The position numbers and the translations under genes are program-made. A model generated the notes under the pieces. That model had not been told where the DNA came from. It was given only the letters and a program-made list of their open reading frames with translations, and ran no database searches. Shown one piece after another: positions 1-64,000 of a stretch of DNA of 64,000 nucleotides. Position 1 is the stretch's first letter. Each line of letters begins with the position of its first letter. Source of the DNA: Jaapia argillacea MUCL 33604 (Eukaryota; Basidiomycota; Agaricomycetes; Jaapiales; Jaapiaceae); the NCBI GenBank assembly GCA_000697665.1, contig KL197711.1, positions 1,953,149 to 2,017,148 on the forward strand, in the 5' to 3' direction.

Positions 1-2005
1 CACCCCAGTCATAATACAGTTTCTTGCATGTGCACAGCGAGGAAATTTGCCCGAGGCCATTGCTTTGGGAAACTTCTGGCAAGATTTCCCAGAATTGTTG
101 TCACTCGGTCTTCTCGACGTGTTTTTCCATCACACGGATGATAGCAAGGCTCCGATTGACTCCAGCGCAAACCATATGGACAAGCCTGTCCAACTGGCCT
201 TCGCATCCTTTGTTGGTCTCGCGAAAGTTGGAGAATTCTGGGATGCGGGTTTACTCGATGAGAGCAAAGTACTGAAAGCTTGGCCTGGGATCTTCACTTG
301 GAGCGAATATTTCTTCGTTGCTCGAGTTCTTCCCGTTGGTGTTCCGGACGGGCTCCGTCAAGGGACCATGGACTCCATTGCCTCTACCTGGTATGGATTC
401 CTGAAGAATGCCAACGTCCGGCAGGCCATGGCAGACACTCCCGGCGCAATCGAGCTAGCTACGCATCTATGGATTAGAGAAGGTACCGGATCTGTGCCTT
501 CCTTCGCCACTATCCCCGTTACGTCATCCATGTTTGATAGCTTGCTCAAGTTCGCCGACGATTCCGCCCTCGACAGAGTTGTGGAAGCAATGGATGGCAA
601 AGTCGACAACATTGCGCAGATCGCTTTGAATCGTTTACGTGCCGCTATCAAAGGTCCAAATCTCGACGCTATGGAGATGCTGATCTTCACCGACACCATC
701 AATACTTTGTGTCGCGAGCCAAGAAATGGCCTTCGTGACGCATTCCTTCGTTTCAATGTGATTCATTGGGTTACCAAAGGACTAGCAGCCATCTCGACCA
801 ACATCGTCTCGGCTCCAGATCCCAAGAGCCTCGCTGCAATGTTATCCTGCCTTGGTTTCCTCTCCAATTACATCGAGTCAACTGACGGGTTTACATGGGT
901 ACTGCAATCCATCAACGCAGGCCTCATCTCTGCCTACGCCGACTGCAGTCCTGTTTTCAACAAGGTGGACCTTTCGGATAGGGAAGATATCATCATACCC
1001 ATATTCGACGATATCATCCCTCGTTACATGGTTTTTCGCTCAGTGGTTTGCGCCGTTGATGGTGCGATATTTTCCGTCGATCAGTCAAACCGCAGAGGAA
1101 AGTTGGAAAGGAGCCCAGCCGGTGATGCGTGGAGAAAGTTCTACGCACTTACCCTTGAGCGCCGAGCTTTTCTTGCTCAGCACCATTTGCTGAAAGACAA
1201 GGCCATTATTTGTGATAATACCAAGGTTTGTTCTCGCGCAATGATCTTCGTCCTTCCACTGATGCAGTGCCGCTGACACCGAAACCGGTTGCTTTCTAGT
1301 GCCAGAGAATGGACGACAAGAATGCGTTTCGAAAGTGTTCAGCCTGCTTGTGCACGTTCTACTGCTCTAAGGAATGTCAAGCGATAGCTTGGAAGCAAGG
1401 AGACCATAAGTCGATGTGTAAACTGAAGCAACAAGAGCGTATAGGTCTGCACCTGTCATTCAACCTTACTTCCAATGTATCTCACGACGCCTTCACTAGA
1501 GCACAAAGCGGAGTCAATCACCAAGCAAGATATTCGTTTCCTCCATCATCTTACGTTACAAGATGGTGCACGTAACCTCCCTCATCTTCGAGCTCTGGCG
1601 GCTCGCGAGTTCCCGGGCATCCCCTACCACTCCCTTGTCATCTCTATCAACTACAATTTCCTTCCTCCGACATTTTCTCTAAAGCCCATCGATACGTACA
1701 CGGGACAAAATATCCGTGGCACGACAAATGGCGAAGATCGGCATCACGCTCTCGTCCAGAAAACCAAGGAGCATCCGGGCAAGTATGTGCTTGTTGAGGC
1801 GATGATTTCGTTTGGGGAAGGCGATCAGCTTATATTGACCTTGGCGAAAGGTGATTATTGGGATTCGAAGGATGGCTATGATGAGTTGGTTGCGGATGAG
1901 ATGGATCAGATGATGGCGAGGATCATAGTCGATAACATCATGAAGAACTTGGGAAGTCAAGTCAAGCATTCGGAATCCCGGCGCTCGAGAAGACGGAATC
2001 CATAA
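1..2005 (+). CDS. MYND zinc-finger protein, 5' end outside the window
   Basis: Three exons can be joined: up to 1225, 1300-1444 and 1500-2005, with introns of 74 and 55 bases that have GT/AG ends and keep the frame. The frame is open to the left edge, so the true start is probably upstream. The first ~400 residues are helical without a recognised domain. The exon 1/2 junction builds a MYND finger: a first Cys pair (ICDNTKC), then CSAC, YCSKEC and a closing HKSMC. About 170 residues follow the finger. MYND fingers bind proline-rich peptides, and basidiomycetes have many proteins of this layout with unknown function. The family call is firm; the role is unknown. Confidence 0.8.
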
Positions 2006-2530
2006 TCGCGAGGACTCCGAGGGGAAACGCCCTACGAACACTGTGACTACCAGAATATTCTCATCTCATCCCGAGCACCTATTTTTGACTTGTAATTGGA
2101 ATCAGAACGTACAGAAGTTCTCATGGTACTCCTTTACGTGATTAGGGCGCGACGTCGAGCTCCCCTCAACCTGGTCGGAATCTTGCTGGCAAATACTTGC
2201 GTCGGGCTGTCCTGTGGTACACCTATGGTTTCGGACGAAACCAACCCAACTCATGACGAGTGCTGCGGTGATGGGTCTTCCAAACAAACTGGTAAGTATC
2301 TCCGTGGTGAGCGGAACCGAGCTTGTGCTCTCCTTCCTTGCTCCACTAACATGCTTTTGAAGCTGTGGCACTGAATAGTATGAACCCACGGCCTTGAGAA
2401 CGACCGAGGCAGGATTCGAATTCGAAGTCGGCGAAGTACTTGTTCCGCTCATACCTTGCCCCGAGTTAAAGAGTCGACTGGCAAGAGATCCTCAACGAAA
2501 TATCGGTGGATTTTAGTAGAGATTGACCGC
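2006..2530. other. Gap with a possible coding remnant
   Basis: No gene can be assigned. On the + strand a GTAAGT donor near 2291 and an AG near 2362 could join two short open segments. The second, at about 2380-2515, contains the protein-like string GFEFEVGEVLVPLIPCP before a stop. I do not recognise the family. It may be a relic or part of an unannotated small gene; the rest is probably 3' UTR and promoter. Confidence 0.2.
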
Positions 2531-4368
2531 ATGACTTCACAGACTGCACAACACTTGGACTCTTTGGCATGGCTCGAAACCGCTCCGAAGCTATCGAATC
2601 TGTACATCAATCGCTATCTGGCTTTCGCGAGGTAGGTTCGCTTCAGATTATTCAACCCCCCACTCGAACTAATCGATATCTTCTCAGCTTTACAGTTTTG
2701 GTATACGATCATGGTTCGCAATTAATTCAACACCACACCTTCGTACGAGCCTAACCGAAACGTAGCCCTGACGTTTGATCAAGAGTATCATCTCATCTGG
2801 AAGGCAAAGTTCTCTTGGGCATCGCTACTATTCCTTTGGGTCAGCACAAGGCGGACTTCTAAACCTTGATCAGCCCTCACTCATCAAGCGTTGTTGTCCA
2901 TAGAACAGATATCTGGCCCCATTAGGAGTTTTCCTCAACGCCTTCAGTGAGTCCTGCAAAATACTCAGTCAACTAGTTGTCATTCTCACGTTTATCCATC
3001 GGAATCAATACAGCACAAGCAGGATTTCCAGGTATATCTTACCACTTGTGCGTTCCCTTACGAAGCCCCTGATGAATCCCACTTACTGCGAGGCACAGCT
3101 GTGAAGTATTTATAAGGGTACAAAGATGGTGGATTGTTTCCCTCATCACAAGCTGCTATGGTGAGACTTCCCTTTGCCATCCCATCGCCGCCACATCTCA
3201 CCGGCTTCGACACTCTACTTTGCTACTTTGATAGTTCTCCTCTCTCGTAGGCATCGCTCGCACTTTCCTCATCACGTTGCTTCTGACCGCCTGTTGCCAG
3301 TCCGTGTATATGCGTTACTCCAGCAATCACGGTTGAGACCGAGAGTCATGTTCATCATCTCAGTGCGAAATCCCCGTCACATTCTTGGTCTAGGCTAATA
3401 AACTGTGATTACAGGTCGTCCCCCCCGTTGTGGTGGTCATCTGCACAACACTGACCACGATCCACACCTCTGATAGCGCCGACGACAACATATTTTACTT
3501 ACCAGCCTTTGAATCTTGTTTCCGGATGCCACTTAGTTACGACTGGGTGCCTATGCTTGTTCCGCTGGTCAGTGTGATCTCCGACTCATACTTGTTCTTG
3601 TCAAGTCCCTCTGACGATCATTTCCCACGTAGCTTGTAGACATTTTACTGTTTGGTATCACACTGTATCATGCGATGCAATATCGCAGATTCGGCGTGAG
3701 GCTTCCCCTTATGTCTGTGATTTGGCGTGATGGACTCATCTGGTTCATCGTCATGTTTGGTAAATGTCTGCTATCCCTTTTATCTCTCCCTCGATCTGAC
3801 ATGATAGCTGCACAGTTGTTTTCGGCATCAGCACAATCATCTACGCACGATACACTCAAGATCTAATCATCCCCGACGCGTAATTGTTCTATTCCAAGTT
3901 GCATTTGACCTTCATTCACTCACACATCCTCAAACCAACAGACTCGTTTGCTGTGCAGTCCAAACAGGAGTTTCTCGATTAATATTCAATTTACGAGCGG
4001 CCTACGACAGCCCAGTACCAGGATCCCTTCCCAGCTCTGCTACGAATGGCATGACATTCGCTCCACCAGCCAACGTCTCCGAGCATTCAGACGAAGAGTC
4101 CGCGTCGTGGGAAAGCAACACCTTCGCCTCGCATCACCTTACCTCCGAAATCCCAACCGAAACGAACGGGAGTTCGAACCAACGACCTCAATCCCAACAG
4201 ATCCAATCTCTCCAAGCAGAAAACATCATCCCAGCAAACGCCTGTCCTTCAGTAGAAAGCACTCCCACAACTCCAAAACTTAATGGGTCCACCACAGGAC
4301 TCAACACTCCCAACTCATCCACACCTCCAATCACTGCGTCCCGTATTCTGGCTGCTACGTCTGTGTAG
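2531..4368 (+). CDS. DUF6533-domain multipass membrane protein
   Basis: This is a many-exon gene. Exons 2531-2631, 2688-2713, 2766-2839 and 2904-2946 join in frame and build the DUF6533 core: YDHALTFDQEYHLIWKAK, then a segment ending LFLWNRYLAPLG. Later pieces supply more membrane segments: LRVYALLQ-like at ~3310, a hydrophobic stretch at ~3430-3600, and RLPLMSVIWRDGLIW at ~3700. The conserved end (SRLIFNLRAAYD) is at ~3980. A Ser/Thr/Pro-rich tail runs from ~4030 to the stop at 4368. Exon limits between 3000 and 3300 are uncertain. This is a large fungal family of unknown function, receptor-like in topology. The tail overlaps the 3' end of the opposite glycosidase gene. Confidence 0.75.
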
Positions 4369-5667
4369 TTGGATGGGAAGTGGTCGGGAAAGAGGGTAGA
4401 GGCTCGATAGGCTACCGAGGAAAGGGCTGCGGAGGATGAGGCATCGCCAAAGGGGGAGCCGCCCGTTAAGTAGTCTGGAACGAGGTTTTGGGGTGTCTGA
4501 CGATTTTTGGGAGGTTGAGTATGGTGTGAGGTTAGGAATGGAATTGGAAAGCAGACGTACTAAAGCTGCAAATTCTCCATCGAGGATTTCTTTTACTCAT
4601 AAAGTGAGATTTTGAGTTTGGTTGGTCATATTACATGCGAAATCCGACTTTTGGATCGTAGCGGCTACGCGTAACATCCCTAACGCAGCCCAAGCGTTAC
4701 CTTCCATTCCAAATAAACTTGGTGAATACTTTTACATGCCCGTTTCGCCGAATGAAATACCCACCTGTTCCCCATATCCCTTCATCAAAAAAGGTCTTGT
4801 TATCATCCGAATAAATGTGGGCCCAGAGGTTGCCCGTCGGACCGGGTACTAACAAGGCATCACGGTAAAGACGACAATTGTCGTACGCAAGTTGGAGGAG
4901 GGTTTGGTTTTGGGTAACTGCACCATAGTATGCGATGAAAGGTGGGCCCATGTACACTCCGTCCGCCCTGTGGGTGACGGGAGGTCAATTGGGATGAAGA
5001 TGAAGTGAGGGAGGAACCAACCAGTATTGTTTAGAGTCAATGCGATGAGAGATCGCTCCTGTCGACGTGCGAGGCGCTTTGTACAACAACTACGCAGCAC
5101 CATACATATCATCTCAACAAACCAGACCAGATACAACCAACAACGAAAGGACTCACAAAATCCAATTGTGCCTTTGAAGCGTTAGCCCAATAAGCCGATC
5201 TCAAAGGATCCGTAAACGACCCCAACAAAACACCTGACCCAGCAGACGCTCCATCCAACGCCGCCCCATCCAAAGCATCACCAATAACCTGACTTAACCT
5301 CCCATCACTACTTTGTCGAACGACGGCGCTCAAAGCGAGGTGGAGAGCTGATATTGGGATGGCGCCGGTAGAGATGAAGGGTGTGTCGCCAAAGACGGAG
5401 TATTGGGGGTAGGAGAGCTCGATGATTGAGCCCAGGGCTGTTCCTTGCTCCCAGCTTTGAGGTTCAAGAAGTTACGATGTGAGGTGAAGGTAGGTTGGGT
5501 GGGGGTACGCACCTGGCTCGCATTGAGTCTAGCATGGCTGATTTGATGTTGGTGATCATGTGTGAGTATGATTCGTAGAGGGCTTGTTCGTCTGAGTTGG
5601 AGGTGGCCACTACCGCTGTGAGGGTATGACCCAGAAGGAAACCACAGAGGAGGAGGTAGGGAAACAT
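4188..5667 (-). pseudogene. Six-hairpin glycosidase (GH88/GH105-like) with an in-frame stop
   Basis: Six exons join in frame: 5667-5513, 5454-5157, 5089-5022, 4967-4765, 4700-4561 and 4496-4188, about 390 codons. The start MFPYLLLCGFLLGHTL is a signal peptide, so the product should be secreted. Family landmarks in order are SWEQGTA, SHRIDSKQYWADGVYMGPPF, WGTG split by an intron before NAWAALGMLRV, SPFGDASSSAALSS and STEGQAFAGMMFSAWRDW. Such enzymes act on unsaturated uronyl or related plant cell-wall oligosaccharides. Codon ~276 is TGA (4597-4599) where relatives normally have Trp, and the frame stays conserved on both sides. It is either a recent nonsense mutation or a base-call error; with a Trp there the gene would be complete. 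Confidence 0.75.
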
Positions 5668-6778
5668 CGGTGTCGTTTGACCGGATGGGCCGACCAGACG
5701 AATCTAGTCCTGAAAGTGTTGGGTAAAGGTACCAGATGGGAGGAAAGGTTGTTTGTTTGACCCACCATATCGTCTATTCATACTTTGCACGAAGGGCTTG
5801 GGCCCGAGTAAGTATAACCGCGCATTGGAGCATATGACAAGTTGGAACCAAGGACGGAGGATTCTCCCGAGGTTATTAGAGTCTTCTATGATGGAGAAGT
5901 GAGTGGGGGCATTCTAGTGATTTAATGGTAGGAGAACGTGGAGCGAGGCTTGGTGTTCGTATCGAAAGAACTTCTTTGTGTGGTTGGTTGGTTAGTTGAA
6001 ATGTAGGCAGTGGGGCAAAACATGCGTGAAACACATTGCAAGGATTACATTTCGGTTGAACCATGATTAAGTTGTGGATCGAAGAACGAGACGATGACAT
6101 CCTTGGGTGCAAAACATGGACTGAGTTTGCGTTAGATAACCCGCCAAGACCGTTTGCCACATGAGATCAGCGGAGCGCTCAACAACGAGTCAGGCCAAAG
6201 CAACAGTAGCCAAGCCAGATGGCAAAAGCGCGAGAAGGGCGGAAAATGGGCATGGATGTTCCACACGGGTCTTGAGTCGGGTGGTGCAGTGCGATGAAGC
6301 ACGGGTGCGAGATGGGTTGCGGGGTATTCCGAACAGCTTCCCGTGACTCGCTGGACGCTGAGATCCCGAGAGCGGTATAGCATGGGCGCTGTTGTCTAGG
6401 ATATCCGTCTACGATGCTTGTGTTCAGAAAGGAAACTTCGAGGTGATTCGGCGCGGGCGTATCAGATTTGAGTCATAGTCAGACGTCCCTAGCTCCATCT
6501 GAGATGACTTTGATATGACAGTAAGCGCCCGGCTCCTAGCATCCGGTAATAGGGCAACGCAGAAAATAACTTCAAGAGGTGAAAAGTAGGAAAGGTAATC
6601 AAGAAACACCAGAGATATTGACCAGCAGGACTGAGATATGAGAACCTGAGAGGATTCGAGAAACTTGGATCAACCGCTGGCCACGTGGAAATGATTCCGT
6701 TCCGAATCACGATCGGATCGCGTCATGATCAACAACCGTATCTCCGATCACTGACTCGCTCCGAGCGTTCGGTCAGGG

Positions 6779-6786
6779 TATAAAAG
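6779..6786 (+). promoter_or_regulatory. TATA box without an obvious gene
   Basis: The sequence TATAAAAG lies in a GC-rich setting and is followed by a pyrimidine-rich stretch about 35-50 bases downstream, as expected for a start of transcription. No good coding region follows for 1.8 kb, so it may drive a noncoding RNA or a long leader of the bZIP gene. Confidence 0.4.
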
Positions 6787-8498
6787 GGCGGAGAACATGA
6801 GGCTACGAACGTTCTGACTTTCCCCCTCTGCTTAGATTTTTCTTGCTGTTTTGGTGTGGCGTACCTTGAGTTGACGAATGGGTCCTCGGTATAATGCCTT
6901 TGGGTCTCTTTACTTGATTGTTGTGTCGATGCCGTTCCTTGGTTCCGGCGGCACCCTGGGTTTTTGCTGTGCTACTTTCTCGTTCTCTCAACCGTGACGC
7001 GATCTTGCAGGAGACTTCTCACCTTCAATCACAACGTAAAAGCTATGGCTTGACTCAAGATTCCCCTTACTATCCAAAGGCAATCGGTCTCAAAACTGTT
7101 GGCCTTCGTAGCTTTCCTTGAAACAAAAGCTACCAGCTCGTCTTGAGTGGCGTTTACGAATCTGCGAAGATCTGTCTGCCTGACAAGCCGCATTCTTCAA
7201 CTAGGAGCAATTCTTCTTGATTCAATCACAGGCCGTCTTGATACTTGAACTCCGGGACAACACCCAAGTGCCCCTAACCTAAAACATTGTCTTCCATCAC
7301 TCTTCGGCCAGGTTCAGATCATGGCGTATGCTCGCCGAAGGTATTCTCGGTGACCTTGGATATTCCTGTGCTCTATTCCAATTCATACGCTGAAACGCAA
7401 GTTCCTCCCCAAAACGATGCCCATGGCTCCTACCTAATGGGAAGGCCATATGTCCGACCTTTTCTTACTTCACCGGCTACGGAGCCGTGAATACCTCTGC
7501 GAAGCTGTCGGTCGCCACAAACAACCGTGATCGCCATCGGCCTGCCGCAATATTTTATGGTACCGGTGATTACGGTCCGCGACCGAAATGAACAGAATCA
7601 CGAGGTTATGCGGGGAACACGGGGTTCCCGCCATTCCCTCGAAGGCGGTGCAAGGATACGCCGCTGAATGGGCGCGCCCTTCGCCCTTGCGCCGCAACCG
7701 CATGCTCCATCCGACGGTTGGCGGGATATTTCCTTTTTGGGCCTGATAGCGACTGAATTGGATTTTTCCGTTGTCGCCGCAGTACGTTTGCTGGTGGAGC
7801 CGGACTCGGAACAAGGACAATGTTCTTATCTTCGAGCTGTGCTTCAATTTTGGGGGAGCACAGCTCGCACAGCATCAGGAATATTGGAAGGAATGGGATA
7901 AGGACAACGGACGCGCACGTCGTCAGTTGCGTGTCGCGGTGGGAGAGAAGTCGCTCGGCAGTGTGGGACCCGACGCGAAGTCCCGTTTTGGGCGGATCGA
8001 ATTTGTCATGCTCAAGATTATCTTCGGATCTTGGCTCGGGCCCGGAGATGACTCGGGATGAGAAAGCGAAACCGACATGACTCGCACTCGACAATCCACC
8101 GCGAAACTGCCCAAAAGTCGACTCAAAACTATCGGTTTGCAGAGGGGAAAGCAGCGCTGAACGACTGATGTATGTATGTTTTTTTTGCGAGGTGGAAGTG
8201 CGAAAAATGAGCAAAGAATGGAGGAAACGGGCAGTGTCGAGGCTATGAGAAATTCTCGCAATCAGATGGGCTCGAACCCAAAACAACGGATGAGCGCTAT
8301 CTGAGTTTGAAAGTATGCCAGTGGCAGTGACAAAAAAGACTTATAACGGGCAAAGCGAGTCAGATACGGGCCATATCCCTATCCCTTTCCCCCCCACCAC
8401 CACCACCCACAAATCGACGTACTTGAGTACAGGACCACTCAAGCACGTCTGGATTTCACTGCCTCTTTGTTTCAACAAAAGCCATCCGATCCGTGAGT

Positions 8499-8505
8499 TG
8501 ACTCA
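8499..8505 (+). promoter_or_regulatory. Gcn4/AP-1-type site (TGACTCA) before the bZIP gene
   Basis: A perfect TGACTCA lies 88-94 bases before the start codon of a Gcn4-like factor. Further half or near sites (TGACTC or GAGTCA) occur near 8057, 8078 and 8358. This fits autoregulation, which is known for Gcn4/CPC1 homologues. The binding itself is inferred. Confidence 0.5.
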
Positions 8506-8592
8506 TTCAATCACCTCCTTTCAGTGTCGCATCGAGCGCACGCGCAAAAAAGTCTCTCCTCCCATCGTTATTGCGCGAAATCCTGTGATCCG

Positions 8593-10266
8593 ATGTCTTT
8601 CGTGACTCAATCTGTGTCGTCGAGCGTATCGTCGCTGTCGCCGGTCGCATCCTCTTCGAGTGGCGCCGGTCGGTCTCCGCAGTCACCTTTCGCTGCTGCG
8701 CGGACGCGGACGCCATTGTCGCCGAGGGGCTCCAGTTCCCCATCATCTCATTTACCAAGTCACTCTATTGCGATGTCGGCGGCGGTCGACGCTCGTAGTG
8801 ACAAGTATGAAATGAACTCTGAGCTGACTCCCTCGTCATCCAGTCGTTCCGCCAGGCCGCCCGTGTTGTCGCCTGACCAGCAGTCTCTGCACCACCCCAA
8901 CTCTTTCGACATATCTGCCTCCAGAAACACCTACCTCTACAACAACAGCCGAGATGTCGTCGCTTCGCCAATAGACGTTGCCTCTCGCTCCGCCCCTATA
9001 AACCGTCAACATGGTTTATCTCAACGGTCCTTTGAAAGTTACACACTTTCAACCTTCTCTACAACCCCCCACCATGACTCGATAACTCAATCATCACCCA
9101 GTCTTCGGACTTCACCACCGGTCTTCCATACCGTTTCGGACTTAGCATCTCACCATGGCATACCCCAATTCTTACCACCAGTTCCACGTACAACGCCCCG
9201 TCGACAAGAGAACACAATAGATTCATCAGCATCATCGGAAACGCCCAATTTCCTCAATCTCTGCTCCAATTATTTGACAATGTTATCAACCACACCCGAA
9301 GATCAAAACGTTATGGGCGCTGAGGCCGCCCCCACCTCCGCATCAGTCAACGATGCCGAGGCGGTGCAAGCCATTGTAGACCTCCTCCAAGGTGAAAAGC
9401 CTCCGTTTGCTGTACAGCTACTGCGCAGTTCGCTGACTCGACGCAATTGCGGCTCCGTCATCACAGCCTCTCCAGAGTTCAGCGACCTGCCCAGCTTTGG
9501 TGACTTCCTCACTTCCCCTATGGATGACTCACCGCTGGAGGACTTTTTGTCGACGCCTTTAATCGACGACGACAACATGTTCACGAGTCCTATGGTCGCT
9601 GACTCGACCGGCCTATTTGGAGACGGACCCCTTTTTATGGACTCGTTCGACAAGATGCCCTTCGACGGTCCTTCACTCGACGCAGTATCCAACACACTAA
9701 AGCCTGCATTTGATGGACTATACACGATGTCTCCCGCCACTCCATCACTTGATCCAACATCATTATATCCAGCGCCACGTCATCCTTCCGTGCAGACTCA
9801 TCCGGCTTCTCCTTCACTCTTATCCTCCACCAACACTGCACGCCGAAACAAGAGTGCACCGACGGGAACGAGGAAGAACATCACTCCTCAAGCCCTCGTA
9901 CCCGTCGACGCACCTACCCAAAAGCGAACCTACTACGGTGACTCGGCTACCTCTCGCAAGGAGGTCCCCGCCGTCTTCGCTCGCAAGCGTGCACGTTCCC
10001 AAGCGTTTGGTGATGAAGAGGATCAGTTGGATGATCAGGGTACTCCCTTGTCGATGACCGAGCAGGAGGCAATAGAGCACAAGCGACGACAAAATACCAT
10101 CGCAGCACGTCGATCGCGGAAGCGCAAGCTCGAGTACCAGCGCGAGTTGGAGGAGGCAGCCGAGAGGGAGAAGCAGGAGAAGGAAATGTGGAAGAGTCGA
10201 GCGCTGATGATGCAATCGTTGCTCAAGGCTCATGGACTTGAGTCGCCAGTGTTTGACGATACGTGA
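8593..10266 (+). CDS. cpc1: bZIP transcription factor, Gcn4/CPC1 type
   Basis: This is a single exon of 557 residues from the ATG at 8593; the open frame runs 23 codons further up but only to a GTG. The C-terminus has the basic region KRRQNTIAARRSRKRK (about residues 497-512), which carries the Gcn4-type NTxAARRSRxRK signature, followed by a leucine-zipper-like helix (LEYQRELEEAAEREKQE...MMQSLL). Residues ~295-370 are acidic and aromatic (PSFGDFL, PLEDFLSTP, GLFGDGPLFMDSF), typical of a Gcn4 activation domain. The rest is Ser/Thr/Pro-rich and disordered. The homologues activate amino-acid biosynthesis genes during starvation. An ORF at 8315-8605 overlaps the start codon in another frame and could repress translation if it lies in the leader. 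Confidence 0.85.
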   Translation: MSFVTQSVSSSVSSLSPVASSSSGAGRSPQSPFAAARTRTPLSPRGSSSPSSHLPSHSIAMSAAVDARSDKYEMNSELTPSSSSRSARPPVLSPDQQSLHHPNSFDISASRNTYLYNNSRDVVASPIDVASRSAPINRQHGLSQRSFESYTLSTFSTTPHHDSITQSSPSLRTSPPVFHTVSDLASHHGIPQFLPPVPRTTPRRQENTIDSSASSETPNFLNLCSNYLTMLSTTPEDQNVMGAEAAPTSASVNDAEAVQAIVDLLQGEKPPFAVQLLRSSLTRRNCGSVITASPEFSDLPSFGDFLTSPMDDSPLEDFLSTPLIDDDNMFTSPMVADSTGLFGDGPLFMDSFDKMPFDGPSLDAVSNTLKPAFDGLYTMSPATPSLDPTSLYPAPRHPSVQTHPASPSLLSSTNTARRNKSAPTGTRKNITPQALVPVDAPTQKRTYYGDSATSRKEVPAVFARKRARSQAFGDEEDQLDDQGTPLSMTEQEAIEHKRRQNTIAARRSRKRKLEYQRELEEAAEREKQEKEMWKSRALMMQSLLKAHGLESPVFDDT

Positions 10267-10775
10267 TTCAAGTCTTCTTCCATATTTTGAACTTTTCCCT
10301 CTATCTTGCTATCGTTGCTTTCCTTTCGTTGGCGAACCATCTATCTATTCCTTATTTCTCTGGTCCACCCATCCAAAGTCTTATGTTTCATTTCGGACTC
10401 GATTGATTACTTCACTCCTTGTACTTGTTTAATCACCCCCAATCCCAGGAGTATCGTCGAGCTTCACCTCCCTTCTTTCCATCCATCCATTATGACCTAC
10501 GTCGTTGCCATCTTGAACGCCTTTCTTCCACTTATTGCTACATACTATCGCTAGTATCCTACCACGTCGCCTCACCCCTCTATGATTGATAGCTACTGTC
10601 GCATGTATCCTTTCCTCATCTGAATTTGATCCGAGACCTACGGGCTCGCTGTGTTTGTTGTCCCCTATCACTTACTCCTGAGAACGTGCGCTGCAAATCA
10701 ACTACAAATGACAGAAAAAGCCAAAGTGCATACGTGTCGTTCACGCGCAAGACTTGTATTGGGTCTCCATGACCA
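10267..10775. other. Intergenic: bZIP 3' UTR and GDA1 promoter
   Basis: Pyrimidine-rich, with no open frame of interest. A short ATG-stop frame of seven sense codons begins at 10769 and overlaps the first GDA1 ATG (10776). Confidence 0.5.
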
Positions 10776-12710
10776 ATGACCAATACTCATAGCGTCTTGT
10801 CCAGAATCCTCCCCTCATCACCCTCCACAAATTCTGCTGCTGACGTCCATCGTCGTTCAACCGCCCTCAAATCTCCCAAACACGCTCGTTCACGTTCTCG
10901 CAAAATGACGCTAGGATTCAACTTACCACGAAGTAGTAATAATTACGAGAGATTGGAAGGGGGAATGGGTGCGGGGAGGGGAGTGGCGGGGAAGAAGTTT
11001 GCTTGGAAAAAGTTTGCGATCGCTGCTGGGGTGCTTGTTGGGCTTGTGTGGGTCTTTGGACCACGGAAGGATGTGACTTTGGGAGGAGTGGACCCAGGTG
11101 CGTACTGACGTGTCTCTTTTGCTGGCGCAACGCTCAAATGTTCTTGGTAATGTTCTTGCAGATTTTATGAACCCGGACTTGTCTGAAGTCGACTATGAGA
11201 CTTCGATTCATATGCCCGCACCTACGCTGCCATCTGATTTAGAGGATCGGCCGCCAGCACATACCACCACCACCTCTTCGTTACCACGCCCCACTTCGCC
11301 AGCTACAGACCCTGACCTTCTGGGAACAGTTCACTGTACAAAGCCATACACATCCGGTTCTCCTCTCGTTCAATATGGTCTTATGATCGACGCTGGGTCG
11401 ACTGGTTCCCGCATACACATTTACAAGTTCCATAATTGTGGACCTTCGCCGACGTACGAGTACGAGGTGTTCAAGCAGACGCATCCTGGGTTGTCGGCGT
11501 TCAGAGAAGACCCTTTGGAAGCGGCGAAGAGTTTAGACATCCTCTTGGACGAAGCCCTTGACGTCGTTCCCACCTCCCTTCGGAAGTGCACACCCGTTGC
11601 TGTCAAAGCGACTGCCGGACTGCGACTTTTAGGCCCTGAGCAGAGCGGGGCGATCTTGGAGGCTGTGAGGAATAGGATTGAGGAGAAGTATCCATTTGTG
11701 TTACAGGGAGAGGACTCGGTCGCTATTATGGATGGGAAAGATGAAGGTGTATATGCTTGGATCACGGCGAATTACCTCCTGGATTCCATTCGTGCTTCCA
11801 GCCCCAAGAACGCCCCCACTTATGCGGTTCTTGATCTTGGCGGTGCATCGACGCAGATCGTCTTTGAGCCGACATTCGACCCCTCCAAGTCCGAATCGAA
11901 GTTTGTTGAAGGCGATCACAAATACGAGCTCAAATTCGGTGGCAAGACGCATGTGTTGTACCAACACTCGTACCTCGGTTATGGATTGATGCACGCTAGG
12001 AAGAGCGTTCATCGCTTGGTCGAGTTCATCTCTTCCGTTCGTCATGCCACTGGACACGGGGAGAATGGAGTAGTTCCGAACCCGTGTTTGGCGCGGCACA
12101 CAGAAAGGGTTGTGGAGATTGAGGATGAGAGGCTTGGGGAGACGAGGAAGGTTACCATGTCTGGTATGGACGTTGGTGGATTGGAGAGTTGTAATAGGGT
12201 CATGGAGTTGGTCATGGCGAAAGATGCGTAAGTCAGATTTTCGTTCGACTACGTATCGTATTCTGACATACCCTGTCACACAGGATATGCGAGCTCAAAC
12301 CATGTTCGTTCGACGGAGTCTACCAACCCTCAATCCTCGATACATTCCCCGATGGCAAGATCCTTCTCCTCTCCTACTTCTACGACCGCATCAAACCTCT
12401 CTTACCCAAGGACACCGCTCCTCCTCGTCTCACCGTCTCCACTCTCGCCACTTTAGCCGACCAAGTCTGCCTTGGTCCTCCCTCCTGGGCAGAACACTGG
12501 GCCAACGACCCCGAAGCGATGGCGGAACTCGAAGACAGACCAGAATATTGCTTAGATCTGACTTTTATGCATGCGTTGTTGAGATTGGGGTATGAATTTG
12601 CGGAGGAGAGGGAGGTCACGATTGGGAAACAACTTGATGGGACTGAGCTTGGGTGGGCGCTTGGGGCTGGCATCGCATTGGTTGGTGGGGAGTTGAAGTG
12701 CGATATCTGA
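10776..12710 (+). CDS. GDA1: Golgi nucleoside diphosphatase (GDA1/CD39 family)
   Basis: Three exons, 10776-11097, 11162-12227 and 12284-12710, join in frame to 604 residues. A cytosolic tail is followed by one membrane anchor (about residues 76-94, FAIAAGVLVGLVWVFG), giving a type II Golgi protein. All four main apyrase-conserved regions are present: DAGSTGSRIH, ATAGLRLL, GKDEGVYAWITANYLL and LDLGGASTQI. The lumenal enzyme hydrolyses GDP/UDP released by glycosyltransferases, so that nucleotide-sugar import can continue. An in-frame ATG at 10905 has a better start context (A at -3) and would give a protein 43 residues shorter that still has the anchor; the first ATG is preceded by an overlapping mini-ORF. 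Identification is firm, start less so. Confidence 0.92.
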
Positions 12711-13803
12711 TTTGGTGTTCTGAGCTGCCGACGATGGTGATTTATTGGTAGACAGGCTCGTTTTCGCTGATTTTACATTCTAGATCTCTCTTGGAGTAGA
12801 TTCTCTTAGAGCTGTTGTTATACCAGTTGTGATTAATATGGACCGATTGGACAATATTTCGTGAACGTTGGGGGGGAGGAGCATCACAATCAACCAAAGC
12901 TTCGGCGTCGACTCCATTAGCAGTCTCTCCGTGAGCGCTTGCCGTTGGCCCACCGGTAATCCGGATAGGTGGATGTGCGAGCAGCGCCCTTGCCCCAGTA
13001 TGTCGACACCGACGATAAACTCCAGGCGCAGCAGGATGGGGATGGTGGGGAACAGCAGGGCCACGGCGAAGTAATGTGGGAGAGCCTGGCACGACTGGGG
13101 TATGTTTAGGGAAGTACTGAAGCGGGGGGGGGGTTATCATGCCTGAGAGACTGGTCGACTACACCGTTGACTTTCCAACGTAGTACGAGGTGGATCGTGA
13201 TACACCTCAAACGATTGAGTACGATGAACCCTCAGATACAGACTCCTAGGAAGCCCGGTTCTCGGAGACGCAGGGATTCGGTTTGCCGTCATTTCGTGGA
13301 CGTCGTCAGTGCCGATCGATGTCTTCGCATACCCTTGCGACACTTTCTGGAAGAAAATTGTCACGTTTCCAATCGGGAGAAGAGTTCAGAGTGGGGGGAG
13401 CGAAGGTTCGCCATGCAGAGGGATACGCCCGTGGTGAGAATCAAATATGAAGAACACACGCACTGAAACTCAACTATAACGACGACAAATACCTGTTGAA
13501 CAAAGTAGCGGAAACGTGGATCGATCTATCATTGGTGTGCCAACCTATGGCGCCTCATTACTTCCTTCCACAAAACACGAGCTAGGGTCAGATTTATTGC
13601 TTAGGAACTGCAATCTCGGTTCCCGTTCGTGCTTCATTCCGGGGCATGAGGCAAACCAACGATCGACACGGTGGTGCAGGTTTCCCCGTAAGGGGCGCCG
13701 TGGACGGAGGATGTTCCTACACCTTGAGGGCCTAGTTTTGGGAAATGGGATTGACGAGACGACGGGAGAAGGGAAGAGCGGACGGTATCTCTCCCGAAAT
13801 AGA
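12711..13803. other. Gap with unassigned minus-strand open frames
   Basis: Minus-strand open segments at about 13364-13150 and 13140-12742 could be exons joined across an intron, and their composition is protein-like (for example RVHRTQSFEVYHDPPR). I recognise no family and cannot fix the frame. A 10-base G run lies near 13125-13134. On the minus strand, AATAAA near 13594 is a plausible poly(A) signal for the RPC11 gene that ends at 13804. Confidence 0.25.
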
Positions 13804-14376
13804 CTAGCCATCTCTCCATTGATGAGCGCAGCCAGCGCACCTGAGGCGCTGATGAGACGCCCATGTCGTGAGCACACACAAAATGGAATACATACCGATA
13901 GACTATGACAAGAAGAAAGATACATTGAGAGGCAACGGGGGCAGAAAGGAGGGGAAATTGCTCACACGTCGTCATGGGTTCATCAGCGGACCTGATTTGT
14001 AGCTGATAGAAGTACGCTCGAGGATGCTCGCATTTTTGACAAGTCACTAAGGTTGACGATTGACGTACATCCCTCCGTTCAGTTCCCCCTCATAAAACAA
14101 ACTTCGATCTGAGCTCACCGGCTGTTGAGTCCGCATGTTCCCAGGCTGCGTCCCCTCCCAAGACGTCGTCCACCTCCTTCCGTTTTAACTTAGTCCTCGA
14201 TGTCATCTTGGGAGAATATCAGTTGAATTGCCCCGAGAACGAGGGGGATCGATGAGGCTGAATTGTACCTGCTTGCTGATTGGGAATTCATATGCGCAAG
14301 TATTACAGGCCCATTTGTTATAGCCTGTTTCCTGCGAGATTACCAGCAGATTTGCGCAGGTTGGGCAGAACAGCAT
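13804..14376 (-). CDS. RPC11: RNA polymerase III subunit RPC11 (C11/POLR3K)
   Basis: Five short exons, 14376-14269, 14206-14119, 14046-13966, 13902-13896 and 13840-13804, give 106 residues, the normal size of this subunit. The N-terminal zinc ribbon reads MLFCPTCANLLVISQE then WACNTCAYEFPI. The C-terminal TFIIS-type ribbon reads CQKCEHPRAYFYQLQ, then RSADEPMTT, then FYRCAGCAHQW. The acidic RSADEP hairpin supplies the RNA-cleavage residues. C11 enables transcript cleavage, termination and reinitiation by Pol III in the nucleus. Exon 4 is only 7 bases and encodes most of FYR; without it the conserved FYRC is lost and the frame breaks. The gene is invisible to a simple long-ORF search. Confidence 0.9.
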
Positions 14377-16373
14377 TGAGCGAGGTCAAGAGGGTTCGGC
14401 ATTTTCCGGTGTTGGTTTTCGTTTGAATCGTTTCTTGAACACAACTTGAACGTTGAACGTTTATCTTGTGCATTCGCGACAACTCACTCACAATTTCAAG
14501 GTTGCGTTTCTGCTCGAAGAATTACCCTCCATCTAGAGGACACTAGTCAACGGTCCAATTGACAAAATTTCTCTTTTCCTGGAGATGTCGATCCGAAGAG
14601 GAGGCCTCAAGTCCATTGAATCTCCCATGGTTCCCTTCTCAAAATTTCCACCTGCTTCGTGCCCAATCTCCACTTGGTTTGCCACGAGAGTATGGTGAAT
14701 TTCACTTGGAAACTACGCTGCTAACGCCCGGCTACCTATTCTTGGACCCCGCTCTGACTTGCTATCCTACACAACTCGCGGCCTCTCGTCACTCTGTATA
14801 TCAGACGCTTTCAAGAGGTTCGCTGACTGTGAAAGCCCGCTCCAACTTATCATGCGCATCAACTGGACGGCGAGGGACCGACCTCATGGATAGTTGTCTA
14901 TTTCCAAACGGAACATTCATCTTCCATTGTGTTGCCACTTGCTGTTCTTCGATGCAGCCTCCCCGCCGAATCTTTGCCTCGAGGAGCTGCTGTGTTTCCT
15001 TGACACGATAGTGCAAGTGTCTTTCTGATATACATCTTTCCCTGCCCGCCATCGATATTATTGCGTCCTCGATCTACGATGACGCTTCCATGCAGAACTC
15101 CTTTCAGTGTTCTGGTCTCGACAACATCGTCGTGTATTGAAAGACTCGCCGATCCTAACCTTGCAATCTCGCGGCCTGCGTCGTGGCCTGATCTCCGAGG
15201 TTTCGGTCCAACTCCCCGTTAGCGAATTCGGCCGCTCTCCAAAATCAAACTCAGCGGGGGGTGTGTAGCAAAGTTTAGCATCGTGTTCTCATCGAATTGC
15301 TATTTTCTATCCTACAGTCCAATCGATCTCCTCTTCCAGGAACGAGCGGTAATATTGACTTCCCCGCTTTTGTGGAGTCGTCTCTTCTCTTCACTAACTT
15401 TCCACTTCGGTTAATAGGTTTGTTCTCAATCGTGATTTCACCTCTGCCTCATTGCCTGCTACCGATCACCCGGTTAACGTCAAGACTACACACGAGGTCG
15501 GTAGTAGCTCTCGCTCGATCTTGGCTCGCCGAAGAGCTACCCGCCTTCTTCAAATCTGGATCCCCATGGTCGCCGTTCTCTTGGATAGTTCTCATGACGC
15601 CGGGAATAGAGCATCGTCGCGCCATACTCTCCCGCGGAGGTCAAGCTGTACCCCTATTCTCGCTGTCAGAGATGCGCTCGTGACCACTCCTATCAGTGAA
15701 AATTGCCACCATACAACGGCGGCTTTCAAGCTCATACTGGTCATTGAACCTTTCCGGACGTTATCCATCAGATCGCTACACTTGCAACTGGTTGAGAACA
15801 TAAAACATAAGACATGTACCAATAAGCCATAGGAAGAAACAGCATCATTTTCTGCCCCGAAAGTACAAATACATCGAGAGTTGGCTACACCTAATACATA
15901 TAGTACAGGTTGTTCATAAGTATAGACATGGGGGCGGGTTTCATACGGGAAAATGCGTACTACTACTACTAGACGACGCCGATGACCTGAGGATATCGAA
16001 TGCTCTAGGTGTAAGTATGCATGCATGATGAGGTAGGTGAGGAGGGGGGGTTGGGGGTGGAAGCGCGAGTGGAGAGCAGATAAAGAAAACATTGCGATGA
16101 TGATGATAACACGAAACGTCCGAGCATTCCGAATATTGCGAAGGGTAAATGGGTATGGTCGAAAGTGAAAGGTATCGTGAATTGAAGGGTCACTGACAGC
16201 GCAGAAGTGCAGCGAGCTGGGCAGAAATGAGCGACATAGCGGTGGGATGCTGATACAATCTTTTCAAGAACATCGTCAGAGAACAGGGGTGAGAACGGGG
16301 GGAAGTTTGCTCACCATAAGTAATGTGAATTAAAATAAGGAAAATGGTGAGCCATAGAGGAACGCTCGGTCCC
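14377..16373. other. Gap with a degenerate-looking + strand reading frame
   Basis: From the ATG at 14585 one + frame reads protein-like text through several stops (at about 14697, 14887 and 15027), for example SSLCISDAFKRFADCE and ASPPNLCLEELLCFLDT. A further open segment, 15297-15683, contains RSWLAEELPAFFKSGSPW. This resembles a decayed F-box-like gene, but the family is a guess. From 15840 to 16373 only promoter or UTR-like sequence is seen. Confidence 0.25.
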
Positions 16374-17284
16374 TTAGGAAGAAGGTTTGCATACTTGCAG
16401 AACCCAGCGATTCTGATCCTGGTTGAGAGCGGGACGTCTCAGACCAACGAACATCGTTTTGCCCTTGAGCAAATCGACTCGTCTCAGGCCCTGCGCTTCT
16501 TCCCAAGCAGTCAAGCTATCAGCCGACTTGCAGCGCTGCTTGAACGCCTCTTCGCAACCAGCGATCCGTTTCGATGGTATACATTCTCGATCAGAATCGG
16601 ACAAAGGCTGATGGTAGGTGTCGTAGATAGCATGGAAGATGTCGGCACAGCAAATACCGTCTTTGCGCCTCACAACCACAGGCCACCAGGGCAGGTCTTC
16701 GCACCAGATGGTCATATGCGTTAAAGGCTTACTCGCCGCAGGCTTATTCATTTCGGAGGAGGTTAAGGGGCGGGGGGCAAATGTGGAGTGGATCCGGATC
16801 CGATCAACGTGGTGTGCGACGTCAAAGTAAAGTCGTCCTTTCGATACCAAGCCGGCGCTGAATGGCAGTAGTTGCCAATGAAGGTCGATAAACTGGATCC
16901 GGCAATCTATCGTTGGTTTCGGTGCAGCTGATAAGACGATCAAGGGGACGATATCATTTCGTGGGTGAGCATAGAATTCAAATGACTAGACATCCTTCAC
17001 AGAATCAACCTACCAGGTCGCGCTGGCACATCCTCTGGTTTGATCTTCGGCGACGAACATATCTTTGGCGTCGCGCTCCTGGTGATCATAACCTTCTTGG
17101 GCTGTGACGGCCTCAAGAGCTCTCCATCCGACATGCACTCATCACTCCACTTCAGCTTTGTCCGCTCCCTCGTCTTGGGTGGCTGAGGGAAGACAACCTT
17201 GTCCTCCATAGCAGGGAGGGGGACAGATCCGATTTTCGGAGTGCCGGGACTGGAGCCAAGGGACTTCTTCGCTCGCTTGAACAT
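16374..17284 (-). CDS. DUF6699-domain protein
   Basis: Two exons, 17284-17014 and 16927-16374, join in frame. The N-terminal ~90 residues are basic and disordered (FKRAKKSLGSSPGTPK). The second exon carries the DUF6699 fold: IQFIDLHWQLLPFS, LYFDVAHHVDRI, PLTHMTIWCEDLPWWPVVV, CCADIFHAIYDTYHQPL, then a Cys-rich helix and GLRRVDLLKGKTMFVGL. The family is confined to fungi, common in Agaricomycetes, and has no known activity. The open frame ends at 16374, but a GT donor after WVLQ (near 16390) allows a short final exon further downstream, so the C-terminus is uncertain. Confidence 0.8.
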
Positions 17285-19109
17285 GATGGATACAAGCTGG
17301 TCGAACAAATGATAGTCGTAAGAGTCGTCGTAAGAGATATGAATCTCGGAGAGGGAGGCAGAGCTATGAGCGTGTGAGGTGTCAGAGCAGTGAAGATACG
17401 GGACCGAAGATATGGGGTAGTCACCGTAAGTCGTAAGTATTCAGGACGAAGCGATGAAGCTATCGATCCTCCGTTAACCCGCACGTTGGGCCCACCTACA
17501 CAGGCAAGCAAGTGTTCTGCTCAGTTGAGAGTCAGATATACAAGCGCGGAAGTGGGACCCAACAGAGATGGGTGGCGGATTGAAAACCTCACCCCCTACA
17601 CGAGGCGGAACACAAGCTTCGGAGCTCTCGACACCTGGCCACTCTTTCGGTTTCTCGCGTATCATCATCCCCACACGTTTCCGGAAATGCGCACCGTGGA
17701 AGGATCACGTGATCGGGTCCTGTCAGTCGATCATCGGTCCCACCGGGGTCGAGGCATCTTCACGAAGCAGCAAGGTGATGCAAAGGAACATTGACCGGGT
17801 CTGAAGATACCAGTAAGTTTCATCTCGGGGCTAAAGCGCATGTAGTCTGCAGCGACAACAGCAACGGAAGAGCAAGGTCGTGGAATCCACGAGATGTATA
17901 TCGGGTACCAAGTAATCATCGAGGCGAGACACCTTGCCTCGCCTTGTCAAAGCTTGTTTGGAATTCAAGGACACACCCGGCTGCCCCGGAGTGGCCATGC
18001 ACTTCATGCCTCATTGCAGGCAGCGAGGCACACCAGTGCTTCGCGGAACCTCAGAATATGCTCGAATGGAAGCGCGGGGTAATGCCAGCGCTTATCCAAG
18101 ACAAGTACTGACCGTTCGTAAGGATGGTGGGGCAGAGTCACAACACACACCTGCGTCAGTCTTGAAGAGGTCTTGGCGCCTCTTCACCTGTATGAAATGG
18201 GTTGAAGGAGAGTCTCGAATGTGGCGCACATTTGTCAGATGCAACTTGGGCCAGCAATCCTAGAGATTTGCAATATCACCCGGTGATCAGTCGAGAAGGT
18301 CGTTACTTATCAGCGCCTCCGAGCAATCATTGTGCAAGGAGGGACATAAAGAGGTCCGACAGATACCTCACTGTACCATGATGGACATTGGCCATACTGG
18401 TACTTTAACATGGTTCATGAAGACATCGAAGACTGAGCAACACGTTGGCCGATAGCCCAATAGAAAGCTTCCAGTATGATATGCATCTGACGCGCTAGAA
18501 CATTGGAGACCACAAGCCACGGGCACAAGACTAGGCGCCCAAAGCAGGGTCGTGGATGATCGAGAGGGAAAGATAGGGAAAAAGACCCAAGATATGTCGC
18601 CTTCAGCACGTCAGACGAGAGGTACCAGCGTCTACACATCGCTTACAAGCTGAAACACCTCTCACTGAGCGCCCAAGTGATGTGATTAGCTCCAAGAAGG
18701 AACTAATTTACGAGCGTGGTTTATAGAATCATTTGAGCTTGCAGATAGTGCGAGGTGGGCTTCGCGACCGAGTCAATTTGTTGACAAAAGAGTGGATAAA
18801 CAAAAGCATCAACTTGACGAAGGAATGTCGCCAGGTACAGAGTCGAGCTAGTGCCGCAAACCACCCAGAAAAACAAAGCTACAGAATAACTGGCAACTTG
18901 ATGGCATACGACTTAACCAGAGCATTTAGGAGACAAGAATGGTGGTAGTGGTGAGCGACAAACCCTGCACCTCGAAACGCATTAGTCAAAGGAAAGCGTG
19001 TTTCAACACCCGACGAGCGGAGTTTCGACCAGCCACAATCCAAATTGGGAAGTAGTAAAGTTTTGAGGACACCAAGCTCGACAACGGCGGCGACAAAATA
19101 GCCTTCATT
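17285..19109. other. Divergent intergenic region, DUF6699 gene / NOP56
   Basis: There are 1.8 kb between two divergent starts. The open frames are short, overlap on both strands and show no recognisable motif. I see no tRNA or repeat. It is probably regulatory, possibly with an unrecognised noncoding transcript. Confidence 0.4.
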
Positions 19110-20959
19110 ATGGCGACCCACGCTCTCTTTGAATTTTCCTCTGGCTATGCCATCTTCGAGGTCAAGTTACGGGAGGAGATAGGCGCTCGCACAGAGGCCG
19201 TTCAGGCGTCCATAGATGATTGGGCGAAGTTCGCGAAAATGGTTTCGCTGGTCAGCTTTTCGCCATTTAAAAGCGCGGCCCATGCTTTGGAAAACATCAA
19301 CGATGTCTCAGAAGGTGTGTAGTTGGTTTAAATATGATTGAACGGGAGACTGAGCTTCTACAGGCATTTTGAACGACCATCTTGCTTCCCTCCTCGAACT
19401 TAACCTGTCCAAGCCCTCCAAAACCTCCCAAATTGTGCTCGCCGTCTCAGACCCCCAGCTCGCATCTTCTATCAAGGAGTCGCTGAAGATCGCTTGTGAT
19501 AGCTCGAAATCTGCCGAAGAGATACTTCGCGGCATTCGTCTTCATGCCGCCAAACTACTCAAGGGACTCTCGGCGGACGACATTACTAAAGCTCAATTAG
19601 GCCTCGGTCACTCCTACTCCCGCGCCAAACTAAAATTCAACGTTAATCGAATTGACAACATGATCATCCAGGCCATTGCTCTCCTCGACCAACTCGATAA
19701 AGACGTTAACCTATTCTCCATGCGGATACGAGAGTGGTACGGATATCATTTCCCAGAACTCGTCAAGATAGTTCCCGACAACTACCAATACGCTCGGGTT
19801 GCACAGTTCATCGGGGATAAGGACTCTCTTAACGAGGAGAAGCTTCCCGACCTCGCGGCGCTGTTGGAAGATGATTCCACCAGGGCTCAGAACATCTTGG
19901 ACGCCGCGAGGGGATCCATGGGTTCTTCACTATCCGAGATTGACATGCTCAATATCAACGCCTTCGCCATCCGCGTCGTTTCCATCGCTGAGTACCGGAA
20001 GGAACTCACTTCCTATCTATCGGAAAAGATGAATCAAGTGGCTCCCAATTTGACTGCTCTCTTGGGAGAACGGATCGGCGCGCGGTTAATCAGTCACGCA
20101 GGGAGTTTGACAAACTTGAGCAAATATCCTGCGAGCACGGTACAGATCTTGGGGGCCGAGAAGGCGTTATTCAGGGCGTTGAAGACGAAGGGGAATACTC
20201 CCAAGGTACGCCATCTTGCTTTGTTCGATCCGTTGAAAGGAGAGTCGCTTAGGTCAGGTTTTTTCTGTCTAGTATGGTCTTCTATACCACTCGTCTTTCA
20301 TCGGCCGAGCCGGGCCAAAATTCAAAGGCCGTATCTCTCGCTTCCTTGCCAACAAGTGCTCCATTGCTTCGCGGATAGATTGCTTCATTGGTGAGCAACC
20401 CTGTTTGCATCACATATTCCTCTCCTCTGACGGAGCGATTCAGACGTCCCGACGCCAAAGTTTGGCGAAGCTCTCCGAGAACAAGTCGAGGAACGGCTAA
20501 ACTTCTTCGAGACTGGTGCGGCACCGTCAAAGAATGCCGACGCTATCCGAAAAGTCTTGGACCAGTTGGCTCTGGACGATGATGAGGATGAGGCAGAGGA
20601 TGCTGAGATGGAGGATGCGGAGCCCGTTCTACCGTTGATTGAACCGAGCCCCAGGAAGAAAAAGGGTAAGAAGGATAAGAAGAAGCGGAAGAGCGATGAG
20701 ATGGATGTTGACGAGGAGAGCGAAGAGGAGGAGAAGCCTGTCAAGAAGGTCAAACTCTCCAAGGAGGAGAAGAAGGCCTTGAAAAAGGCTTCGAAGAAGG
20801 AGAAGAAGGGAAAGGAGGGCCCAGTCGAGGTAAGTTTCATTCCCCTCAGTAACGCCATTGCTGTTGCTAAACCAGTCTTTCCAGAGCGACGATGAGGCGA
20901 AGGCGGCAAAGAAGGAGAAGAAGAAAAAGGAGAAGAAAGAGAAGAAGAGCACATCATGA
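19110..20959 (+). CDS. NOP56: Box C/D snoRNP core protein NOP56
   Basis: Five exons, 19110-19314, 19364-20205, 20273-20390, 20444-20829 and 20885-20959, give 541 residues. The start [15 protein letters not shown] matches the N-terminal domain of Nop56 rather than Nop58. The coiled coil and Nop domain follow ([26 protein letters not shown], then [18 protein letters not shown] and [20 protein letters not shown]). The last ~80 residues are Lys/Glu-rich ([17 protein letters not shown]), as in other eukaryotic Nop56. The protein bridges Nop58, fibrillarin and guide RNA for rRNA 2'-O-methylation in the nucleolus. The introns are 49-67 bases, too short to be likely snoRNA hosts. Identification is firm. 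Confidence 0.95.
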
Positions 20960-21274
20960 TTTGTTCGCCAACTTCGTCTTCGGTCTCTTTATCTTGTGCT
21001 ATCTCCTGTATCTATTCGGTATTTTCGTGCTATGCCATCGCATTGTCTCCCTTGACCGTGAATGTTGGGATATCATTAGCGAATCAAGAAAGTACAAGAA
21101 AAGTCGATATTGTATGTACAATTAGTATCACAGGCGGGTACACACCCTATACTGTAAGGTGAGGTACATGGTCAGATGCTGGAGAGGAGAAAAATATGCT
21201 GTCGTTAAAAGTCGTCACGTTCCGAAAATGCGTCAATGCAATAAGATCATGACAATGGAAACCATCAATCCGCC
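20960..21274. other. Convergent 3' intergenic region
   Basis: 315 bases between the NOP56 stop and the KHA1 stop. AT-richer 3' UTR-like sequence; nothing else seen. Confidence 0.5.
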
Positions 21275-24200
21275 TCAATCCATGGAGACATTGGCAGCCT
21301 GTACAACAACCAACCCGGCCGAACATCCCGAAACCACAAAGCCAGTCGCAACATCCCCAATCGTCTTCCTCACTTCACTGCCCACACTCCCACGTTCCTC
21401 CATAAGTTGTTTCAACTCCCCATGATGATTCTCCACAGCCAACCTCCTCGATCTCCCAGTGACAACCAACAACCTCGTGCGATGCTCCGCCAAACTTTCT
21501 AATTTTGCAGTGGCACGTTGGGTGACGGCATGTAGTGGCGCTGGTGTAGGCAATTCTTGGAACTCGATCCGGGAGAGTGCAGATGTGATTGCTGAGTTGG
21601 GTGGGTCTGATGAAGAAGGCGAGGCGTAACGAGACCAACAAATGTTGTCGGCGGTTTCGGACTGTAAACGAGTTTGTGTTGTTGCGTGACCATAAACCGT
21701 ATCGGGTATACCAGTCATATGCGTCATTTGATTGATCTGCCATGGGGTGATTCGGTTAATCACCAGTTACAAACGAGATAACGAACCAACGCAAACGACT
21801 TACGGAGTGAATGGTAAGACCATGGCCTCCACTTGGGGCGGCGATATCTCCACCCTTCTCATCTCCCAAATACGCACTCTCAGGCCTCCCAATACCTTCC
21901 TCCACTTCAACCTCCACCTCCTTCTTCACAACCCTCACAACCGTAGCCCTAATCTTCGGATTCTCACACAGCTGAACCACAAACTCCAAAGCCAACCTAT
22001 CATCCGGTCCACCAAAGAACGGCAAGAACAAATGATGTCTACTCCCAGTAGTCCTCAACTCCCCCGGTGCATGACCTTGATCGACGAAAAGTGCAACGTC
22101 CGTAGTTGACTGCGAGAATACTCCACGGATGAACAGGGAGTGAGTGGCCGAAGCTGCTTTTTCCGGGTATGTAGATGATTTGAAAAGCGCGTCGAAAGGA
22201 TTGGTAGTCGGAGGTGCTGCACGGGTATCGCCACCAGGAGCAGCAGTAGTGTCCGCCTGCAAGGGAGGGTATGTCGCAGACGAAGGGGGTAACCAAGGGA
22301 CCAAGATCAACTGCGAATCATTCCTCCTCGCATGATCAGCAACGCTCGCAGCCAAATCATCATAAGTGACGATCGAAAGGCTAGCAGAAACCGACAAGTC
22401 GTTCAACTCCCCAAACATCTTGTATATCCCCAGTAGTGGATCTGTATGGATCAAGGTATCCACGACACTGCCCTTCATCACCGCCGACGTCCTATCCGAC
22501 AATTCTATCAACCGAAGAGCGTCGATAAAGACGGGTTGGTGCACTTTTGGCGGGCCAGCGATGGAACTCGCAGGAGAGACTGATTCGAACTGAGAGGTGG
22601 TGGCCGAAAGGACACTGGGAGGTTGTGGGATGACACCTTCGTGGGTGTCATGCGGTCGAATCAGCTGCGTCAAAGCCATGATCCCAGGTAAATGTTCGAT
22701 CTTGTCCAACACAACCGCAAACCTCTTCTTCCTTCCCATCCCTCCCTCATCATCATTACGACTTCTCCCCCGTTCCTTTTCATCAGATCCACCTTCGTCA
22801 CCAGAGAGGTGTGGTGGGGGAAGGACACCAGTGGCTGATACGCGGGTACGACGTTCAGGTGGGTAGAGGATGGTCACAACGGGTGTTGTCATGAATGTCA
22901 ACAACAGGGCCTCCAGTACGAACATGGAAAAGACTCTCTGCGAACCACAAGTTATGGTCTTAGCGTACTGACTTGTCGGGTCAAGGGAGAAATAACTCAC
23001 CTGACTCAAAATCCCAGCCGAAAGACCGACATTGAGCACGATCAGCTCGACGAGTCTGCATTATATCCATGAGCCAACCCATACTCGAATAACAGATACT
23101 GGGCGAACTTGCCCCTTGCAACTCATCAGCGTCCCAATGGTACTTGACTCCCTCCACGAGAATCCAGCATATCTCGCCGCAAGTGTACATCCACCAAACT
23201 TTCCACTATACGCAAGAGAGCATATAGCGATTGTATAGGCCCAAGTGATACCTACAAACCACATATACAGATCAACGTCGAATTCTCCGAGGGAGACGGG
23301 AGAGGACGAACCATTATTGAGGAGCCCAAGGTCGGTGGAGAGACCAGATAAGGTAAAGTAGAGTGGTAAGAATATGATCGAAACCATATCCTCCAACTTC
23401 TCGGTCAAGGCAATGGCCAATCCTCCGTCTCTAGGTACGATTAACCCAGCCAAGAAAGCGCCTGCACAAAAACCAGTCGATGAACAAGCATAAACCCGAT
23501 TCATGACGCATACACTCACCGAAAATCGCATGCACCCCAATAACATCCGTAAAGAACGCACTTCCAAACACGATAAGCATCACAACAGTCATAAAAAACA
23601 TACTCGGCCCATTCTCAATACTCCCCGTCCTCCTAGCCAAGATGTACAATACTCTCTTAACTCCAAACAACAAAAACAACGCCCACCCAACACAAACCAT
23701 CAATATCCACAGCGCCGTCAACCCACTCGCCGCATTCGCCAACGCCACACTCAACGCCAAAAGTGTCCACCCAATAATATCATTACCGACACCAGCAGAA
23801 AGGACGACGATCCCAACAGTGGTATCGAGGAGTTTGAGTTCCGTTAAGATACGGCAGAGAACTGGGAAAGCAGTTATAGAGTATGCGACTCCCGTAAACA
23901 GCATGAAATTCGTGAATTTGACACTAGGGTCGATGAATTGGTGATAAAGCGGGACAGCCAGTCCAGCTCCGAGCCCGAAAGGCAAACACATCCCGGCAAA
24001 TGCAACGGTTGCAGATAGCCGTGCATTGCGCCTGATTATGGAAGCGTCGATTTCGAGGCCTACGAGGAAGAGGAAGAGGCATAGACCGATGTTTGCCACG
24101 AGGGAGAGGTAAGGGCGGGAGTCCGTAGGGAAGATATGTTCGGTGAATCCGGGGATGCGACCGAATGCTGTTGGACCGAGGAGAATACCGCCAATGACTT

Positions 24201-24756
24201 CTGCGATAACTTTCGGTTGACGAATCCTGCCTAGTAGGAGGGAGAGGAGTTGGGTTGTGAGGACGATGACTCCTGTGGTTCAGTCATGAGAGAAACAAGT
24301 CAGTGGCTGTTACATTATTTGGAGGAGAATTCAGATGAATGGAGCAACCCTTGCGTAGAGGTGGTATTACAATCCCGTTGGAAGGAAGAAGACCTCCGCT
24401 CTCCACTAACCAGGCCACTATGTATCCAAATCCACCTCTCCAACATGGGTGTCGCCACACAGGATAGGAGTAAGTCGCGGTCACTCACCAACTTGGATAA
24501 TCCATATCCGCAAGGGGTCGGCAGTGTTAAAAGCCGTAGGATCCTTCCCCGTCAACAACCCTCCCTGCACACGAACATAAAAGTCAATCAAAATTCCAAG
24601 CAATGCTCAGCGGACGCAAGCCCCTTCGGCAGCCAAGCGTCCCTAATCCGGGTACGAATCTCAAGCTAAAGTTCAACTTACCTGATCAGGAGCAGTCCTC
24701 TTCATCACCAAGGTCCTCGCAATATCCAAGATCGTGCTCGAGAATTCGGATGGCAT
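21275..24756 (-). CDS. KHA1: K+/H+ antiporter, KHA1 type (CPA2 family)
   Basis: Eight exons join in frame to 947 residues: 24756-24682, 24564-24489, 24272-23520, 23461-23312, 23251-23113, 23055-23001, 22937-21804 and 21736-21275. The N-terminal half is the Na+/H+ exchanger domain: QPKVIAEVIGGILLGP, LFLVGLEIDASIIRRN, AYSITAFPVLCRIL, SAGVGNDIIGWTLL, HAIF/GAFLAGLIVPRDGG and GTLMSCKGLVELIVLNVG. The C-terminal ~450 residues are the cytosolic regulatory part, ending in GRSRRLAVENHHGEL and a closing GDVATGFVVSG motif shared with Kha1. The yeast protein sits in the Golgi and controls lumenal pH and K+. Intron 5 begins with GC (G|GCAAGT), a rare but known splice type; only this donor keeps the frame and the motif. 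Confidence 0.92.
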
Positions 24757-25091
24757 CCTCGAGCTTGGTATATGGTGGTATGAAGGAGAAAAGGAGAAAG
24801 GAGTGCTCCGAGTGTCGAGGAGACGGAGATTTGATATTGAATGTGGAGTTCGGATGATGCCTTGATTTGGGAGGCGAAATGAAGGAATTTGTGCCTCGTG
24901 CCTACCAGACGGATACTCGACTGGTTGCCGAGCCGACCAACTCGGCATTCGATTACCGAGGCATCAAGTATGGGGGGATGAAGAGAGAATTATATTATTC
25001 TCTATACCACACAGTACCACAAAGACCACATCAAGGAAATGGTGAGAATTGAAGGCAGGAGCTGGCTCAATATCCGTATTTGAGCAAAACC

Positions 25092-26112
25092 TTACCCTCC
25101 CCTAGCCTCATCATAACTAGGCAACTCTTCCTCAATGCCCGATCCCCCACCCAAAGATCCCAAATGCCCCTCAACCCTCCACGCCCACTCATTCCCCTCC
25201 TTCCACCTAAACAACCCCCCACCAAAATTCACCTCCACCTCATTCCCTCCCCCATCAAACCCAATCGCAGCATACACATCATACTCACTCCTGGGTAAAT
25301 ACAACCCCGAAAACGCAGAGGGCAGACGAAGACCGTTATAGGTGAAGAAAACGGAAGAAGATGAAAATTCGTACGCACAGCCGATCGTGTCTCCTGGTGA
25401 GATGTGGGAGGGGAGGAGGGGTGAGAGGTAGTCACGTCCGCCATCTGGATCTTCAAAGAATTTACGGAGGTCGTCAAGGTGGAGTCCTACACTTGAACGA
25501 TTCCAACCGGGAAGACGCCACGCAGGGTAGGGACGACATGCCGTGCCTGATGAAATCCCATGTCAGAACTAATTCGCCAACCTTGGCGACCGAGGTGGCG
25601 AGGGACGACAACTGACCGATAGCGATGACCCCTTCCATCTTCTTGATCAACACTTCAAAATACACTCCCTGCTTACCTCTCGTATCATACAACCCCCCCA
25701 ATATCGGTACATCACTCAACAAACAAACATCCCTACACCCCTCCTCACTCCACATCCTAACTACACCCTGACTCTTCCCCTTCACCTCCCCAACATTCTC
25801 AATCCCCCCTCTCCACTTCACCCTCCCCCTCTCCCGCCTACTAAACATCTCAGGCACCTCAAACCCCCAAACCGCACACCCCCGTTCGGTTATTGCATCT
25901 ACGATGCGTGATGGTAGGAGTTTGGGAGGGTCTTGTGGATGTTCGTCACAGAATTGTTCGGCTGATTCGTAAGAGTCGTCGGTGGCTTCGTTGTAGAGAC
26001 CGAGGGCGTGGATGGGCTCTGGTGCTGCTGACCATTCGGGTGGGTCGGAGGATGAAGATCCTGGGTTGATGGAGTGCTCGGGTTTGTGGACGAGGCGTCG
26101 TAGCCAAGACAT
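25092..26112 (-). CDS. SPRY-domain protein
   Basis: Two exons, 26112-25617 and 25546-25092, give 316 residues. The start MSWLRRLVHKPEH was chosen as the first ATG of the coding exon; 59 earlier codons lack support. The SPRY fold is spread over both exons: GCAVWGFEVPEMF, VCLLSDVPILGG, GVYFEVLIKKMEGVIAIG, then CRPYPAWRLPGWNRSSVG, LDDLRKFFEDPDGGRDY, GDTIGCAYEF, VFFTYNGLRLP and YDVYAAIGFDGGGNEVEVNF. Fungal proteins of this type include the Ssh4/Ear1 adaptors that guide Rsp5 to endosomal cargo. Here no transmembrane segment is visible, so an adaptor role is only a possibility. SPRY identification is firm. Confidence 0.85.
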
Positions 26113-26899
26113 CTTGGAAACTCGGAGGATCAGAAGGAATATCAAGGAGCGATTTCTGGGGGAACGTATCGATCTAAGCTTGAGGGTCGTGTGGCAAATA
26201 GAGCGTCGAGAACAACGACAGACTTCGGAGTTCAGAGTTTGACGAAGCGATCCCAAGCGATCATTGCACAGCCCGGCCAAGCATTGCACTTCTCGTCTAC
26301 AAGCCCTGCTTTTGATGTTGGCGGAGGTGGGCTATGTCGTACGCGTACGACGAAGGGTGCATGGAATCTGTAAGATAACCTGCCACCCATCTAGATGAGT
26401 TGGGATGCTCGATCCCGGTTGATGTGGAGAGAAATTGGAGGAAAATAAAGAAAATAAAGAAAATATAATGGGATTAAAGGCTTTTGCGGATGTTCCCCTT
26501 TGTTGCGCAACTTTCGAAACGGTAGTTTCTTCTCTTCGGCCAAGGCACCTGTGGAGGTCTCCTGTATGTCAACTTCAAGGCACATTCCGCCTTTGTCGAT
26601 TGCTGTCAGAGCGATTTGGTGTCGAACTGTTTGGAAGCGACGAGGCCTGACTCGGATATGATCAAGTCTCTACAAGGACAACATCCGAGTCGCAGGCCTT
26701 TCTCAACTTCCACACCGAATCCCACAATTTCAAACCAACTCTCCCCGACTTCGTTGGCACATCCATCACAATTTGGTATGGTCCCACTGGCTGGTATGAG
26801 GTGCTAGCCAATTTTGACCAACATACAATTTACACGAAACAAATGTTAGCGATGTAGTTCCAGGCAGATAAATAGTACCCACCAAGGAGATACGGCATC
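26113..26899. other. Intergenic region; outer edge of the left inverted-repeat arm
   Basis: No gene. From about 26488 rightwards the sequence matches, in reverse complement, the stretch ending near 63690. The match includes noncoding blocks such as the one at 26755-26870 next to the F-box stop codon. Confidence 0.6.
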
Positions 26900-28591
26900 C
26901 TAATCCTCATAATCAGAGATATATCCGTCATCCCATTCCACATTACCAACCACGGAATCACCATAGCCATCAACGATCTCTTGATTCAGACCGAAACATG
27001 ACTTCAGTTTCAACCCTTCCAGCTTCCCGATCGCGTCTCTCCTTTCCACCAAACCTGATGCCAGAATGTCCGTGAGGAGCCTTGGTGCCGCCCCACCATA
27101 CTTCCCATACCGACGGGAGAGATCAGTTTTATCAAAACAAAGTCGTTCCAAGTGAGGAAAGCAGGTGGATAGCAGAGTCACGAGGGCGGGACTGATCTGT
27201 CCAATGACTTGGCAAACACGAACATTAACTAAGCCGTCGAAAAGCTGGTGGCCTTGCTGAACGGTGAGATGCCATGCCCGGTATATCACAGTCGCGCAAA
27301 CATCTGACAAAGGGAGAATATCCAATAACTGTGGCACCCATTGCGATATGGAACAACGTGGGATGTCGAGTAGAAGTTGGGGCAGCTGCCCATTCGTCTT
27401 TGAGGTTGTGCCATCTTCTGTTAGACTGGCATGAACTGTCACTGGTCCAGATTCGACATCGAATTCGATAGCGAGGATGGGTATCGAGACGGGCGGGTCG
27501 CGCAAGCGTGATTGTAAGGCACGGAGTAGGTGGCGTATCTCGACAGTGTTTATGCCGTGTCGTTGGACGTCAATCGTTCGGACTTCAATGGAAGAAGCGG
27601 CTGTGAGAACAAGACAATCTAGCAAATTGGCACACCGGTCCATTTCATCGGATACACTCAGAGCATCAAGGGCTGGGAGTGATATCCGCCGTAGAGTGGA
27701 GATGTTGAGGGGTCCAGGTGGGAGTGCACCAAACAATTTCAACACATGAAGGGAGGGCATATTCTCCAGTGCCGATAACATGTGAGGGAAGTCTCTGGTG
27801 GTTTGGAGAGAATATTGTGAGTCGGTCGGACCGATCGTGAGGGAAGTGAGGTTCCGAAGGATGGGAGCAGTCCAATCTATGAAGATTCCACCAAAACCAA
27901 TGTGGCGCAAAGCAGGAGTGTCTCCTCCCAAGAGCCGCCCTAAGGGTAGGCGCATTCCAGGAATGGGGGCGGCGAGTTCTAGGCGCTCCAAAATCGGTGT
28001 GCTTCAACACAGTTGAAGCTCCATGCTTTCCGAGGTAAGGAGTTGAAACCCCGTCTCTGAGTAGGTGCGGAAGTCAAGAGGTGAAATAAGGGTATGTATC
28101 CGCCCGCTATGGTCCATCAGCAGAGCAAGATTTTCCTCATCTCGCTGCAGCATCTTCTCCGGGCTTGAAAAATCGACATCGATCGGAACCGAGGAGGAGC
28201 GAACCAGGAGCTCCTCAATGCAATCCTTGGGAGAACGAACTATTCTTCTCCAGTATGATGGGCACTGCAAGAGCACCTCCCGTAAATCTCGACAGATATG
28301 GGTAAACCCGAACAGCTTCTGACGGAAAGGCTTTGGATGGATAGGTCCTTTCTGCAGGAGAGGGTTGGTATCGAGGGCGTTGGGTGCGTTGAACTCGGCG
28401 ATACAAGATATAAAAATCTCGCAGAGGATTTCGGGTGGAAGTCGGAAAATGGATAGTCGAGCGTTTCGGGTTCTTTTCAAGGCGGACAGGGCTTGTTCAA
28501 AATGTGCGATTTGGCTGTCGAAATCCGCAAGTGAAACTGGGTGGAGAGTGTTGATACAATGAATTGGACAATGTATACAGGTCAACGCCAT
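26900..28591 (-). pseudogene. F-box protein F-box-1, interrupted by one stop codon
   Basis: One frame of 564 codons runs from the ATG at 28591 to 26900 and is broken only by a TGA at 28004-28006. The N-terminus has a CxxCPxHC motif (CIHCPIHC), then a helix and the F-box core FRLPPEILCEIF. It is followed by THICRDLREVLLQCPSYWRR and a C-terminal leucine-rich-repeat-like half with regularly spaced LxxLxL segments. Such proteins recruit substrates to SCF ubiquitin ligases. The partner copy in the right arm reads CGA (Arg) at the stop position; the local change TGCCGA to TGTTGA is two adjacent C-to-T steps. The partner is itself broken elsewhere. An intact allele or a base-call error remains possible. 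Confidence 0.8.
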
Positions 28592-29083
28592 GTTGGGTCC
28601 CATTCCAAATCTGAGTGGTGGCTGGCGCAAGTTGGTCGGAATGGTTGATCCACGACACTTCGAAGTCGGCTGCTGGTACCAGAAATCGTCACCCGTGATC
28701 ATTGTTATGAATGAAGACAGTGGTATCTTACCGTGCTGAAGCGAAGCGTTGCACAAGGTTTAAAGCAAGTTGCGATAAGTACTTATAGGAGAGAGAAAGA
28801 GGTTAGTTGTACGACAGCTGGTAAAACAAGTACTTATAAGGAGCTTAGCAAATGTAATTTAAAAAAAAATGTCGCTGGTCCACCCATCTGGCGACTGTGT
28901 TGCTTGCGCATGTCCCAGTAGCTCAATCAACCGTTGGTATCTCCAATCGCTCAAGTCTTTACAGAACCTTTTCTGACGGAATCAGACGGTACGATATCAT
29001 ACAGCCTTCACTGATAACAACACTCAATACTTACTGTAAGACCTCCGCCGCTTCAAGGCGAGGGCCACCAACAGACACGAAAT
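28592..29083. promoter_or_regulatory. Shared bidirectional promoter of the divergent F-box pair
   Basis: 492 bases separate the two divergent starts. The corresponding 472-base spacer of the other arm (61145-61616) keeps recognisable blocks, such as GACATCCAACATGGG around the F-box-2 start and the AGTACTTATAGGAG/AAGTGCTTATCT region. No TATA box is certain. Confidence 0.45.
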
Positions 29084-30744
29084 ATGACATCCAACATGGG
29101 CCTGACCTGCACATGTTGCCCAATGCATTGTCTTACCTCTTCGAACCCAATCACGCTCGTAGATATTGACGGCCAGATCGCCCATCTTGAACAAAACACC
29201 ATCGCCCTAAAAAGAAGGCGAAACGCCAGCCTTTCCATATTCCGACTTCCCCCAGAAATCCTTTGTAAAATTTTCATATTCTGTACCACCGAGCTCGACG
29301 GACTAAACCCTGACAATCCCGAGGCTATCCAAGCCAGGACGGACGGAGGACGGCCTTTCCTTCCCCAGCTGTTCAGGCTCACCCATATCTGTCAAGATTT
29401 ACGGGATGTACTCTTGCGGTGCCCACCCTACTGGAGCAGGGTAGTGCCTTGTTCGGAAGATTGCGTGGAGGAACTCCTTGTTCGTTCCTCCTCAACTCCG
29501 ATCCAAGTTGATTTATCACCCCAGGGGCCATATTGGGTGAGGTCACACATGGAAAAATTCCCTTTGATAATGGAGCATATTGGACGGATACGTACCCTCA
29601 TTTCACCTCTTGACACCAGCGTCTGGGAAAAGATGGAGTCTCAACTCTGTCAAAGTGCACCGACATTGGAGCATCTGGAGTTCAGCATCCGCTATGAGGG
29701 AATCCGCCTTCCCTTCGGGCAGCTCTTCGGAGGGAACACCCTTCTTTGCGCCACATCAAATTTCGTGGAATTTTCATGGATTGGACTGCCCCCATCTTTC
29801 GGGGCCTCACTTCCCTCACGATCGATGGCATCGAAGTCCCAGAATATTCATCCAATATCAAAGGAGACTTCTCTCACATGTTATCGGCACTGGAGAACAT
29901 GCCCTCTCTCCAGACCTTGTCATTGACCGGTGCACTCCCACCTCAACACCTCAACACCTCCACTACACGGCAGATATCCCTTCCGGCCCTTGCTACTTTG
30001 CGAGTGTACGACGAAGTAGACCAATGCGCCCACTTTCTCGATTGTCTCGTTCTTCCATGCGCTACTTCCATTGTCATTCAACCTTATGAAGCCGAGGAAT
30101 CCGACGCAAATGCCGTGGGTTGCTTGCTTAGTGCCTTACGTGCACGCTTGCGGGACCGGCCCATTCCGATTCCGATCCTCGCAGTCGAGTTCGGTGTAGA
30201 CTCGGGTCTGGTGGCAGCTTATACCAGCCTAACGGAGGATGGTGTAACCCCACATTGGGTGGGCGAACCACCCCGATCTATAGGAGTCGCCATCACACTG
30301 CTCACAGAACTTGCGCCATCTGGATGGATACCAGAGTTCTTGGAGATGATACCTTTGTCGAGCGTTCGCGCGACTGCGATACGCGGGGCACGGGACCTCA
30401 CTGTTGAAGTGGGTCGCCAGTTTTTCGACGGGTTGGTTGATGTTCGAGTTTGCGAAGTTGTTGGAGAGATCGGCCCCGCCTTCGCGACCCTGATATCAAC
30501 CTGCTTTCCTCACTTGGAGCGACTCTGTTTTCGTGGAATTAATTTTGGCTATCGGGACGTTGATGACGAGATGGAGACCCCTTTCAGAGAGACACTTGCC
30601 CTCAGTTTGGGAGAGAGGCTTCTGAATGGTGGAATACTGGAAGCGATCGAAATCGAGAAGTGTGTCGGTCTGACCCAAGATATCATCGACCGTTACAAGT
30701 TGTCAAGTCGCGTCGAATGGGATTGGTGTGGACTCGAAGAATGA
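29084..30744 (+). pseudogene. F-box protein F-box-2, frameshifted and tail-truncated
   Basis: The first frame (ATG 29084) carries MTSNMGLTCTCCPMHC, the F-box FRLPPEILCKIF and a following helical part, and stays aligned to the intact partner (59426-61144) until ~29740. There one base is missing in the GGGAACACCCTT region and the alignment moves to another frame, which runs to 30744. Near 30737 a second 1-base loss brings the stop forward, so the acidic tail (MTDDHSDTE) lies out of frame just downstream. Two independent indels against an intact copy argue for decay, although assembly errors should be excluded. Function would be substrate recognition for an SCF ligase. Confidence 0.8.
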
Positions 30745-30845
30745 CTGATGACCATTCAGACACCGAGCCTGAGGATGACAATTACGATGCATAACTATGC
30801 CTAACCTCATGTAATTGTCATAGTGCATACGTTTGTGACCCCAAT

Positions 30846-31502
30846 CTACGAAACTGTCCTGGTCATCCACGCCGCATCGCCATTCTCCCACTCCAAGAAT
30901 CCCTCCTTGACATACAAAGCTCGAGCGCCCTCGTTATCCTTCGAAACCTTCAACACAACAAGCCTCGCCTTCCTATCACCATCCGGGGCAACCCTCGACT
31001 GCTCCTCATTGATTGGCGCGGCGCATAGTCTGTTATCCATGGGTATGTCCTCCATCGATCCCCTCGAATACTTTTCAACATAATTAAACCCCGCCCGCAC
31101 AAGTCTTGATCCCAAGCCCCGCCCGCGATGATCAGGATGTACCCATAACCCTACAAGATTGAACAAATCCCCTCGTCTCAATATCTCCTTTGGTATATCA
31201 TGTGGGATATCCTTCAATGCATCAGGCCCCAAGAGGCTCATTGTTCCTATCCACTCTCCTCTCCTTTCCTCATCCGACACGACAAAAGTGACTCTCCCAT
31301 CCAAATCCAACCTCGATCTCCAAACCTCTGGCGTGAAAGCAAGTTCTCGGGCATAGGTCGAGCCGAAAAGGGAAGGATCGGTGCGGAGGGCGAGTAAACG
31401 GAGGGTAGAGAATTTTGTGAGGTCGGAATCGGAGGAAGGTATGGGGATCGGGAAGATGGTGTATGTATCTGGTTTTGAGAGTGGTTTGATCACGTCTTCC
31501 AT
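30846..31502 (-). CDS. GNAT-family N-acetyltransferase (GNAT-a)
   Basis: A single exon of 218 residues. The acetyl-CoA binding motif A is clear: LVGLWVHPDHRGRGLG, with the R-G-R-G-L-G loop, followed by SRLVRAGFNYVEKY. Motif B-like ALYVKEGFLEW is near the end. The substrate is unknown; GNAT enzymes of this size acetylate amines of metabolites, antibiotics or proteins. It is a near twin of the gene at 58736-59386 in the other arm and a more distant paralogue of its neighbour at 31845. Both arm copies are intact, unlike most genes of the duplication. Confidence 0.88.
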   Translation of the reverse strand: MEDVIKPLSKPDTYTIFPIPIPSSDSDLTKFSTLRLLALRTDPSLFGSTYARELAFTPEVWRSRLDLDGRVTFVVSDEERRGEWIGTMSLLGPDALKDIPHDIPKEILRRGDLFNLVGLWVHPDHRGRGLGSRLVRAGFNYVEKYSRGSMEDIPMDNRLCAAPINEEQSRVAPDGDRKARLVVLKVSKDNEGARALYVKEGFLEWENGDAAWMTRTVS

Positions 31503-31844
31503 TCTGCTATTAAGTGTGACTGGTCGTATCTATCTTTGTTTGGGTGGTATTTGTAGGCGGGTGCGACGAGTCATTGTGGCTGTGACTAAGTTCGATCTTT
31601 GCTACGGTGATGGGCTAGATAATTTGGCGGACAGTTGATGGATGATGATCTTGGAGTTGACGGACGCTACACGGCTGCGTATGTAGGTCCTCCGGGACAT
31701 GTTCTGTGTTCTTAAAGACTTGCCTTGTATGGTAATTATATTGCCATTTCGAATAGAGCATGAAAACACTGTTGACTGGGCCAGGACGCTTTTTACCCCT
31801 CAATTGCCCCTCCATCGCCTCCCCCCCCCGCCCCAATTAAAGGT
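31503..31844. other. Spacer between the two GNAT genes
   Basis: 342 bases with a C-rich run near 31820-31834 and no gene. It is much longer than the 69-base spacer between the GNAT genes of the other arm, so there was an insertion here or a loss there. Confidence 0.4.
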
Positions 31845-32450
31845 TCAGTAGAAAGATTTGGCCATCCACACCGAGCCTCCGCCCTGACACAGTGCCCCTT
31901 CTCCAACTTCCACGAAAGACTCCTTCGCATACAACCGTCTAGCATCCTCATTATCTTTCAACACCTCCAATACCAATAGTTTCAACTCCCCAGTGTACCC
32001 ATCCCCTAGCTTTCCGACCTGATACTTCTCGACGTGGTCGAACCCGGCACGAATGAGCTGAGATCCCAGACCTTTCCCTCGGTGGGTGGGGTGCACCCAC
32101 ATACTGACGATCATGAATAATTCCCCGCGTGCTGATATTTCGACCGGTGTGTCGTGTGGGATGTTTCGTAGAGCTGCTGGTCCCAAGATGGTCATCATCG
32201 CAACCCATTCTTCCTCCTCGTCGTTTGGTGGTAATGATGAGCGGGTGGATACGATAAAAGTAACTTTGTTGTTGTCGTCTAATCTTGACCTCCAGATATC
32301 AGGCGTGAAGACCGACTCACGAGCGTAGGTTGAGCAGAAGCGTGAAGGGTCGGTGTGGAGGGAGAGGAGACGGAGGGTGGAGAAGGCTGTCAAATGGGAA
32401 TCGGAGACGGGAGTGGGGATGGGGAAGAGGGTGTAGGGGTCTTGTGCCAT
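31845..32450 (-). CDS. GNAT-family N-acetyltransferase (GNAT-b)
   Basis: A single exon of 201 residues from MAQDPYTLFPIPTPVSD. Motif A reads MIVSMWVHPTHRGKGLG, with SQLIRAGFDHVEKY after it and RLYAKESFVEV near the C-terminus. It shares the N-terminal layout of GNAT-a (FSTLRLL, FxSTYARE, FTPDIWRSRLD), so the pair arose by tandem duplication before the large inverted duplication. Similarity between the arms ends at its first codons. The right-arm copy is broken. Substrate unknown. Confidence 0.87.
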   Translation of the reverse strand: MAQDPYTLFPIPTPVSDSHLTAFSTLRLLSLHTDPSRFCSTYARESVFTPDIWRSRLDDNNKVTFIVSTRSSLPPNDEEEEWVAMMTILGPAALRNIPHDTPVEISARGELFMIVSMWVHPTHRGKGLGSQLIRAGFDHVEKYQVGKLGDGYTGELKLLVLEVLKDNEDARRLYAKESFVEVGEGALCQGGGSVWMAKSFY

Positions 32451-33253
32451 TGGTCAAAATTGTTTGTTGTCTTCTAAGTTTCTGGAGTTTAGGCCTTGGT
32501 GTTAGGATCGCCACAACGCCTGAGATATTTGAAAAAAATCGATGAGAGCACGAGTCATTGCGAATGTTGACTCGTTGCGCAGGCTGGGCGTGATGGACTG
32601 CGATGCCCAGTTCGAATCTAAGTGCACGATCGATGCCAGTGAGGGGGAAGGATAATCATTCAAGGTGTAGTTTGAAGAGATGGAACGATGGGACTTATGG
32701 AGTGCCTTGAGCTAACAATATTGATGAAGACCTTGCCCGGTTGGTCCCTGAATCACCTTCAAGGAAGCGACGACCTCAAACCGTCGTGCTTCTGGATATC
32801 AGAGCAACAATCAGCTTACCGGAGCCCATCAGTGGCGAAATCTGTCTTGGAAGTTGGAACCGGAGCTCTGAGATCAATGATGCCCGTGTTCGTGTGCTCC
32901 GTATTGTTGTGATTAGGCCCTTGCCGGCCTAAGCCCTCAAGTAGAAATGGATGTCACACCTCTACCGAACTGTGTGTTCCCTTTGTTCTGCGTGTGCGAC
33001 ATCCAGCATATTACGACCATAGTCAAGCTAGTCAAGGTTCAAGCAAAGTTCAGGAATCATTTGCTGCGTATTGTTCTGGAGGCGACAAGCCCTGCAGCAG
33101 AATCTTCTGGTCGTTTCTGGCGAGGGTCAAATAACCGTCAACAAAGATTTGGTCATAGTGGCACCAGAGTCTGGGGGTAACTCGATAACCCTTTCTATCC
33201 ACAACCACCATCTTACCTCTGCGCTTGTCCATTTTACTAGCGCACAGTCCGAA
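32451..33253. other. Divergent promoter region, GNAT-b / RING protein
   Basis: 800 bases with no recognised gene. The RING frame is open 61 codons upstream of its first good ATG, but that part lacks an ATG start and looks noncoding. Confidence 0.4.
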
Positions 33254-36199
33254 ATGGAGGACAATCACCTTCCATTCCACGAAATCTCGCAATTGTTACG
33301 ACATATGGTTGGCTTGGCCAATCAAGCTCAGCAGCAGTTGCAACAACAGCCTCCCCCACCACCACCAACCGAGCAGGATTTGGCTGACATGCCTCCTCTA
33401 GAACCGATTCCCCAGGCGCCCGCACAGCCTACTACTACCAATGACCGCGAATTGGCGCCTGCGGAACAGCCTCCTGCTCCATTTGGTGAGCAGGGTTCCT
33501 ATTCTCACCCGGAACCCTCACACGTCGAACATCCAATTGACACAGACGTAGATATGGATGATATGCCACCATTAGAACCTATACCACCAAACGAACCTAA
33601 CGTTGAAAGACCACCTCGAGACGACGACGAGGAATCTATGCCTAACCTCGCGTCTGTCTCTGATTCCTCCGAGGAGAGAGATATTAGGGAGGTGGAGATG
33701 ATGGACGCTATGGAGGTCGTTCATGATGATGGCGACAGTGCTTGGGCTGATGAATCCGACCACCATATCCATCCCGATCCCGACGTTCCACCAATACTCG
33801 AGCCTATAGCGACATTACCCACCGGTGGTCGTCGTGCGAGGGTTGATGACATTATCGACGAAGATGACCGGCCAAGGTCTCGCCAGCGGACTTCTGGCCC
33901 TTCTAATACGAACGTGAACCAGCCTCCCCAACCACCACAAGGGCAGCCTCAGATGCCTCCTAATGTTGCTGGGTTTCGAGGATTTGGCGCTGGTCAGGGT
34001 AATCCACCCCCAATCGATATAACTGGCGTGTTCCGACATGCGTTCGGCTTGCCTCCCGCCCCTCAAGGACGACAAACACAACCTCGAGATGCCCCAGCTG
34101 CTACCTCTAATCTCAACACGAACGCGCCTCCTCCTCCTCCACCTCCCGCCCCAGCCGCGGACGCTCCCGACGCGAATCCTCTACCAGGTAGAACCGCAGA
34201 ATATCTCGGATTGGCGTTTACCACCGATATGAATGGCATACCAGTTACCATTTCTTTTGGTGGACGACAAACTTCGGGACAACCTGGACAGCCCCAACCA
34301 GCTGCTGGTGAACAACCACAAGAACCTCACATTCACCACCACCATCACGATCATGGCCACGATCACCCTCCTCCACCCGCCGGCTTCGCCACTTTCTTTG
34401 GTGGTCCCGGTGGTCTCTTTGGCGACGAACCCCCTCCCCTTGTCGATGTTCCTGAAGGTGGTGCCGCACCGGGTGTGTTCATGAACTTCCTAACTGCTCT
34501 CGGTATGGGTGGGTCCCTCGGAATACCTGAACAAGAAGACCCAGAACGTGCGAAGCGGTTGATCGCTGGATTGGAGGAAGTTCCTGTTGGTTTGGTCAAG
34601 AGGTTGGAGAGAGTTGGGGGTGCTCCTGGAGCCAGTCTCGCTGGGACTGATGGAGGGAGTGACGTACCCGGGTGTGCTGTTTGTTTGGATAAGCTTTTGG
34701 ACGCGGAGGGGGATAGTTTTGAGAGCTTGAATACTGAGGCTCAGACGGGCGACAGGGCGGTAGATGCGCAGGCGGGTGAAACGGGGGAGCAGAAGGATGA
34801 GAAGCAATCCCCAAAGATTGTTGTGTTACCCTGTGCGCACGTATTCCATGCTTCGTGTCTCCTTCCTTGGTTCTCGAGACCGAGACAAACGACTTGTCCT
34901 ACTTGTCGATTCAATATCGATCCCGATAACTTGACTTATCGACATAGACGTCGGGCGGCTGCTCAGCCTCAGCCCCCTCAGCAACAAGAAGCGCCCGCTC
35001 AACCCCAGCAACAACCACCACCTCAGCCTGCCACTGCTGATGGGAGACCACCGTCTCGAGAACCAACCCCCGTTGGAGACGCTCCGCCTCCAATTCCTGT
35101 GTTTGCAGACATTCCACCTCAACAAGCCCAACCACATCCTCTACCACCTGCAGGTGCAAATCCACCCCCACAGAACGCAAACCCAACGGCCAATGCCAAC
35201 ACCGGTCCTGCCATGTTTGGCGGACCACTCTTCACCATCGACATCACAATGGTAGTTGATCCAATCACTGGTGCTAGGTACGTGGTAAACAACCGTGGGC
35301 CTGCACCTGGCGCCGTCCCTCCTCGTACTGCCGGACCGGCTCCTCCTCCTCCAACTAATAACGATAACCAACCGCCACCCAACGAGCCTCCCCCTGTCTA
35401 CGCTGGACCTGAACTGCCACCTGATTTTGGTGCTGATGGTGGGGATCCGATTGAACCTACCCAGGAGGATTATGAGTTTGCGGCTGCTATGGTACAACAG
35501 ATGTTGGGTGGTCCTGGCGGGCCTTTTGCCAGGTTTGGTAGGGGAGCTGGGGCCGCGCCTATGGGTGCCAATGTCGACCCACCTGCAGAACCTACTGTAG
35601 ACGCGAATCCCCCTCCTCCTCCGACAGGCAACGCGAATCCCCCTCCCCCGCCCGCTGCGAACCCATTGCCCCCTCCCAATAGATCCTTCGCAGACTTCCT
35701 CAATGCTCGGGCACATACTGGTATCCCCTTTTTTGCCCCTCCTCCAATGCCTGCTCCAGACGCGAGACCAAGGAGATCACGGCCGAGAGAAAAGAGGCAA
35801 TGGATCTTACCACCACCTCCTGGTCCTACATTGCGTCAACGGGTTGAGCAGAAGGAGAGAGAGGCTGGGTTGAGATGTGATGATGTTAGCTGTGGGTTGG
35901 GTCCATCCGATGAAGATCCTATACCTTCAGTCGACATTGCCTCTTTGAAGCAAGTGTCGATTCATCCGTTGAGGAGTGGTGAGGATCAGGACGTTGCTGG
36001 GAGGTGTGTATGCGCGCATAAATTCCATCCTGCATGTTTGGTTACTGCTGAGCGTATTGCGGGTTGGGGAGGAAGTGACGATAAGGATAGCATGGATGAT
36101 GAAAAGGAGCCTGAAGTTGAGGTTTCCTGTCCGGTTTGTAGGGCTATTGGGTGGGTGGCTCGGGAGGAGTGGGAGGATGGTGTTCGGGCTCTTGCATGA
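33254..36199 (+). CDS. Proline-rich RING-type protein, probable E3 ubiquitin ligase
   Basis: One exon of 981 residues from ATG 33254. Most of it is low-complexity Pro/Gln/Asn-rich, with repeated acidic DMPPLEPIP blocks in the first 200 residues and a histidine cluster (HHHHHDHGHDH) near residue 360. A RING finger lies at about residues 474-555: CAVCLDKLL, a ~45-residue acidic insert, then LPCAHVFHASCLLPWF and CPTCRF. A second, degenerate zinc-binding region closes the protein (about 870-975): LRCDDVSCGLG, CVCAHKFHPACL and VSCPVCRAIGW. The first finger has the H2-type order Cys-His-His-Cys, typical of E3 ligases. The substrate is unknown. The absence of introns over nearly 3 kb is unusual beside its neighbours. 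Confidence 0.8.
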   Translation: MEDNHLPFHEISQLLRHMVGLANQAQQQLQQQPPPPPPTEQDLADMPPLEPIPQAPAQPTTTNDRELAPAEQPPAPFGEQGSYSHPEPSHVEHPIDTDVDMDDMPPLEPIPPNEPNVERPPRDDDEESMPNLASVSDSSEERDIREVEMMDAMEVVHDDGDSAWADESDHHIHPDPDVPPILEPIATLPTGGRRARVDDIIDEDDRPRSRQRTSGPSNTNVNQPPQPPQGQPQMPPNVAGFRGFGAGQGNPPPIDITGVFRHAFGLPPAPQGRQTQPRDAPAATSNLNTNAPPPPPPPAPAADAPDANPLPGRTAEYLGLAFTTDMNGIPVTISFGGRQTSGQPGQPQPAAGEQPQEPHIHHHHHDHGHDHPPPPAGFATFFGGPGGLFGDEPPPLVDVPEGGAAPGVFMNFLTALGMGGSLGIPEQEDPERAKRLIAGLEEVPVGLVKRLERVGGAPGASLAGTDGGSDVPGCAVCLDKLLDAEGDSFESLNTEAQTGDRAVDAQAGETGEQKDEKQSPKIVVLPCAHVFHASCLLPWFSRPRQTTCPTCRFNIDPDNLTYRHRRRAAAQPQPPQQQEAPAQPQQQPPPQPATADGRPPSREPTPVGDAPPPIPVFADIPPQQAQPHPLPPAGANPPPQNANPTANANTGPAMFGGPLFTIDITMVVDPITGARYVVNNRGPAPGAVPPRTAGPAPPPPTNNDNQPPPNEPPPVYAGPELPPDFGADGGDPIEPTQEDYEFAAAMVQQMLGGPGGPFARFGRGAGAAPMGANVDPPAEPTVDANPPPPPTGNANPPPPPAANPLPPPNRSFADFLNARAHTGIPFFAPPPMPAPDARPRRSRPREKRQWILPPPPGPTLRQRVEQKEREAGLRCDDVSCGLGPSDEDPIPSVDIASLKQVSIHPLRSGEDQDVAGRCVCAHKFHPACLVTAERIAGWGGSDDKDSMDDEKEPEVEVSCPVCRAIGWVAREEWEDGVRALA

Positions 36200-36636
36200 T
36201 TGTCAGTGTGGTTTCTTGATCTGTCCCTCCTTTACCTCGACAGATCCATCCAAGTGTACTTGTAAGTTTCTCGGTGTGTTGATTCGGGGTTCTCTTGTTC
36301 TGATCCACGCGATGTGCAGGCCGTTATAATTTTGTCCCATCCGTCAATTCATTAATACATGATTCATTGAAGTATTTATTCGCAATCCCTCTCGTCCAAC
36401 TCGTATCGTTTTGTCTTTCCACTCCCCACTGCATATGTACCATGGTTACAGGACGCAATAATAGACATTCTTGAGGAAATCTCTGAGCAAATGTGCCTGC
36501 CCTTTTGAGAATACTATTCAACGACATCACCTCACCGCTGCCGTACAGGCACCAAACTTTTCCATGAGAGTCGCATTAGTACGAGATAGATAGTCATCGC
36601 AGATCGTGATAGGAAGCAGAGGCATAATGGTTTCGA
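36200..36636. other. Convergent 3' intergenic region
   Basis: 437 bases between the stops of the RING gene and the phosphatidylserine synthase gene. Nothing seen beyond UTR-like sequence. Confidence 0.4.
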
Positions 36637-38883
36637 TCATTCAGCCTTTGCCTTGCCCTTTCGATGATGCTTCCTCAGGTACCGTCTCACAACAGGTAGG
36701 CCAAACTACGGGGAAATGAACGTCAAGTGTTCTATGCGTCAGCCCATGCACGCGCACCCAACAGAGTTCAAGGGTTGGCACTAACCGTGACAGTTGGGTA
36801 AAGCACTAGGAAGAACAGTCCGATAGCCCAGGCCCATTTGACGCTCGTCGGGAAAGGAACAGGGAATTGACCCTTGCTCCATTTGAAAATGACGAGAAGT
36901 TCAGTGCACACTGTCGCTATCAGGAGCCACATGTGTTGACCCATCCTAACGGCTTTTCTGGATGACGATAGAGGTTAAGTATAGGGTTACGCCGCACAAC
37001 AAATGAGTTCATAGAAGCAAGAAGCAATACAGACGACGATCGGATGGGTCGGATATGATAAGTCGGAGAGATCGACATACCGAGGATTGTTGATGTACTG
37101 ATACAGTTCGCGAACGGCTGGTAGGCCGCACAGAAAGATGCCAGCCAACCGCGCAATGACAATCGGATGCTCGGGTTCCATCCATAGCAAAGTCTACCAA
37201 CAAATCCAATTTCAGGACCAATGAACATCCTGACGGAAGGTTAATGATGATCGATGGGCGGTCTGACAAACCTTTAAGTAGAAAGGATTCAGTTCGGCAC
37301 ACAAAAACAACGCCAAAAGCAATACGACCGCGAAATAGTGGAGGAAGTCCACCGTGCCTTCCCATTTGAACGCAGTGAAGTCATGGGGGGAGAATTGGGT
37401 GACCACTCGTTTGGTTTTGGAGCGGAAGCCACGGGTTTGTCGAAAGCCGCGCCATTCGTAATGCTGAGGACGAATCGAGTCAGAGAAGTATGACGACACA
37501 TTGGCGACAACGGTAGGACGGTACCTTCACTTCGAAGTATTGACACGTTTTCATTCCTGGTTCATATCGGCGTCAGTTGGAGAGGGATCCACGGGAGAAG
37601 GGATGACGAACCGAGATACGTTCCGAGCCAATTGCAAACTAGAACATCAAGGATCCACTAACGGACAACGTCAACTCGCACCGCACTCGGGAAGTCAGCT
37701 TATACGGAGCTTACATGGTCCCACCAACACTGCGGACGAAGGCTATCAGCACCAAAATCGACAAGTGAACCGTCAGAATGACGTACCTCTGCAAAGTTTG
37801 CAAGTTGATGCTGAAGACTGTACTCGGCAAATTCGAATGCAACGCTCAAAATCTTCCGTACAAACATACGAAAGTTAGCAAAGGTATTCAGGAAGATTAA
37901 GTCGATGTACCCAGCAGAACCAGTAATCGCGTAGGATGAGAGCTTTGCCAAACCAACCCAAAGCGTGAGCAAGACAGAATATGTCGACTGCACCCTGTGT
38001 ATCCCTTTAGTATACTTCACAACGAGCAGATATCACGCAAGCCAGAGCGTACCCAAACATTCTGCCAAGTGAATTCGCAATGTTCCGCATAACTCTTCTC
38101 TGGTAATGGAACACCCAAGTTCGGATCCAGGAGTGTCAACATATGCCTGGCAGAATCCAGATCTTGGAACAGCAGAAAGACCAGAGCTAGTTCGTATAAG
38201 AGGTTACAGCCCAGGACAACACGCCAGAACGCCGGATGGGGTCGAAGGAAGGGACCGTCTCGCAGTTGAATCATGGAGAACATTAGGAACCCAGCAATCA
38301 CCGCGTAGACCCCTCTGTGACACGCGTGAGGTGGGGTAGTTGTAGGGGAATAGAGGAAGGGGAGGCTCACACTCGTCGTTTGTGGCCTCCTTCCGCCAAG
38401 AGGTCTTGCGACATTGCGACATAAGCCAGCGCCGCGAGGGCAAATCCGAGAGCGGTTAAGGTGATGGGTTTGTAAAAGAACCTTTATGTTGTCCATCCAT
38501 CCTCAGCAAAAAGTACTCAAATGTGACACGTAGATGAACGCACTCGACGGTAGTATCATGTCGTTCTTGGAACGGAGTGATTCGGGTATAAGGTTCCGTT
38601 CTATCCGCCTACATTCATCAAACCGTCGATGGGGCGACAACTATGAATGAGCCATGACAACTGACGGGCAATGTGTACTCACATCATACCCTGAGTGTAA
38701 CAAAACATCTATTCGCCCATCATCAATAGCATTATCGCAGCACGTTCACTCACATCGAACGGGAACACCCTCCAATCCAGGAATTGGCTCAGGTTCCGGT
38801 TCCGTTTGCGACAACACATGGGTGTCCTCGAGTTCCTCGCCAGGAGAGGTTGGCGACAGATCAGATTCATCTTCCTTTGCCAT
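36637..38883 (-). CDS. Phosphatidylserine synthase, base-exchange (PSS1/2) type
   Basis: A gene of many short exons from MAKEDESDLSPTSPG (38883) to GKAKAE-stop (36637). Conserved pieces in order are HDTTVE, FFYKPITLTALGFALAAL, GVYAVIAGFLMFSMIQLRDG, PHPAFWRVVLGCNLLYEL, HCEFTWQNVW, CLAHALGWFGKALILRDYW, QHQLANF, WDHWILDVLVCNWLG, TCQYFE, QFSPHDFTAFKWEG, AELNPFYLK, LLWMEPEHPIVIARL and AVRELYQYI. These match the PSS1/PSS2 family, which swaps serine for the head group of phosphatidylcholine or -ethanolamine in ER membranes, and not the CDP-diacylglycerol-dependent Cho1 type used by yeast. Exact exon limits were not all fixed. Confidence 0.85.
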
Positions 38884-41800
38884 GGCCAGCAAATAGTGCC
38901 AAAGGGACGGGGGAAGGGATGAGGGATTGGTGAAGACGCGATGAACCTTGAACACGACCCAAATCCGAGGCGACGCACGTGGCAAACGCGCACGCGGTTC
39001 TGATGCTCACTGATGACTTGTTGGGTTCGCCCACTCATTTCACTCAGACGCAGTCATTTTCAGTGGGAAGGGTCGATAGGCAACAAAGCGTCAAGGGGAA
39101 AAAAGTATGGAGATATAAATCTATATGTCTCGCGCTTTACATTGGAGGGAACTACAGAACGTGGACGAGACAGGTATAATGGCGTCACACATGGACGGAG
39201 GTTAGCGAGAATCGGAAGCGGAAACATCCATGAACGAGGGTTTACACATCGAAACCACGCTGAGGAGCATCATTACTATGATTGATCATCGAGGCAATCG
39301 ATATCTTCGAGCTCTGATGGAATTGTGTCGGAAGACGATGGCGCTAGGAGCTCTGGGAGAAGAACCACCGAGGAAATGATGTCGTCGGGAGAATCGAAGG
39401 GAACATACGAGAGAAAGGGGATATGACGTCGAGGGAGATGGAGCTAACAACTTCTCCTGCCCGACCTTCGTCATCAGCAGCATCAGCGAACGTACCTCAT
39501 GCCTACCACGCTGTTAACCGAAGCAGAACGTGGCGGAGACGTCCGCGACCCTAGAGAACGAGAGGAGTTGATCCTGAGAACCTCCTATACGTCGCCGACT
39601 CCCTGTGGTAAGGTATTTGTCGAATTTACGAGGCCGATTGATAGAAGGGGTGTCTTGATCGTGAAGATGATGTAGCTTGCGAACCTGCTGGGTGATTGGA
39701 ATCATCGGGACCACTGGAACGAGGCGGCCGCGACGGTGCATCAACAATAGGTCAAAGATTCGGATTGCAGCGACACGGGGTACGCGACAACAGAAGGTGG
39801 AGGCGAGAGAATTCATCGACGGGTGGCATCCATTCCGAAGATCAATTATTTCAAAGCTGGACGATAGAAAGGTCAGGGACGAAGCAGCAACGGAGCGTAA
39901 TCCAAGCCCACCGATACTGGTGAAGCATCCTTCAAATGCCCGAATAGTTGCTACAACTTGATTGCAAGCTTGAGGATCCCGTCTCGGAGGCTCAACACCC
40001 TAGACATCGATTAAGATTGCGTCACCAAATATTTTCCAAGTCAGCGAAATAAACCTCATGTTGCACATGCTTCAGCTGAAAGCACGGCGACGTCCGTGAC
40101 CCTGGTTGGTGGCATGACGGATATTGGAATTGGTGTCCAAGACAAAGACCTTGTCTAGGAACTGGTGTATCAGGAGGACGACTGAGGAAGGCACCTCTCG
40201 ATCGTGAAGAGGAGCCTGAAGATTCGTTCCCAGGAGATCACTTGAGTTTGAGTCACTCCGAGGGCCAGAAAATGGCGCCAGAAGGGACGAGAAGGGTGAA
40301 CAGTCGGTCTGCCCTCGTACGTTCGATAAAAAGTACCTGTTCCTTAGTTTGACCTCAAGTGTGTCCCTCCTGACGAAGGATGGGAGCTGCCAAGGAGCTG
40401 CATCTTTGTATCCAGGTGCGAGGGCTGGCGAAGACCGCCGCTGGGTTCAAATGGATTGAGTTCTTGTCAGTTCTGGAACTATCACGTGCTGCCACGCCAG
40501 GGAACGATTCGGTCCCGTCGCATCAGGGCATATTAACATTGGATACCTTGCATAACAGATCTGCAATACCAAAATCCAAAGCGAGTTTAGTTGGCAGGTG
40601 AGGGCAAAAGCACCCCAGAGGCCCTGACCTCACGGAACTGCTGTGCTGGATCGTTTCTTGATTCTGCATTCTCCCATGAGAAAAATGAAATGGACGGAAG
40701 GCTCACTCACGAGTGGCGACGGACAACAACTGCAGATTGATAAGCGCCAGTATCGGAGGTATGGGCCAATCAGGGATTGAGTTGGCTGATCAGACAAAAG
40801 ATGGTGCCGATCTTAATTGCAAACTCTTGACGTATTGACTCATTCCGGCGGAGGGTGGAATGTCCGTGGCAGTGGTTGGTCGGTGACATAGCTGACCCTT
40901 CAGTCCAAGTCTGGTGGTGCCGTCAGCGAGAAATGAAAACGAGCACTATCGCAAGACTTTCAGCACAGGAATGGTGTTTGTTGACGGAAGGTTACATCAA
41001 CACCGCATCAGTCGTGGCTTCAGCCGTAACAACTGATACTGATCACAATGATGCTAGCCAGAAACGCGGGGAATGAATTTCGTGGTGTTGTTGGCTATCT
41101 GCCGTCGTCAAGAATCAGGATACAATGGAGGACTCCGAGGGGTTGGGTGGAGGACGCAAACTAAGCCAGCGCCACTGTGACTGCAAACAGGTCACGGTCA
41201 CATTTCTTTAGGTTCGAGAAGGACATCGATGCCCGGCGTTCTCAAGGGGTCTGCTCCCTTCGTGATATTCTGATGGTCTTTTCTCGAAGTCGACCCTATT
41301 CGATAGGTCTCCTCATCCAAGCTGGATGAACCTGACGCATTAACAAACGTACGATCCTTCACGTTATGCTATCCACGGTTGATTCCACCCCATCTGGATG
41401 CGTTTCGGCGGGGAGCACACCATTTACAGACCATCGTATAATCTCTCACCCCGACACCTAGTCCGTAGCGCGTGTTTTACGATTTTATCGTCGGCCCATC
41501 CTACCCCTGCGTCGGGGAAGGTTCTCACCCCAGATGAGTATTTTTATCGTTGGTCTGGATGATTCGCAGTGATTCCCGCCATCTCCAACGTCGACTCACC
41601 CCGGGAGCTATACCTACTTGTGGATCTTATCCGATAGCTTCCAGCAATGCCTGCCCTTGGCCAGGGGCCTGCGACACAATCCACATGAACACCTCCAAAG
41701 AAAATGACAACTCTCGGCGTCTAGAGGGATAAACGTTGCAATATTAGCTTTCGCTTCGGACTTGGGCGGAGAGCTGGCGACAAATTCCCGAATCCATCCC

Positions 41801-43483
41801 TTATTCTTCAATAATCCTTCTCCTTGCTCGCCCCTCCTCTCCTACGACCAAACGGGCGACTGCGCTCACTCATGGATCGAAGTAATGTCAGAAGCCAAGA
41901 TAATGTGGGGGGCAGACCTTCCAAATCTCCGTCGTACATCCATTTCAAGATAAGCGACCCCAGTACCGAGATACTGGAAAGTTCAGGATACCGTAAATGG
42001 ACCGATCCATTGCTTTGGGTCTCCCCCGTTGACATCGGAATTGGTTCCAGTGTCTGTCCACCACATTCTATCCGTGTCCTGGATTGTCGATTGCGTGAGC
42101 TCCGCGAGCTTGCTCATGCATTGATATCTTTGGTCGCGGTAGCTACCATCGATTTTGCGTCTTCGAATTCCTGTTGCCCTGAGCCTCGGGCCCTTCTATG
42201 CATTCAAGGTTCGAGTCTCCCACCTTTGAATGGCTCCTTTTTCACAAGGATTGCTGCTTGTCCGCTTGCTCCTCTGGTGGTCGTTGGCCCTGAATGTGCG
42301 AAACCGACGTGTCTCGTATCTTTTGCGTTGGGTGGGACCAACGTGTCTCTTCCCCTGAGCCTAGTGTCGGATACCTCGAAGGTCAGTAAAACCTCATGTG
42401 ACTCGGCATTCAAGTTCACCCGCTGTGCGAAGCGGTTGAAGGGTCATTCATCCAACCTATGCAAATTTAGTGAAAGCGATATGGACGAGGCACCGGTCAA
42501 GAAAGTTAATCCGTCAATTTCGATGCTGTACCTTCCAAGCACAACGGGGCGCATCTTCTAGTGGAGGATCTTCAACTCCAGGCCAGGAGTATTTTCATGA
42601 CCTATGCAATCTATTTTGACAGGAGACGAAGACTCGCGCTAACGGCCCAGTTGCGGATTCGCCGAGTCGCATCGCTCCTTCCGTCGAGAACTCCTCCTCC
42701 AGTGCTCGAGGCCGAATCGTCCGTGGCCAAGAGTCAACAATGACACGGAAATGCCATCATGCTGAATTGTCCGCCAGATTTCTTCTATCGCTTGGAGTTT
42801 GACGCCATCTGCATTGTTCCTGGTGGTTCCTTGCCGACACTAAGATCACCCTGCATGGAGACAATCCCTGTGAGTGAGAGAATGAAGTTTGTCCTCGTTT
42901 CGCTCATCGAGCCTCACGGGGACTAAAGAACGCCCATGCGTTATCAAACGTCCAATTGAATAGCATTCGAGTTCATCGAGGCAGATTCAGGGGGAGATCT
43001 AGTAGCTATAGGAGGTAATACCGGCGGAACTATTTCTTACGTATCATTGGCATGGGAAGCGCTGAGTTGCGTCGATTGACTTTCTTTGTGTGCTAGGTTT
43101 GGAACGCGTACTGCCTTGGGGTACTAGCGATATCTTGCCCCTCTTCCCGACCTTTTATCGGCGGGGGGTGTTGAGCACTCATGGCCGCTGGCCTCGTAGC
43201 GCCCTCGCGAAAGAGGGTAGGGCAAAATTCCGTAAATGAAAGAATCCAGGATTCCAATGAGGCGACATCGCACGTTATGTCACCTTCGTCCAGCCATTGT
43301 CCTGGGACGAGTCCAGGCCACGAAAGCGTGTAAATGAGCCATTCCTATTTCAGGCAGTGGATTCGATCGCCATCGAACATTATATCGGTTCCCCAGATCG
43401 AATACATAAACTGGGTGTGCTTCGACACTAAACGGCCGTAATCGACATACTTGCAACTCTTTTTCTTCATCCTCACATCTGAT
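38884..43483. other. 4.6 kb stretch without a convincing gene
   Basis: Open frames are short and scattered on both strands, and none shows a known motif. The longest, 41824-42561 (+; first ATG 41872, about 229 residues), has odd composition and no recognised domain. I found no tRNA, LTR or tandem repeat by eye. The region may be regulatory sequence for the Zn2Cys6 gene, old decayed DNA, or host an unrecognised noncoding RNA. Confidence 0.4.
41872..42561 (+). CDS. Hypothetical protein, doubtful
   Basis: An open frame of 229 codons from MDRSNVRSQDNVGG. There is no domain, signal peptide or membrane segment, and the amino-acid use is not distinctive. A weak internal periodicity is not enough to call it real. 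It is listed because it is the longest frame in a 4.6 kb gap; it may well be chance. Confidence 0.2.
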   Translation: MDRSNVRSQDNVGGRPSKSPSYIHFKISDPSTEILESSGYRKWTDPLLWVSPVDIGIGSSVCPPHSIRVLDCRLRELRELAHALISLVAVATIDFASSNSCCPEPRALLCIQGSSLPPLNGSFFTRIAACPLAPLVVVGPECAKPTCLVSFALGGTNVSLPLSLVSDTSKVSKTSCDSAFKFTRCAKRLKGHSSNLCKFSESDMDEAPVKKVNPSISMLYLPSTTGRIF

Positions 43484-44974
43484 ATGATGTCTGACTCTTG
43501 CCCATCACCCTCACAATTCAAGGGGGAAGTTATGGACTTCGAGTTTGCCCTCGACATTGACCACCGCAAGAAGAGGAGGAATCGCGCGACTCAGTCGTGC
43601 CTAAACTGCCATACATCTAAGCGGAAGGTTGGTAATTGTCGCATTCTGCCGTCTCTACGCCGCCTTAACTTCCCCATCCCGAAAGTGTGACAGAAAGCGT
43701 CCTTGCCAGAGATGCATTCAACTCGGCCTGGTAAGCCCCATCGGCAGTGTGACCAGCGATCACCGCTCATTCTCCTCTTTGTTGTTTAGACTGGTCTTTG
43801 TGTTTACGAGATCGACGATCCAGCTGCCAGGTGCGTCGACCTCCAAAATATTCAATCATCGGACAGCATGTAAATTAATCTACAGGGACGACCCTACGAT
43901 TGATGAAACTACCCATTTGCGCAACCGAATCGCAGAGCTCGAAAGCTTGGTGCGAGAGCTACGAGGTAGGCGCCTGTCCCGGCCTTTGCCGCAGTGTACT
44001 GACTATTGTTCGTCGCCCAGGAAAACCTCATCCTCGCTGGGCTGATCCTAATTTCCGTGACGGTGACCCATCGGATAAGTGGCACTCTCGTTCAAACAAA
44101 CGGGGACAACATGCCAAGGTTCGAACACCAAACGAGAGGGACGACCCATTAGCAGCAATCTCCACCATGGTTCCTGTGAAGACAGAGCCTATCGACCTTA
44201 CCCCAGAGGTCCCCCCTGCTAGCTTATTCCAAATTTCGCCGACACCGAGCCCCCCATCATCGTACCGCCAGTTTCCGTCGCCCACTTCTAGCGGGCCCTA
44301 CAGCCACGACTCTCGACACTCTTACAGACGAGCCGAACACCGTGGAGAGATGTAAGCGATTTCTCCCTCTCCGTTTTGGATGAAATTGACTCTTCCTCAG
44401 GGATTACCGATCCTCGTCAGGCAGTCTCTACCATTTACCTGGCTGCGATAGCGACCGCGTGCCCACATCTCTCACTGCCTCGCACCAGCCGTCGCTCATG
44501 CAACCATTCTGTGGATGTCTCACGAATCCCGCGGCCGCCCATTCTCTCATATCATTCTCCCAACAACTCAAACGAACAGTTGACTATGTCGGGCAATTCC
44601 CTGAGCATACATCATCTGAGGCGCAATGCGTCATTTACCAACGCATGCGCGAGTTGAACGATCTGTTAAGGTAAGTTTCTCTCGTCGAATTTCTCCACCC
44701 CACTCCATTTTTGCTTGTCTGATAACGACCACCCTTACTGATTCACATGTGACACAGTGGGAACCACCTCGGAAACGCGCCGGCACCTACCTACGGATCG
44801 CTTCCCACCCCGACAGACTCCAATGTCATGTCACAGCTACCGACATCGGTTGGGTCCCTGATGCAGGAATGGCATAGCATGTCTGCTGGCGGGTATAGCT
44901 CACCGCCATCATACTCGTACATGCCTTCCAGCGAACGGGGCTACGATAAGGGTTCCTACAACCATGTGACTTGA
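43484..44974 (+). CDS. Zn2Cys6 (Gal4-type) transcription factor
   Basis: Seven exons join in frame to 375 residues: 43484-43627, 43686-43730, 43790-43830, 43886-43965, 44021-44351, 44401-44670 and 44758-44974. The zinc cluster is assembled from three exons: RATQSCLNCHTSKRK, CDRKRPCQRCIQLGL and TGLCVYE. It contains six cysteines in the binuclear-cluster spacing. A coiled coil follows (THLRNRIAELESLVRELRG). The C-terminal part is Ser/Pro-rich and contains VKTEPIDLT, a possible SUMO-like motif. This short layout is common in Agaricomycetes; targets are unknown. The 4.6 kb upstream gap may carry its control region. Confidence 0.9.
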
Positions 44975-45232
44975 TGCTACTCTTCTTGATGCTTCCCCAG
45001 ATTCTGTCCAAAATTGGCTTCTGTGATTCCTTGATGTTTTCTTGCTCTCGTCCGACGGGTCATGTTGTGTAGTATAATCTGTTGCCTTTTCCCTATTTGG
45101 TTTACGCGTCAGTTCGACGCCCAATCTCAGCTCTATATGACACTGTAGCATCTCCATCTCTCCACTCGTCGGACTGCTTTCGTCGCTTGCTATCATCAGA
45201 TGTATATTACCTATCGTACACATATCACCATC

Positions 45233-46336
45233 TTACGTGACTTCGCTCGCTCGTAGTTGAAAACGAAAGATGCGCTGAGTGCTGGCACCTGCCTTTACTG
45301 GCTCCCCCATTGTATCCAATTTGTAAATGTCTCGTTCAACGAAGGTGGCTTGCCCATCCTTGCGAATCAGTATCACAGTCGATAATCGAGTACCGTAGAG
45401 AGCTTTATCACTTGTCGGAGTATCGCCCTCTGGAATCATCATTGGTGGAATCTGGATCGTATTACGAAGCTCGGAGCGATGTCGGACTGGCTCACGAGAC
45501 TTCCAACTTGATCAAGACAAGACAGGTAGCGGTTAGATTTGGGGCTAAGATGCTCAGGCAGAAAGGTACGCACCTCAGAAGTTCGAAAAGATGTTCCACG
45601 AGGTCGGATTCGTTGACTTGTGGCGGCAGGGACGCAAGCACGTCCATTAGGTTCTGTCGACCATGCGTGACTCTGGGCCACTCAGGATCGCCCCTTCCAT
45701 CAACCCCATTGGACATGCCACCACATCTTTTCTCTGTATCGGACAAGATACGTGTAGTGATGGTTCCCCCGCCCCCATGATTGGTCACCAACCCAGCATC
45801 AAGTGACAGCGATTGGCCTTTTCGGTGGGAAGGACAAGCCAGAAAGAGATTGAACCCTGCGAAGTCGCCGTCCTCCGACGCCAATCGTTGCAGCTCGTCA
45901 TCAAGAGTATGTGAGTGTGGCGACATGAGATAAGAGGACACCACATGGCCCCTCGACGATGTCCACTTTGCTGCGGGCTCAGTAATGTTTGTGCTGTAAG
46001 GTTTTTGAGTTGATAGGACTTCTATGGGAGAAACCATCTGAGGGAAGATTTGAGCTCACAGGAGGGCCAACTTCCCATCACGATTGATTCCCATCCACGT
46101 TCCTCCAGCCTGAAGGTCACGCCCCGAGAGGATAGTACCATCGCCGATATCTGGATCCGACTCGTGTCCAAATGAATGGAAATCAGCCTGGGTGGTCGGA
46201 CGTGCTAAGAACTCGTCGCGGTTCGTGCAGAGAAGACTACCATTCACGCCACCATCAGAATTGGCACTGGGCCTCTCATAATCGACACTCACAGTGCATA
46301 GTCTCCATGATCGAAGGCCCAAAAACCGACACACAT
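45233..46336 (-). CDS. TANGO2-like NRDE-family protein
   Basis: Four exons, 46336-46293, 46236-46060, 45993-45574 and 45506-45233, give 304 residues. The small first exon encodes MCVGFWAFDHGDYA with Cys2, the usual N-terminal start of the family. The second exon holds the NRDE motif (LLCTNRDEFLARPT) and GRDLQAGGTWMGINRDGKLALLTN. The third exon has EDGDFAGFNLFLA and TNHGG, and the last LRNTIQIPP and ALYGTRLSTVILI. TANGO2 proteins were found in a Golgi-organisation screen and are linked to mitochondria, lipid homeostasis and haem trafficking; the biochemical activity is unsettled. The start lies 448 bases from the divergent ARP6 start. Confidence 0.88.
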
Positions 46337-46784
46337 GTGGGATTCCAGATAATTATCTTCAGGAAACTCGTAATGAGAAGGGCGATGAAGTTAGGACGGA
46401 AACAAAATCAGACAGTTTGTGTCGAAGTGGGGAAGAACGATTTCGCGGCTAACATAGTCTAGTAACCGGTACATAACATACAGATCCAGATCGGATCGAC
46501 ATCCTGCGGGGATGGAGGGGCTGCATTGGCGTATAATTGGTAGAATATAATCTCGCTTATTGCGAACCGAAGACTAGGGCGCTGAGATTTAAACGTGGCC
46601 GGCGGCGACGACGCCAGCGACTTGGTTGACAAGCTCAGGCAAATTGATCACAAAGTCTGATATCTGCAGGTTTGACTCTTTGACTCTCACCATCAACTCC
46701 ACCTGCCTCGAAGCTATTTCGAACGTGTCGAACGTGCTCGAGGTACTCTTCTGAGTGCCGAACAACTGCCTGGGTTATTGTCCA
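46337..46784. promoter_or_regulatory. Divergent promoter of the TANGO2-like gene and ARP6
   Basis: 448 bases separate the two start codons. No TATA box is certain. The arrangement suggests shared control, inferred only from position. Confidence 0.4.
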
Positions 46785-48655
46785 ATGAAATCGTTACCTA
46801 CCGTGGTGGTTGATAACGGTGCTGCCACGATCAAGGCCGGACTGACAGATGGCGATTCAGAGCCGAGGTGAGTGTACCCAGCACCCCTTCAACTTGCGCC
46901 CTAATTTCCATCCAGATTGGTTGCGAATGCCGTCGTGCGTTCCAGAGGCGACAAAACCACGTATTTTGGGCACGAGTTTGAACGCTGTCGAGACTACTCT
47001 TCACTGCATTTCCGCCTACCGTTCGAAAAGGTCCGTGCCGTGGACTGCTTTACAGCGAGTCAGGAACAGGAGACAATATCCCTTCAGCACTACAGGGTTA
47101 TCTCGTGGATTGGGACGCGCAGAAGGCTGTGTGGGACGGTTTGTTCTCAGCGGAGGTTTTAAGCGTACGTATTGCTGATACATTGCCGAGTCTCACTGAC
47201 TTCTTCATTCAACGGCTCAGGTCAATGCTCCAGAGTCCTCCTTGCTAATTACTGAACCTTACTTCAACTTGCCAAATGTTCAAGATGTTTACGATCAATT
47301 TGTCTTTGAAGAATACGAGTTTCATTCATACTACCGATGCACACGTAAAGTCCCCTCTCGCATCTTGGCCTCCTGGACCCATTAACCCTGACTGTTTCCC
47401 AGCTGCTTCGCTGATCCCTCGTGGAGATATGTTTACCGATCCTTTTCTTGCTCCTCCCGAATGCATGTTGCTCGTTGATGCAGGGTTCAGTTTCACACAC
47501 GTTGTTCCTATCCTTAATGGTTCCATCGTGTGGAGTGCTGTCAAGAGGTAAGCCGTCGCACGGTCAAACTAAATGCCTATCGGGAAATTTGACCAAAATC
47601 TAGGATCGATGTCGGCGGAAAACTCTTGACAAATCATCTCAAGGAACTCACCTCATTCCGACAATGGAATATGATGGATGAGACATACATCATGAACAAC
47701 GTCAAGGAATCTTGTTGTTTCATATCGACGAACTATAATCGAGACCTTGAAACATGTCGGTGCGTTCTCACAGCGCGGCGACATTTGTTCGTGCCTCACA
47801 ATCTAGGACGCCGTAGACTGGACCCCAAAAAGAACGCTATCGTTCAGGAGTACATCCTACCCGATTTTGCAACCAATCGGGAGGGCCGTATCAGACGGCA
47901 AGACGACATCGTATCTGATGGCGACCAGATTCTGTTCATGAATAACGAACGGTTCGTGGTCCCTGAAATCATCTTCCGGCCGGATGACATCGGTAAGTTG
48001 CGTCCTCCATCTGAGTTCTCCGTCTCCCATGGTCAACGGCGAGGACATGCAGGACTCCAACAAGTTGGCCTCCCCGCCACAATCGCACATTCCATATCAC
48101 TACTACCTGAAGATATCCAAGGATTATTTTGGGCGAACATTGGTTTGATTGGTGGAAGTACCAAGTTCCCCGGATTTCGTGAGAGACTGTGCGTTGTACC
48201 GACGTCCACCGATTCTACAGCGGTTTACCCAGACCCTTTTCTTCAGCGCTGCCGAACTGCGATCACTTGCGCCTGTTGACTGTGAAGTAGCAATCTACCA
48301 ATCGCAAGAGTAAGCATGAACTGTTCTTCCTTTGCTTGTATATCGAACTCTTAACCCCGCCTCCAGACCAATTACAGAATGCTACCGCTCTGCCCTCGCC
48401 TTCGTCCAAGAACCCGACTTCCAAGAATATTGCGTTACTCGAGCAGAATATCTCGAAAGCGGCAGTAATGCCTGCCGCCGGAAATTCAAGGATTGGAAGT
48501 TGGTCGATGAGAAAGGGAAAGGGGCGGCCGTAAGAGAGCCGGCCAAGCCCAAGCCGAGAACGGAGGACCCTGAAGAGTCGGATGCCTCACCGCCTCCCAA
48601 GAGGGGAGGGAGAGGAAGGACGAGGACGACGTCTACTTCCACGCGCAAACGTTGA
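46785..48655 (+). CDS. ARP6: Actin-related protein ARP6
   Basis: Nine exons join in frame to 470 residues: 46785-46867, 46916-47030, 47096-47164, 47221-47344, 47403-47547, 47604-47992, 48053-48188, 48247-48309 and 48367-48655. Landmarks are [100 protein letters not shown] and [12 protein letters not shown]. This pattern is specific to Arp6, a subunit of the SWR1 chromatin remodeller that places histone H2A.Z. The C-terminus has a basic fungal tail ([12 protein letters not shown]) after the usual end. The intron before exon 8 was chosen to restore [12 protein letters not shown]. Confidence 0.93.
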
Positions 48656-48897
48656 GGGGCTGGGCCTCTGATTTTTCTTGGTTTTTGTTCCGTACACTGG
48701 TGCCGTAGCAGCGGTGCGATGTGTGAGGGTTTTCATGCAATCAAATAACCTATAACATTAACGAAAGTGTCATGCAGCTCCTAGCCGCATCATGAACAAA
48801 TAAGTGTCCTATGTACCGATGAATAATCATTCAACTCTGCGTCGTCTTGGACCACCTCAAAAGCAGGTCTCGAGCTCTTCAAAGATCCTACGAAAGG

Positions 48898-50010
48898 TCA
48901 TGTCAGAAAGAAATGAAGCTGAATTGGATCGCACTTCTCTAACTGCTGGATTTCCTTGATGAACATAGCGGGATCGCAGCCATTAGCAGCAACTCCAACT
49001 CTAACGTCTTCCCATACCTCAACAGGTATGCCCATTGTTGGGATCTGCAACTTCCCAGCCATCTCGAGCTCTTCCCTACTCCACCCCGCCTCTTGACTTT
49101 CACCCCGCCCTTCATCTTCACCCTCCTCCCTCATAGCGTTCTCCCAAATATCCATATCCATCTCAACTGCGATCTTCGCCGACTCTTCCTCGCCAGCTTC
49201 TTCGACCCTCCCAAAGTCATCCTGGTCTAGCCGAAAAGACAACGAGGATGGATGAAGTTGGGAGTGGTGAACGAGGAGGCGGGTACCAAGGGTGGTCCAC
49301 TGTTTCGCGTTGGGGAGCGGGAAGAGGATATTGGTTCGTAGGGGGGCGTGGGAGTCGTCGGACCGTCGGTTGGTCGCAGATGAAGGTGATGGTGAGATGG
49401 GAACGTAGTGGTCGGCGAAATGTTTCATTAAAGGCGGAGGGGGACTAGTTGAAACATAACTAACGATCAACTCCTCCACGACCCCGCCATCGTGGATGTA
49501 CGCAGAAGAATCGGTGACCAACCCAAGGTACTTCCCCATCTTCACCTGCTCTATCCTCTTCCTCGCTTCCGGAGAGTTGAAAGCGTGGAAGATGAGATCT
49601 TTGGAGAGGGAAAACGCAATATAGGTCCCGCGTTTGATGGATGGAGGAACGCGTCGACGTTGGTGTTGTTGCCAAGAGTCCTCCCCGTCATCCATCGATA
49701 CTTCAAACCGGGCGCTCATAGGCGACATATTCATCCCGTCGGGAAGGTGAATATCCTCGACGTACGGTATCGGTCTCACCCCCAAAGTAGGGCTGAGAGG
49801 GTGAGGGAAAAGTGATCCTCCTGGAAGACTTTGCGCGCGCTGAAGGTATAATGGAAGACTTGGGGATTTGAGTTCATTGCCCAGTGTGGAATGAACACCT
49901 GGCCAAGGAGTCGCACTTGGGAAACCCGGGCTGATGGGTTGTCTGGTAGGTGAGGAGGAGAGGGTGAGAGGAGATGAGATGGTTAATGTGGAGCCGTTTG
50001 TGGATCGCAT
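48898..50010 (-). CDS. Unrecognised protein of about 370 residues
   Basis: A single open frame. The ATG at 50010 (MRSTNGSTLTISS) is taken as the start because the 52 codons above it look like leader sequence. The first ~110 residues are Ser/Pro-rich and disordered. The middle, about 110-200, looks folded (RFEVSMDDGEDSWQQ, GTYIAFSLSKDLIFHAFNSP, KMGKYLGLVTDSSAYIHDGGV). The C-terminal third is acidic and ends EVWEDVRVGVAANGCDP..FIKEIQQLEKCDPIQ. I do not recognise the family. The length and plausible codon pattern support a real gene, probably fungus-specific. The 3' end could include another exon. Confidence 0.6.
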   Translation of the reverse strand: MRSTNGSTLTISSPLTLSSSPTRQPISPGFPSATPWPGVHSTLGNELKSPSLPLYLQRAQSLPGGSLFPHPLSPTLGVRPIPYVEDIHLPDGMNMSPMSARFEVSMDDGEDSWQQHQRRRVPPSIKRGTYIAFSLSKDLIFHAFNSPEARKRIEQVKMGKYLGLVTDSSAYIHDGGVVEELIVSYVSTSPPPPLMKHFADHYVPISPSPSSATNRRSDDSHAPLRTNILFPLPNAKQWTTLGTRLLVHHSQLHPSSLSFRLDQDDFGRVEEAGEEESAKIAVEMDMDIWENAMREEGEDEGRGESQEAGWSREELEMAGKLQIPTMGIPVEVWEDVRVGVAANGCDPAMFIKEIQQLEKCDPIQLHFFLT

Positions 50011-50773
50011 GGCTGGCTTTTGGTTGGATTCTGGTGTTTGGTGAGATATGTAGATGCAATGTAATGTGAATGGTGCGAGTGGGATAAAAGTGAACAGCCT
50101 TACCAAGGGAAGGACTTTATACAAAAAGTGAGGTTGGGGGATCAAAGCGCTGACCACGCCATCCACCCATTGTTCGACGCGTTAGCGAGAGTGTGGATTG
50201 TGGACTGCCAAAGCCAATTACAAACAGATCACCACGGGACACGGTCAGGATATGGCCGAGCTCAGTGGCCAAAGCACCATGCATTGTTTGTTATCGAAGC
50301 GTTCATCAAGTAGTCGACATTCGTGGAAAGTTGGACACCAAAACGCAAGCCAAGCCGTGCCCTCACTATAGGGTGCGCTCTCAGTCTACCAGAGACAAGA
50401 AACGAGGTAGGCGTACTTTCGTAGGGGAAGACGAGCATGCCTGGTGGGCAAGCTCGGTGAGGATCCGTCTCGCCCATTGCGACACTCGGGAGTGAAACCC
50501 CTATCGACAACGACTCGAGGAGATTGGTCTTGGGAGGAAGACCCATCCCCCTGCCATCACAAATTAGCTGCGATCCTGAAACCAACGAAAGATAACATTC
50601 AAAGCGTCGACAAAACGATGAAACGATGACAAGATGTTACGTTACAATATCCCAAATGTCCCATGTTCGATTCGATTCGACTCCCCTTCCCCTCTTCCAT
50701 AAATCACCATCCTTCTCTCGCCCGGGTTCTCCCCGCCTTCACTTATGCATTCAAACTGCACGGCTCCCTTGAC
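50011..50773. other. Intergenic region
   Basis: About 760 bases between the start of the 370-residue gene and the DSC3 stop. Only short overlapping frames; nothing recognised. Confidence 0.4.
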
Positions 50774-52013
50774 CTAACCAGTCAAGAGATACCTCCAAAG
50801 CCCAAACGAAAAGTTGATCAAAAATCCCACAACCAACCCCATCTGCATCCTCTTCCTACCACCATAAGTACGATTCAGCACCGAACCACTTCATATACAG
50901 ATAAGTAGGTAAGTACTCACGAGAAAACCACACTACCCTCTCTCCTCTCCCCTGCAGTCCCCTCCTCCTCCCAAAAGATAGCAGGTTTATGTTCTCTGAA
51001 CCAGAACAAGGGCATGATGGGGAAGAAAAATCCTATTATCATCCCTTGGAGGATTGTTGTGGAGGGGGAGGGAGAGGAGGAGGAGGAGACGGCGGAAGAG
51101 GGTGTGTCGAGGGAGTCTATCCATTGTTCTTCGAGGGCACGTGCGTGTTCGTCGACTGGTGGGGAGAGGGGTTAGTGAAGGGCGGTGGAGGGAAGGAGGG
51201 AAGGACGCACGATCTTCTTCATCAACATAGTCTGATTCTAAGTAATCTTCATTTGAGGAATCATGGAACTGTCTCCTAATATTCGCAATATCTTCCCCTG
51301 AGAAACCCGCAGCTGCTAGACGGTCAAAACCTCTCAGCGGTTTGATCTGATTCGCTTGCTACTCCCACCCAAATTTCATATCAGGAAATGAGATTCAAAA
51401 AAAGAGGGACGACGAACCTGATCACCACCTTCATCGGGTTCTCCCTCGCTCAACTCAGGTCCAACCGAACAATGTAGCAACGTAGCCACACCACCTCCCC
51501 CGGTCTTGACCTCACCATCAACCTCAGCCCAACTTTGCATAAGCCCATCAACCTCACTACCAGTTTGAGAAACGGCTCTCCGTTGGCGCTCTTCCAATGA
51601 GACTAACCACCCATACAGACACGTCCCGTCTGTCAGAAGCCGGCCTGAATGGATAAGGCGGAGACGGCGGGTGGAGAGTTCTGGTCTCGAGATCCGGATC
51701 TGTGGGTGTTGAGGGTGAATTTGAGATAGGAGGGAGGAGGATGGGATGGGGGACGAACGTTGTTCTTGACTTCTCGAACTGTTTCCTTCTCCTTGACCCT
51801 TATGAGCAAGTCAGGAAATCCTTCAGTGAACCGAATGATCAACTCTCTCGACAGTTCTGCCCGCTCTTCCCGTTCGCCGGTCCCATTTGTCGCCCTCTCT
51901 TTTCCCTTGCCTTTTCCTTGGGTATCGACGGGGTTGGTAGAGAGAGGATGCTCGTTCTGAGATGGGATGGCGCGTTGTTTGCCTTTAGCTTTTTCGCTGA
52001 GTGGGCGGGTCAT
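50774..52013 (-). CDS. dsc3: Dsc E3 ubiquitin ligase complex subunit 3 (DUF2407 family)
   Basis: Exon 1 is 52013-51759 and exon 2 is 51699-51418; three more exons end at 50774. The N-terminal basic segment (RPLSEKAKGKQRA) leads into a ubiquitin-like domain, LIIRFTEGFPDLLIRVKEKE, then RISRPELSTRRLRLIHSGR and LLTDGTCLYGWL. After LLHCSVGP come the C-terminal motifs GFDRLAAAGFSGEDIANIRR, HARALEEQWIDSL and two membrane helices (MIIGFFFPIMPLFWF, LVVGFLINFSFGLW). The Dsc complex is a Golgi/endosome membrane ubiquitin ligase, which in fission yeast is needed for SREBP cleavage. Its 5' part is duplicated as a fragment at 54490-54845. Confidence 0.9.
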
Positions 52014-52398
52014 GAGGTTGGATTGCTGTGGCGAGATTGTAGGTGCGAGGGGTGGATGTTTGTGGTGGAAGGCTGCACCAACGATGCAAGATGCAAGTAT
52101 TCAAGAGCCAACTTTATTTTATATACACACGATGGTGTCGTTCATGCTTGTCTCTCCCTTGACATCAGTTAAGTTCAAATGAACCAATGCTATCAGGCAT
52201 CATATCTAGGCGTGTCCGTCGAAGGAGAGTATAAATGATCACAAGTTTCACAACCGATAAGTAATATAAAGAAAGTCAGTAATACTAGATGTTCCCGAAA
52301 TCGTCTGAAACGAACACATCAAGAAGCGTCCAAAGAATCCATGAACCGACCTGAACCTCCTCGAAATCACTGACACTCATCCTCTCCCCCCCTCACGT
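52014..52398. other. Spacer between DSC3 and the first membrane-protein gene
   Basis: 385 bases with AT-rich parts. It is the promoter of DSC3 and the 3' region of the membrane-protein gene. No gene. Confidence 0.4.
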
Positions 52399-53579
52399 TT
52401 AAACCCCACTCCTCTCAATCTGACTCTCCTTCACCTGCCTCCTATCAGGCACCAACCCACGAACCGCGAACAAACAAACAGCGAGCAACTCAGGTAAGGC
52501 AGAGAGTGGGTAGAAGAGCGCTTCGTTGTTGGCTTTTGCCTGTCATAGAACGTTATTACCATGAGTTTACATATGAGGGCATGGGGAGGAAAGTTACCTG
52601 TGTCGTAGCGGAAGAGCTACCAGTGGTAGCTGCGAAGAACACTTCGCGGAGTAGGAGAAGGAGTGCGATGAGAAGGAGGGTTCGGAGGACATGTTTGCCA
52701 GATGAGAGTGGGGCTTGCACGGGGTATGGCTTTTGTCCAGGCGCCATCGCGATTGTCTCAGCTGCAAACCCAAATCAATCAATGTTCAATCCTCCCTCTC
52801 ATCAGAAAGAAATTACCCACAGGAAACATCCCTCGTATCAAGCAACTCACCAACGACCAAACTCAAAGTCTCACCCGCCAAAAGCACGCAAACAGCCAAG
52901 AAGATATAGATACTAATCTGTCTCAGCTTCAATCCATTTTGCGCCGCCGACACAGTTTTGGCCTCGCTGGAATTGATGGCTCCCGTTATGCCAAGCGCGA
53001 CTGCTGCCATGAGCGCAATGCGGATCAAGTAGCGTGAACGGGTTAGCCGGGAGAGGAGGCCTAAGGGACCGGGTGGCGGGGGACGGGACCTTATGAGTTC
53101 TCTGAAGGGAGTAGGGTTACTTAGTTTGTGTGGGGAAGGGGGATGGGTAGGTACTTACCGATCGAGAACGAGGGTATAGGCTGAGTAGAGGAGACCGAAG
53201 AAACCGGTGCTGTAGATAATCTGTTCTGCGATCATGAGATTGAGGTTTTCGCCTGCGCTTGTTGATCCCGCTAGGATGGCTCTCATAACGAACGCTGTCA
53301 CTCGAACTGATGAAACAATGGTTCGGATTGAATTAGAGAGAACAGGGAGATGGAACAGAATACGAAAACGATCGTCAGTATCCAATCTGGAAGAGTATTG
53401 GGATGCATGAAAAAAGACGTACGAGTACAGAAGAAGGACAACACGATAAAGACATAAGTTGGTCTTTTGATGGATTGGTGGATGTAGAATAAAATGAGAG
53501 GTGCATAGATGACTGCAAAGACGACTGCAGCAGCAACGCTATGAATGCCAGAAAGCGATGCGTAGTTGATCTCGGCCAT
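52399..53579 (-). CDS. Multipass membrane protein, RTA1-like/DUF7702 type, copy 1
   Basis: Five exons, 53579-53423, 53306-53159, 53101-52821, 52761-52598 and 52539-52399, join in frame to 296 residues. About seven hydrophobic segments are visible: SVAAAVVFAVIYAPLILFYI, YVFIVLSFFC, IIYSTGFFGLLYSAYTL, IRIALMAAVALGITGAI, ISIYIFLAVCVLLAGETLSL, LLLIALLLLLREVFF and LSALPELLAVCLFAV. The motif LAGSTSAGENLNL sits between helices 2 and 3. The pattern resembles the fungal RTA1-like/DUF7702 families, which are linked to lipid export or stress, though the exact family needs a profile search. A tandem paralogue lies at 55187-56351. A TATA box lies about 90 bases upstream. Confidence 0.75.
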
Positions 53580-54489
53580 GTCGGCAGCGAGAGGGTATCG
53601 TATCGCTGGTCGTTAGTTTTGAAAGTGGGTCTTAGCAGTGAGTTCTGGCAGCTCTGCGGTGCATGTCTTTATACCCCTCGAACAAACGATCACGGGCAGG
53701 TCGCTAAAGTTAAAGTTTAACAACGGGTCGGACCCTTGCCAGAAGAGTTCTAGTCGGTACCATGTCGCATATGCAGAGACGGAGTGGTTGTGCAACTGCT
53801 GAGGCGGTGCTGATATGCAGATCATGGCCGTCGAGTCCATACCACACGAGTACTAATATGGACCAACAATCGTCCACAGTAACGACAATCATATTGAAAC
53901 CTGCATCAGTAAAGTATCCAGTGGTATGGGATTGGAATGGACCAACCGATACCAGGTCATACCACCTAACCCTTTTCTCTGATGCTGTTGAGTCCGGCGG
54001 TTGAAACTTGCGAGTGCAGTGCCAACGTACTATCACGGATACCGCTGTTATCATAGAGGGTTTCTCACCGCATTGCCACGAAGCAGACAGTTCTAAAAAT
54101 ACTGTCGGTTAGAGTGGGCAAAGGGGGAGGCTTGGTTGGGATGAAGTGGTCGAGCATGAGGCTCGGAATGGAGACCGGGTAGGCGCCGGGTAGGTGAGGA
54201 TGGGCATTGGAAGCAGGATATGCTGGTTGATCAAGCAAGGTGGGGTCAGGATATGTCTGGTTCGGATAATGCATCGGTCACCTAGGGTTGTGTATGGCAT
54301 GAGTACAAATAGCGCCCAACCCAAACTATCCATATCCCGCCCAAATCCCGCCAGCTGCTAATTTGAACTCTATCAGTGATCAAGGCTGTTGGATCCGGAG
54401 GATTTGGGATCCCTTCATGCAGGCCGCTAGCATGACACGATAAATGATGGACGGTGGTCGACCATTTCCGGGTTCCGGAGTGAGTGGCT
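53580..54489. other. Upstream region of membrane-protein copy 1
   Basis: Contains the TATA box and further sequence shared with 56352-56870. No gene is seen. Confidence 0.4.
53668..53675 (-). promoter_or_regulatory. TATA box of membrane-protein copy 1
   Basis: Reads GTATAAAG on the minus strand, about 90 bases before the start codon. It is conserved at the matching place before copy 2. Confidence 0.6.
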
Positions 54490-54845
54490 TCGGATTTTCG
54501 GGGAAACGTAGACGGCGGTGGAGAGTTCTGGTCTCGAGACCCGGATTTATGGGTCTTGAAAGTGAATTTGTGAGTAGGAGGAGGGCAGGAATCTTAAACA
54601 TAGGTTATTATTTTAAGGTATGCTAAAGTAGACTAGGCAGGGTTATTATTGTTCTTCTTCATTCACATCAATCAGTATCGAGCCGTTATTCTTGGCTTCT
54701 CGAACAGTTTCCTTCTCCTTCGCTCGTACGAGGTCCTTTGCCCTGGATATCGGCGAGGTTGGGAGAGGAGAGAGGATGTTCGTCGGATGGGATAGCGCGT
54801 TGTTTGCCTTTGGCTTTTTCGCTGAGTGGACGATGTAAGTTTGAG
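54490..54845 (-). pseudogene. Fragment of DSC3 left by the duplication
   Basis: It has two blocks. The stretch 54680-54840 matches DSC3 exon 1 (51766-52005), including the codons for the start of the ubiquitin-like domain and KAKGKQRA, with an internal deletion. The stretch 54505-54565 matches the start of DSC3 exon 2 and its splice acceptor. The middle and all downstream exons are missing and the reading frame is broken. It lies in the same orientation and at the same relative position as DSC3 before the first membrane-protein gene. Confidence 0.75.
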
Positions 54846-55186
54846 GTGGCTGTGGCCAGCGTTGGGGTAATTAATGTTGTTCTGAATCATGCATATTTGA
54901 CGCAGTGATCCTCGTTCCCTTGGCGACTGTCTTGAAATTGAAATTGGCATTCCGATGAAATATCTCTTTGGACATTATATTCGAGCGCGTTCATTCAGGA
55001 AAACAGTACTAGTATAAGTAATCATAACGACTGGTGATATAAAAAGCACATCTAATTCACAACTTCTCTCAAGCGAAATGAGAGTAAGGAAACAAGGAAT
55101 GATTCCTAACGAACGATGTCCATCTCCCAATGACCAGCCTCCTCCCCATCGTCTCAACCCAACAGCCCCCACCCCAAACCCAAGCC
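54846..55186. other. Spacer between the DSC3 fragment and membrane-protein copy 2
   Basis: 341 bases, counterpart of 52014-52398. No gene. Confidence 0.4.
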
Positions 55187-56351
55187 TCAGACCTGACTCC
55201 TCTCCATCTCCCTCTCCTGTAACTCCCTCCTATCGGGCACCAACCCACGTACTGCAAACAAACATACAGCGAGTAGCTCTGGTAGAGCGGAGAGTGGGTA
55301 GAATAGTGCTTCGTTGTTTGCTTTTGCCTATGATGAACGAGTTATCATCAGCATCGAATACTTATCGTTTGGGGATGGGATGGGAGGAAGGGCTTACCTG
55401 GGTCGTAGCAGACGAGTTACCAGTGGTAGCGGTGAAGAATGACTCGCGGATTAAGAGGAGGAGAGCGATGAGGAGGAGGGTTGGAAGGACATGTTTGCCC
55501 GACAAGTGAGAGGGGTGTACAGGATATGGTTTTTGTCCAGGTGTCATCACGATCGTTTCAGCTACAAATCCAAATAAATCAGCATCTCATCCTGCCTCCC
55601 CAAACAACACAAAAAAGCACTCACAAGCATCATTCCGTCCATCAGCCAATTCACCCACAACCAAACTCAACGTCTCCGCCGCCAAAAGTACACAGACAGC
55701 CAAGAAGATATAAATACTAATTTGTCTCAACTTCAGTCCACTGTGCGCTGCAGACGGTGTCTTGGCTTCGCTGTAATTGATAGCTCCCACTATGCCGATT
55801 GCGACTGCTGCTGATAGTGCAATGCGGATTAAGTGGCGGGAGCGGATTAGGCGGGAGACGAGGCCTAAGGGCCCGGGGAGTAGGGGGCGGGGGTTGAGGA
55901 GTTCTCTAGAGTGGTGGTTAGTTTGTGTGGGAAGGGCCCGGGTGTGTGTGGGGGGGGGGGGACGTACCGGTCGAGAACGAGGGTGTAGGCTGAGTAGAGG
56001 AGACCGAAGAAACCGGTACTGTAGATCACTTGTTCGGCGATTATGAGATTCAGGTTTTCACCCGCTCCTGTTGACCCTGCTAGGATGGCTCTCATGATGA
56101 ACGCTGTCACCCGGACTGGTGGAAGGAAGCAAAGAAATCGGACAGAGAAAAAATCATGAGTGTCTGATCTGGAAGGGATGGACGAAAAGGGACGTACGAG
56201 CGCAGAACAAGGATAAGACGATGAAGACATAGGTGGGTCTTCGGATAGATTGGAGGATGTAGAAGACGAGGAGAGGGGCATAGACAACGGCGAAGATGAC
56301 TGCAGCAGCTACGCTATGAATCCCAGAGTACGACGCATAGTTGATCGCCAT
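55187..56351 (-). CDS. Multipass membrane protein, RTA1-like/DUF7702 type, copy 2
   Basis: The exon pattern is the same as copy 1, from MAINYASYSGIHSVAAAV to a stop at 55187. Helices match copy 1 with mostly conservative changes (VIFAVVYAPLLVFYILQSI, VIYSTGFFGLLYSAYTLVLD, ISIYIFLAVCVLLAAETLSL, LLIALLLLIRESFFTATTG). The intron near 55950 contains an 11-base G run. No disabling change was seen, so this looks like a working paralogue. Function is as uncertain as for copy 1; tandem retention may mean higher dosage or divergent roles. Confidence 0.75.
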
Positions 56352-56458
56352 TTTGTCAGGGAGAGAGAGTATCCTATCGGTCGGTATCAGAATTGAAACT
56401 GGGACCTGTCAAGCTTGCGGGGCTAAAGCAATGAGTTCTGCCATTCTGTGTTGCATGG

Positions 56459-56466
56459 CTTTATAC
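56459..56466 (-). promoter_or_regulatory. TATA box of membrane-protein copy 2
   Basis: Reads GTATAAAG on the minus strand about 110 bases before the start. It is the counterpart of the box at 53668. Confidence 0.55.
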
Positions 56467-56870
56467 TCCACAACAACAAGCGATCGGAAGCTGATGTCGC
56501 TAAAGTTTAACGACCGGGGCCTGAGTATTCTATTTATTCTTGGAAACCGAGGCGATGGCTGCGCGCTGTACGGATCCTTGGAGGAGAGTTGGACCAATAC
56601 TCATCCGCAGTAAGGACATCGCATTGAGACCTATTATCGGTGGTGGTGAAACTGCCAATGCAATGCCGAACTACAGCATTTCCCATGATCAAGTCTAAAA
56701 GTTGGCATAGGGCCCCGGACGCTGGTTCGATGCAATGGTCGGCCACGAGGCCTTGTGGAGACCGAGTATACGGGCGGGTCGGTGACGATGGGTATTGGAA
56801 GCAGGACATGCTAGATGAGCGTGAAAGTTGCGGTCAGGATTGTCGACTCGGAATGGTGCACCGATAAGGT

Positions 56871-58084
56871 ATGTTGATCCCGCAAGTCCAACAACCATTG
56901 TCAACCAATTCTAACACTGGCAGCACAACATCTTGTGAGGAGTTGGGATTCAGGAATGCCAATCTTCGAATTCAGCGCTTAGCTGGTTTTCGGGGGAGAG
57001 TTGCACTCCGGTTCCAATGGGGGTGGATGTTGGATCTAGAATCTGCTGCGACAAAGTCTTCCTGCAACGTCGCACACAGCTACTGTGCGGTTCCAAGAAA
57101 AGATTATCTGTGGGGCTGATCGACTGAGGGCCACGGCCCAAGCGCCGCGGCGGCGCGGCCCGTGCGCAGTCTGAGCAGTCTCTGGCTAGAGTCGGCGCAT
57201 GAAGGAGCTCCCAACGCTTGTTGTGAAAATGGCCACCATCTATCTCAGTTGCGATGTTCCCTCCCTAAGTACCCTGTTGGCACCCGCTTTCTCTCAGACG
57301 CCATCGGTTTCCGACCTCCCAGCAACCGTTACCACAGGTGGTACGTCGGGTTACAACTGTGCCAGACGCGTCGACCACTGGCACGGACTTGATGATATCA
57401 GACACCGTTTCGCGGACATCTCCTCAATGTTCAGGGAAACCCAGGCATATTGATGATATCAACCAGATCTGAATGACATTTACCACCAGGATGCCCTGGC
57501 GTCAACCGCTCAGCTTGACCAATGGCCGTCACTCTCAGCAACTGCGAAACATTGATTCACCTTTCGCACCTCTCGTCTATACATATCTAAAATGGCCTTG
57601 TCTCTCAAGCGTTTGTCCTAGTGAGTACGAATTATACTCACAGATATTGGTCTTGACGCTGACGCTGACTCGTCGCTGAGGTATTTAGACAACCGGCGCT
57701 TCTGGCTTTCTTGGTTGACATATCGTTGTCAAGCCCCAGAAGAACAAACAAAATTATCTCCGAGGGTAAGTATCGCCTGGCACGACAGTGTTGTACATCC
57801 ATTTCTGCTGAACCTGTATCTTCATCGAAATGTGATGCCAGGACGGCTCGGTCGTGGCAGGTCCGACGATCTCGTAAACGAAGGACACATACGATATGGT
57901 GACCGGTTCGAGGCGGCTCGGATTGAGGACATCGCCAGAAGCTACCCCCCTGACGCTCTTCCAGGTATGTTTGGGTGTACTGATATAAGAGATGAGAAAA
58001 CAACTGAATGAACATCGTGCAGAATTTAGATATCGAAGCTGTCATTCACACCCCCTCAGGGCCGCTTGCTGGCCAGCGTAGCGA
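56871..58084. other. Gap with an unassigned + strand coding remnant next to the inverted-repeat junction
   Basis: Open + strand segments at 57199-57453 and about 57840-57965 (containing GHIRYGDRFEAARIEDIARS) look protein-like and could be exons. The last would run into sequence at 58008-58090, where the inverted repeat begins. I recognise no family. It may be a gene cut by the duplication. A very GC-rich patch lies at 57130-57170. Confidence 0.25.
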
Positions 58085-58666
58085 AATTCAACGATACACC
58101 CTCTTCCCAATCCCCACTCCCGTCTCCGATTCCCACTTGACTACCTTCTCCGCCCTCCGACTCCTCTCCCTCCACACCGACACCTCACGCTTCTGTTCAA
58201 CCTACGCTCGCGAATCAGTCTTCACGCCTGATATCTGGAGGTCAAGATTAGACGACGACGATAAAGTCACTTTTATTGTATCCACCCGCTCATCGTTACC
58301 ACCATACGGCGACGAGGGAACAAGGGAGGAAGAATGGGTTGTGATGATGAACATCTTGGGACCAGCAGTTCTACGAAACATCCCACATGACACACCGGTC
58401 GACATATCGCACGCAGGGAGTGATTCATGATTGTCAGTTTGTGGGTGCATCCTACCCATCGAGGAAAGGGTCTGAGATCTCAACTCCTTCGTGCGGGGTT
58501 CGACCACGTCGAGAAGTATCAGGTTGGGGAGATAGGTGATGCGGACACCAGCAAGATGAATGAGGATGCTAGACGGTTGTATACAAAGGAGAAGTTCACG
58601 GAAGCTGGAGAATGGACGCGGTGTCAGGGCGGGGGCTCGGTGTGGATGGTTAAAGCCTTCCAGTAA
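58085..58666 (+). pseudogene. GNAT acetyltransferase GNAT-b', broken copy
   Basis: It matches GNAT-b (31845-32450) from YTLFPIPTPVSDSHL through the motif WVHPTHRGKGL to the end (QGGGSVWMVKAF). Three defects are visible: the start codon region is replaced at the duplication junction; one base is lost near 58408, shifting the frame just before motif A; and about ten codons are missing near 58550. It is therefore unlikely to make a working enzyme. Confidence 0.82.
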
Positions 58667-58735
58667 TCTTTCGATGTAACAGTCGGAAGAAGTGAAAGCC
58701 CTCGACGCTCCTTTCGTGCTTGGCTCGATAACAGA

Positions 58736-59386
58736 ATGGAAGACGTGACTAAACTCAAACTCATACACTACGCCATCTTCCTAATACCCATACCTTCTTC
58801 CGAGTCCGACCTCGCAAAATTCTCCAGCCTCCGTTTACTCGCCCTCCGCACAGATCCTTCCCTTTTCGGCTCGACCTACGCCCGAGAACTTGCTTTCACG
58901 CCAGAGATTTGGAGGTCGAGCTTAGATTTGGATGGGAGAGTCACTTTTGTCGTGTCGGATGATGAAAGGGGAGGAAAGTGGATAGGAACGATGAGCCTTT
59001 TGGGACCGGACGCGCTGAGGAATATACCACATGATATACCAAAGGAGATATTGAGACGAGGAGAGTTGTTCAACGTTGTAGGGTTATGGGTACATCCTGA
59101 TCATCGTGGCCAGGGCTTGGGATCAAGACTAGTGCGGGCGGGATTTGATTATGTTAAAAACTATTCCAGGGGATCGATGGAGGACATTTCCATGGATAAC
59201 AAACTATGCATAGTGCCAATCGATGAGGAGCATTCGAGGGCTACCCCGGATGGTGGTGGGAAGGAAAAACTTGTTATGTTGAAGGCTTCGAAGGATAACG
59301 AGGGTGCTCGAGCTTTGTATGCCAAGGAGGGTTTCCTGGAGTGGGAGGATGGTGATGCAGCGTGGATGATCAGGACGGTTTCGTAG
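58736..59386 (+). CDS. GNAT-family N-acetyltransferase (GNAT-a')
   Basis: An intact single exon of 216 residues from MEDVTKLKLIHYAIF, the twin of GNAT-a at 30846. Motif A is VVGLWVHPDHRGQGLG; the third loop residue Gln replaces Arg of the twin and still fits the Q/R-x-x-G-x-G/A rule. ALYAKEGFLEWEDGDA closes the fold. It ends only 39 bases before the stop of the convergent F-box-2' gene. Substrate unknown. Confidence 0.88.
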   Translation: MEDVTKLKLIHYAIFLIPIPSSESDLAKFSSLRLLALRTDPSLFGSTYARELAFTPEIWRSSLDLDGRVTFVVSDDERGGKWIGTMSLLGPDALRNIPHDIPKEILRRGELFNVVGLWVHPDHRGQGLGSRLVRAGFDYVKNYSRGSMEDISMDNKLCIVPIDEEHSRATPDGGGKEKLVMLKASKDNEGARALYAKEGFLEWEDGDAAWMIRTVS

Positions 59387-59425
59387 ATTGGGGTCCAAAT
59401 CCCTATAGCATGAGGTTAGGCATAG

Positions 59426-61144
59426 TTATGCATCGGAATTATCATCCTCGGTGTCTGAATGGTCATCAGTCATTTCTACGAATCCGCACCAATCCCATTC
59501 AACGTGACGGGAATACGCCTCGTAACGGTCGATGATCTCTTCGGTCAGACCTTCACAGCTCTCAATTTCCATCTCTTCCAATAAATCAAACCCGTTTAGA
59601 AACCTCTCTCCCAAACTGGATGCGAGTGCCTCTCTGAAAGGGGTCTCCATCTCATCATCAACGTCCCGATAGTCAAAATCAATTCCACGAAAACAGAGTC
59701 GCTCCAAGTGAGGAAAGCAGGTGGATATCAGGGTCGCGAAGGCGGGACCGATCTCTCCAACGACTTCGCAAACACGAACGTCGACCAAGCCGTCGAAATA
59801 CTGGTGACCATCCTCAAGGGTAAGGCTCGATGCCCCGCGTATCGCAGTCGCACGAACATTCGACAACGGGAGCATCTCCAACAAATCTGATACCCATTCA
59901 TATGGTTCAACTTCAGGATCCATGATCAGTGTGATGGCGACTCCTAGAGGTTGGGGCAGCTCCTCCCCCCCAGATGGGGTTTCACCATCCTCCGTTATGC
60001 TGGTATAAGCTGCCACTAGACTAGAGTCTACACCGAACTCTAGTGCGAGGATCGGAACCGAAATGGGCGGGTCCCGCAAGCGTGCATGTAAGGCACTAAA
60101 GAAGTAGCCTACAGCGTCCGAGTGGGATTGCTGGGCTTCAAACGCATGAATGGCAATGGAAGAAGCGTTTGGGAGAACGAGGCGATCGAGAAAGTGGGCG
60201 CATTGGCCTACTTCGTCGTACACTCGCAAAGTAGTGAGGGCCGGAAAGGATATCTGCCGTGTAGTGGAGGTGTTGGGGTGTTCCGGTGGAAGTGCACTAG
60301 TCAACGACAAGGTCTGAAGAGAGGGCATGTTCTCCAGTGCCGATAACATCTGAGAGAAGTCCCCTTCGATATTGGAAGAATAATTTGGGACTTCGACGCC
60401 ATTGATCGTGAGGGAAGTGAGACCTCGAAAGATGGGGGCAGTCCAATCCATGAAGATTCCACGAAAATTGATGTGGCGCAAAGAAGGAGTGTCCCCTCCG
60501 AAGAGCCGCCCAAAGGGAAGGCGAATACCAGTATAGCGGACGCTGAGCTCCAGATACTCCAATGTCGGTGCATCTTGACAGAGGTGAGCCTCCATCCTTT
60601 CCATGAGGCTGAAGTGAAGAGGTAAAATGAGGGTATGTATCCGTCCAATCTGCTTCATGATCGAAGAGAAATTTTCCATGTGTTCCCTCGGCCGATATGG
60701 CCCTGGAGGTGATAAATCGACTTTGATGGGGGCTGAGGAGGAACGAAAAAGGAGTTCCTTCATGCAATCTTTCGAACAAGGCACTAACTTGCCCCAGTAC
60801 GGCGGGCACTGCAAGAGTACCTCCCGTAAATCTTGACAGATATGGGTGAGCCTGAGCAGCTGGGGAAGGAAAGGCCGTGACCCATCCCCCGTAGCTTGGA
60901 CAACGTCAGAATTGTCAGGGTTTAGTCCGTCGAGCTCGGTGGTACAGAATATGAAGATTTTACAAAGGATTTCTGGAGGAAGTCGGAATATTGGTAGGTT
61001 GGCGTTTCGCCTTCTTTTTAGAGCGATGATGTTTTTTTCAAGATGAGCGATCTGGCTGTCGAAATCCACGAGCGTGATTGGGTTCGAAGAGGTGATACAA
61101 TGAATTGGGCAAGATGTGTAGGTCAAGCCCATGTTGGATGTCAT
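59426..61144 (-). CDS. F-box protein F-box-2', intact copy
   Basis: One open frame of 572 residues from MTSNMGLTYTSCPIHC. After the Cys-rich start and a helix (FDSQIAHLEKNIIALKRRR) comes the F-box core FRLPPEILCKIF at about residues 49-60, then LTHICQDLREVLLQCPPYW. The remaining 400 residues form leucine-rich-repeat-like units (LEYLELSVRYTGIRLPFG, LRHINFRGIFMDW, LERLCFRGIDF). The acidic tail ends MTDDHSDTEDDNSDA. It probably binds Skp1 and presents substrates to an SCF ubiquitin ligase. It is the only undamaged member of the four F-box copies here and serves as the reference for their lesions. Confidence 0.85.
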   Translation of the reverse strand: MTSNMGLTYTSCPIHCITSSNPITLVDFDSQIAHLEKNIIALKRRRNANLPIFRLPPEILCKIFIFCTTELDGLNPDNSDVVQATGDGSRPFLPQLLRLTHICQDLREVLLQCPPYWGKLVPCSKDCMKELLFRSSSAPIKVDLSPPGPYRPREHMENFSSIMKQIGRIHTLILPLHFSLMERMEAHLCQDAPTLEYLELSVRYTGIRLPFGRLFGGDTPSLRHINFRGIFMDWTAPIFRGLTSLTINGVEVPNYSSNIEGDFSQMLSALENMPSLQTLSLTSALPPEHPNTSTTRQISFPALTTLRVYDEVGQCAHFLDRLVLPNASSIAIHAFEAQQSHSDAVGYFFSALHARLRDPPISVPILALEFGVDSSLVAAYTSITEDGETPSGGEELPQPLGVAITLIMDPEVEPYEWVSDLLEMLPLSNVRATAIRGASSLTLEDGHQYFDGLVDVRVCEVVGEIGPAFATLISTCFPHLERLCFRGIDFDYRDVDDEMETPFREALASSLGERFLNGFDLLEEMEIESCEGLTEEIIDRYEAYSRHVEWDWCGFVEMTDDHSDTEDDNSDA

Positions 61145-61616
61145 GATTCGTGGCTGCTGGTGGCCCTCGCCTTCAAGGGGCGTGGATCGTACAGCAAATA
61201 TTAAGTGTTGTGATGAGTGAGGGCTGTGGGATGTCGCACCGTCTGATTCGGTCAGAAAAAGTCCTGTAAAGACTTGGGCGATGGAGATACCAATGGTCGA
61301 GTTGAGCTACTTGGAAGGCGGACATGCGAAAGCATCACAGTCGTCTCCAGCCAGGGCAGCGACAGTTTGACTTATATTTGCTAAGTAACTTTTAAGTGCT
61401 TATCTTATTCGCTCTTGTAAAACTAACCTTGTTCTCTCTCCTCGACTTCTGGTTTAACCTCTTCGCTACAGCTCGGTGAGATACTACACCGTCTTCATTC
61501 ACAACAGCGATCACTAATAATGATTTATGGTACCAGCAGCCGTCTTCGAGCCCCGTGGATCAACCCATCCGACCAACTTGCGCCGGCCACCACTCAGATT
61601 CGGATTGGGATCCAAC
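61145..61616. promoter_or_regulatory. Bidirectional promoter of the right-arm F-box pair
   Basis: Spacer between the divergent starts of F-box-2' and F-box-1', related in sequence to 28592-29083. It contains CTTATATTTG near 61371 on the + strand. Confidence 0.4.
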
Positions 61617-63304
61617 ATGGCGTTCACCTGCACACATTGTCCAATTCATTGTATCAACTCTCTCCACCCAGTTTCACTTGTGGATTTCGACAGCCAAATC
61701 GCCCATTTTGAACACACCCTGTCCACCCTGAAAAGAACCCGAAATACTCGTCTATCCATTTTCCGACTTCCACCAGAAATCCTCTGTGAGATTTTCTATC
61801 TTGTATCACCGAGTTCAATGCACCCAACCCTCTCGATGTCAACCCTTTCCTGTGGAAGCCACCTATCCATCCAAAGCGTTTCTGTCAGAAGCTGTTTGGG
61901 CTTACCCATATCTGCCGAGATTTACGGGAGGTGCTCTTACAGTGCCCATCGTATTGGAGAAGAATAGTTCATTCTCCCAAGGATTGCGTTGAGGGGCTCA
62001 TGGTTCGCTCCTCCTTAGCCCCGATCGAAATCGATTTTTCAAGCCTGGAGAAGATGCTGAGGCGAGATGAGGAAAATCTTACTCTGTTAATGGATCATAG
62101 TGGGCGGATACATACCCTTATTTTACCTCTTGACTTCTGCACCTATTCAGAGACGGAGTTTCAACTCCTTACCTCGGAAAGCATGGAGCTTCAACTGTGC
62201 CGAAGCACACCGATGTTGGAGCGCGTAGAGCTCACCGTCCCTACCCCAGGAATTTGCCTTCCCTCAGGGAGGCTCTTTGGAGGAGATACTCCTGCTTTGC
62301 GCCACATTCGTTTTCATGGAATTCCCATAGATTGGACTGCCCCCATCCTTCGGAACCTCACTTCCCTAATGATCGCTCTGACCCACTCACAATATTCCCT
62401 CCAAACTTCCGGAGACTTCCCTCACATGTTATCGGCGCTGGAGAATATGCCCTCACTTCAGGTCTTGGAGTTGCTTTGTGCACTCCCGCCTGGGCCCCTC
62501 AACACCTCCACTATACGGTGGATCTCACTCCCAGCCCTTGCTGCTCTGAGCATATCTGACGAAGTGGATCGGTGTGCCAATTTTCTAGATTGTCTTGTTC
62601 TTACAGGCGCTTCTTCCATCGAAGTCTGGGCGTTTCCCATTGAGCGACACAGTCCAAGACCTGACGATATACCTCACTTACTCCGTGCCTTACATTCACG
62701 CTTGCACAACCCGTCTGATTTGATACCCATCCTCGGTATCGAATTCAGTAACAAAAATGGACCAGTGGTAGTTTATGCCAGTCTAACAGAGGATGGCGAA
62801 ACCCCACAGATGAAGAGGCAGCTGCCCCGACTTCTACTCTGCATCCGTGATTGTTCCGTATCGGAATGGGTGCCACAATTACTGGATATTCTCCCTTTAT
62901 CAGGTGTTTGCACGACCGCGATAGATGATGCATGGTACCTCACTGTTGAACAAGGCCACCAGCTTTTCGACTGCTTGGTTAATGTTCGTGTTTGCCAAGT
63001 CTTTGGAAATTTCAGCCCCGACTTTGTGACTCTGCTATCCCCCTGCTTTCCTCGCTTGGAACAACTTTGTTTTCATAGAACTAATTTCTCCCGTTGGTAT
63101 GGGGTGTATGGCAAGCCGGATAGGCGTCTCGCGGATATTCTGGCATCAGGTTTGATAGAAAGGAGAGACGCTATTGGAAAGCTGGAAAGGTTGAAACTGA
63201 AGTCATGTTTCAATCTGAATCAAGAGATCATTGGTGGCTATGGTGATTCCGTGGTTGGTAATGTTGAATGGGATGACGGATATATCTCTGATCATGAAGA
63301 ATAG
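61617..63304 (+). pseudogene. F-box protein F-box-1', frameshifted copy
   Basis: From ATG 61617 the frame encodes MAFTCTHCPIHC and the F-box FRLPPEILCEIF, then fails near 61795, where one base is missing in the ATTTTCTATC stretch compared with F-box-1 (ATTTTTATATC). The alignment continues in another frame (THICRDLREV-like, CPSYWRR) to the stop at 63302-63304. The leucine-rich part is otherwise uninterrupted and lacks the TGA of the left-arm copy. So both F-box-1 copies are damaged, at different points. Confidence 0.82.
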
Positions 63305-63698
63305 GATACCCTACCTCCTTGGTGCGTACTATTTATCTGCCTGAACTACATAGCTAACATTTGTTTCGTGTAATTGTATGTTGGCCAAATCCGGCTAGGA
63401 CCATACCAACGAATTGTGATAGATGTACCAACAAAGTCGGGGAGAGCTGGTTTGTGGGATTTGGGGTGGAAGTTGAGAAAGGCCTGCAACTCGGACGCTG
63501 TCCTTGTAGCCAGCTGGAGACTTGATCATGTCAGGCGTCATCGCCTCCAACAATTCAACACCAGTCGTTCTGATAGTGATTGACAAACGCGGAATGTGAC
63601 CTTGAAGTTGACTCACAGGAGACCTTCACCACAAGCTCTTCAATACGATCAACCTTTCGAAAGTTGCACAACATATGCCAACATCCTGGCTCATCTAG
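63305..63698. other. Outer flank of the right inverted-repeat arm
   Basis: Noncoding here, but alignable in reverse complement with 26488-26899. Similarity fades near 63690. Confidence 0.5.
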
Positions 63699-64000
63699 TG
63701 TTATGAGCGTCTTAGCGTCTAGCGTAAGGTAGCGAATAAGGCTTGTAAGTCCTTTGGGTACTTCTTGCTAACTAGTACTCAGGCTACGATGTGGAAGAGT
63801 AGAGGATGACGATGAGGGAGCGAACCGGTTGAAGGATACAACTAAAGCGCTGTATTGTTCAAGTGGACAAGCTACTGAATACAAAGTAGGTAGGTGTCCT
63901 TATATACTACAGGAACAATGGAATATCGAACAATGTACTATAGACAATAACGAGCGAGACAATGCCTCAAGACAATGGTGAGCGAGTTAAGGTTGAGACA
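63699..64000 (+). repeat. Possible LTR, truncated by the window edge
   Basis: From TGTTATGAGCG at 63699, right after the end of the repeat arm, the sequence changes character. It has short GCGTCTTA/GCGTCTA repeats, a TATA-like CTTATATAC near 63900 and AC-rich stretches with repeated GACAATG, as in LTRs of fungal gypsy-type elements. No second LTR or internal domain is in view, so this is tentative. Confidence 0.3.

Follow-up and report, generated by a model that had tools for sequence, protein, structure and literature searches.

Large F-box gene families evolve by birth and death. Such families resemble the locus described here in being large, with copies that lie close together in mixed orientation, decay unequally and are under weak constraint (F-box dN/dS ∼0.6); they differ from it in that the block copied here, as one inverted unit, comprised two F-box genes together with two GNAT genes. 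In Drosophila, inversions produced by staggered breaks carry duplicated breakpoint DNA, according to an excerpt of PMC4965816. The duplications in that excerpt and the arms studied here are alike in that copies of one segment bound a stretch of chromosome; the Drosophila stretch, however, is inverted, whereas an intact GNAT-b gene in arm A speaks weakly against an inversion here. In C. elegans, long near-perfect inverted repeats are formed by homologous gene pairs (PMC1803023, in part). These repeats also consist of inverted paralogous genes with their intergenic DNA, but in the portion of that source used here they are near-perfect and seemingly actively maintained, whereas the present arms are 85.5% identical and give no sign of homogenisation. 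Sequence divergence bears on such exchange: an excerpt of PMC8072546 describes suppressed recombination between bacterial genomes that are 20% diverged, and a yeast single-strand-annealing assay that is less than 50% efficient at 3% divergence.

Geometry of the inverted arms

The window, that is, the whole stretch of 64,000 nucleotides of Jaapia argillacea DNA that was analysed, was compared with itself. Self-BLAST showed an inverted diagonal pairing 58728-63629 with 31510-26551 (84.1% identity, 4,996 columns, 5399 bits, E=0) and a second inverted piece pairing 58095-58660 with 32435-31851 (81.4%, 597 columns, 602 bits). The E-value rules out a chance origin of this homology. Global alignment of the two arms placed the inner edges at 32435/58095 and the outer edges at ∼26490/63690. 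Arm A, the probable source copy, occupies 26488..32435 (+ strand), and arm B, the probable derived copy, whose homology starts within the GNAT-b open reading frame (ORF), occupies 58095..63690 (- strand), with ∼25.6 kb enclosed between them. Of the 5,545 columns aligned between the arms, 803 carry substitutions (85.5% identity, 14.5% substitutions); there are also 36 indels, the biggest of which, 239 bp between GNAT-b and GNAT-a, is missing from arm B. Outside the arm edges, identity drops to ∼33-50% per 100 columns. The arms thus have the long reverse-complement homology, covering genes and intergenic DNA and ending at sharp edges, of an inverted segmental duplication. A preliminary description had proposed two mirrored arms with the same gene order and strands, for which a dot plot should give an inverted diagonal; the diagonal is present, and the coordinates proposed there agree with ours within ∼10 bases.

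State of the gene copies

Each arm carries F-box-1, F-box-2, GNAT-a and GNAT-b, with the two F-box genes head to head and the two GNAT genes in tandem. The order and strands of the four genes are as first described, but not all eight copies are intact, as four are frame-broken. In arm A, F-box-1 (26900..28603, - strand) contains one in-frame stop codon (TGA) at 28004-28006 and is read as two pieces in the same frame; its start was set by eye against a third copy of the gene, the longest ORF beginning at 28702. The frame of arm A F-box-2 (29084..30794, + strand) is broken, with frames 1, 0 and 2 carrying successive parts, and its two frame shifts were read by eye from the pieces. GNAT-a (30846..31502, - strand; 218 aa, PF00583 E 7.2e-11) and GNAT-b (31845..32450, - strand; 201 aa, PF00583 E 1.2e-9) of arm A are both intact. 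The start codon of this GNAT-b lies just beyond the edge of the duplicated stretch, and the codon and its upstream region are outside the arm A/B homology. In arm B, GNAT-b (58095..58666, + strand) is frameshifted, GNAT-a (58736..59386, + strand; 216 aa, PF00583 E 4.4e-12) and F-box-2 (59426..61144, - strand; 572 aa) are intact, and F-box-1 (61617..63304, + strand; start set by eye) has a frameshift in the F-box motif region, leaving an ORF at 62000-63304.

Frame breaks therefore affect F-box-1 in both arms, F-box-2 in arm A and GNAT-b in arm B, while both GNAT-a copies are open. The frame comparison of all four gene pairs showed no lesion shared by the arms, indicating that the block was probably intact when it was copied. 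The broken copies would be expected to have lost their function, although the breaks, as read from the assembled sequence, could be sequencing errors rather than pseudogene lesions.

Family identity of the arm genes

Three of the four GNAT copies (all except arm B GNAT-b) were scanned with Pfam, and all scored above the PF00583 cut-off of 20.7 bits (P0003 46.8, P0004 38.9 and P0005 42.8 bits). A search for the GNAT group of the arms, with 5 of 5 candidates scored, gave 5 matches, every one of them in the four arm genes. Comparison of GNAT-a with solved structures gave three weak matches, the best with an E-value of 0.044.

No F-box model was passed by an arm protein itself: the intact arm B F-box-2 protein (P0001) reached 10.9 bits for PF12937 (cut-off 24.3), and the third F-box-1 copy was also below the cut-off (PF13013, 18.0 bits; cut-off 21.6). 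The F-box label of the arm proteins is given because of paralogues that score above the Pfam cut-off. Among 10 fetched loci matching P0001, seven overlap above-cut-off PF12937 matches; in five of the seven the motif aligns with the arm protein, and in the other two the chosen ORF began after the motif. An eleventh locus, on scaffold C7 and outside these 10, was taken as F-box reference. At least 149 F-box-like matches were found genome-wide (150 of 525 candidates scored). In a further search that gave 71 matches, with 76 of 92 candidates scored, all hits of more than 46% identity were to the five copies at this end of the scaffold. F-box relatives elsewhere form local clusters of mixed orientation, for example at C4:244-298 kb. 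The large family and these clusters suggest that local copying is normal in this genome.

A third copy of F-box-1

An intact F-box-1 copy of 559 aa (F3) is located at C3:1939642-1941318 on the same scaffold, ∼38 kb to the left of arm A and inverted relative to it, giving three F-box-1 copies in one neighbourhood. On either side of F3 is a copy of a MYND-finger gene, the two being in direct orientation and reaching to within ∼2 and 36 bases of the F3 homology. The homology between arm A and F3 extends on to 26318 in the self-comparison. In the DNA tree, the F-box-1 copies of arm A (A1) and arm B (B1) and F3 were separated from the F-box-2 copies (A2, B2), both groups having support of 100/100. 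A1 and F3 were grouped with support of 90/92, which is under the strong-support mark of the tool. The dS values were 0.159 for A1-F3, 0.219 for A1-B1 and 0.215 for B1-F3. The sites joining A1 and F3 were concentrated mid-gene, with 115 versus 48 joining A1 and B1 in alignment columns 800-1800, and 67 versus 68 elsewhere. The A1/F3 grouping could thus come from an A1-F3 conversion tract or from faster change of B1 mid-gene.

Divergence between the arms

Silent divergence between arms A and B was estimated for each gene. The dS was 0.219 for F-box-1 (549 codons), 0.218 for F-box-2 (565 codons), 0.271 for GNAT-a (215 codons) and 0.305 for GNAT-b (186 codons), and the corresponding dN/dS values were 0.61, 0.60, 0.32 and 0.33. 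For the larger non-coding stretches, the JC distance was 0.194 over the 368 columns 3′ of F-box-1 and 0.235 over the 352 columns separating the F-box genes; two smaller non-coding stretches of 83 and 69 columns, which are too short or gapped for dating, gave 0.117 and 0.616. The similar dS of the four genes and the similar distances of the two larger non-coding stretches indicate one event, and the divergence would fit such an event followed by roughly neutral decay.

Recent conversion or exchange between the arms was not seen in run lengths or in 55 windows of 100 columns, which held between 5 and 31 differences each. The longest identical run was 45 bp, a length matched by 31 of 1,000 shuffles, and divergence per 100 columns was overdispersed (variance 34, against a binomial 12). 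Gene conversion between the arms was rejected because no low-divergence tract was present, the uneven divergence being taken as uneven constraint; given the rare 45-bp run and the overdispersion, a small, old conversion tract between arms A and B is possible. Repeat-induced mutation was also considered and rejected. CpG-type transitions made up 144 of 504, and the share of C>T or G>A among polarised changes (38/76 in B1, 15/36 in A1 and 17/41 in F3) was not taken as evidence for it.

Origin of the arms

Local segmental duplication of fast-changing families, followed by birth-and-death decay, is the best explanation of the arms, with a probability of about 0.68 by our estimate. The duplication and its edges, the similar divergence of the genes, the arm-specific frame breaks and the third F-box-1 copy are observed, and from them we infer the direction of copying, the repair mechanism and the absence of flipping. 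On this view, a single copying event would have placed the four-gene block, inverted, ∼26 kb away on the same chromosome, with arm A as the probable source and arm B as the copy. The copying would have been a passive segmental duplication, most likely via break repair or template switching. Thereafter neither arm would have been homogenised with the other: they would have diverged as independent paralogues, each losing single genes on its own, as in the birth and death of fast-changing families. The locus would then be a clear case, with measured silent divergence, of a mixed F-box/GNAT cluster copied as an inverted block and subsequently thinned by independent loss. As to direction, the homology of arm B begins ∼five codons inside the GNAT-b frame, without the start codon or upstream DNA of arm A; this single breakpoint favours arm A as source. 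The flank of arm B, however, has an upstream ATG of its own that is in frame with GNAT-b and opens an ORF of 140 residues, so that arm B could hold the older GNAT-b start and copying from B to A is possible. The latter direction is what an inversion by staggered breaks would suggest. On such a course, nicks ∼5.6 kb apart on one side would have been followed by filling in of the ends and rejoining of the 25.6 kb segment upside down, and the arms would be the duplicated breakpoint of one inversion. This origin seems to us unlikely, though it deserves serious consideration: duplication of breakpoint DNA marks such inversions in the Drosophila excerpt (PMC4965816), the anatomy of sharp arms, one event and unlike flanks fits, and the in-frame upstream ATG at the inner edge of arm B would fit an arm B that retained the older GNAT-b context. 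However, the intact GNAT-b with its start codon beside the edge is in arm A, not in arm B, and the presence of a third F-box-1 copy elsewhere indicates that parts of the block were also copied by other routes. A literature search for staggered inverted duplications in fungi found no report. Should the segment prove inverted in a sister genome, the arms would exemplify staggered-break inversion in a fungus.

The preliminary description had further held that inverted repeats of this kind can recombine and flip the segment between them; as an active switch, the arms would keep both orientations in populations. Only the geometry, with ∼5.5 kb of homology in inverted orientation enclosing 25.6 kb, speaks for an active inversion of this kind. 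If the arms exchanged sequence, one would expect them to be homogenised in places at least, with high identity or conversion tracts; instead they are 85.5% identical, with 14.5% substitutions, 36 indels, no identical run beyond 45 bp, no low-divergence tract and a minimum of 5 differences per window in all 55 windows. The proposal thus found no support, and we regard an active inversion as highly improbable. Given the suppression of recombination by divergence outlined in the excerpt of PMC8072546, flipping today is improbable at the observed divergence. It is equally hard to credit that the arms still exchange occasionally and that the 25.6 kb segment, whose actin family, DSC3 and phosphatidylserine synthase genes are conserved and of housekeeping type, segregates in nature in both orientations. 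Nor is an assembly artefact probable, in which one arm would be a second haplotype put in the wrong place or a copy joined in error. Mycelia can be dikaryotic, and a run of N begins at 64001, directly after the window; but the arms are in opposite orientation, have unlike flanks, are 14.5% apart and bear different lesions, and the third F-box-1 copy is similarly diverged. We therefore regard the arms as a genuine, old and fairly ordinary gene-family duplication, now decaying, in a duplication-rich neighbourhood.

Enclosed segment and surroundings

The enclosed segment (32436..58094) was annotated by Pfam on selected ORFs. It contains a RING-H2 protein gene (33032-36196, + strand), one exon of phosphatidylserine synthase (PSS; 38020-38502, - strand; PF03034), a Zn2Cys6-like ORF (43605-44042, + strand) with 20.2 bits, just below the cut-off of 21, TANGO2 (45495-46055, - strand), an actin family gene (47593-48276, + strand; PF00022) and DSC3 (51379-52100, - strand; Dsc3_N, PF10302). 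ARP6, DSC3 and PSS had been named in this segment beforehand; the actin family, Dsc3_N and PSS domains were all recovered, with the actin gene known at family level only. The DSC3 region and adjoining ORFs are part of a direct duplication, with the first copy at 51659..54257 and the second at 54507..56844 (both + strand; self-BLAST, five pieces, 73.7-91.9%). No RNA family reached its gathering score in the window.

Sequence comparison showed an LTR-like repeat (63699..64000, + strand) that starts nine bases past the nominal outer edge of arm B and is truncated where the window stops. It has at least 37 further places at 91-95% identity (39 of 254 candidates scored), and self-comparison gave no copy of it at the other three arm edges. 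For this LTR, a transposon was therefore rejected as the cause of the duplication. As the arm A/F3 homology reaches 26318, the insertion could mask further homology of arm B. A search with 25600-26560 gave itself as its one match and carries no weight here, as it overlooked the F3 flank recovered by BLAST. A related element at 82131-89832 in window coordinates has repeats that are 98% identical and shows a CCTAC target duplication. In the same coordinates, N runs occupy 64001-82024 and 92922-96662, and the outer flank of arm B is readable for ∼300 bases only.

The preliminary description had supposed diverged inverted duplications of this size to be uncommon in fungi outside subtelomeres and mating regions. 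STE3 receptors and the MIP-type M3 peptidase are markers of mating regions. By these markers a mating-type locus found no support: none of 62 STE3 matches was on C3, and C3:901644, where the nearest M3-peptidase match stops, is more than 1 Mb off. The STE3 matches, like the Zn2Cys6-type ones, are in keeping with fungal DNA. The end of the scaffold is 48 kb past the window; exact (TTAGGG)4 is absent from the whole assembly, so this repeat is uninformative on a subtelomeric position. More distant F-box relatives were observed at ∼90-99 kb (window coordinates). Local copies are abundant nearby: besides the MYND pair, there are a direct pair at window positions -24963/-22707 and the DSC3 pair in the enclosed segment.

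Additional duplications and repeats around the inverted arms

A MYND-finger gene was found in two direct copies to the left of the window (window −15966 to −8913, negative coordinates lying left of it; scaffold positions 1937182–1944235), with an identity of 82–83%. F3, the third copy of F-box-1 (scaffold positions 1939642–1941318), sits between both copies, and a spacer is nearly absent. The arrangement resembles an insertion of F-box-1 DNA at the joint of a tandem duplication. The dS of the MYND-finger pair (0.25–0.36) was higher than that between F3 and A1, the F-box-1 copy of arm A (0.159). Further left on the same scaffold (−24963 to −20283), an additional direct duplication of about 2.1 kb with 83% identity was observed.

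Within the segment enclosed by the arms, self-BLAST of the window showed that the DSC3 region and its adjoining ORFs were directly duplicated (51659–56844), the pieces sharing 73.7–91.9% identity.

On the right side of the window, the scaffold carries an LTR-retrotransposon-like element (82131–89832), of which the repeats are about 562 bp long and 98% identical, with a target duplication of CCTAC. An LTR related to this element begins at 63699, adjoining arm B. A palindrome-like stretch was also observed right of the window (99379–100175), which matched its own reverse complement at 85% over 816 columns.
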